Virus record (IMG/VR): IMGVR_UViG_3300010885_024627
Location: 1-34,484 of that record
Source: a virus
Length of the DNA: 34,484 bases
Strand: one strand, 5' to 3'
In this document: positions 1 through 34,484 of the stretch, piece after piece
Layout: each line of letters opens with the position of its first letter
How positions within the stretch are numbered: position 1 is the stretch's first letter
The notes under the pieces: generated by a model
The model's database searches: none
Seen by the model: the letters and a program-made list of their open reading frames with translations, nothing else
Told to the model about the DNA's origin: nothing
Made by a program: the position numbers and the translations under genes

Positions 1-108
1 CTGCTCTTCTTCAGGTGGCTGCTCTTCTTCAGGTGGCTGCTCTTCTTCAGGTGGCTGCTCTTCTTCAGGTGGCTGCTCTTCTTCAGGTGGCTGCTCTTCT
101 TCAACGGT
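1..108 (-). repeat. 18-bp tandem repeat (PPEEEQ hexapeptide)
   Basis: Five exact 18-bp units plus a partial sixth start at the first base. Read on the minus strand they encode PPEEEQ. Two further units lie at 148-180. The array is in frame with the host gene and continues off the left edge, so the true copy number is unknown. Confidence 0.95.
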
Positions 109-2247
109 CTGATCAATAGATGGCAAACCGGGGACGTTAGTATCCAGCTCTTCTTCAGGTGGCTGCTCTTCTTCAGGTTGTTGAACATCAGGCATATCAG
201 GCACGCTGGTGTCTGCGCCGCCAATTAAATTAGTAGCTGCGTCAACATCGCCGTTTGCCAAAGCAGTAATAACATCTTCGTTGCCGTTAACTACAGCGTC
301 CACTAAATCGGGGTTATTAGAAGTGATTGCTGTATTTAGCGCGTCTTGATTGGTCTGTACCACAGTGTCCAAAGTGCTTGGAGGTGCAGTTTCAACAGGA
401 GCCTCTTGATTCACAATTGGGTCAACTGCATCCAACCCACCGGTCGGCGCTTTTAGTTCAGGCACCGGTTCTGGTGTTGGAGGTGCTACCACATCCAACC
501 CACCCATTGGTGCTTCGGGTTCAGGCACTGGTTCTGGTTCGGGTGCTGGGGGTGCTACCACATCCAATCCACCCATTGGCGCTTCTGGTTCAGGCACCGG
601 TTCTCGTGTTGGGGGCGCTACTACATCTAATCCACGAGTTGGCGCTTTTAATTCAGGTACTGGTTCGGATGCTGGTGTTGGTGCTACCACATCCAATCCA
701 CCAGTCGGTGCTTCTGGTTCAGGCACCGGTGCTGGTGCTGTTTGACTTAAAATTTTACCAGACAATGAGTCAACAACTTGCGTTGTTCCATCGGCAAATT
801 TTTCAACAGTCGTTCCATCGTCCTGCGCCTCAGCGCCAACAAGCTCGGAATCAGGTTGCGTAAATTGCGGAACGGATGGCGTAGGCGCGGGCTGCGGGAC
901 AACTGGTGCGGGTTCTGGTGCTACTGGTGTGGGTTCTGGTGCAACAGGTGCAGGTGCAGGTGTTGGTTCTGGTGCAGGTGCAGGTGCAGGTGCAGGTGTT
1001 GGTTCTGGTGCAGGTGTTGGTGCAGGTGCAGGTGCAGGTGCAGGTGCAGGTGTAGGCTCAGCTTGTTTTTGCAACAAATCTTGAGCTTCTTTTACTGCGT
1101 CTTTGGCAATAGCTGAAACTATGTTGGTTTGGTCTTTAGTAATTTGATCTTCGTACCTAGCAACTAAATAGCCAACATTTTTTGACTCGTAATCGTTTGC
1201 CCTATTTATTTCTTCTACTTTATTGGTTATAGAAGTTAATGGATTTTCATACGTAGATTTGTAATACTGTCTATCTTTTTCAGCTTCGGCATGTACGTTG
1301 GAAAACTCTTCAGATTTTGTAGACATATCTGCGCCTAGCAAATTCATTTTGTCTACAAGTGAATTGGCAAGTTCAACTTCTTTTGCAGCCGTATTTACGT
1401 AATAATCCCCCGAAAACTTTGAATAATAATTGTACCTATTAACGGCACTATCATATTCCATCTTTGATTTATTATATTGGTTTTGGTCAGTTTGTAAAGA
1501 ATTATAAAGTTGGTTTTCTTTGTCTTGAGTTGGCGCAAGATTCTTATTGAACCAATCGCTGGCTTGAGAACTAAGTTTAGTATATTGACTAACTAAACCT
1601 TTACCCATCTCATTGTTTTTATTTATCTGGTCTATTTTTCCAGACAACGCAGCTTGGATAGCTGTAGATGCAACCGATGCACCAATAGCAGCGCCTATGT
1701 CTTTACCGCCAAGTACAGCTTTAATTGCTGCCGTTGAGGCGTTTGAAAGGATTTGGTTATCTACTTTTGTAAAACCTTGTTGTGCAAGTTGATTTGATAT
1801 AGTTGCGTTAATCGCACCAGTTGCACCAGCGGTTAATACCTGCTGAAGATTTTGCCCTTTTAACACAGCAACAGCAGCCATGCCAGATGAGCTGCCAACA
1901 ATTTGCTTAATCAACGCACTTTCAGTTCCAACTGCGCCGGCTGCGTAGCTACCTATTTTGCTACCTGCATAAGCCGTAAGCGCAGATAAAGCTATTTGAT
2001 TGATGTTGCCGCCGTTTGCCGCCGCCACTGCTGCGTTAGCAATTATTGGCGGAACACCTAAAGATGTTAATGCTACCGTTTCAATAGTTGGCAGCGGGTT
2101 GCGAAGTATTGCGTCCACTGTTTTATTTACAGCGTTAAATGCGCTCCCAACACCATTAAGTATTTTTTTAGTAGAACCGGGAAGCCCCAAGATTATTCCA
2201 CCAAAACCGTTAACGGTATTCTCAAGTTCTTGTAACGGATTACACAT
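1..2247 (-). CDS. repeat-rich virion-associated-like protein, 3' end cut by the window
   Basis: An open frame of 749 codons runs from an ATG at 2247 to the left edge without a stop, so the protein is incomplete. Residues 1 to about 200 are rich in Ala, Gly and small hydrophobics (runs such as AAVAAANGG and GATGAINAT), as in internal virion or membrane-active proteins. About 200-390 is polar and charged with many Gln, Asn, Lys and Tyr and is probably coiled coil. From about 390 come a Pro-Ala tract, five imperfect 21-23 residue repeats around a GGLDVVAP core, and near the edge tandem PPEEEQ hexapeptides. The start overlaps the upstream gene by 8 bp. The position beyond the nozzle-like gene fits an internal/ejection or fibre protein, but I recognise no family; the function is inferred from composition and context only. 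Confidence 0.75.
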   Translation of the reverse strand, partial: MCNPLQELENTVNGFGGIILGLPGSTKKILNGVGSAFNAVNKTVDAILRNPLPTIETVALTSLGVPPIIANAAVAAANGGNINQIALSALTAYAGSKIGSYAAGAVGTESALIKQIVGSSSGMAAVAVLKGQNLQQVLTAGATGAINATISNQLAQQGFTKVDNQILSNASTAAIKAVLGGKDIGAAIGASVASTAIQAALSGKIDQINKNNEMGKGLVSQYTKLSSQASDWFNKNLAPTQDKENQLYNSLQTDQNQYNKSKMEYDSAVNRYNYYSKFSGDYYVNTAAKEVELANSLVDKMNLLGADMSTKSEEFSNVHAEAEKDRQYYKSTYENPLTSITNKVEEINRANDYESKNVGYLVARYEDQITKDQTNIVSAIAKDAVKEAQDLLQKQAEPTPAPAPAPAPAPTPAPEPTPAPAPAPAPEPTPAPAPVAPEPTPVAPEPAPVVPQPAPTPSVPQFTQPDSELVGAEAQDDGTTVEKFADGTTQVVDSLSGKILSQTAPAPVPEPEAPTGGLDVVAPTPASEPVPELKAPTRGLDVVAPPTREPVPEPEAPMGGLDVVAPPAPEPEPVPEPEAPMGGLDVVAPPTPEPVPELKAPTGGLDAVDPIVNQEAPVETAPPSTLDTVVQTNQDALNTAITSNNPDLVDAVVNGNEDVITALANGDVDAATNLIGGADTSVPDMPDVQQPEEEQPPEEELDTNVPGLPSIDQTVEEEQPPEEEQPPEEEQPPEEEQPPEEEQPPEEEQ
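419..745 (-). repeat. five imperfect 63-69 bp tandem repeats
   Basis: The segment encoding GGLDVVAP recurs with starts at about 419, 482, 551, 614 and 680 (spacings 63, 69, 63 and 66 bp). Each unit is 21-23 residues, with a variable Pro-Glu-Val linker between cores. All copies are in frame with the gene. Confidence 0.9.
900..1065 (-). repeat. Pro-Ala low-complexity tract
   Basis: Degenerate 6-bp units encode alternating Pro-Ala with interspersed PEPT on the minus strand. Such tracts usually form extended rigid spacers. The tract joins the predicted coiled-coil part to the 22-residue repeats. Confidence 0.9.
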
Positions 2248-2668
2248 GGACCGTTCCCTTGTATAAAGGTTGGCCCTTATCGTCGTTTCCAACGTTTTCT
2301 ACATCAACTTCATAACCCGTGTGCTGCAACATTTTTATAATTTGGGGATTTTCTGTTATCCCAAAAACTGTGTGGAACTTTGCAGCCTTCATGGCCTTAA
2401 AAAACTCTTTAGTATTTTTCAAAAAGTTTTTAGGACTATCGGCGTTAAACACAAACATCTGTGCAGTGCCTTGTTCCAAAAGTTTTATTAAAAATAACGT
2501 GTTGCCGGCCCGCATTATGCGGTACTGGTTTGATTCCAACATGGAATGCAACGCGGCATACGCTTGTCTCCAATCCTGACCTGAATCCTTAATCTCGTCA
2601 CAATTCTTGACAATGTCTTGCGTAGACATTGTCGCGTTATTTTGTGCTTGGGATTTGTTTATTGGCAT
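2240..2668 (-). CDS. small protein, possibly GNAT-like
   Basis: 142 residues. The N-terminal third is polar; the remainder alternates predicted strands and helices (FLIKLLEQGTAQMFVFNAD, then a helix, then FHTVFGITENPQIIKMLQHTGYEV). The order 'strand, helix, NPQIIKMLQHTGYEV' is reminiscent of the C-terminal half of GNAT acetyltransferases, which occur near tail genes in some podoviruses. I see no clear acetyl-CoA loop, so this is a weak suggestion. There is no Shine-Dalgarno before the ATG; instead a TGCATTAATA element sits 12 nt upstream. The 3' end overlaps the repeat-rich gene by 8 bp. Confidence 0.75.
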   Translation of the reverse strand: MPINKSQAQNNATMSTQDIVKNCDEIKDSGQDWRQAYAALHSMLESNQYRIMRAGNTLFLIKLLEQGTAQMFVFNADSPKNFLKNTKEFFKAMKAAKFHTVFGITENPQIIKMLQHTGYEVDVENVGNDDKGQPLYKGTVHV

Positions 2669-2680
2669 ATATTCTACGTA

Positions 2681-2690
2681 TATTAATGCA
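2681..2690 (-). promoter_or_regulatory. TGCATTAATA element (putative phage promoter)
   Basis: Exact copy on the minus strand, 12 nt before the ATG at 2668 and directly after the upstream stop codon and a run of T. The gene start has no Shine-Dalgarno. See the finding on this motif. Confidence 0.5.
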
Positions 2691-2696
2691 AAAAAA

Positions 2697-2954
2697 TCAG
2701 TGAGTTGGCCCGTTAATTGCTAAGGAAACGTCTTCGGCCCACTCTTGCCAAGTCTCAAACATTTCAGGTGATTGCAGGCCATAGGCTGCAAAAGACGGCG
2801 CGCTCACAATCTGGTTGGCAATCTCTTTCCATTCCAGCTCGTGGCCCTGCCCAATTGGTTCTTGGCCGTACCATTGGATGAAGTTGCCAACCCATTCCTC
2901 AAAACCGCAATAGGCGGTGCTAAACGGGAACGACTGGACAATCTTATTCGTCAT
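2697..2954 (-). CDS. hypothetical small protein
   Basis: 85 residues, acidic and rich in Trp and Phe (for example GFEEWVGNFIQWYGQEP and FETWQEWAEDVS). It has no signal peptide and no membrane segment. The start forms an ATGA overlap with the end of the nozzle-like gene, implying translational coupling. A small soluble protein here could be a tail-assembly factor, but no family is recognised. Confidence 0.75.
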   Translation of the reverse strand: MTNKIVQSFPFSTAYCGFEEWVGNFIQWYGQEPIGQGHELEWKEIANQIVSAPSFAAYGLQSPEMFETWQEWAEDVSLAINGPTH

Positions 2955-5116
2955 GGGCGCTCATCACCGTATTCGCAAGTAATGATGTTTCGACCCATCT
3001 CAAAGCTGCCGCCAAGCTCGTTTGACTCAAACTTCAACCGCATCAAACGATACTCGACACGCAAGTCAATCTTACCGGCGTCGGCATTAAAATAATAAGG
3101 GCCTGACACCTGCGTATTTATGTCGTCATCCGCAAACCTACGCCCCAAAACGCTCATGGCAATTGTTCCAGTTTGAACAAAGTTGGGTTCAAAACGGCGT
3201 AAATGCATGCGGCGGTTAACGCCCTGTGCGTTGTCCCCGCTTGGCGTACCGCCGACCCAGCTAATATCGCTGGTTGTGACGCGCGAATAAATGGCCGTAG
3301 AACCGTTTAAACCTACGCGATCTACGCCAAATTCATGCTGCCAAAGGTTATATCCGCCGGTAACAGCAAACACGTCCTGCCCTGTGGTAATTGCTGGGCT
3401 AAAATTTGTTGCGCAAGTTACCTTGGTAACACCGGGCGCTCCAATTGTTGTATTAACAATATTAACGCTGTTGGTAATTACATAGGTTGGAGCAGCTGGG
3501 TCCTGTAAAAACGCAACAGAATCTCCGGGGCTAAACGTTGACGTCTGGTTACCAGCTAAATAAAATTGGTTTGCCGCTGGTGCAGACTGCCCTGTCGGTG
3601 TGGCAATTGTTAATTGCGGTGTGTAGTAAATCGGCTCGTAGTTCCAATCACACCAAATAGGTGTTGGCAATAGTTCAGTTGTGTAGCCGCATGAGCGTTG
3701 AGCTCCGGGAGCTTGGCCAGCGTCGTACCAAATTTGATCTTTGGTGTTGTAAATGATGGCATCGGTGCATTCCGTTGCCTCACCACGGGGATAAAAAAAC
3801 CAAACCTCGTTGAAGCGCGGGATCTTAGTTGCCCATACTTTTTGACGTTGCGAAAAATTGATGTTATCAAACAGGTAGTTTACGTTCTTATCGTTAGGCA
3901 ATACCTTAACCGACCCGTTATACAGATAAAACCTATCTACGCCCATCCAAAAGTATATGCCATCCAGTTCAACAATACCCGCGGATGACATAACAGAGAT
4001 TTGGCTGGAAACAATATCGTAGTTCCAATACAGTGGCGCGTTGGCCGCAGTAAACGAAACACGAATTAAACTATCAGTCGACCAAAACAATCCGGAAGGT
4101 GCGTTTGTACCTCCGCGAACAGTTGCGCCCTTAACAATTTTTGAAGCAGAAACGTTAACTTGGTTAGCGTATGGTCCGTTCCAATCGTACAAAGATTGTT
4201 TATTATATTCGGCTGCACTTGTTTGAGTGCTTACGTTATTGTTGGCAATGTAACCGTATGAGCCGTACACAAAAATGAACGGGTACAACACACAAACACC
4301 ACCATCAACGGAGATAGGTTTGTACGTTGGGTTCGCACCCTGACTGTCTGACAAACCATAAAAATCCCAAGTATTTCCCGAAGCCGGTGTAATATTACCC
4401 ACCAGCACCTGCGACGGAACACCGTTGTCAATGTTAACTAAGTTGTAGCCCGGGTGCGCCAAGACCTGAAGCTGGCCACCAGAGGGGCTAAATGCCGCAT
4501 CAAATTGCCAATCTAAGCGGTAGGGTCCCGCAACAGGATCAGGGGTAAATACCGCGCCGTTGGCAATCCACGCCTGCGTTGGTGATGCGGGGATAGTGCC
4601 GCTGAATCCCAATCGCACATACGGCGCCACATAACTAACGCTTGTAGTTGTGTAAGTTGCGGGTGTACCGGATTGTGAAAAAATTACTTTTGTGCCGACG
4701 GGGAAATATTGAACCGCGCCAGAAACGCCAGAAGTACCTTGAATGTCAATGCTGCTAGTTAATGGGTTTACAACTTTTAATTCAACCTGCCCGGGTAAAA
4801 TATTAGCTTTATAAGGTCCGCTACCAGTGGCGTAATTAGTGTTGGTAGTAAAAATGTCCAGCTCATTAAAGTTGCCAGCAAAAATATAGTTAACGCCATT
4901 ATACGGTTGAATAACCATGCCGCGGTAAATGCCGACCAAGCTGGTAAATACTGATTTATAACCACCCATTTTACGGGCGCGCTCACGCTGAAAACGGCAC
5001 CACACGCCGTCTGTAAATTCTTCAGCTTCAAAAACAGTACCATCGCGCTTAATACCCGGCTTAACGTTGAGGGTATAAAGCGCGTTATATTGAGCTAAAT
5101 CAGCGTTATCAGCCAT
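2951..5116 (-). CDS. tail nozzle / packaged-DNA stabilisation-like protein
   Basis: 721 residues. The N-terminal segment (about residues 16-55: NVKPGIKRDGT, then a DGVWCRF block, then RKMGGYKSV) is characteristic of large podovirus proteins that extend the tail below the adaptor, comparable to P22 gp10-type stabilisation proteins and SU10-like nozzle proteins. The middle is beta-rich with repeated IYFWMGVDRFYLYNG-like and WFFYPRGE-like strands, consistent with a propeller. The C-terminus (about 620-721) carries the MHLRRFEPNF and EYRLMRLKFES strands seen in this class. It is coupled to neighbours through TAATG at the start and ATGA at the end. Its place just downstream of the adaptor and connector genes supports a tail-tube or nozzle role. 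The assignment rests on remembered family style and was not searched. Confidence 0.6.
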   Translation of the reverse strand: MADNADLAQYNALYTLNVKPGIKRDGTVFEAEEFTDGVWCRFQRERARKMGGYKSVFTSLVGIYRGMVIQPYNGVNYIFAGNFNELDIFTTNTNYATGSGPYKANILPGQVELKVVNPLTSSIDIQGTSGVSGAVQYFPVGTKVIFSQSGTPATYTTTSVSYVAPYVRLGFSGTIPASPTQAWIANGAVFTPDPVAGPYRLDWQFDAAFSPSGGQLQVLAHPGYNLVNIDNGVPSQVLVGNITPASGNTWDFYGLSDSQGANPTYKPISVDGGVCVLYPFIFVYGSYGYIANNNVSTQTSAAEYNKQSLYDWNGPYANQVNVSASKIVKGATVRGGTNAPSGLFWSTDSLIRVSFTAANAPLYWNYDIVSSQISVMSSAGIVELDGIYFWMGVDRFYLYNGSVKVLPNDKNVNYLFDNINFSQRQKVWATKIPRFNEVWFFYPRGEATECTDAIIYNTKDQIWYDAGQAPGAQRSCGYTTELLPTPIWCDWNYEPIYYTPQLTIATPTGQSAPAANQFYLAGNQTSTFSPGDSVAFLQDPAAPTYVITNSVNIVNTTIGAPGVTKVTCATNFSPAITTGQDVFAVTGGYNLWQHEFGVDRVGLNGSTAIYSRVTTSDISWVGGTPSGDNAQGVNRRMHLRRFEPNFVQTGTIAMSVLGRRFADDDINTQVSGPYYFNADAGKIDLRVEYRLMRLKFESNELGGSFEMGRNIITCEYGDERP

Positions 5117-6393
5117 TAGAATGTTCCGCCAGAAATCAATGTAGCGTTCAACGTTGCAGCAACCGTTACGACCGGTGCCGCGGGATTATTGTTATTGACG
5201 TCAATTAATTCAACACCGCCGGTAGTAATACCAAGTCGAGCAGTATCACGCAAGTACAAACCAGTTGTCACGTCGTTGCTGAATGAATACGACGGGACGC
5301 CTGACGTTCCGTTAGAAACGTAGTTAATACCCGTTGAAGCCGTAACCAATGAGTACAGGTTGGTGCCATCACTAAGGACAGTAAGCACCGAGCCGGCTGT
5401 TAAAACCAAGGGCGCTGCTGCGCTGCCCTGACACTTAAACGTGATGTTGTAGCTTATCTGGTTGGTGTTGTTAACAAGGATATACAGCTGCGTAATCGCA
5501 GGCAATGTCACCGCCAAGGTCTGTGTTCGTGTGCCGGATTGTGCAATATACGTTTGAATAATTGGCGCGTAAGACGTCAAATTCAAAGTGTTGCCAATAA
5601 TCGTATCAACGTCGTATGATGCCGAGTTAAACGTTACCGCAGTTGGGATAGACCATCCAACGGTAATAAAACCATTGCTAGTCGGGTCAAACATAATAAA
5701 CCCGGAGTCGCTTGGGTTCGTGGCAATACTCAACGCGTTGTTAATTTTTTGCCCAGTACCAGCGACTGTACTGAAAGTCAATGTCCCAGTGCTGCTGTTT
5801 CTAAACGCAATGTACCAGCCGGGGTTTAAATTTTGTACGTTTGGCAGTGGAATAGTTGCGGATCCACCAGTCCAGTTATACGTTGTCCCTGAGTTATTTT
5901 GAGTTATTGTTGGTACAACAGCTGTATCAATAACGTTTTGGCCGGTTGCAAGTTTGCCGTTATATGTTGTCAAACCCAAACCAGCTAATGAAGCGGCATC
6001 GGCTACAGATGTGCCAACACCAAACGCCACGTTATTCCACGTGCCGGCCTGCGAAGTGTTGTCAGTTAAATAGAAGTATCTTGCAGAACCAACAGCCAGC
6101 GTTACAGAAGCGCCGCCGGTGTTGTTGGTAATGTTGATTGGGAACGCGCCCAAGTTACGGAACAAAATGTCTGTGCCCAGCGCGCCTTGTGACGCGTCAG
6201 GCAGTGCAATAGCAAGTCCGCCTGCGCTTGCAACGCAGTCGATAATACGGGCAGCTACTGTCTGTGTTGAGTTAACAGTAGTGGGCCAATACAACGTAAC
6301 ATTAGAGCTAAAATTTAGCGCCTCATACGATACGTCTGTGGGGGTGACAACGGTGCCGGTAAACGGCGAGGTGTATGTAGGTGTTGTAGCCAT
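5116..6393 (-). CDS. tail fibre/spike-like structural protein
   Basis: 425 residues, rich in Thr, Ser, Asn, Gly and Val with short alternating strands throughout, almost no Lys and few charged residues. The N-terminus (TYTSPFTGTVVTPTDVSY) resembles a virion-attachment segment; the rest looks like a beta-helical or beta-sandwich shaft ending in DTARLGITTGGVELIDVNNN, a tail-fibre-like pattern. It sits between the adaptor and nozzle-like genes and its stop overlaps the nozzle ATG (TAATG). A tail fibre or tail-associated decoration is the likeliest role. No catalytic motif is seen. Confidence 0.6.
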   Translation of the reverse strand: MATTPTYTSPFTGTVVTPTDVSYEALNFSSNVTLYWPTTVNSTQTVAARIIDCVASAGGLAIALPDASQGALGTDILFRNLGAFPINITNNTGGASVTLAVGSARYFYLTDNTSQAGTWNNVAFGVGTSVADAASLAGLGLTTYNGKLATGQNVIDTAVVPTITQNNSGTTYNWTGGSATIPLPNVQNLNPGWYIAFRNSSTGTLTFSTVAGTGQKINNALSIATNPSDSGFIMFDPTSNGFITVGWSIPTAVTFNSASYDVDTIIGNTLNLTSYAPIIQTYIAQSGTRTQTLAVTLPAITQLYILVNNTNQISYNITFKCQGSAAAPLVLTAGSVLTVLSDGTNLYSLVTASTGINYVSNGTSGVPSYSFSNDVTTGLYLRDTARLGITTGGVELIDVNNNNPAAPVVTVAATLNATLISGGTF

Positions 6394-6396
6394 TTA

Positions 6397-7011
6397 TTAT
6401 GGTTCCTGTACTGATGTGTTACGGTCAACGCGGCGCAGATCGTCTTCTTTCTTAAGCGCAGCAATTGCGTCGGTGTAGTATGCTTTCCATACCGGCAGCT
6501 TATCGAGCGCCTTTAAATAGCCCTGAGCTTGCAGCAAGGACCCAAACAACATGGCCTGCGGTGCCACAGAGGTCCACAGGTTTTGTTGATTGACGCTATC
6601 CAATGGTTGAATTTCAGCGTAATAGATAATTTCCACTGGGTACGATGCATCCGGTTTTGGAGCAAACGCCCAGTTAGAAAAATCATATTCCGCATAATAC
6701 TTAGGCATTCCGTTTGTGGATTCCGCTTGATATTGCGCCAGATAATCTTGGCTGCGCAACAACATGGGCTGGCCATTTACCTTCATGCTGACGGTTTTAC
6801 GCCAGCGCGCGGGCTTGGTCAATGTAACTTGGTTTTGTGCCAGATTTGTTTCAACAACGATGAGCTGGATGTAAGACCGCAATTCAGCAGCGATTGAAGA
6901 CTCAGCCAGCGCAATCATGCCGGGAATAGCCGCAACGAAATCTGCGTCGTCGCGTTCCATATAGTCAATAATATTCGCTACGAGCGAATCATAGGTCATT
7001 ATGGCGCTCAT
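6397..7011 (-). CDS. head-tail adaptor, SU10-type
   Basis: 204 residues, mostly helical. The N-terminus (MTYDSLVANIIDYMERDDADFVAAIPGMIALAES) and the following R-x-W/R-K segment with QDYLAQYQ match the general pattern of the SU10-like podovirus adaptor family, which forms a ring under the portal. The C-terminal helical part (PQAMLFGSLLQAQGYLK, then WKAYYTDAIAALKKED) is typical of the same family. The start overlaps the upstream connector gene as ATGA. MSAIM offers two possible ATGs; the first is used because it gives the coupling. Confidence 0.7.
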   Translation of the reverse strand: MSAIMTYDSLVANIIDYMERDDADFVAAIPGMIALAESSIAAELRSYIQLIVVETNLAQNQVTLTKPARWRKTVSMKVNGQPMLLRSQDYLAQYQAESTNGMPKYYAEYDFSNWAFAPKPDASYPVEIIYYAEIQPLDSVNQQNLWTSVAPQAMLFGSLLQAQGYLKALDKLPVWKAYYTDAIAALKKEDDLRRVDRNTSVQEP

Positions 7012-8081
7012 CTTGTGTAGTAGCTAAAGTTAGGTTGGAAATAGATCGGAGACTTGTCACGATCCTCTTCGCTGGCTTGCAAGAATGCTTTTTGGGCCTG
7101 TGCATCCAGATAGTTAATGCGCGCCATCTCTACGCCAGGTAACTGCATTGACATAGAATGCGACAGCTGCTTTTGTACACAGTTAATCCAGCGATCAGGC
7201 ACGTAGATTTGGTTTGTCAAGGACCCAACGTCTTGCATTTGTTTTTCAACAATAAGCTGGAACATTTGGTAGTTGTTATTTGGCACTGGCCATAAATACA
7301 TCGACGGTTGAATTTGGCGGTCAAACCAATACTGCAATGATCGCACCGACGGGAACTGTTTGTTTGGCAGGTTCCAATAGTCGTCTCGGTTTAAACGCGC
7401 TAAGGGAATTACCTGTTGGCTGGTAGAGAATACTATCTGACGTACCGAGAATGTTGTTGCTACTGTTTCGCGCAAACGGTAAAACAAATGCGGTTCAGTG
7501 ATAGAGATGTTGTAATACTGCCACTGTTTGTCAACCATGGTAATAGCCGGAAACGTTTGCTTAACAGTCCAGTTAATACCGTCGTTGCTATACTCGTACA
7601 CCAGGTTATATGTCTGTGTTCCGCCATTTGGTGCATAACAGTTCCAGCCAACATAATATACACTTTGTGCTTGTTGGTAGCCTAAACCAATATAATTTTT
7701 GGCTATGGTCGATGTTGCGTAAGATGCCAACGTAGAGTTTAAATCAAACGCAGCTGGTGCAGTTGAGTTGTCTGTTGGCAAATAAACAGACGCCTGTAAA
7801 TTTTGTACGTACACCCAGTTAGCTTCGCGCACGTCAATTGTCGTTTTAGGTAAAACCAATTGCTGTTGCTGTGTTAAAGCACCGTACAATTGGTTTTCCA
7901 ATAACCAAAGGTTTACACCAAGGTTAGACAAATTTTGCAAGTTATAAAATAACGCCTGCTTAGCCGCACCGACCAACTCAGGCGTCATCTCTTCTGCAGT
8001 CTTACCCGCATCACGAAATGCAAATGAAATTAACTGGTCGACGTTAATTGTCGTTTGCCCAGTCGTGTTTGAATAAGCCAT
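7008..8081 (-). CDS. head-tail connector-like protein with an inserted beta-sandwich domain
   Basis: 357 residues. Residues 1-100 are a helical segment (ISFAFRDAGKTAEEMTPELV, LWLLENQ) and about 215-330 contain DDYWNLPNKQFPSV, then MYLWPVPNN, then DRWINCVQKQLSHSM; both parts are typical of phage connector or tail-tube proteins that pair with the SU10-type adaptor. Between them, about 105-205, lies a beta-rich stretch (VGWNCYAPNGGTQTYNLVYE, SNDGINW, WQYYNISI, LFYRLRE) that resembles an F5/8-type or other carbohydrate-binding sandwich. The insertion is inferred from sequence style. The gene lies 1 nt after the small gene at 8083-8250 and is coupled to the adaptor. Confidence 0.65.
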   Translation of the reverse strand: MAYSNTTGQTTINVDQLISFAFRDAGKTAEEMTPELVGAAKQALFYNLQNLSNLGVNLWLLENQLYGALTQQQQLVLPKTTIDVREANWVYVQNLQASVYLPTDNSTAPAAFDLNSTLASYATSTIAKNYIGLGYQQAQSVYYVGWNCYAPNGGTQTYNLVYEYSNDGINWTVKQTFPAITMVDKQWQYYNISITEPHLFYRLRETVATTFSVRQIVFSTSQQVIPLARLNRDDYWNLPNKQFPSVRSLQYWFDRQIQPSMYLWPVPNNNYQMFQLIVEKQMQDVGSLTNQIYVPDRWINCVQKQLSHSMSMQLPGVEMARINYLDAQAQKAFLQASEEDRDKSPIYFQPNFSYYTR

Positions 8082-8082
8082 A

Positions 8083-8250
8083 TTACCTTCCGCGACCGGA
8101 TGACCGCTTCGTTACTTTTTGGGGAAGTTTTTCTTTTGCTGGGCCGGCTTTCACAAACTCTTTACCCACCTTCTTGGGGATACCAATGTTGCTTTTGCCG
8201 GCAGCGGCGGCGTACATAGCCGCCTGTTGGTCTTTAGACTTGTAAGGCAT
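8083..8250 (-). CDS. small basic protein, MPxKSxxQ type
   Basis: A 55-residue frame fills the gap between two annotated genes, with 1 nt to each neighbour. It begins [20 protein letters not shown] and continues with many Lys residues, including [11 protein letters not shown], and ends in RSSGRGR. The MP-x-KS-x-x-Q opening recalls small phage proteins of the DUF3008-like style. Its function is unknown. Tight packing and Lys-rich composition shared with the upstream neighbour support it as real. Confidence 0.75.
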
Positions 8251-8251
8251 G

Positions 8252-8839
8252 TTAGCAAGCTGTCCCGCCAGTGTTCATCTTTTTAGCGCCAGATGGTTTG
8301 CTTTTTTCTTTCTCAACATCAGAACCGCGGAAACTGGGACGCTTTTCTCCAGCGGATTCAGCATCCGCCTTTTTGTCGCCAGTTGGGGGCACTTTTTTGA
8401 TCATGTCCTTCTCGCCAGCTGGTTTGCTCTTTTCTTTCTCAACGTCAGAACCGCGCAAAGCTGGGCGCTTCATAGCAGCAGACTCCGCTTTGGCTTTGCC
8501 GGGCTTTATGTCTTTTGTCTTTTTAATGTTGTCCAGGTCGCCAGATGACTTTTTGGCTCCGTAGTCGTTATCTACCATGCCGCCAACTTTGAACTTACGC
8601 ACAGTGCCAGCTTCTTTCTTGGAACGACCGCCAGCGCGCAGTTTGATTTCTGTTGGCTCTTTGTCGTGCTCAGCCTCGTCATGCTGCTTGAAAGCCTTTT
8701 TGATCATGGCCTTGTCTTGCTTCATGTCATCTTTGTCAGCTTTGCCGCCAGTCTTCATCTTCATGCTGCCGCCGCCACAATAAGCTGCGCCGCCTTCTTT
8801 GAAGTGCTGCATTTTAGGTAGTGTCTTAAATCCGTCCAT
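8252..8839 (-). CDS. Lys-rich repeat-containing hypothetical protein
   Basis: 195 residues, very rich in Lys, Gly, Asp and Glu and probably largely disordered. It contains GG-centred motifs ([32 protein letters not shown]) and a duplicated C-terminal block of about 25 residues built around [12 protein letters not shown], preceded by KRPAL or KRPSF. It has a good SD (AAGGAAA) 6 nt from the ATG and a 48-nt leader after a TGCATTAATA element, so it opens an operon that continues into the connector, adaptor and nozzle genes. Proteins of this style recur in uncultivated aquatic phages. Function unknown; DNA-binding or internal-head protein is possible from the charge alone. Confidence 0.75.
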
Positions 8840-8887
8840 GGTATTTCCTTAAGGTAAATGTTAAAAAGGGTGATCAATCCCTATATT

Positions 8888-8897
8888 TATTAATGCA
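8888..8897 (-). promoter_or_regulatory. TGCATTAATA element (putative phage promoter)
   Basis: Exact copy on the minus strand, 2 nt after the T-run of a terminator hairpin and 48 nt before the ATG at 8839, which has an SD. Confidence 0.55.
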
Positions 8898-8898
8898 T

Positions 8899-8920
8899 AA
8901 AAAAGGCCATTTAGGCCCTT
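8899..8920 (-). terminator. Rho-independent terminator after the lysis operon
   Basis: Minus-strand stem AAGGGCC / GGCCTTT (7 bp with one G-U pair), loop TAAAT, followed by a T-run. The stop codon of the 8911-9150 gene lies inside the loop. Confidence 0.75.
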
Positions 8921-9150
8921 GAATCTCGCAATTGATCTAGCTTGTCTTCAATCCGATGAACAGCTTTTAGGACCTCTTCCCAGCGTGAGGAAAAATCGTC
9001 TTTGCGCAAATAGTTGTCAGATATGTGCGCGCGAAGCTGTGCCAAATCTTCTTTTAAATTCATAACCGCGGTCCAAAGCTCTTTGCAAAACCAGCCAATC
9101 GCCACACAGATTAATGGTAGCACAGTGTTTATTAATGTTTGTAAATCCAT
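8911..9150 (-). CDS. small membrane-anchored coiled-coil lysis-associated protein
   Basis: 79 residues. A hydrophobic segment at residues 7-22 (INTVLPLICVAIGWFC) is followed by a charged helical region with heptad-like spacing (LKEDLAQLRAHI, then WEEVLKAVHRIEDKLDQLRD). An N-terminal membrane helix plus a coiled coil suits an inner-membrane spanin or an accessory holin-type protein. It is the last gene before the terminator and lies 2 nt after the endolysin, which supports a lysis role. No outer-membrane spanin partner with a lipobox was found. Confidence 0.6.
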   Translation of the reverse strand: MDLQTLINTVLPLICVAIGWFCKELWTAVMNLKEDLAQLRAHISDNYLRKDDFSSRWEEVLKAVHRIEDKLDQLRDSRA

Positions 9151-9152
9151 GA

Positions 9153-9608
9153 TTAAGCCTTAGAGTGATATTCGGATTCGGTTAAAATGCCGGGTTTGTA
9201 CTTACCCTCTGGCTTGAAAATGGTTAGCTCTTGCTGGCGCATTTCTGGCGCAAAGGATATATGCATCCAGTGGCCGTATTCATGGATCATCTGGTCAAAT
9301 TTAATACCAGCTTTTAAAACAATTTGACATAGTTCGTAAGGAGTGTGAGCAGAAGAAGAGCAGTCAATAGCCCACCCGTCCATATGACTCGACACCTTAG
9401 AACCACCAACGGCCACATTAACATCGGGCTGGCGTAGCCAAGAATTAACACGAATAGGGCCAGTGACATTACGAACTGCCTCCAATTGTTGTGCAGCAGA
9501 CTTCATGTTTGCCAGTTGGCGATCGTCGGGCTGGTTATTGATGTGCATCCGTATAGCCGTCTCGCTATATGTGGCTTCTTCTAGCGTAAAGTGTTCTGAG
9601 AGGTTCAT
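9153..9608 (-). CDS. endolysin, M15-family peptidase
   Basis: 151 residues. The motif SSHMDGWAID supplies zinc ligands His75 and Asp82, and MIHEYGHWMHISF supplies His116 with Glu110 as the likely catalytic acid. This is the SxHxxGxAxD...HxxH arrangement of M15 (VanY / L-Ala-D-Glu type) peptidases that cut the peptide stems of peptidoglycan. There is no signal peptide, so export needs a holin. ATGA overlap with the upstream holin-like gene and close spacing to the downstream membrane protein place it in a lysis cassette. The length is about that of a lone catalytic domain; no separate wall-binding domain is visible. Confidence 0.85.
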   Translation of the reverse strand: MNLSEHFTLEEATYSETAIRMHINNQPDDRQLANMKSAAQQLEAVRNVTGPIRVNSWLRQPDVNVAVGGSKVSSHMDGWAIDCSSSAHTPYELCQIVLKAGIKFDQMIHEYGHWMHISFAPEMRQQELTIFKPEGKYKPGILTESEYHSKA

Positions 9609-10102
9609 TTTGTTGGTGTCGATTGGTGGAGAAGTTCGTCTTTTTTCTGGCTACCGGCGGAGGAACCAAAGTAAAAAGCCACAATGCCAGTCCAGGCTGT
9701 TCCAAGACTTCCGAGCATTAACATAAGGGCTTCGGATGTGTGCAAGTTGCCCATCATCAAACCGATAAGAATCCCAAAGAAGCCGGTTGTTACAAGAATT
9801 GCTAACGCGCCGGGGATCCAGCTTTGGGTCTTAGCCTGCAGGTCTCTGGCTGATTTGCGGTCGTCTACGGCAATCTTCTCAAAGTCCAAGCCTAACTCTT
9901 GCGCGCGGGCAGCCATGGCTATCTCAGCTTGTTTAACCGCAGCAATTTGATCCGCTGATAGTTTGCCCTCAGAGATGGTGCTTTGCACATCCTTGGGGTC
10001 GACGCCGATTGCCTTAGACACCGCGTCTACAGCCAGTCCAGCTAAAGGGCCCCCCAACGCCGTGGCTATGGTCGGCGCTATTTGTTTTAACCAATCATTC
10101 AT
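9605..10102 (-). CDS. holin-like protein
   Basis: 165 residues. The N-terminal MNDWLKQIAPTIATALGGPL and hydrophobic LAGLAVDAVSKAIG form one potential amphipathic or membrane segment. A charged middle is followed by two strong hydrophobic helices (about 94-113, ALAILVTTGFFGILIGLMMG, and about 122-146, LMLMLGSLGTAWTGIVAFYFG). This layout matches the phage holin group with up to three membrane segments (the GTA/3TM holin style). Its place directly upstream of the endolysin with an ATGA overlap supports membrane release of the endolysin. The short charged C-terminus ends in KKDELLHQS. Confidence 0.7.
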   Translation of the reverse strand: MNDWLKQIAPTIATALGGPLAGLAVDAVSKAIGVDPKDVQSTISEGKLSADQIAAVKQAEIAMAARAQELGLDFEKIAVDDRKSARDLQAKTQSWIPGALAILVTTGFFGILIGLMMGNLHTSEALMLMLGSLGTAWTGIVAFYFGSSAGSQKKDELLHQSTPTK

Positions 10103-10260
10103 TTATTTTGTCTCCAACAAATTTCCGCTTGCTTCTTGTAATATTCCGCTCGTTTGTCGTGTTCTTTAACAAACCACGCGGCCCCAACGCTGATCACAAC
10201 CGCTAAAATTGTGACGGCTATGATTAATCCGACTTCATAAAATATTATCCCCATCGCCAT
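10099..10260 (-). CDS. small single-TM protein in the lysis cassette
   Basis: About 53 residues from the ATG at 10260 (alternatives at 10254 or 10296). It has one membrane helix (FYEVGLIIAVTILAVVISVGAAWF) followed by a Lys/Glu/Arg-rich tail (KEHDKRAEYYKKQAEICWRQ). The start lies inside the end of the upstream gene and the stop overlaps the holin-like gene by 4 bp. An accessory holin, antiholin or spanin subunit is plausible from size and location; no family is recognised. Confidence 0.55.
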   Translation of the reverse strand: MAMGIIFYEVGLIIAVTILAVVISVGAAWFVKEHDKRAEYYKKQAEICWRQNK

Positions 10261-10814
10261 TGTTTGTCGTATTCTATTAATTGAGTCAATAACCACAAAG
10301 AAATGTATACATAAACGACTGCAATTAGACTTGCTATATAAATATGTATTTTTTCTTTTATTCTTCTTATTCTTTCTTGGCGTTTTGCCTCTGCCTGCTC
10401 GATGGCTTGTTTATGTAGCAATTCAAGCTCTCGTGATTCCTTAATGAGTCGGTCGCGCTCTTCTTTTATTTCGGCCCATAAGTCAGGCATACCCAACTCA
10501 TAGCGAACCATGTGTTCCAAGTCTTTGTAATACTGTCTTACTTGCCTGACATGCATCACATTGTCAATGGCTTGTATCGTTACATTCTTAACCTTGCCTT
10601 GCTTAGCTAACTCTTTAGTCTCTTCTTGCTTCTTTTTGTGCTCTTCTTCTAGCTGATCTTGACCGTGAAAGAATTTCGAGAGTAACCCACCAACCTCGCC
10701 CGCAATATTTGCAACTTCACCGCCGGTAGCCTTGACATCTTTGTAGACTTCAACGGCTGTCTTAATTCCCTCATACGCTAGTTTGCAAGCCGCAAAAATA
10801 ATGGTCGGTTCCAC
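10245..10814 (-). CDS. coiled-coil protein with C-terminal membrane helix
   Basis: 189 residues. The N-terminal part (AACKLAYEGIKTAVEVYKDV and GGEVANIAGEVGGLLSKFF) is helical and mildly hydrophobic. About 50-155 is charged coiled coil (LEEEHKKKQEETKELAKQ; KEERDRLIKESRELELLHKQ). A single hydrophobic helix lies near the C-terminus (IYIASLIAVVYVYISLWLL). The design of a long coiled coil anchored at one end recalls spanin-like or membrane-associated phage proteins. It overlaps the next small TM gene and precedes the holin and endolysin, so a lysis or virion-membrane role is inferred. Confidence 0.65.
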   Translation of the reverse strand: MEPTIIFAACKLAYEGIKTAVEVYKDVKATGGEVANIAGEVGGLLSKFFHGQDQLEEEHKKKQEETKELAKQGKVKNVTIQAIDNVMHVRQVRQYYKDLEHMVRYELGMPDLWAEIKEERDRLIKESRELELLHKQAIEQAEAKRQERIRRIKEKIHIYIASLIAVVYVYISLWLLTQLIEYDKQWRWG

Positions 10815-10822
10815 ATCAACAA

Positions 10823-11077
10823 TTATCCTGCTGTAAGTTGTTTCTTAACAACCGTTAACATAATGTTGGCTTTTTTCTGTTCCAATATCTCGGACGCCAA
10901 CAGGCTTTGAAGTTGATTAGCAAATACTTTTAATTCATCACGATCTTGTTCGGGAAGGCTTTCAATCACCTCCAACGCCGACGTGTAGTTGTCAATATTA
11001 ATTTGGTAGAGCATTATCTCTTGCACTCGGGCATCCAAAGATGCTGCCAAAATTTGTTCGCGTGTTTGATTTTCCAT
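10823..11077 (-). CDS. hypothetical small helical protein
   Basis: 84 residues, predicted all-helical and acidic (ASLDARVQEIMLYQINID, then SALEVIESLPEQDRDELKVF). It has an SD (AAAGGAA) 6 nt upstream of the ATG. It lies between the beta-propeller gene and the lysis genes. Small helical proteins next to adhesin genes sometimes act as fibre chaperones, but there is no motif to prove this. Confidence 0.7.
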   Translation of the reverse strand: MENQTREQILAASLDARVQEIMLYQINIDNYTSALEVIESLPEQDRDELKVFANQLQSLLASEILEQKKANIMLTVVKKQLTAG

Positions 11078-11086
11078 GATTTTCCT

Positions 11087-12253
11087 TTAAGATTTAAAAG
11101 AAACTCCATATGCCGTGCCTGTCGGAAGCGTGGACGGATTAGCATACTTTGTTCCATAACCCGTGGCGTTTGCCCAAGGGTACGCGGTTACGTATGGGGA
11201 TGTTGCGTGCGTTATAGCAACGGCATTGCCGTCAGCACTAAATGAAACGCCATTTCCAAAAGCTGGCGGAAGCGTTGCTGGATTGGCATACTTTGTGCCA
11301 AAACCCGCTCCTGACCAAGGGTAGGCAGATATATAGGGTGAAGATATGTACGCCACAGCAAGGGTCGTACTGCTAGGGTTAAACGCAACTCCATTTGTAA
11401 TGTTTGAAGGAAGCGTGGCCGGATTAGCATACTTTGTGCCAAAACCAGTGGCGCTTGACCAAGGGTAAACATTTATATATGGTGTTGTTGCGCACACTAT
11501 AGCAATAGCCGTTCCGTCAGGACTAAATGTAATTCCATTTCCAGTCGCAGGCGGAAGCGAGGATGGGTTAGTATATTTTGTGCCAAAACCGGTAGAACTT
11601 GACCAAGGGTAAGCAGTTATGTATGGGGTACTTGTTTGCGCTACAGCAATTGCCGTTCCGTCAGAACTGAACGCGATTCCATTTGTATTACCCGTTGGGG
11701 GTGTAGTCGGATCAGCATACTTTGTGCCAAAACCAGTGGAACTAGACCAAGGGTAGGCAGTTATGTATGGGGACGTCAAATGTGCTACAGCAATAGCCGT
11801 TCCGTCAGCACTAAACGCAACTGCGCGCCCAATACCCGGTGGAAGCGAAGATGGGTTAGCATATTTTGTGCCAAAACCGGTAGAACTTGACCAAGGATAT
11901 GCGGTTACGTATGGGGTACTTGTGTGAGCTACAGCAATAGCCGTTCCGTCAGAACTGAACGCGATTCCATTTGCATTACCCGTTGGGAGCGTGGCCGGAT
12001 TAGCATACTTTGTGCCAAAACCAGTGGAACTTGACCAAGGATACGCAAGTATGTTAGGACTGCCATAAGTCGCTAAAGCAATAGCAGGAGTTTGGGCCGA
12101 CTTCCCTTGCAAATCACTCATACTGATAGCACCGCTTGCCACACCGGCGAGCGCGCGCACGGCGGCGTCATTTAGTGAAATTAGTGCAGTCGAGCTGTAC
12201 CCCAACTCGGTGTTAACGTCCGACAGTGATATGGTACCGGTAGGTAATGCCAT
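11087..12253 (-). CDS. virion adhesin with seven-bladed beta-propeller
   Basis: 388 residues. Residues 1-52 (with SLSDVNTELGYSSTALISL and ISMSDLQGKS) form a small N-terminal domain common at the start of phage tail/fibre proteins and probably attach to the virion. From about residue 54 there are seven repeats of about 48 residues, each containing FSSDGTAIAVAHTSTPYVTA, then YPW, then GFGTKYANP. This WD40-like pattern with exactly seven units predicts a closed seven-bladed propeller. Propellers on fibres commonly bind glycans or proteins, so receptor binding is the inferred role. A hairpin covers the upstream stop and the SD (AAGGA). Confidence 0.8.
   Translation of the reverse strand: MALPTGTISLSDVNTELGYSSTALISLNDAAVRALAGVASGAISMSDLQGKSAQTPAIALATYGSPNILAYPWSSSTGFGTKYANPATLPTGNANGIAFSSDGTAIAVAHTSTPYVTAYPWSSSTGFGTKYANPSSLPPGIGRAVAFSADGTAIAVAHLTSPYITAYPWSSSTGFGTKYADPTTPPTGNTNGIAFSSDGTAIAVAQTSTPYITAYPWSSSTGFGTKYTNPSSLPPATGNGITFSPDGTAIAIVCATTPYINVYPWSSATGFGTKYANPATLPSNITNGVAFNPSSTTLAVAYISSPYISAYPWSGAGFGTKYANPATLPPAFGNGVSFSADGNAVAITHATSPYVTAYPWANATGYGTKYANPSTLPTGTAYGVSFKS
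11110..12060 (-). repeat. seven 144-bp tandem repeats encoding propeller blades
   Basis: A conserved anchor, TTGACCAAGG or a close variant on the plus strand, recurs at 12031, 11887, 11743, 11599, 11455, 11311 and 11170. Spacing is 144 bp five times and 141 bp once. Confidence 0.95.
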
Positions 12254-12261
12254 AGTTTTTC

Positions 12262-12279
12262 CTTACGGTGTGCCGTAAG
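12262..12279 (-). other. hairpin over stop codon and SD before the propeller gene
   Basis: Minus-strand CTTACGG / CCGTAAG stem of 7 bp with loop CACA. The 3' arm holds the TAA stop of the YSG fibre gene and the first bases of the AAGGA Shine-Dalgarno of the propeller gene. There is no T-run, so it is not a terminator. Confidence 0.6.
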
Positions 12280-13762
12280 CTGTTACGTTAGCTTTAGCTA
12301 TGAAGTTTCCGGATGAATCCAAAGAACCCACGTTTACGCCATTGTAAGAAAAATACAATTTAGTGCCGCTTGGTGTCACGCTCCAGCCGCCAGTGTTGGC
12401 CACCGAATTTGCTGTTGCTGCGTTACCTGTAATACTAATTGACCATGTGCCCGTAGCGTTTGAACCAGCCGCATCCGCCGCAGTATAACCTAACGAGCCG
12501 TTAATGTTGCTGGATGTTAAGAAAGTCAACCAACGATACCAAACAAACCCAGTGCCGTTCCAAGCCACAAAACCAGGATTTGATGTAGAACCCGTTGTCG
12601 GTGCAGTAATGAACGCTGTTGTGTCAGTCGCAGATTGATAAGGAATTTGGTTTGCGTTGCCGCCCAAAACGTTTGTTGCCGAACCAACCGATAAACTCGA
12701 CTGCAAGGCATATGAGGGCGTAGCCGCACCACCAACTAAAACCCTACCGGTTTGGTTAGTTAAAAATGATGTTGTGCCAACAGCTGATTGGTAGGGCAGC
12801 GCGCCAACAGATCCGCCGGACAAGTTTGCCACCGCGGTTGGTGTCGTGCCAGAATAGCCCGAGATGCCACTAAAACCGCTGTAGCCGGACACGCCAGAGC
12901 CGCTGTACCCCGAGTAGCCAGAAATGCCGGAATAGCCTGAAGTGCCGTTTAAACCGCTGTAACCACTACCGCCGCTATAACCAGACAACCCTAAGCCAGA
13001 ATAGCCTGAGAATCCGCTGTAGCCTGAAATGCCAGAACCACTGTAGCCCGAAGTGCCACTAAAGCCTGAATATCCCGAGTTACCCAAGAATCCAGAATAG
13101 CCGCTGTAACCGCTAAATCCGGATGCTGCTGTTGCGCCGTTTAATCCCGAATAACCACTGAAACCGGATGTGCCGGTTGCACCGCTGTAGCCCGAAGTAC
13201 CGGAACCGCTGTAACCAGAAAAGCCGCTGAAGCCAGAAATACCACTAAAGCCAGAGATTCCACTAAAACCGCTATAACCAGAAATTCCACTATAACCAGA
13301 AAAACCGCTAGTTCCGTTATTGCCAGAATATCCGCTGTAGCCGCTATAACCAGAAATGCCGGAATAGCCACTAAAGCCCGACAAACCACTGGCGCCGTTA
13401 AATCCAGAGAAGCCTGAATATCCGCTGGTTCCCGACAATCCGAGTCCATTAGACCAATAAAAACCGGATCCGTTCCAGCTTAAATACGTGCCAGAGGTTC
13501 CAGGGGCTGTGATAAAGCTGGTTGTGCTTGCAGCCGTTTGGAACGGGATTTGGCCGGACGCGCCACCAAAAATATTAGTGGCCGCAGCCGCCCCAGCTGC
13601 AGAGGCCAGCAAGGTTACCGCACCACTTGTATTTTTAAAGTACAGCTTCCCATCAAAAGTGTTAAGCGCCAACTCTCCGGCGATCAAGTTGGTACCTGTG
13701 GGCGCGACTCCCGACGTCGAGCTATAATATAATTGTAATTTTGTATAGCCTGAAGCTGCCAT
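12263..13762 (-). CDS. tail fibre with collagen-like Gly-X-Ser repeats
   Basis: 499 residues. Residues 1-100 (TKLQLYYSSTSGVAPTGTNL, AGELALNTFDGKLYFKN) are the N-terminal segment usual in phage fibres, with an AGELALN/DGKLYFKN signature. About 105-300 are Gly-x-Ser triplets in which x is mostly Tyr, Phe or Ile (GYSGFSGYSGISG), giving a Gly every third residue as in collagen but without Pro. The C-terminal 200 residues are beta-rich (NQIPYQSATDTTAFIT, FVAWNGTGFVWYRW, then WSVTPSGTKLYFSYNGV) and probably trimerise or bind receptor. SD AAAGGA. It lies after the glycosyltransferase cassette and before the propeller gene. Confidence 0.75.
   Translation of the reverse strand: MAASGYTKLQLYYSSTSGVAPTGTNLIAGELALNTFDGKLYFKNTSGAVTLLASAAGAAAATNIFGGASGQIPFQTAASTTSFITAPGTSGTYLSWNGSGFYWSNGLGLSGTSGYSGFSGFNGASGLSGFSGYSGISGYSGYSGYSGNNGTSGFSGYSGISGYSGFSGISGFSGISGFSGFSGYSGSGTSGYSGATGTSGFSGYSGLNGATAASGFSGYSGYSGFLGNSGYSGFSGTSGYSGSGISGYSGFSGYSGLGLSGYSGGSGYSGLNGTSGYSGISGYSGYSGSGVSGYSGFSGISGYSGTTPTAVANLSGGSVGALPYQSAVGTTSFLTNQTGRVLVGGAATPSYALQSSLSVGSATNVLGGNANQIPYQSATDTTAFITAPTTGSTSNPGFVAWNGTGFVWYRWLTFLTSSNINGSLGYTAADAAGSNATGTWSISITGNAATANSVANTGGWSVTPSGTKLYFSYNGVNVGSLDSSGNFIAKANVTAYGTP
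12856..13450 (-). repeat. YSG/FSG triplet-repeat region
   Basis: Degenerate 9-bp units encode Gly-(Tyr/Phe/Ile)-Ser on the minus strand over about 195 residues. Units vary by codon and hydrophobic residue and are less homogenised than the array at 20.3-21.1 kb. Confidence 0.9.
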
Positions 13763-13766
13763 TTTG

Positions 13767-14201
13767 TTATTCCTTTAAATATTGCAAAACAACTTGTGGT
13801 TCCACAAATCGTTCTTTTTCGTGTTCCGTGGCTTCCCACCAAATAAACTGATCTTTGACTAAATACGAACGATCCTTCAACAGGTTAACGTTTTCAGGGT
13901 GGCCGAATACCAATGGATCAGACGGGCCCCACAACACGATACCTTTTTTCCCTAAGTCCCAGCCAAAATGCTGGAGGAAACTATCGCACGATATCCATAT
14001 TCGGCATTCGCGAATGACGGATGCCAACTCGTCCATTGACAGATTTTTTCTAAAATCGTCAACAAGCTGATCTTCGCCGTCAACCCCAACCTGAACAATT
14101 GGCTCGTCAATTAACGCAATTAACTCTTTCCAATACGGGTAATTTTTTGGGTTTTCTTTACCCGTTCTTAACTTTTGAGAATAAGGAGATATAACTATCA
14201 T
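13767..14201 (-). CDS. GT9-like glycosyltransferase C-terminal half
   Basis: 144 residues resembling only the C-terminal Rossmann half of a GT-B heptosyltransferase-like (GT9) enzyme. The sequence ISPYSQKLRTGKENPKNYPY is followed by a WKELIAL helix, then PIVQVGVDGEDQ, SMDELASVIRECRIWISCDS, FLQHFGWDLGKKGIVLWGPS and DPLVFGHPENVNLL, the order of the sugar-nucleotide-binding domain in GT9 proteins. GT9 enzymes are normally over 300 residues. The matching N-terminal half appears fused to the end of the upstream GT2 protein, and the two frames overlap as ATGA, so the halves are probably made together. The substrate is unknown. Confidence 0.65.
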   Translation of the reverse strand: MIVISPYSQKLRTGKENPKNYPYWKELIALIDEPIVQVGVDGEDQLVDDFRKNLSMDELASVIRECRIWISCDSFLQHFGWDLGKKGIVLWGPSDPLVFGHPENVNLLKDRSYLVKDQFIWWEATEHEKERFVEPQVVLQYLKE

Positions 14202-15172
14202 AGGTACAACTTTTTAAAAGCGTTCTCCAAACTCTCTGTCCAATTCCATTGACCCATTTTTTTATAGATGCTCCATTGGTCAATATGCCCAAAATAGCTA
14301 ACTGCATCTTTAATCCCCATTCCGGGAACAATGTCTGGGTAGCAAGAAAACACAATAGGGTCTTTAATCAACGGAAGAACACGTTTAAATACAATATGAT
14401 CCCCACGGCCACAATTAAGAACCACAATAGTTTTGTCGCGGCACCGGATGAAATTATTAAATATTTCCTCATCGTGTCTATACATGTCCATGTTAGTTTC
14501 ACTACGAATGCCACCCTGCGGGTTCTTCATGTGCCAAGTCACCGCGTTTGGAACCGCTAGAATCTGGTAGCCCTTTTGGTGCAGCCCCCAGGTAAACAAC
14601 GTTTCTTCTCGGTGCGCCACGCGCGACAGCCCCAAGTTGTAGTCATATACGCCCGCACGATACAAAAAAGAACAATGCAAATGCTCAACAACCTTAACCC
14701 CGCTAACCATATTCCATTGACAGTTGGGCTCTTTACTTATGTCGTCAATCCTGCCAGTCACCTTTGAAGTATCAGGGAAATTGGGCGGGGTCAAAATGGC
14801 CCCGCCGACCGCACCTAATTTATTGTTCCGTTTTGTATATGAATGCAAAATTTCGAGCACATTCGGCTCTGGGATTGCATCATCGTCAACACGCCATACC
14901 CAATCAAATCCAGCGGTGTTTGCCTGCTGATGAATAAAGTGCTGCCCCCTTTTTTCTGCAATCCGCCACTCCCACGCAATCTTCTTGATATCCAGCATTT
15001 GAAAAAAGTATTGATAAATCATCTCTTTTCGCATGTCTTGGAACTCGTCGTTGTCATCAAAGATGATCAACTTGTCCGGAACCTTGGTCTGGTTAATGAT
15101 GGCGTTTAACACCAACGGCAACGTCGTATGGTAACGTCCTCGGGTTGCCACCGAGCACAAAACCTTACTCAT
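14198..15172 (-). CDS. GT2-like glycosyltransferase fused to a GT9-like N-terminal domain
   Basis: 324 residues. Residues 1 to about 235 resemble a family 2 glycosyltransferase: ATRGRYHTTLPLVLNAIINQ at the N-terminus, DDN near the first acidic motif, VWRVDDDAIPEPNVL carrying the DxD metal/nucleotide motif, and HREETLFTWGLHQKGY near the acceptor site. From about 246 the sequence changes to KTIVVLNCGRGDHIVFKRVL, then DPIVFSCYPDIV, the look of the first Rossmann domain of a GT9 enzyme. The next gene continues with the second domain. The start overlaps the upstream GT/methyltransferase gene by 8 bp. Possible roles are glycan modification of the virion or of the host envelope. Confidence 0.7.
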   Translation of the reverse strand: MSKVLCSVATRGRYHTTLPLVLNAIINQTKVPDKLIIFDDNDEFQDMRKEMIYQYFFQMLDIKKIAWEWRIAEKRGQHFIHQQANTAGFDWVWRVDDDAIPEPNVLEILHSYTKRNNKLGAVGGAILTPPNFPDTSKVTGRIDDISKEPNCQWNMVSGVKVVEHLHCSFLYRAGVYDYNLGLSRVAHREETLFTWGLHQKGYQILAVPNAVTWHMKNPQGGIRSETNMDMYRHDEEIFNNFIRCRDKTIVVLNCGRGDHIVFKRVLPLIKDPIVFSCYPDIVPGMGIKDAVSYFGHIDQWSIYKKMGQWNWTESLENAFKKLYL

Positions 15173-16394
15173 TGTCGCACCAACAGATCATCAAGTTGGC
15201 GGGGTTGTCACCAGACTCGTCGTTCTTTGTGTCCGTAATGTTGCCGTTGAAGTCAATGTAGGCAAAATTAAACCCTGGGAAATCTTTCTCTGTTAAACCG
15301 TGTAACCTGTGATGCTCGCCCCAAAACCCTTTAGGCTCGTTGTACGGTACCGTGATCATTAAGCGCTTGCAGTGTTTCTTTAGCTTTTCAACAACCTCCA
15401 AACCATTATCAAGGTGTTCAATTACCTCAAAAGCAATAATGGTGTTGTACCGGCCCAGCTCAAACGTATTAATGTCCGCGTGGTAAAACGATGCGTTGTC
15501 AGACCACTGTTGGTCCTTCGCAATCCCAATAATCTGTTCGTCGTAATCCAACCCCATGTACGTCGTGCCCTCTGGCAAAAACTGGTAGCCGTAGCCGGTG
15601 GAGCACCCAATCTCCAACACCTGCTCGCCAACCAGATTCTTTGCGGCCCATTCGTAGCGCTGTGTCTCGCGCGGGAACACTGGGTCACCTTTTAGAAACA
15701 CCGCGCGCTCGTAGTTGTTTGACAACAAGAAACGATAGTGGTCCATGTTGTGTTTTCTGGCCAACCTTAGCTCATTTTCAGAAAAGAAATGCTTCCAGCC
15801 TTTTACCAACGTTTCATCATGTACCGTACCCTCGGCCACATGGTAGATTGGGAAGTCACCTAAATGGCCCACGTCAACGAGTTTAAACCCCTCTTGCAGG
15901 GCCCGAAAACAAAAATCAATATCCTCGCAGCCACCGACCTCAAACTGCTCGTCCAGCAGCCCAATTTGGTTAAGCACTCTTTTTTGAATCATTACGCAGA
16001 AGAATACGCCAAATTTGGACTGTATAATGTCTGAGTAGTTTGTCAGCACCGCCGAAATGTCACCGGTGTCCAAACGCTCCAACCACGTATTTTTTTTCTG
16101 GTCCAGTAAAATTGTGTCGTTATTTAACAACACAATCTTGCCGGTTGACGTGGCACTAATACCTTTGTTAACAGCTTTAGAAAAACCCAGTGGCTCATCG
16201 TACCAAGGCCACACTAAATTAATACCAGTTGAACTTAAATAATTAAGGTACGCGCTTGTGTTATCCGTGCAACCGTTGGCCACAACCACCAACTCAACAT
16301 CTTTCATGTCGGTGTATTTGATGATAGAATCAATACAAGGTTTTAAATACTTCTCGCAGTTGTTATACGTTGGTATTACAATACTATATTTCAA
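15165..16394 (-). CDS. GT2 glycosyltransferase - SAM methyltransferase fusion
   Basis: 409 residues. The GT2 domain (1 to about 225) shows YSIVIPTYNNCEKYLKPCID, VVANGCTDNT, GKIVLLNNDTILL (DxD-like NNDT) and GGCEDIDFCFRALQEGF. The class I methyltransferase domain (about 240-409) shows QVLEIGCSTGYGYQFLP (SAM-binding Gly loop), YMGLDYDEQIIG, AFEVIEHLDNG and RLMITVPYNEP with GEHHRLHG. The likely activity is sugar transfer plus sugar methylation. The start is TTG, chosen because AGGAG lies 6 nt upstream and the homology begins at once. A TGTATGGTATAATG extended -10 and an AACATTAATA element lie upstream, so this gene probably begins the cassette transcript. Confidence 0.8.
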   Translation of the reverse strand: MKYSIVIPTYNNCEKYLKPCIDSIIKYTDMKDVELVVVANGCTDNTSAYLNYLSSTGINLVWPWYDEPLGFSKAVNKGISATSTGKIVLLNNDTILLDQKKNTWLERLDTGDISAVLTNYSDIIQSKFGVFFCVMIQKRVLNQIGLLDEQFEVGGCEDIDFCFRALQEGFKLVDVGHLGDFPIYHVAEGTVHDETLVKGWKHFFSENELRLARKHNMDHYRFLLSNNYERAVFLKGDPVFPRETQRYEWAAKNLVGEQVLEIGCSTGYGYQFLPEGTTYMGLDYDEQIIGIAKDQQWSDNASFYHADINTFELGRYNTIIAFEVIEHLDNGLEVVEKLKKHCKRLMITVPYNEPKGFWGEHHRLHGLTEKDFPGFNFAYIDFNGNITDTKNDESGDNPANLMICWCDNE

Positions 16395-16409
16395 GGTGCT
16401 CTCCTAAAG

Positions 16410-16444
16410 TTAAGAGCTCTCATTATACCATACATATTAATGTT
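16410..16444 (-). promoter_or_regulatory. promoter region: CATTAATA element plus extended -10
   Basis: On the minus strand AACATTAATA (16444-16435, two mismatches to the phage element) is followed by TGGTATAAT, a match to the extended -10 TGnTATAAT of the host housekeeping sigma factor. No convincing -35 is seen. The leader to the TTG start at 16394 has AGGAG as SD, and GCTCT / AGAGC can pair over part of it. Confidence 0.55.
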
Positions 16445-16712
16445 ATGCGTCCTCTGCACCTTCGAACTCAGGTTTTTGTTTGATGATAGAGTATAAAACA
16501 GCACGGTCTGCACCAGCAATGTATTCATCACCGGCGATCTGTACCTTACCAGCGGATAGCGGTTGTTTGCCAGCTTCACGGGCTTCCTTGGAGGCATAGC
16601 CGTAAAAAGTTACTTCTGTGCCTTTGCCTTTGAAATCTTCTTGGACCGCGCCAATGTTCCAATAGGTCGCTGCTATTCCGTAGTCTGTATCAATTGATTT
16701 GATTAAAGCCAT
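16443..16712 (-). CDS. small conserved-style phage protein
   Basis: 89 residues from the ATG at 16712, selected because of the SD AGAGGA 8 nt upstream; an upstream GTG at 16751 lacks one. It begins MALIKSIDTDYGIAATYWNI and continues with EVTFYGYASKEAREAGKQPL, a pattern I recognise in small proteins next to phage fibre genes, with no proven role. It lies between the beta-helix adhesin and the glycosyltransferase cassette. Confidence 0.75.
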   Translation of the reverse strand: MALIKSIDTDYGIAATYWNIGAVQEDFKGKGTEVTFYGYASKEAREAGKQPLSAGKVQIAGDEYIAGADRAVLYSIIKQKPEFEGAEDA

Positions 16713-16728
16713 GTTTATATTTCCTCTG

Positions 16729-18285
16729 TTAAAAAAACTCGTTGAAACCACCTAGTGCGGGGTATTGGTTAAACACAATACCAGAATTACCGCTTACGTT
16801 TGTGTTGTTTCCAAAATAGTTGTTATTATAAGTGTTTGTCACGCCCGTGTTTGCAACCCAAGCATTTGAGGGAGAGCCTGTACAATCTTGTAAAGCAGTT
16901 CCAACAAAATAGCCGCACCCTCCGCCAATTTTATTCAGTGTAAATGGATTTCCCGCAATAGAACTTTTAATAATAATTCTAGTAGTTATACTGTAATAAC
17001 TACCGGAATACCTTCTTAAATTGCCCATATATATATTTGATGCAGCATCAAACTGCACAATGTTATTAGCTGAAAAATTATAATATCCGCTAATATCAAA
17101 GTTATAAATTGTTATATTATTACCCAGAAATGCAAATGTACTTGCCACAGAACCCGAAAAGTTTAGTATAACAGTTCCTATTTTAATCCCGGAAGAAAAA
17201 GTTTGGCTTGTAGAATAAGTAATACTGTTAATAGAAAAACTTAAAATTGCTGTAGAAAAATCTAATGTTGTGTTTGTGCTAGAACCGTTAAAAGAATTAT
17301 TATCCGCACTAAGTCTGAGACTATACGTAAGAGAACTTGGTACTGCATTAATTACTATGTTTTTAGTGTTTGAGTTATTATAATTAAAATATTGCCCCGT
17401 GTTCTGTAAATCTATACGGTTCGCATTATTGTTAAAAAAACCACTTTGTATAGTAACTCCAGTGAGGCTTGATATTGAAGCAGCTAAAGCAACCGAACCT
17501 TGACTACTTCCATTTCCAATATAAAGTGGCACAGAAGTATAATAGGTATATATAAATCTAGTTGGTGTTACCGTGCCAGTACCAGTGCCGGGCCCTGTTG
17601 CCGTAAAAAGTGTATTTGGTTTGTTTGAAGTTGCGCCATACGAAGTAAAGTTGGTAGTGCCCGCACTTGTGATTGTGTATTTAGTTCCCGCCACCATTGC
17701 TGTTGCAGCCACGGACAATCCCGGGGCCATAGTAATTGACCCCGTAAATGAAGAGACACTATTTAGGTATAAATCACCGTAAACGGTTATTCCCGATGTG
17801 GTTATCGGTGCGGCAGTGTGAACAAAATTTCCAAAAACAGAAGTTCCAAGTGCGTATGGCCCCGTTGAAGTGGTGTTAATATTAAAATTAAGCGCGTTAG
17901 TTTCTGATACGGCCCCAGTAGTTATTGTTTTTGTAGCTGTAGTTGACCCAAAGGTGACAATATTGTCCCCAGTTAATGACGCGCCACTTCTGAAAATTGT
18001 TGCGGTTGTGCTTCCCGTAAAAATCGTGCCCGTACTTGTAAGTGTAATAGTATTTCCAGCAGAATTAAAAGTTAGCCCTCCGCTATAACCCGTCATGTTC
18101 ACACTAAGTACTGTGACATTTGAATCTACCGTGCAATTGCCCAACTGCGAGTTTGCTGAAAAAAAGGCTGTATCTGCTGTGCCCGGAACAGATGCACCTC
18201 CGGAAGTCGCGGCTGAACTAGCGGACCAGTTTGCCGTACTACTCCAATTACCAATAGCGTTTCTAACCCAGTATCTACTTGCCAT
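16729..18285 (-). CDS. beta-helix-like tail spike / adhesin
   Basis: 518 residues. The N-terminus RYWVRNAIGNWSSTANWSAS, then GGASVPGTADTAFF, is the 'RYWVGG-GxWs-t-nWs-tSGG..vPt..D.vfF' start of many phage and bacterial surface proteins that run into a parallel beta-helix. The remainder is Ser/Thr/Asn/Gly-rich with repeated short strands and clear N-x-I-x-x pseudorepeats. The C-terminus (GGCGYFVGTALQDC; NNYFGNNTNVSGNSG; QYPALGGFNEFF) may be the receptor-binding tip. There is no SD; the ATG lies 3 nt after the TAA of the long YSG fibre, which implies coupling to it. No hydrolase motif is evident. Confidence 0.7.
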   Translation of the reverse strand: MASRYWVRNAIGNWSSTANWSASSAATSGGASVPGTADTAFFSANSQLGNCTVDSNVTVLSVNMTGYSGGLTFNSAGNTITLTSTGTIFTGSTTATIFRSGASLTGDNIVTFGSTTATKTITTGAVSETNALNFNINTTSTGPYALGTSVFGNFVHTAAPITTSGITVYGDLYLNSVSSFTGSITMAPGLSVAATAMVAGTKYTITSAGTTNFTSYGATSNKPNTLFTATGPGTGTGTVTPTRFIYTYYTSVPLYIGNGSSQGSVALAASISSLTGVTIQSGFFNNNANRIDLQNTGQYFNYNNSNTKNIVINAVPSSLTYSLRLSADNNSFNGSSTNTTLDFSTAILSFSINSITYSTSQTFSSGIKIGTVILNFSGSVASTFAFLGNNITIYNFDISGYYNFSANNIVQFDAASNIYMGNLRRYSGSYYSITTRIIIKSSIAGNPFTLNKIGGGCGYFVGTALQDCTGSPSNAWVANTGVTNTYNNNYFGNNTNVSGNSGIVFNQYPALGGFNEFF

Positions 18286-18288
18286 ATA

Positions 18289-21200
18289 TTAAAACTGCGT
18301 TCCGGATGCAATCACATCCCAAGTTGCGCTAAACGAGTTATATATACACCCAACATAAACTACTTTTGCAGCGCCGCCGGTTGTAGTCGGGAGCGGGACG
18401 TTAATTGTTCTAAAACACCCTGTACCGCTTTGAACCCAAGACAAAGTAACCGCACCAGACGTGCCGTCATCTTGTATTCTAAACATTAATTTATCGCCGT
18501 TTAGTGGGGTTCCTGACGGAATATTGATTGTTAAAGTTCCAGCGGTAGACAACCCAGTCCACACATACATATCATACAAACTAATGTCCGGCGTGACACT
18601 GGTTGCTGAGTTTGATTCAACGGAAACTCTAGGGTCTATTCTTGCAGTCGTCTGCCCTGTAGTAACCGTAACGTTTGTTACACCGCCAAATGAGCTGCTG
18701 TTATTATATTGAAGCTGCCCACTTGAACCTCCCGGCGTTCCCCCTCCACCACCACTGGCAGTAGCCCAAGATAGTACTGCAGAACCGTTAGTAGATAAAA
18801 CCTGCCCGCTTGTGCCATCAGCAGCAGGTAATTGATATGTAGTAGAACCCGCAGCAGCAGCGCCTTTTAAGCCTACATAACCAGAAGAAGCGCCTACAAG
18901 CCTAATACCTGTTCCTGAAGTTTTAACAGTTCCTGCGCCTTTGGGTGTTAGGGTTAGGTCAATGTCTGTGTCTGAGCCTTGACTATATAAACTAGGACTG
19001 CTACCAGTCAATGAGCCAGTTACTGCTAAATAATTTATTGGTGCCGTTACGCTGTAGTTAACCCTAAAATTAGTACCGCCAGCCTGTTTAAAGATGTGGT
19101 TTCCTGCATTTTTTGCAGTGTAGTTAATGGAAACAGAAGTATCACTACCTTGGGATGATATTTCTGGGCCGCTATTAGTAGCCGCACCCGTCACCTGTAC
19201 GTAGTTAACTGATGATGCTGTGTGAGTAACCTGCATCTGAGTGTTTGTAGAACTATTGGTATAAAAAATTATAGCGCCAGAAGATTTACTAGAAATAGCT
19301 AAATTTAAAGTTCCACTTGCTCCAGCCGCTATAATTTTTGGCGTATTTCCAGTGGAGGTATCTCCCCTAACGCTTACATAGTTAACTGTTGTACCACCAA
19401 TATCCGCTACACGAAATGCCTCACCGCCTGGTGTATAAAACGATAAATCACCACCAAGACTTGTAATCTTTGGAACACTACCCACAGTAGCATAGCCAGT
19501 GCCGCCGCTACCGCCGCCACCACTAATTGTTACCGTTGGCTGTTCAACATATCCAGAACCTGCTGTTCCAATTGTTAGACCACCGGGGTCAATAGAATAT
19601 GTGACGTTTAACGTGCAACCAGTTCCGCCTGCGGGACTAACAGTTGTTGAAACTGGGTTAGATGGCAATGCCGTGTATGCTTTTGAATTTGCTGTTACCC
19701 CTGTTACAGCGCCAGAAGATACAGTTGTAACGGTAAATGTACCGCCAGTTGACGTTGGGGTTCCACCAACCATTGTTAGCACATCGCCAACCGTGTATCC
19801 TGTGCCACCACTTGCAATAGTCGCCGCGGCGTTAAACATCACCGTGCAAGTCGCAGTAGCTTGTACACCACCAGCTGTAGTGGGAGCTGAAATAGCAACA
19901 CTTGGATAGGATGTATATCCTGCACCACCAGCAGTTCTTGTCAGCGCAGTAACCGTACCACCGTTAGAAATGTTCACACCGCTAGAACCAGCCGCTAGGT
20001 CTATTGCACCTGTGCCTTTGGGTTGTATGGCTAGGGATACAGCCGCATCGCTACCAAGCGTTTGAAACTGAACTGCTTTAGTTGTAGCCCCGCCTGTCGC
20101 TTGGATGTAGTTAGCTGAACCGCCGCCGCCAATTAACGTAGTAAACGTACCAGCCGCAGGGGTTGTGCCGCCAATAGTTGTTCCGTCAATTGTCCCGCTT
20201 GTTTGCGTTGTAGTTGAGCCATTATAAGTAATGTTTGCCACACCGCCCAACGCTCCAGAATTGTTATACTGGAGTTGCGTGCTAGTTCCGCCAATTGCTA
20301 TTGAGGAACCAGAATAGCCGGAAGTTCCGCTGTAACCACTTACGCCAGAGCCACTATAGCCGCTTACACCAGATCCGCTATATCCACTATAGCCGCTTAC
20401 ACCGGATCCGCTGTATCCGCTATAGCCGCTTACACCAGATCCACTATAGCCGCTTACACCAGATCCACTATACCCGCTATAACCGCTTACACCCGCGCCG
20501 CTATATCCGCTGTATCCACTTACACCCGCGCCACTGTAGCCACTATAGCCGCTTACTCCAGATCCACTATAGCCGCTTACACCAGATCCGCTATACCCGC
20601 TATAACCGCTTACACCCGCGCCGCTATATCCGCTGTATCCACTTACACCCACGCCACTGTAGCCACTATAGCCGCTTACACCAGATCCACTATAGCCGCT
20701 TACACCAGATCCGCTATACCCGCTATAACCGCTTACACCCGCGCCGCTATATCCGCTGTAACCGCTAAGTCCAGCACCACTATAGCCACTATAACCGCTC
20801 ACACCAGATCCACTATAGCCGCTTACACCAGATCCGCTATACCCGCTATAACCGCTTACACCCGCGCCGCTATATCCGCTGTATCCACTCACACCCGCGC
20901 CACTGTAGCCACTATAGCCGCTTACACCAGATCCACTATATCCGCTATAGCCGGATTTACCGCTGTATCCACTAACACCCGCGCCACTGTATCCACTATA
21001 ACCGCTTACACCGGCGCCACTGTAGCCACTAAAACCACTATAACCACTTACACCGATACCGCTATATCCACTTAAGCCAGAGCCGCTATAGCCGCTATAA
21101 CCCGATTTGCCGCTGTAACCTGAAAATCCGCTATATCCAGACGATCCGGTAGCACCAGAAGAACCCGAAACCGGCCCCACCGTGGCATTACTACCATCGC

Positions 21201-21390
21201 TATAATAAAATGTTAAATCTCCGTTTTCAGGGTTATAACTTACATTGGTGATTAATTTTCCTGGCGAAGCGGCATTGGCAATCTGCGAAACAGAAGCCTG
21301 TTTTGTAACACCACCTTGTACGACAACAGTTTGCTCATTACCAGTAAGGTTAAAAGCAATTGGTAGTTGGGTTATACTTTGATCAGCCAT
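18289..21390 (-). CDS. long tail fibre with homogenised YSG repeats
   Basis: 1033 residues. Residues 1-75 are an N-terminal attachment segment (MADQSITQLPIAFNLTGNEQ; VSYNPENGDLTFYYSDGSN). About 78-365 is an array of GYSGYSGAGVS-type 11-residue units, Gly about every third residue with regular GAG/GSG interruptions. About 366-1000 is beta-rich shaft: GGTSTQLQYNNSGALGG blocks, GGGSANYIQATG, and the repeated pattern 'NYxxVxGxxTxxxPxIxxxGxDxxxxLxxxxKGxG', typical of phage fibre shafts. The C-terminal 90 residues (LMFRIQDDGTSGAVTLSWV, then VYVGCIYNSFSATWDVIAS) form a probable tip. It is the largest gene of the adhesin block and feeds into the beta-helix gene by coupling. Confidence 0.8.
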   Translation of the reverse strand: MADQSITQLPIAFNLTGNEQTVVVQGGVTKQASVSQIANAASPGKLITNVSYNPENGDLTFYYSDGSNATVGPVSGSSGATGSSGYSGFSGYSGKSGYSGYSGSGLSGYSGIGVSGYSGFSGYSGAGVSGYSGYSGAGVSGYSGKSGYSGYSGSGVSGYSGYSGAGVSGYSGYSGAGVSGYSGYSGSGVSGYSGSGVSGYSGYSGAGLSGYSGYSGAGVSGYSGYSGSGVSGYSGSGVSGYSGYSGVGVSGYSGYSGAGVSGYSGYSGSGVSGYSGSGVSGYSGYSGAGVSGYSGYSGAGVSGYSGYSGSGVSGYSGSGVSGYSGYSGSGVSGYSGYSGSGVSGYSGSGVSGYSGTSGYSGSSIAIGGTSTQLQYNNSGALGGVANITYNGSTTTQTSGTIDGTTIGGTTPAAGTFTTLIGGGGSANYIQATGGATTKAVQFQTLGSDAAVSLAIQPKGTGAIDLAAGSSGVNISNGGTVTALTRTAGGAGYTSYPSVAISAPTTAGGVQATATCTVMFNAAATIASGGTGYTVGDVLTMVGGTPTSTGGTFTVTTVSSGAVTGVTANSKAYTALPSNPVSTTVSPAGGTGCTLNVTYSIDPGGLTIGTAGSGYVEQPTVTISGGGGSGGTGYATVGSVPKITSLGGDLSFYTPGGEAFRVADIGGTTVNYVSVRGDTSTGNTPKIIAAGASGTLNLAISSKSSGAIIFYTNSSTNTQMQVTHTASSVNYVQVTGAATNSGPEISSQGSDTSVSINYTAKNAGNHIFKQAGGTNFRVNYSVTAPINYLAVTGSLTGSSPSLYSQGSDTDIDLTLTPKGAGTVKTSGTGIRLVGASSGYVGLKGAAAAGSTTYQLPAADGTSGQVLSTNGSAVLSWATASGGGGGTPGGSSGQLQYNNSSSFGGVTNVTVTTGQTTARIDPRVSVESNSATSVTPDISLYDMYVWTGLSTAGTLTINIPSGTPLNGDKLMFRIQDDGTSGAVTLSWVQSGTGCFRTINVPLPTTTGGAAKVVYVGCIYNSFSATWDVIASGTQF
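20296..21160 (-). repeat. YSG-repeat tract of the long fibre
   Basis: About 288 residues of Gly-(Tyr/Phe/Val/Ala)-Ser units encoded by degenerate 33-bp blocks, including the 123-bp array. Codon choice at Tyr and Gly varies between blocks. Confidence 0.9.
20461..20952 (-). repeat. four copies of a 123-bp higher-order repeat
   Basis: The anchor AGATCC on the plus strand recurs at 20461, 20584, 20707 and 20830, an exact 123-bp period. Each 41-residue unit is three 11-residue blocks plus one 8-residue block (GVSGYSGYSGA, twice; GVSGYSGYSGS; GVSGYSGS). Copies are near-identical in DNA while flanking YSG units are more varied. Confidence 0.95.
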
Positions 21391-21399
21391 TTCTTATTC

Positions 21400-22020
21400 T
21401 TATGTCGTGTATGTATACGCACCGTGTAAAACAGACGTACCAAATGTAGATATGACAGAAAGGTCAACAAGGCCCGTAATTTGATACGCGGGTGTAACCG
21501 CGGTCATTTGTGTTGGGCTTATAATATTAAAACTTGTCATGTTAACACCACCAAGTTTTACGTTGGTAATATTGACAAAATTTGTCCCGCTGATTGTCAC
21601 GTTAGTCCCACCAGCTTTTGTGCCAGAGTTTGGTGACATAGAGTACAACGTGGGAATTGTTGACGATGGGAAAAACTCGTAGGTACTGTCTAAGTTCAAA
21701 TTACCAGTGTTGTTCGACGAATTTTCAGTAATGTAGAACGAGTTTCCGTTTTGGAAACCGTTTTCTGTTTGAATTTGGTTGCCACCAATTGGTCCCGTAG
21801 CTACAGACGCATCAGGGCGGGGGAAACGTAGCGCAATATTTTCAGTTTGACGCGCAGGCAAACGCCATGGATCAAAATTATCCACATCGTCCTTGCAGAC
21901 CCTCATGCCGGGAAAATTAGGATCCGGCATGAGTTCTACATAAGGAAACTTTCTATTACAGCGGTCACAAACCGCTACAGAAAGAACCGAATTGCTTCGA
22001 GTATCAAGATAAACGGGCAT
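21400..22020 (-). CDS. zinc-ribbon-like plus IPT/TIG domain protein
   Basis: 206 residues. Residues 18-45 carry CDRCNRKFPYVEL, then GMRVCKDD, a zinc-ribbon layout with the fourth Cys replaced (CxxC ... CxxD). Residues about 120-206 form an IPT/TIG immunoglobulin-like domain: IPTLYSMSPNSGTKAGGTNV, TISGTNF, VKLGGVNMTSFNIIS, then MTAVTPAY. The middle is polar. Similar zinc-ribbon proteins occur among virion genes of environmental phages; the IPT domain suggests surface exposure. It lies between the 270-residue structural protein and the long fibre. Confidence 0.75.
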   Translation of the reverse strand: MPVYLDTRSNSVLSVAVCDRCNRKFPYVELMPDPNFPGMRVCKDDVDNFDPWRLPARQTENIALRFPRPDASVATGPIGGNQIQTENGFQNGNSFYITENSSNNTGNLNLDSTYEFFPSSTIPTLYSMSPNSGTKAGGTNVTISGTNFVNITNVKLGGVNMTSFNIISPTQMTAVTPAYQITGLVDLSVISTFGTSVLHGAYTYTT

Positions 22021-22029
22021 TTACCAGCC

Positions 22030-22842
22030 TTAAGCGGTTTGACCGTCGTTCTTAATTAAAACACCACCGATATTTATGCTAACCACCGCAGCTGTTGCGG
22101 CACTGCTTGCAACTTGGAATCTTAAATCTGTTCCAGCGGCATATGGGAACGGAAAATGACGTTGCACTTCATATGTAGTGTTATATGGAGTTTGAACAAT
22201 AACTCTTTGCACACCAGACGAAGAGTTTGTCAATGCTCTATATGTTGTGTAATTGACGCTGTTACCGTTAAACGATGAATATGCACCGTATCTATAGCCA
22301 TAGAATGTATAGCCGTTTGGTACGGTATACACACCCATTTGAGATGTACCAATACTTGTTGTTGACCCATTAACCGTAGCCGTATTTATCTGCGCGTAGA
22401 CAGTGCTACTTACGGACAATGTAATTACACCTGAAGGATTGGTTGCCGAACCCGCAGATACAGATATGTTATTGATACGGAAATATACGTTAGCTGTAGT
22501 TACGTTTGTCGTTCCATTCAATACCAAATTTTCTGTAAGCAGGTTGTAGTTCGCATCTGTTCCAGTAATTGTAATAGTAGCAGTGTCTGTGTTTACCGTG
22601 CTCACCAAAGTCATTACAGACGCAGATGTTGGAAATACATAGTCGGTTGTCGACATGTTTTCCCAAATCGTTCTAAACAAACCTGCTGTTGCCGGCGTGG
22701 TTCCATAAGCAAAAATGTTTGCTGGACTATGGCCCATAATTTGATTACGAGACACTTGAAGATCAAACGGCTCAAATGCGCCCTGAACGGTTATGGAATG
22801 CGGTGGTGATGGGTTTTGTTGTAAGTTTGTGACTAATGCCAT
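22030..22842 (-). CDS. beta-rich virion structural protein
   Basis: 270 residues from the ATG at 22842, chosen because AAGGA lies 8 nt upstream; the longer frame from a TTG at 22890 would read through a terminator hairpin. The sequence begins MALVTNLQQNPSPPHSITVQ and has an SRNQIMGHSPANIFAYGTTP block and a Thr/Val-rich beta core (TATITITGTDANYNLLTENL). The C-terminus (TYEVQRHFPFPYAAGTDLRF, then a hydrophobic tail) is also beta. The style is common in uncultivated podovirus structural genes; it could be a head fibre, tail or decoration protein. Confidence 0.65.
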   Translation of the reverse strand: MALVTNLQQNPSPPHSITVQGAFEPFDLQVSRNQIMGHSPANIFAYGTTPATAGLFRTIWENMSTTDYVFPTSASVMTLVSTVNTDTATITITGTDANYNLLTENLVLNGTTNVTTANVYFRINNISVSAGSATNPSGVITLSVSSTVYAQINTATVNGSTTSIGTSQMGVYTVPNGYTFYGYRYGAYSSFNGNSVNYTTYRALTNSSSGVQRVIVQTPYNTTYEVQRHFPFPYAAGTDLRFQVASSAATAAVVSINIGGVLIKNDGQTA

Positions 22843-22860
22843 AATTAATTCCTTAAAGTT

Positions 22861-22884
22861 AAAAACGGGGGCGCGAAGCCCCCG
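22861..22884 (-). terminator. Rho-independent terminator
   Basis: Minus-strand CGGGGGC / GCCCCCG stem of 7 bp, loop TTCGC, followed by TTTTT. It closes the 22895-23464 gene and precedes the 22842 start by 18 nt. Confidence 0.8.
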
Positions 22885-22894
22885 AGGCAATTAA

Positions 22895-23464
22895 TTAGTT
22901 GTTGGTGTAGCCTTGGCCCACGTTAACAATCGAACCAGTGTAGTTACGAGCTGTGTAGTCCACAGAGATCGTACCACCCAAAGTACCGGTGTTAGCCGAC
23001 ACAGTAGCTGCACTGAAGGTCAAATACGCGTCAACAAGGCCGATGTTACCCAAGATTGCTGCGGCGGCTGCAGTGGCTGTGAAAACGCCTGCAATACGGC
23101 CGCCAGCGGCTGTAGGGGTAATTGTGCCGATGGCTGTGGTTGTGACCACGCCAGTAGTTGGATCAGGTTGGTTGATAGACACAGTAATCACGCCGCCTGT
23201 CAAACCAGTGGCTGCTATGTCTTGATACAACACCACGCCTTCAATGATTGCACCAGCGGGCAACATGAACGGAACCACGGTAGTGGTGCCGATGTCTGCT
23301 GTGGTCAAAACCGTAGCGGCAGCGGTGGTGCCAACGATTGGGTTAGTGATAAATTGCTGTTGAGAAGCGCGAACTGCTCCAATGTTGCTTGGTGCGATTG
23401 TGCCGTCGTTTGTAGAGTTGTTAAACTTGTATACGCGAATCGGCTGATTGAAAGTTACTGACAT
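22895..23464 (-). CDS. virion protein-like, decoration or head-fibre candidate
   Basis: 189 residues, rich in Thr, Ala, Val, Ile and Gly and poor in charged residues. N-terminus MSVTFNQPIRVYKFNNSTND; the core has VVPFMLPAGAIIEGVVLYQD, a pattern seen in small capsid-associated proteins (a 'lPaGa.I..v.ly.' motif), and the C-terminus ends NVGQGYTNN. It has a private leader with AGGAAA SD, a TGCATTAATA element 99 nt upstream and terminators on both sides, so it is probably a separately controlled abundant protein. It may decorate the head or form a fibre; this is inferred from position just after the capsid gene. Confidence 0.65.
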   Translation of the reverse strand: MSVTFNQPIRVYKFNNSTNDGTIAPSNIGAVRASQQQFITNPIVGTTAAATVLTTADIGTTTVVPFMLPAGAIIEGVVLYQDIAATGLTGGVITVSINQPDPTTGVVTTTAIGTITPTAAGGRIAGVFTATAAAAAILGNIGLVDAYLTFSAATVSANTGTLGGTISVDYTARNYTGSIVNVGQGYTNN

Positions 23465-23515
23465 TTTATAGTTTCCTATCTAGAGTTTATAGCCCCACTC
23501 AGTCGCTAGATCGTA

Positions 23516-23547
23516 GCCCCCGGAAGCGAAGGGGCCCTGTTGGGGGC
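23516..23547 (-). other. GC-rich inverted repeat in the 5' leader
   Basis: GCCCCC (minus strand, 23547-23542) pairs with GGGGGC (23521-23516), separated by 20 nt. It lies in the 99-nt leader between the TGCATTAATA element and the SD of the 23464 gene. It may protect or regulate that mRNA. No U-run follows, so it is not a terminator. Confidence 0.5.
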
Positions 23548-23562
23548 AAATCTTCCTATTTC

Positions 23563-23572
23563 TATTAATGCA
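23563..23572 (-). promoter_or_regulatory. TGCATTAATA element (putative phage promoter)
   Basis: Exact minus-strand copy, 26 nt downstream of a strong terminator and 99 nt upstream of an ATG with SD. Terminator and element together mark an operon boundary. Confidence 0.6.
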
Positions 23573-23598
23573 ACATTTTTGACTAAAACGCCCGCAAT

Positions 23599-23628
23599 AA
23601 AAAAGCCCGCTTATGTGCGGGCTTTTAT
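23599..23628 (-). terminator. Rho-independent terminator after the acidic-protein gene
   Basis: Minus-strand stem GCCCGC / GCGGGC, extended by A-T pairs (AAAAGCCCGC / GCGGGCTTTT), loop ACATAA, with a T-run. It lies 16 nt after the stop of the 89-residue gene. Confidence 0.9.
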
Positions 23629-23643
23629 GAGATTTAACTAAAC

Positions 23644-23913
23644 TTATTCTTCAACAAGTACCCAGTCATCTTCGTCTTCGATATCGCCTTCGCAATAATA
23701 CAACTCGTCGTTTTCCTCGTCGTACCACCAAGCCACACCGTCTTCGTCATATTCGATTTCGTCTTCTTCTTCTTCGTCGATTTCAATTTCATCGTAGAAG
23801 AATTCAAACGTTGGGACCAATGAGTCAAGAAAGTCTTGTACATAGGTCAAATCTAAATCAAAATCTGCGTCAACAGATAAACGGATACCGTTTGCTTCAA
23901 TTGTAAATTCCAT
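23644..23913 (-). CDS. extremely acidic small protein
   Basis: 89 residues of which about 37 are Asp or Glu and only one is Arg, with no Lys. The first 35 residues (MEFTIEANGIRLSVDADFDL) resemble a short beta-strand pair; the rest is clustered acids with Trp and Tyr (VAWWYDEENDELYYCEGDIE). It lies between the capsid gene and a separately transcribed virion-like gene, with a terminator on each side. DNA mimicry, host-protein inhibition or cation/capsid binding are possible, but nothing in the sequence decides it. Confidence 0.8.
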   Translation of the reverse strand: MEFTIEANGIRLSVDADFDLDLTYVQDFLDSLVPTFEFFYDEIEIDEEEEDEIEYDEDGVAWWYDEENDELYYCEGDIEDEDDWVLVEE

Positions 23914-23957
23914 TTTCTTTCCTATGTTAAAGTTTTGTTAAAAGGGAGCCAATAAGT

Positions 23958-23987
23958 AAAAAAGGCCCACCTTTTGGGTGAGCCTTT
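23958..23987 (-). terminator. strong Rho-independent terminator after the capsid gene
   Basis: Minus-strand stem AAAGGCTCACC / GGTGGGCCTTT (11 bp with one T-G pair), loop CAAAA, then a T-run. It follows the major capsid stop by about 15 nt. Confidence 0.9.
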
Positions 23988-24002
23988 GCAAAGTGCCTAT
24001 GA

Positions 24003-24920
24003 TTAGACGCCTTGTGTGCCGTAGATGTTACGGGCATCGTGCCAGCCGGTCGCGTAGCGCTCGGTAGCCTTATAACGCATGCTGTCTGTCTCGAAGTCAC
24101 CTTCCATGGATTTCTCCATTGGGCGGCGCATAACGAGCATGAGACCGTTTTCTGCGTCAGTTTGAATCCACCAGGCCTTGCTGGAGCTCAAACGGGTCAC
24201 AACGTGTGTGCCCTTTGGTAGCATACCAGTAGACTTGATTGGGTTCAGATCGTTGTCAGCTGTACCAGAGCGGAGAACCGATTTCAGAATAACTTCTGCT
24301 TGGAACTCGAGAGCTGGAGGAACAACCAACTGTTCTGCCTTCAAACGGATACGCTTACCGTTGTTGTCAACTGCAGAGCGGATCTGGATGAGCAATTGCT
24401 CAACAGAAGTTTGGCTCAAAGAAGCAGCTGTAGACAACTGGTTAGAGTAAGAACCGCCGTTGGCGATTGGGTGAGCGGTGTTGATCAATGTCACGCCGTC
24501 GCCGCCGATGTAGCCAGATGTGAACGCGAAGTTCAACAAGTTAGCGCACAAAGTTTCTTTGGTTTCAATCATGGATTGAGCCAAGTGCTTAGCGAAGGTG
24601 CTACCGATACGGATATGGTCACCGTCTTCCATCAACACTTTGGTCAAGGCATATGCCAAGCCATAGATTTGATAGATGAAACGTGTGATGTACAAAGTAC
24701 CGCCTTGGTCATAGCTGACAGGAGTGCCGTCAGGCATGGCTGGGGCGGCATTCATACCGTACAGCATCACTTCTTCGTGGTAGTTACGTGGAATACCTTG
24801 GATCTGTTCAACAAATCCCTTCCACTCGTCGGCACGTTGTTCGTAAACACCGTCAAAGACTTCGTTGATAATCGGTTCGACTACCGCACGAAAGTCCGTA
24901 CTGCGCATTGGAGTTGCCAT
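24003..24920 (-). CDS. major capsid protein (HK97-type fold)
   Basis: 305 residues. Typical features of this podovirus capsid group are seen: PIINEVFDGVYEQRADEWKG at the N-terminus; DGTPVSYDQGGTLYITRFIY in the E-loop region; LAYALTKVLMEDGDHIRIGS; the NLLNFAFTSGYIGGDGVTLI stretch followed by TAHPIANGGSYSN; and a C-terminal MRYKATERYATGWHDARNIY segment that closes the P/A domain. Position after scaffold and decoration genes, a strong SD (AAAGGAA) and a strong terminator all fit the most abundant virion protein. There is no cleavable delta domain, in keeping with a separate scaffold gene. Confidence 0.85.
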   Translation of the reverse strand: MATPMRSTDFRAVVEPIINEVFDGVYEQRADEWKGFVEQIQGIPRNYHEEVMLYGMNAAPAMPDGTPVSYDQGGTLYITRFIYQIYGLAYALTKVLMEDGDHIRIGSTFAKHLAQSMIETKETLCANLLNFAFTSGYIGGDGVTLINTAHPIANGGSYSNQLSTAASLSQTSVEQLLIQIRSAVDNNGKRIRLKAEQLVVPPALEFQAEVILKSVLRSGTADNDLNPIKSTGMLPKGTHVVTRLSSSKAWWIQTDAENGLMLVMRRPMEKSMEGDFETDSMRYKATERYATGWHDARNIYGTQGV

Positions 24921-24943
24921 TGCTTATTTCCTTTCGTTGTTAA

Positions 24944-25627
24944 TTAAACCGATACCGATGGAGCGGCAAAGGAGTTATTGCAGATCTGCACTTGGACGAT
25001 TGTGTAAGCGTCGCCCCACTGGTTCAATTGACCAGCAGGGAAAGCCACTTCACGACCCAAGCCGACTACGCGAACTTGACCTTGGTTACCAGAGCCCACG
25101 GGTGTAGCATACAAAGCAGTAGTCGAGAAACCAGCGCCACCATTACCGATAGCATAGCCATCAGCGGGGGTATAGTTGGTAGTCGTACTAAAGTTGTATT
25201 CTTGACCAATAGAGGCAGCAGTAGCAGAACCTTGGATTTGCGCTTCGTAAATCAACGCTGGGTCGGTGAAGATCCAGAAAATGATGTTAGTAGCAGCATC
25301 TAAAGTAGTTTTGGCAGCGTATTTAGCAACAGAACGACGACCTTCGGCAGATGTGTATTCCACACCGTCGAAAACGCCATAAACTTTGCTAGTTGCAGTA
25401 CCGCTACCACCAGTTGCAGCAGAAGCTGCGATTGTCAATTGACCTGAAGAGTTAACTGTTACAGGTTGGAATTGCCAGAAAGATTGACCTGAGCTCAAAG
25501 AGTAAGGAGCAGTATAACCAGACACACCTTGAATAAAACTGTTTGTGCCGGCAAATTGCATTGCACGATCCAAACCGCTTGGGTGGTATACTGGTTTCAG
25601 GCCAAAGGGTTGCAATGTTGTGGACAT
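24944..25627 (-). CDS. capsid decoration-like protein
   Basis: 227 residues, beta-rich and weakly charged. N-terminus TTLQPFGLKPVYHPSGLDRA, a 'GLxPvyhpsG' start common in proteins beside the capsid gene in environmental phages, is followed by GYTAPYSLSSGQSF, VYGVFDGVEYTSAEGRRSVA and a C-terminal ALYATPVGSGNQGQVRVVGL block. SD AAAGGA. It lies between the scaffold side and the capsid gene, 23 nt from the latter, so it is probably made in capsid-like amounts and coats the head. Confidence 0.65.
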   Translation of the reverse strand: MSTTLQPFGLKPVYHPSGLDRAMQFAGTNSFIQGVSGYTAPYSLSSGQSFWQFQPVTVNSSGQLTIAASAATGGSGTATSKVYGVFDGVEYTSAEGRRSVAKYAAKTTLDAATNIIFWIFTDPALIYEAQIQGSATAASIGQEYNFSTTTNYTPADGYAIGNGGAGFSTTALYATPVGSGNQGQVRVVGLGREVAFPAGQLNQWGDAYTIVQVQICNNSFAAPSVSV

Positions 25628-25651
25628 TAATTTTCCTTTGTTTTGAAGTTA

Positions 25652-26203
25652 TTATGAGAACCGAATATTTTTGCTTGCCTTGCGCGCTTCTTTTTCCATT
25701 TCCAAAATACCGCCTTCAAGAATTGAACGACCGCCTTTACCTTCTTTGGCCGTATCACGAACCGCAGATGTAATATTGCGTTGATGCTCGAGAGGATCCT
25801 CTAAGTGCATCATCTTCATCACTTCTTGATAAACTTCTTCTGGCAATTTAAAAAGAATCATTTCATTGCAAGAAATACAGCCTTCAAACTTGCCCGAGTT
25901 CATCTTACCGAGTCCTTCAAAGCCCTGACCTAATTCACTGGCTTTAACTGGTTCATAACCCAACGCTACACGTTTGTCGATACTGTCATATGTGTTGGTC
26001 GTCGACAACCAGCACAGATGCATTCCCGGGATTGCATCCCGAGGAATATCTGGCAGCGCACTATTCTGCCATTTGTCACGGAATGCTTCAAGGCGTTCCC
26101 GTTGTGCATTGGAAGCCCCGTCTGTTGCGGCGCGTTCCTTGACCTCTTGTAAACGATCGGCTAAGCGATCTTCTACGTCACGTTTAATTCTTGTATTTGC
26201 CAT
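25652..26203 (-). CDS. hypothetical head-module protein
   Basis: 183 residues. The N-terminus is a charged helix (TRIKRDVEDRLADRLQEVKE), the middle holds PGMHLCWLSTTNTYDSIDKR and FEGCISCNEMILFKLPEEVY, and the C-terminus is again a charged helix. The CISC pair plus an upstream Cys are unlikely to bind metal on their own. Genes of this style often sit between scaffold and capsid, suggesting an assembly or minor head role. SD AAAGG. Family not recognised. Confidence 0.7.
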   Translation of the reverse strand: MANTRIKRDVEDRLADRLQEVKERAATDGASNAQRERLEAFRDKWQNSALPDIPRDAIPGMHLCWLSTTNTYDSIDKRVALGYEPVKASELGQGFEGLGKMNSGKFEGCISCNEMILFKLPEEVYQEVMKMMHLEDPLEHQRNITSAVRDTAKEGKGGRSILEGGILEMEKEARKASKNIRFS

Positions 26204-26208
26204 TTCAT

Positions 26209-27195
26209 TTATCCTTTGTTAGCACGATCGTACGCAGCATAGGCGCGGATCATTTTGTTACGTTTCTCAACATTGTCCCAAGCCCCTGCATCTTTGATTG
26301 CCGAAACACGTTCACGACTTAGCGTGATCTGACCAGGTTTTGTACCCTGGGCCGCGGCAGTGCGACTAGATGCTGTAGGATTTGCTCTTTTTGCACCACC
26401 CTTGGCCGCGTAGCGGTGTGGTAGGCGTGTTGATAGACGACTGTCTAACTCATCCCAATACTCGGAATCTGCTGGGTCCCACCCGTCGGCAGCAAGTTCG
26501 GAATCGATTACTTTGGCAATTCTACTGTCTGTATCCCGTGCTTGTGGGTCGTACCAAGAATTCTTTTTAAGCCATGTTGAGGCATTACGTTGAACTTCGG
26601 CAGCGGCCACGTTGGGCACGTTTTGCTTTGGAGACTTTGCAGCCTCCAATTGTTGCTTCTTATAATGTTGTAACTGCTGAAGTTTTTGCTTCGAGTCAGT
26701 TAAATGCTCCAGGTACTCAACCTGGGCCGCTGCGTCGCCGTTGCGGGCAGCTTCCATCATTTTCATCTTGGCATATTCAACACGAGTTCCCTCGTCTTCC
26801 AATGCCTTGTCAATCTGTGCAAACTGATATGACGCTGCGGTATTTTCCACAGCTGCCAATCGCTTAGCTAATTCTTCATTCCGGCGCTCAAGCGCAGAAA
26901 TCTTATGTTTAGAAGAGGCTTCGCGTTCTTTTTGCAGTGCTTTTTTAAGGCGACGCTCTTCGCGTCGGGCTTCACGGATTCTCTCACGCTCTTCTTCCGT
27001 TTCATCACCATCGCCGTCATCAGCGCTGGCCTCGGTGTCATCATTTTCACCGTCTGCATGATCTTCGTCTACAGAACCGCCTTCAGCCTTTTCATCATCT
27101 TCCAGAATATCGTCTGGATGCGTGCCTACGCTCGCTAGAACCGAACCGTCTTCGCGTTCTTTGATAGGAACATTGTCTTTTTCATTATCTGCCAT
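26209..27195 (-). CDS. scaffolding-like protein
   Basis: 328 residues from the ATG at 27195; the SD GGGAAA lies 5 nt upstream, and a TTG at 27207 would only add four residues. The N-terminal 75 residues are highly acidic (DDILEDDEKAEGGSVDEDHA), then a long Arg/Lys/Glu coiled coil (ERERIREARREERRLKKALQ, ISALERRNEELAKRLAAVEN) and a Gln-rich helix. The C-terminal part has a DPQARDTDSRIAKVIDSELA block and a basic Ser/Ala linker ending in a basic tail that may bind capsid. Acidic head, coiled-coil centre and basic end beside the capsid gene match phage scaffolds. Confidence 0.75.
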   Translation of the reverse strand: MADNEKDNVPIKEREDGSVLASVGTHPDDILEDDEKAEGGSVDEDHADGENDDTEASADDGDGDETEEERERIREARREERRLKKALQKEREASSKHKISALERRNEELAKRLAAVENTAASYQFAQIDKALEDEGTRVEYAKMKMMEAARNGDAAAQVEYLEHLTDSKQKLQQLQHYKKQQLEAAKSPKQNVPNVAAAEVQRNASTWLKKNSWYDPQARDTDSRIAKVIDSELAADGWDPADSEYWDELDSRLSTRLPHRYAAKGGAKRANPTASSRTAAAQGTKPGQITLSRERVSAIKDAGAWDNVEKRNKMIRAYAAYDRANKG

Positions 27196-27210
27196 ACTTT
27201 TTCCCAAAAG

Positions 27211-27648
27211 TTAATCTACAAAGGCCTTCATTTTTTGCGCTTCCGCAAAAGAACGAATCTTGGAAATGACTTCCCGCGCTTGAACAGTGATAAATACCAC
27301 TGGTGCGCCTTCATCATCTGGTTGAATCACAAACCGATCACCGCCGTATTTAATGGTTCGTACTAAATCACCAACTTGGCACCAAGGTCCTTCAACCCAT
27401 GGAGTCAAATCATCGGGGCTTTTGTACGCCAAAGGTCCAATTTGGATAACCTTTGCAACAGTCTCATTAAATCGGAGCGTTTGTTTGGTCTCATCAACTA
27501 AAATGATGCCACCCTTGCTCATTATTTTCTCGCGTCGTAGTTGAACTAATACGCGGTCACCTAAAACTTCAATACCGGGGTCTACATTCGGAAAACATTC
27601 GAGTTCCGAGCGCAAATCTGGCTCGTCGTTTTGCTTTAAGTCAATCAC
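27211..27648 (-). CDS. GroES-like co-chaperonin (Cpn10)
   Basis: 145 residues. After a 23-residue extension, GIEVLGDRVLVQLRREKI matches the first GroES strand. The mobile loop is visible at about 39-57 with GGIIL at 46-50, the counterpart of the GGIVL tripeptide site by which GroES binds GroEL. VAKVIQIGPLAYKS and QVGDLVRTIKYGGDRFVIQP complete the barrel. An insert (DDLTPWVEGPWC) sits at the place of the roof loop. The start is GTG with AGGAG 9 nt upstream. The location between portal and scaffold/capsid suggests help in folding the capsid protein, as phage T4 gp31 does. Confidence 0.85.
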   Translation of the reverse strand: MIDLKQNDEPDLRSELECFPNVDPGIEVLGDRVLVQLRREKIMSKGGIILVDETKQTLRFNETVAKVIQIGPLAYKSPDDLTPWVEGPWCQVGDLVRTIKYGGDRFVIQPDDEGAPVVFITVQAREVISKIRSFAEAQKMKAFVD

Positions 27649-27678
27649 TTTACAGTGCTCCTCATGCCTTACGGCACT

Positions 27679-27870
27679 TTAAATATCCTCTTCGTCCTCG
27701 CTAAGGATTTGATTTATAATGTCCAATGATTCTTGGACACCAGCTTTTTGCCCTACTAACCTCTGGTAAGAGGCATAATCGTGGACATTAACGCCGGACG
27801 AAATAGCTAACGTTAAATCTTGATCAGCACTTTTCAAGCGCTTAATTAATTCAGATACAATATCTTTCAT
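27679..27870 (-). CDS. small helical hypothetical protein
   Basis: 63 residues, all-helical and amphipathic (KDIVSELIKRLKSADQDLTL, YQRLVGQKAGVQESLDIINQ), ending in an acidic tail. It has no SD; TGTATTAATA ends 5 nt before the ATG, so translation may start on a leaderless transcript. It opens the operon carrying the co-chaperonin, scaffold and capsid genes. Similar tiny proteins near portal genes are often unannotated; function unknown. Confidence 0.7.
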   Translation of the reverse strand: MKDIVSELIKRLKSADQDLTLAISSGVNVHDYASYQRLVGQKAGVQESLDIINQILSEDEEDI

Positions 27871-27875
27871 ACTTT

Positions 27876-27885
27876 TATTAATACA
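27876..27885 (-). promoter_or_regulatory. TGTATTAATA element (putative phage promoter)
   Basis: One mismatch to TGCATTAATA. It begins at the foot of a terminator-like hairpin and ends 5 nt before the ATG at 27870, which lacks an SD. Confidence 0.5.
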
Positions 27886-27908
27886 AAAGGCGACATAAAA
27901 CCGCCCTT
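27885..27908 (-). terminator. candidate weak terminator
   Basis: Minus-strand AAGGGCG / CGCCTTT stem (7 bp with one G-U), loop GTTTTATGT, with a short T-run. It follows the stop of the 76-residue gene. Confidence 0.5.
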
Positions 27909-27914
27909 AATGTA

Positions 27915-28145
27915 TCAATAAAAGTTGCCGCCGCCGATATCTTTGAGGTTTTTATCTGGACCAACTTTGGATGGCTTTGTCAATTTAGCTTGAGAAGCGC
28001 CAATTTTCCAGTTGTTGTCACGGTGTGAACCTGTGGGGCCTTTGTCAAGACCAGTCTCGCCGGGGCCGCCAGCAAAACCTTCATGACCGGTTTGTTTGTA
28101 TGTTTGGCGGAAACCTAATTCGTTGCCTTTTTGTCTAGTAGCCAT
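27915..28145 (-). CDS. small Gly-rich hypothetical protein
   Basis: 76 residues, basic and Gly-rich (MATRQKGNELGFRQTYKQTG; HEGFAGGPGETGLDKGPTGS), probably disordered. The start is coupled to the portal stop as TAATG, so it is translated from the portal mRNA. No family recognised; it may be an internal or accessory head protein. Confidence 0.7.
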   Translation of the reverse strand: MATRQKGNELGFRQTYKQTGHEGFAGGPGETGLDKGPTGSHRDNNWKIGASQAKLTKPSKVGPDKNLKDIGGGNFY

Positions 28146-30994
28146 TATTGTTGTCCTTCGGGAGGTTGTGGTTCAGGTTGTTGATAGTTTTGTTCCAGCG
28201 TTTGAGCGTGTTGCTGGTCGTTTTGTTGCAGCTGTTGCATGTGTTGTTGGTTTGCCATGTCTGCCTGAGCTTGTTGCTGGGCTTGTTGGTTTACCATATC
28301 AGCTTGTTGCTGGAAGTTTTGCTGTTCAATAGCTAAACCATGCTGTCTAATGTCTGCACTCGCGGCATCAATTGCCTCGATCGCTGACATGTTTTGCTCG
28401 TGTTCTAACTGAGCTTGTTGCTGGTCCATCTGAGCACCGGCTTGAATATAAGCCACTCGTTCGCGCGCGGAGTTATTAATATTTGCCATTGCAATATCGG
28501 TCGCATTGCGCTGGTTGTCAATATTTGTCTGCGTTTGATACTTAGTCTGTAGTTCTGCCACCTTTTGCTGCAGTTCAGCCACTTTGAGTTGGTAATCCTG
28601 TTGGGCTTGTTGCAACTCAGTTTGCATCTTGGTTTGGAACTCTTGTGCCTTACGTTGAGTTTCTGCCATTTGCGTCTTCATCAACACCTGCGCAGTCGGG
28701 TCGGCGTTCATAGCTGATTGCTGTTGTGCTTGTTGCATTTGCTGCACCTTCTGCACCAACACCATAATTCGCTGCATGTATGGTTGTAAGATCTTCTGGG
28801 ATTCGTGGTCAACAATCTTTGAGCCTAAAGCCAAAGCCTGCTGTGATTCCCAATCTAATGTCTTCTCTTCGTGTAAATCAAGCACGTCTTTTCCACCAGA
28901 CGCTTTCGCCACAATGTTACGCATAGACTGGAGGTAGTACAGCATCAAGTGTTGCTTGATGTGCTCTAACGCCATCGGCGTAAACGTTGGGCCAATGACC
29001 GGGCTGCCACCATACACTGGATTCTCTGCGTACTCTAAATGAACATCTAGGTGTGCAATATGGTCTTGGTCTGGATAAGCAGCTGCGTGTCGACCCATCG
29101 TCATTGAAACGTTCTCTAACGCTGGGTTGGATTCTTTTGCACCTTGTGGGTTTGGCAAAATCTCATCGGCCTCGGGGATCTTTAGCTGTTGAACAATACG
29201 GCTGTACACAGCACGCAAGTCAAACATTCCGGGAGGCGCCGCGGTTGCCATTTGCAACAAGGCTTGGTTTTGTGCAAGACGTTGTGTCTCAGAAAATATG
29301 TTGGGGTCCGATACCGGACGCACATCGCTGTTGTATGCAAAGTCACGAACCTCAATCTCTTCACCAGACTGATTGTCCATCTCGCTCAAGTACCAGTTAT
29401 TGATACGGGAGATAATCTTTAATGACTTAGCCTGGCTGCGATGCAAGCGCGCGTGGATGCTTGAGAATACCTTAGCACCCTGCTCAATCAACGCCTGGGT
29501 TGTTCCCACAGGCATGTTGTTGTTTGCTTCGCCAATTTTTTCTTCGGCTGTGGTAACTACACCCTTAGCCGCGTCAGTCAACCAGCCCAGCAAATTAAAC
29601 AATACGCTGGAAGGCTGGTTAAACGGCAGCGGCATAGCCAGCTTGCGGACGTCGTCTACACCTGGTGCACCCTCAATCTCAACCACCTGAGTCGGCTCAA
29701 TACGGTCCGACTGGCCCCCGATGCGCCCGCCTTTGAGCTTGAGCATCGTTTGACTATTACTAATGTGAGCTGCGTCAAGCAGCGCGCGAAGAGCACCAGT
29801 AAGTGCAGCGCTAAGACCGCCAATAAGGTGAGGTAAGCCAATAGCATATGCGCCGCGCCATGGGATGAACTTAAACTCAACATACCAATCTAGCTTTTCA
29901 AATTTGTCGTCGCCATCAGCCCAGTTACGGTACAAGCTCAATACTTTGCTTGACGACTCATCAATTGTTAAAATGTAAGGTGCACGACGACCTTCAGTTG
30001 TATCGTCATCATCCAAACGCAAGAAGCACGTAATCTCATAAACACGACGCAAACCATCAATGTTTTTACCAGAGCTTTCTTTGCCTTCAATTTTGTTGTT
30101 GGCTTTTTCAGATTGCGTTTGGTCATCAAGCGGCGTGTCTGACGTGTAAGACGCATCGATCTCGCGGTAGATACCCGCGTCAATACGTTGGAGGAATACA
30201 TCCTCTGTAATGTCTTGTACTTCAGTCGCGCGCTGTGATGTGTAGAAGTTTGTGGATGCGTACGGCAACAATATGTTGTCGATCGGGATCCACTCACACA
30301 TTGGCCTGCGTTGCTCTGAATCCCAGCGCCATTTCAAGAACTGCGAACCACCTAATGGCAGTTGAGTTAGCAGTTGCTCCATCTCGTCGCGGTACTCAGG
30401 AATCTGTTCCGACAGCTGCCAGTTTAAGAACGTAACCTTACGTTCAGCAACTTCCAACTTCAAACGATCAATAGCACCCTTGATGTTTGTCTTAGCAATG
30501 CCTTCAGGTGGCAATAATTCTTTGGCCGAGCTTGCAGCAAAGTCTACACAAGCCTCTGCCATAACAGGGTGAACAACTTTAGAAGCACCGTCGAAAGTAG
30601 CACCACCAGGAGCGTCCTTACCCAAACCAGTGCGGCGTAAGCCCTCCTCATATTGCTTATCGCGCTGTTTTCTAGCTTCTTTATCTTCATCAATAAAGTC
30701 CAAATAATCTTGGGCCAATTGATCCAAATAGCTTTCATCAAACACTTCCGCAAGGTTAGCATAAAACTCAGGGCTTTCTTTTGGGCCCTTAGTTTGCTCA
30801 AGGTTAACAACTACTGAACCGTCTTCCAGTTCAATAATCTCACCCTCTGCCTCATCTTCATCTAAACCCAAATAGTCTTCAAGCTCAGCAACTTCTTGCT
30901 CCTGAAGCTGACCCTCTGCAATCTCTTGATCTGTTTTAGAATCTAAAGACGGCAAGCTGCCACCCATTTGAATCGGTAATTTTGGATTTGCCAT
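28145..30994 (-). CDS. portal protein
   Basis: 949 residues. An acidic N-terminal 110 residues (ELEDYLGLDEDEAEGEIIEL) is followed by a portal core: AGLLRR-like EGLRRTGLGKDAPGGATFDG, VVHPVMAEACVDFAASSAKE, GGSQFLKWRWDSEQRRPMCE, LIGGLSAALTGALRALLDAA and the crown region KGVVTTAEEKIGEANNNMPV, SSIHARLHRSQAKSLKIISR. From about 700 the protein is a Gln-rich coiled coil (MQQAQQQSAMNADPTAQVLM, EQNMSAIEAIDAASADIRQH) that resembles the long barrel of P22-like portals. Length and order fit the SU10-type/podovirus portal. The start overlaps the upstream stop and the stop overlaps the next start (both TAATG). Confidence 0.85.
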   Translation of the reverse strand: MANPKLPIQMGGSLPSLDSKTDQEIAEGQLQEQEVAELEDYLGLDEDEAEGEIIELEDGSVVVNLEQTKGPKESPEFYANLAEVFDESYLDQLAQDYLDFIDEDKEARKQRDKQYEEGLRRTGLGKDAPGGATFDGASKVVHPVMAEACVDFAASSAKELLPPEGIAKTNIKGAIDRLKLEVAERKVTFLNWQLSEQIPEYRDEMEQLLTQLPLGGSQFLKWRWDSEQRRPMCEWIPIDNILLPYASTNFYTSQRATEVQDITEDVFLQRIDAGIYREIDASYTSDTPLDDQTQSEKANNKIEGKESSGKNIDGLRRVYEITCFLRLDDDDTTEGRRAPYILTIDESSSKVLSLYRNWADGDDKFEKLDWYVEFKFIPWRGAYAIGLPHLIGGLSAALTGALRALLDAAHISNSQTMLKLKGGRIGGQSDRIEPTQVVEIEGAPGVDDVRKLAMPLPFNQPSSVLFNLLGWLTDAAKGVVTTAEEKIGEANNNMPVGTTQALIEQGAKVFSSIHARLHRSQAKSLKIISRINNWYLSEMDNQSGEEIEVRDFAYNSDVRPVSDPNIFSETQRLAQNQALLQMATAAPPGMFDLRAVYSRIVQQLKIPEADEILPNPQGAKESNPALENVSMTMGRHAAAYPDQDHIAHLDVHLEYAENPVYGGSPVIGPTFTPMALEHIKQHLMLYYLQSMRNIVAKASGGKDVLDLHEEKTLDWESQQALALGSKIVDHESQKILQPYMQRIMVLVQKVQQMQQAQQQSAMNADPTAQVLMKTQMAETQRKAQEFQTKMQTELQQAQQDYQLKVAELQQKVAELQTKYQTQTNIDNQRNATDIAMANINNSARERVAYIQAGAQMDQQQAQLEHEQNMSAIEAIDAASADIRQHGLAIEQQNFQQQADMVNQQAQQQAQADMANQQHMQQLQQNDQQHAQTLEQNYQQPEPQPPEGQQ

Positions 30995-31542
30995 TATTTA
31001 ACTTTTCTGTTTGCGAGCATTTGATCTTGCATTTGATGGATTTGCTTCATCATTTCGTCTTCGCCGGTATTTAATTCTGTTGGCTTTAACGCAGCCCATC
31101 CAGCTTGCACTGGCAACGGAGCCAAACCAATCGCAGCATCGAGCGTACTTTCACGCGCGCCGCCAATGTTATTATTTTTTAACTGTTCTGCCACGTCATA
31201 CGCAGGTATGCCAAACGTTAACCCATGACCCAACAAAGAACCTAAACGTGAAGAAAACTTTTCAAACGAACTAGGGGGCAATTGTTTTGCCCGCATTTCT
31301 TGTAAATTAATATTGATCGGATCATAACGACGCGTTAAATCAATCGGAGGTTTTACCTCCTTACCCCCCGCAAAGTGCTGTATCAACGGATGATCGTGTG
31401 GCAGTTCGCTTTGATGTACCTTGTGGCCGTTGATCATTAGCTCCACCTTCATCTGTTCTGGTGACACCGAATGACCGCCCGCATAACCCGGGAGGCCGGC
31501 TTGTTCCATCAACAACTCGTGGGGTGATTTGATTAGGTTCAT
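30994..31542 (-). CDS. hypothetical protein upstream of portal
   Basis: 182 residues. N-terminus SPHELLMEQAGLPGYAGGHS and LPHDHPLIQHFAGGKEVKPP, then a helical part (SSFEKFSSRLGSLLGHGLTF), a mildly hydrophobic STLDAAIGLAPLPVQAGWAA segment, and a Met/Gln-rich helix at the end. The FAGG/YAGG motifs recall GG motifs in other small proteins of this genome (8252-8839). It has no SD; TGCATTAATA ends 10 nt before the ATG. A minor virion protein is possible. Family not recognised. Confidence 0.7.
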   Translation of the reverse strand: MNLIKSPHELLMEQAGLPGYAGGHSVSPEQMKVELMINGHKVHQSELPHDHPLIQHFAGGKEVKPPIDLTRRYDPININLQEMRAKQLPPSSFEKFSSRLGSLLGHGLTFGIPAYDVAEQLKNNNIGGARESTLDAAIGLAPLPVQAGWAALKPTELNTGEDEMMKQIHQMQDQMLANRKVK

Positions 31543-31552
31543 ATTCTAATTC

Positions 31553-31562
31553 TATTAATGCA
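31553..31562 (-). promoter_or_regulatory. TGCATTAATA element (putative phage promoter)
   Basis: Exact minus-strand copy, between a hairpin that covers the terminase stop and the ATG at 31542, 10 nt away. That gene has no SD. Confidence 0.55.
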
Positions 31563-31567
31563 CATCG

Positions 31568-31586
31568 GTAGGGTGTTTCGCCCTAC
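31568..31586 (-). other. hairpin over the terminase stop codon
   Basis: Minus-strand GTAGGG / CCCTAC stem of 6 bp with loop CGAAACA. The terminase TAG is inside the 5' arm. No T-run follows, so termination is uncertain; transcript processing or attenuation is possible. Confidence 0.5.
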
Positions 31587-33028
31587 TGTGCGTATGGATT
31601 GGAGAACTTGCGCGCCAACTGGTCGTCAATGTATGAGTAATCTCTTGCAGGCAACGGATCGAGTTGTAACCATCCTGAATCACGTAACACGCGCAACGCT
31701 TGTGTCAGTGAGTCCACGTAGTCATCGTGCCCTTTGGCTTCAGGGAACGAACACACCTGCCGTATGAATCGTTTGGCCCACGGTGCAAACTCACCTTTTT
31801 GTTCTGGATCCTCCGGTATGTACACCCGGCCCTTAGCAACCAGCGGGGCCACGATGTTTAACCGCTGCACCTTATCGGCGCGTCCTGGGTTGTATCCACG
31901 CACCGGAACGCCGGCGCCTTGTAACTCTTGAATCAGGCTGATACCTGCAGACTTGTCTTCCATGAGCAACAAGTCAGCCTTACGGCCTTTTGCAAACGTG
32001 TTATCTGCGCCGTACACAACTTCCTTGAAGTCCGATATAACTTTGCGGCGTAACTCTGGATACGCCAAGTGCGCGTCCCATGCGTCTAACATGATGACCG
32101 ACGTGTGGCCATCCTCTTGCTCAAACACGCCCCACACCGTGCAGGCTGTTGGGTCGTTGACCGTCTTCTCGCTGGTAGCCGGATCGTATGACGCAATCAC
32201 ATACTCAAGGGTTGGCGTCGACTTGTTGGCTGGCCACATGCGGAACTGCTTGCGTTTAATAATGCCGGCCTCTTCCGGATCCAATATCTCGCCGTAAATT
32301 TCCTGACGGCCCAGGTTGGTGCCCTCGTAGCTTTCCAACTGTTTGAAAAACGTATCAGACAAGTTGGCGCGGTTGTCAAACGAGCTGGCGTTGGCCACGT
32401 ACACGTCGCCGCCCACCTTACCCTCGTTTAAGTCTACAATCAACTCGAGCGGCTTCGGCGTTGTCGTGATAATCTGCTGCACCCGCCCAATGCGTGGGTC
32501 CATCAAACGCAACGTAAACTGCGCCTGGTCATACGCGTCGTCGATGTACTCAAACGCACACAGCTCGTCAAACCAGGCCCCATGGTATTGCTTACCACGA
32601 TAGCGTTCTGGCTCAGAACCAGGGATCCCTTGGATCAGTGAGCCATTGATCAGTGTAATCTCAAGCAACGACTTATTGTAATCTTTGATGATGGATCGTG
32701 GCAAAATGTTAAGTAGCCCAGAGTCACCCTCGAAACACGTCGCGCGAATGTCGTTTGTTGTTGGCGCTGTAACCAACCAGCGCGTCTTGTCAAAAGTCCA
32801 CGCCCGCTCGCCAATCCAGTTAGACGCCGTCCATGTCTTACCCGCACCGCGGCCGGCCAGCATTAAGAACGTATCAAACTCGCCGTCCTCCGGTTCTTTT
32901 TGGTGCGGGAGCGCGGATAGCTTGTACTTCACCAGCCAAAGGGTGGCATCGAGCTGCGCCTTTGGCCATTGTTTGTTTTGTTCTGCGAACTTCTTTAACA
33001 GAAGCTCTTGTTTTGCCGTTAACGACAT
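31583..33028 (-). CDS. terminase large subunit
   Basis: 481 residues. The ATPase domain has Walker A AGRGAGKT (residues 58-65), Walker B AWFDE with Asp154-Glu155 and a coupling TTTPK at 188-192. The C-terminal nuclease (from about 270) has the acidic residues expected in an RNase H-like fold: SYDPAT with Asp282, MEDKS with Glu357-Asp358, and GHDDYVDSLTQAL with Asp435, Asp436 and Asp439. It is the motor that cuts and packages DNA through the portal. SD AGAAGGA 8 nt upstream. The ATG lies 10 bp inside the preceding intein-like gene. The gene itself is uninterrupted, including the Walker A site where inteins often insert. Confidence 0.92.
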   Translation of the reverse strand: MSLTAKQELLLKKFAEQNKQWPKAQLDATLWLVKYKLSALPHQKEPEDGEFDTFLMLAGRGAGKTWTASNWIGERAWTFDKTRWLVTAPTTNDIRATCFEGDSGLLNILPRSIIKDYNKSLLEITLINGSLIQGIPGSEPERYRGKQYHGAWFDELCAFEYIDDAYDQAQFTLRLMDPRIGRVQQIITTTPKPLELIVDLNEGKVGGDVYVANASSFDNRANLSDTFFKQLESYEGTNLGRQEIYGEILDPEEAGIIKRKQFRMWPANKSTPTLEYVIASYDPATSEKTVNDPTACTVWGVFEQEDGHTSVIMLDAWDAHLAYPELRRKVISDFKEVVYGADNTFAKGRKADLLLMEDKSAGISLIQELQGAGVPVRGYNPGRADKVQRLNIVAPLVAKGRVYIPEDPEQKGEFAPWAKRFIRQVCSFPEAKGHDDYVDSLTQALRVLRDSGWLQLDPLPARDYSYIDDQLARKFSNPYAQ

Positions 33029-34008
33029 GTGATAAATCCTTCTCCCACTAAAAACGAACCATCAGGCCCGTCAGTTTCAATGTGTACACATTGTTGCGTG
33101 GGTAACTCTTCAATTTTAGTAATGTACCGTCGTGCTTGGTGCACCTTAACTTTCTTCGGCACCTGAACACTACACAGTTGGTTACAGTTTCTGAAACCTA
33201 ATGTGTAATGCTTCCAGTTTTCGTAAAAGTTTAGTGTAGTCTTGCTACCTAATGACTCTACTAACCCCTGGATTTTCCTAATCTCCGGCCAGTGTGAGCC
33301 AGAAACTCTAAAAATATCTTTTGTTTTCTTGTATTGTCGTATTTTTGCGTTTACAATACCGCTTAACAGCTCAATTCTTTGCTCTTCACTACCCAGCAGG
33401 TAGTTGTTTGGTATCTCTTTGGGTATGAACGGCGCCAGCTGTGACTCAATCGTAGGGAACACACTGAAGATCGTGGCTCCATCCTTGCGTTTTTTTGGTT
33501 TTATGATCTCATACCCATGGCTGCGGAACTTTTCTAACACCTCATCGGCGTTTAGCTTGTGCGCCGAGAACACATTGGGCTTCAATCGGTTCCAATACCA
33601 GTACCCAAACACAAACGGCGGCACCGGCAGGTCCTGGTGTGGCAGCTTGAGCGCTCCGCACGTAGGGATTGAGAACGTACGCGCGTTGTTCTTGTGCCTC
33701 AACGACTTATCCAACAGCCCGGACAACGGTTCCAAAATCAACGGGCGCATAAACTGGCGCTTGCCCTTGTACTCTGCCAGCCGTTTCCTGTACTTAGGCG
33801 TTTCCAACAAAAAATGCATGGACGCGTTACCGCTGACAGTCAGCAAGTCACTGAGGTGCACCTCATAGCATTTGGATTGAAAGTGCTGGATTAACGTAAC
33901 CTTACGCAGGTCTCCATTCCTATCAAAAATAAAATCGCCTTCAACCAGTTTGTCAGCGCGTTTCCAATAATCAAGCGTCAGTATTTTTTCGTTTGCTGTA
34001 ATAGCCAT
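33019..34008 (-). CDS. free-standing intein-like protein (Hint plus degenerate LAGLIDADG)
   Basis: 329 residues. The N-terminal block (AITANEKILTLDYWKRADKL, then EGDFIFDRNGDLRKVTLIQH) follows intein block A, and YEVHLSDLLTVSGNASMHFL with ETPKYRKR follows block B. About 165-280 is endonuclease-like (SHGYEIIKPKKRKDGATIFS, NNYLLGSEEQRIELLSGIVN) but lacks a clear LAGLIDADG acidic pair. The C-terminus (HIETDGPDGSFLVGEGFITC) follows blocks F/G. The splice residues are absent: Ala2 replaces the first Cys, and the final His-Asn-Cys is replaced by Cys-Arg-stop. It precedes an intact terminase and overlaps it by 10 bp. No SD is obvious. Confidence 0.75.
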   Translation of the reverse strand: MAITANEKILTLDYWKRADKLVEGDFIFDRNGDLRKVTLIQHFQSKCYEVHLSDLLTVSGNASMHFLLETPKYRKRLAEYKGKRQFMRPLILEPLSGLLDKSLRHKNNARTFSIPTCGALKLPHQDLPVPPFVFGYWYWNRLKPNVFSAHKLNADEVLEKFRSHGYEIIKPKKRKDGATIFSVFPTIESQLAPFIPKEIPNNYLLGSEEQRIELLSGIVNAKIRQYKKTKDIFRVSGSHWPEIRKIQGLVESLGSKTTLNFYENWKHYTLGFRNCNQLCSVQVPKKVKVHQARRYITKIEELPTQQCVHIETDGPDGSFLVGEGFITCR

Positions 34009-34294
34009 TGTTTTCTGTTAAGACCCATAAATCTAGGAAATGCGCTAACGGCATTCTAATCTTATATTGAACTGACAAAGGTAACTTTTGGATATCTACC
34101 TTTTGGTACATCTTTAGCCGGCACCTGAAGTACACCAAGGTTTCATACTCAAAAATTTCTGCGGGCACGTCTACCATGTGGTGCTCCAGGTCTTCGACCA
34201 CAACCAACACGCGAAACCCGCTAATCAAACCCCTAGAGGTTTTTAAAACTTCTTTTATTTGGTATTGATATCTCACGCCCATATTAATGCACAT
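33971..34294 (-). CDS. hypothetical protein at the right edge
   Basis: 107 residues from ATG 34294, or 103 from ATG 34282. The sequence includes IKEVLKTSRGLISGFRVLVV and VDVPAEIFEYETLVYFRCRL, a mixed alpha/beta look, and ends in a basic tail. The end overlaps the intein-like gene start by 38 bp. A TGCATTAATA element lies across the two candidate starts, so the true start is uncertain; it could also be further downstream. A small terminase subunit would often lie here, but no helix-turn-helix is visible. Confidence 0.55.
   Translation of the reverse strand: MCINMGVRYQYQIKEVLKTSRGLISGFRVLVVVEDLEHHMVDVPAEIFEYETLVYFRCRLKMYQKVDIQKLPLSVQYKIRMPLAHFLDLWVLTENNGYYSKRKNTDA
34282..34291 (-). promoter_or_regulatory. 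TGCATTAATA element (putative phage promoter)
   Basis: Exact minus-strand copy near the right end. It overlaps the candidate starts of the last gene, so either the gene starts later or the element has another role here. Confidence 0.45.
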
Positions 34295-34369
34295 ACTTTC
34301 TGACGGTCGCCTTACGATTTTCCATTTGTACCAGAAGACATAGAAGACACGGTCTAAATGTCTTTTCTT

Positions 34370-34484
<115 letters not shown>

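Follow-up and report, generated by a model that had tools for sequence, protein, structure and literature searches.

A promoter-like element, a phage sigma factor that ends after region 3, and predicted leaderless mRNAs in a group of uncultured phages

Introduction

The gp36 protein of phage phiEco32 is a sigma factor without region 4 that works with a short core element, tAATGTAtA, from which transcription starts 6-8 bp downstream (PMC8948821). Phage 7-11 represents a different solution, in that its gp47 carries region 4 in its own chain and its promoters are bipartite, with the consensus GTAAtg-(16)-aCTA (PMC8948821); this experimental consensus superseded the different one that had been computed earlier (PMC4331800). 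In phage T4, a small sigma covering sigma2 (gp55) and a separate beta-flap protein (gp33) form what has been termed a split sigma (PMC2988020), although T4 late promoters lack a -35 element and gp33 bears no similarity to sigma factors. The T4 late system further includes a sliding-clamp activator. Sigma2 and sigma4 functions also reside on separate proteins in the SigO-RsoA system of Bacillus subtilis (PMC10028694).

The locus described here, found in a window of 34,484 nucleotides (the whole stretch of viral DNA that was analysed) and followed into overlapping contigs and related records, appears to be a phage-encoded sigma with promoters of its own, a known kind of system in a new variation. 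Its resemblance to phiEco32, proposed in a preliminary description of the window, holds for the logic of a phage sigma without region 4 acting with a short core element, and the start predicted from a peak of ATG codons, 6 nt downstream, would be comparable with the gp36 distance. The resemblance fails elsewhere: the element is different, 131 of 235 promoters also carry a -35 box and so are not of the single-element type, and neither BLASTP (E 3.0) nor a profile comparison (probability of 0.1) detected any similarity between the sigma and gp36, so that membership in the gp36 family was rejected. The 16-nt spacer recalls phage 7-11, but the sigma lacks the region 4 of gp47. In contrast to T4, there is a -35 box and a candidate partner protein that resembles sigma4, and, in contrast to the bacterial SigO-RsoA, the sigma is an RpoD-like fragment spanning regions 1.2-3. 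Promoters without the box suggest, again unlike SigO-RsoA, that the phage sigma can act without a second protein. Likeness to the split sigmas gp55/gp33 and SigO-RsoA holds only if the candidate partner, a protein of 103 aa, is real.

The element and its copies in the window

Five exact copies of TGCATTAATA are present in the window, at 34291, 31562, 23572, 8897 and 2690, where shuffling leads one to expect 0.09 and where 100 shuffled windows contained at most one copy. All five lie, as the preliminary description had it, on the minus strand, which is the strand of all window genes. The single copy of TGTATTAATA at 27885, also listed there, has the same surroundings as the exact copies and is retained as a sixth member. 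The proposed seventh member, AACATTAATA at 16444, is a chance match and was rejected: two-mismatch matches to the element number 53 in the window versus 47.6 expected, which is the chance level, the copy has no GGGCG upstream, and it adjoins TGGTATAAT, a host-type extended -10 at 16430-16422. Host sigma70-like promoters were at chance level in window positions 14485-34376 (25 versus 28.1 by shuffling). The placement of the element between genes, rather than within them, was confirmed in 25 records: judged by crude gene calls, of 162 exact copies matched to type, 152 fall into the gaps between ORFs or at ORF edges, whereas deep ORF interiors make up 71% of the bases. The predicted promoters of the window are collected in Table 1.

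Table 1. Predicted promoter elements and associated genes in the window
Feature	Position	Strand	Remarks
-10-type TGCATTAATA	34282..34291	-	predicted +1 = G34276 of GTG34276, predicted leaderless
-35 box AGGCG	34308..34312	-	one mismatch to GGGCG
Predicted leaderless GTG-start gene (VRYQYQIKEVLK...)	33971..34276	-	upstream of terminase genes; 17 leaderless family members
-10-type TGCATTAATA	31553..31562	-	predicted +1 A31547; leader of 5 nt to ATG31542
-35 box GGGCG	31579..31583	-	
182-aa gene behind the 31562 element	30994..31542	-	in 5 orthologues the ATG falls exactly on +1
-10-type TGTATTAATA	27876..27885	-	predicted +1 = A of ATG27870, predicted leaderless
-35 box GGGCG	27902..27906	-	
Predicted leaderless 63-aa gene (MKDIVSE...)	27679..27870	-	leaderless in 16 non-redundant members, all three element types
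-10-type TGCATTAATA	23563..23572	-	predicted +1 A23557; 93-nt leader, Shine-Dalgarno, ATG23464
-35 box GGGCG	23589..23593	-	
-10-type TGCATTAATA	8888..8897	-	predicted +1 A8882; 43-nt leader, Shine-Dalgarno AAGGA, ATG8839
-35 box GGGCC	8914..8918	-	one mismatch to GGGCG
-10-type TGCATTAATA	2681..2690	-	predicted +1 A2675; leader of 7 nt to ATG2668
-35 box GGGCC	2707..2711	-	one mismatch to GGGCG

Predicted transcription starts and leaderless mRNAs

Promoter statistics were compiled over 235 non-redundant copies of the element. Counted from the element's T, position 16 is an A in 81% of copies, with a T before it in 76%, and in 54 of the 235 copies this A opens an ATG, as compared with 2-3 copies at flanking positions. 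Because of this ATG peak and the initiator, we infer that the A at position 16, six nt downstream of the element, is +1. In the register that the ATG peak gives, TGC occupies -15 to -13, ATTA[A/G]T occupies -12 to -7, and an A stands at -6. An open frame of at least 40 codons follows 50 of the 54 ATGs at +1, and a Shine-Dalgarno-like site was found upstream of none of these 50, while 26 of 33 ATGs at +76 to +120 have one. The preliminary description had noted this division between near and distant copies in the window, and the larger set sharpens it.

About a quarter of the copies would thus place the start codon at the predicted transcription start and yield an mRNA without a leader, and such mRNAs would presumably be translated leaderless in the phage's host. 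The starts concerned are spread over 10 gene families, and two late gene families have 17 and 16 leaderless members, across all three element forms. The core of the original proposal, namely that the copies act as promoters and that those near an ATG predict leaderless mRNAs to the nucleotide, thereby gains support at the level of sequence. One gene start requires correction, because orthologues of the gene placed near 34282 have their ATG at the position of GTG34276 of the window, exactly at +1, and this is the true start.

A phage sigma factor on overlapping contigs

The preliminary description had also raised the possibility of a phage sigma gene beyond the window, and such a gene was found there. 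A contig of 59,260 bp (G001) is 100% identical to window positions 1-34376 and adds most of an opposite-strand arm, with five further TGCATTAATA copies, all on the coding strand of that arm. A second contig of 51,963 bp (G024) shares 99.96% identity with G001 across 45.5 kb, matches window positions 1-20644 at 100%, and extends past the end of G001 into a gene for a sigma factor of 191 aa (G024:45776-46351). These identities imply that the sigma gene belongs to the same phage, and the layout of relatives would put it about 6 kb past the high end of the window.

The 191-aa chain comprises regions 1.2, 2 and 3 and ends after region 3. Three sigmas were scanned against Pfam; region 2 (PF04542) passed the cut-off in all of them, as it did in 13 of 20 records, and region 3 (PF04539) matched with E of 5.7e-10 to 5.4e-7. 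Of 20 contigs from relatives, 15 encode a protein of about 190 aa with a Sigma70 region 2. Searches of the chain for region 4 (PF04545 and PF08281) returned nothing above cut-off, the weak matches all falling inside region 3. SigA/RpoD entries in the PDB resemble the phage sigma with E of about 2e-26, and sigmaS and SigA chains are among the matches to its AlphaFold model (mean pLDDT 78.6).

We consider it very probable that TGCATTAATA is the promoter core for host RNA polymerase carrying this short sigma, that there are two classes of promoter, and that the mRNA is leaderless where the ATG falls at +1. In the mechanism we propose, the host polymerase with the 191-aa sigma would read TGCATTA[A/G]TA as an extended -10 and would start transcription at the A six nt downstream; a start codon at that position, as at 27870 and GTG34276, would give a leaderless mRNA, and a start codon 40-100 nt away a leader with a Shine-Dalgarno site. 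The element, its spacing, the promoter classes, the sigma gene and the co-variation described below are features of the sequences themselves, and recognition of the element by the phage sigma is the reading to which they point.

The -35 box and its possible reader

A second motif accompanies the element. GGGCG begins at exactly -36 in 120 of the 235 copies and at every other offset at most once, so that the box spans -36 to -32, 16 nt upstream of the element. Its distribution is all-or-none, with no mismatch in 120 copies, one in 11, two in 7 and three or more in 97, and a box (at most one mismatch) is therefore present in 131 of 235. All six real window copies have it at this distance, as GGGCG in three, GGGCC in two and AGGCG in one, which overturns the earlier statement that no -35 element is shared. 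Promoters with the box have a fixed initiator (T-1 in 94%, A+1 in 97%, G+3 in 82%), in place of which box-less promoters show a stronger TATA continuation at -5/-4. The box stands before 82 of 101 late-arm copies versus 21 of 77 early-arm copies, related records being counted in. Judged by arm position, the box-bearing promoters would be a late class, and the shared box makes late promoters bipartite rather than single-element. The proposed mechanism would accordingly have two classes: promoters with GGGCG at -36 to -32 and the fixed initiator, found chiefly on the late arm, and promoters lacking the box, found chiefly on the early arm.

The sigma has no -35-reading part, and what reads the box is a matter of greater doubt. 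An early protein of 103 aa (G024:36834-37145) was found in 10 of 10 records examined. In 4 of 9 members it matches Sigma70_r4_2 (PF08281) with an E of 0.0057, below cut-off, and a PDB sequence search with its profile gave nothing meaningful. The C-terminal helical domain of its model is confident, and when Foldseek compared it with the PDB, sigma region 4 domains made up most of the top matches; the best of these have probabilities of 0.93-0.97 and an rmsd of about 2 A, although E-values are 0.6-1. Where an element lies directly upstream of the 103-aa gene, as it often does, it is of the box-less kind, and sometimes it predicts a leaderless mRNA. It is a speculative suggestion that this conserved, sigma4-like protein reads GGGCG. 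This fits a cascade, somewhat less likely than not, in which a split sigma would act as a temporal switch, the sigma alone serving box-less middle promoters and then, joined by the 103-aa subunit, the GGGCG late ones.

The main rival to the 103-aa protein is an activator of phage or host origin, unrelated to sigma region 4, that would bind GGGCG much as MotA boxes are bound in T4. This is a serious possibility, in keeping with the presence of the box on a subset of promoters, mainly late-arm, as for an activator site, and with a sigma that lacks region 4. However, the fixed 16-nt spacing and the -35 position suit a sigma4-type contact at least equally, and a sigma4-like protein is conserved in all ten records examined.

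Element form and sigma clade

Some relatives carry TGCATTAGTA throughout in place of TGCATTAATA, and a third clade carries CGTATTAGTA, the CGT form. In 20 records there are 49 copies of the A form and 88 of the G form, with other single substitutions each reaching at most about a dozen, and only 6 copies of foreign forms were found in 25 records. An early guess that distant relatives have no element was wrong, as the G form is present there, and GTTTAAAC, very frequent in some relatives, was rejected as the promoter element of those phages, which use TGCATTAGTA. Among 80 sigma loci, a few of which have no exact copy, the form of the element matches the sigma clade wherever the element is present. 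Two sigma clades that stand apart in the tree, with local support of 1.0 and 0.975, have the A form, and the second of them lies within the G-form sigmas, although the deeper nodes between these two TGCATTAATA clades are weak; there is one CGTATTAGTA clade.

Two residues of the sigma vary in step with the element. Residue 98, which aligns with sigma70 T429, is S or A throughout the A-form clades (19 sigmas), whereas the remaining 61 sigmas all have T; of these, 54 are placed with the G form in the tree, a few of them from loci that hold no copy of the element, and 7 are of the CGT form. Residue 124, which aligns with sigma70 H455, is N in 73 sigmas, the 7 members of the CGT clade having K instead. 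In sigma70, T429 serves the non-template strand as its fulcrum between -11 and -7 (PMC4496690), and position -14 of the TGn element is contacted by H455 and E458 (PMC2613000). It is thus strongly suggested that residue 98 tracks base -8 and residue 124 bases -15/-13; this stops short of proof, because the evolutionary events are few, ancestry is shared and many other columns differ in the CGT clade. Residue 52 (L/F) was rejected as a -8 determinant, F being found in one TGCATTAATA subclade.

It might be argued that the element is a promoter of the extended -10 type used by the host sigma, and that the phage sigma acts elsewhere. TGn with an AT-rich hexamer does look like an extended -10: TGn lies at -15 to -13 in element types A and B, with CGT there in type C. 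TGn promoters can also be used by a sigma70 that lacks region 4.2 (PMC2613000). But ATTA[A/G]T at -12 to -7 is unlike TATAAT, offering no TATAAT-like hexamer with A-11, and ATTAAT is poor as a sigma70 -10; moreover, the form of the element shifts genome-wide with the phage sigma clade and its DNA-contact residues. We regard a host-sigma promoter as very unlikely.

Terminators and other polymerases

It is highly improbable that GGGCG is merely the 5' arm of upstream terminators and no promoter element. The box can pair with spacer sequence at the window copies 31562, 27885 and 8897, and stems of at least 8 pairs number 20 versus about 5 with shuffled spacers; yet the box is locked at exactly -36 in an all-or-none manner, and its complement occurs in the spacer of only 34 of 131 copies with the box versus 21 of 104 without it, for which reason a terminator stem was rejected as the general cause. 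The position after a hairpin or terminator, noted for four or five copies in the preliminary description, is not a general rule either, since hairpins around the box are little above those in shuffled spacers. A single-subunit, T7-type RNA polymerase of the phage could account for a conserved promoter this short with its +1 fixed, but this explanation is extremely improbable and was set aside, for a sigma with matched variation is present instead, and 20 records gave no PF00940 match, although the control search was equally empty.

Implications and relatives

The motif, first noticed on one contig, would thus belong to a promoter system spread through hundreds of contigs of uncultured phages, a large group with no close named relative. 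Single sigma residues that track single promoter bases across the group provide a natural mutational series for the reading of DNA by sigma factors, and nucleotide-level prediction of leaderless viral mRNAs makes leaderless translation testable in uncultured hosts. Should the 103-aa protein indeed read the -35 box, one phage would combine a split sigma with two promoter classes.

By terminase, the closest named phages (42-52%) are the Caulobacter phages RW, GB2A, RLK and KcrB, and MW202545. Phage RW gave no sigma-profile match, and in those stretches of it that were searched the element did not exceed chance; MW202545 similarly gave no sigma-profile match, and the element was not above chance in the half of the record searched. 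A single beta-proteobacterial MAG bin contains three of the terminase relatives, which is the one lead to the host.

Promoter-like sites and short repeats

In the early arm, which lies on the opposite strand to the late arm, copies of the B-type phage element (the proposed extended -10 promoter core of the phage sigma factor) in the relatives G003 and G009 are overlapped by TTGACA-N17-TAGTAT; one site may therefore accommodate both this element and a sigma70-like promoter of the host.

Clades other than that of G024, a contig of the same phage as the window that extends into the sigma gene, possess short repeats of their own, such as ACCCTGACAAG. The repeat GTTTAAAC occurs at 25-44 copies per record in the early small-gene region of G003, G009, G010 and G014, spaced 150-350 bp apart within the stretch of small genes from sigma to terminase, and is directly followed by ATG in only 13 of 73 clustered copies. 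Beyond the window, G024 carries an intergenic array on the early strand, in which about seven copies of TGGCATGNTNCTTGCT alternate with inverted TGGCACGGATCTTGC. The TGGCATGNTNCTTGCT pattern is GG-N10-GC, with the spacing of sigma54 promoters, and the array could represent iterons or promoters.

Other genes and contig ends

The gene directly 3' of the sigma gene, which it overlaps, encodes an 88-aa protein, a possible candidate for an anti-sigma factor or cofactor; it is kept in 9 of 10 records, its adjacency to the sigma gene not being constant. The glycosyltransferase cassette, perhaps an acquired moron, lies within or adjoins the lowest-GC stretch of the window, and a host-type extended -10, TGGTATAAT, belongs to the cassette itself.

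The A/T-rich tail of the window, with long poly-A and poly-T runs, looks like assembly junk; it is missing from G001, a contig identical to the window elsewhere, and similar A/T-rich sequence is found at the end of G024.

Positions of features in the window and in contig G024
Feature	Sequence	Position
Glycosyltransferase cassette	window	14198-18285
GC minimum (0.39)	window	16-18 kb
Host-type extended -10	window	16430-16422
A/T-rich tail	window	34377-34484
Gene for 88-aa protein	G024	45513-45779
Intergenic repeat array	G024	~51,240-51,570
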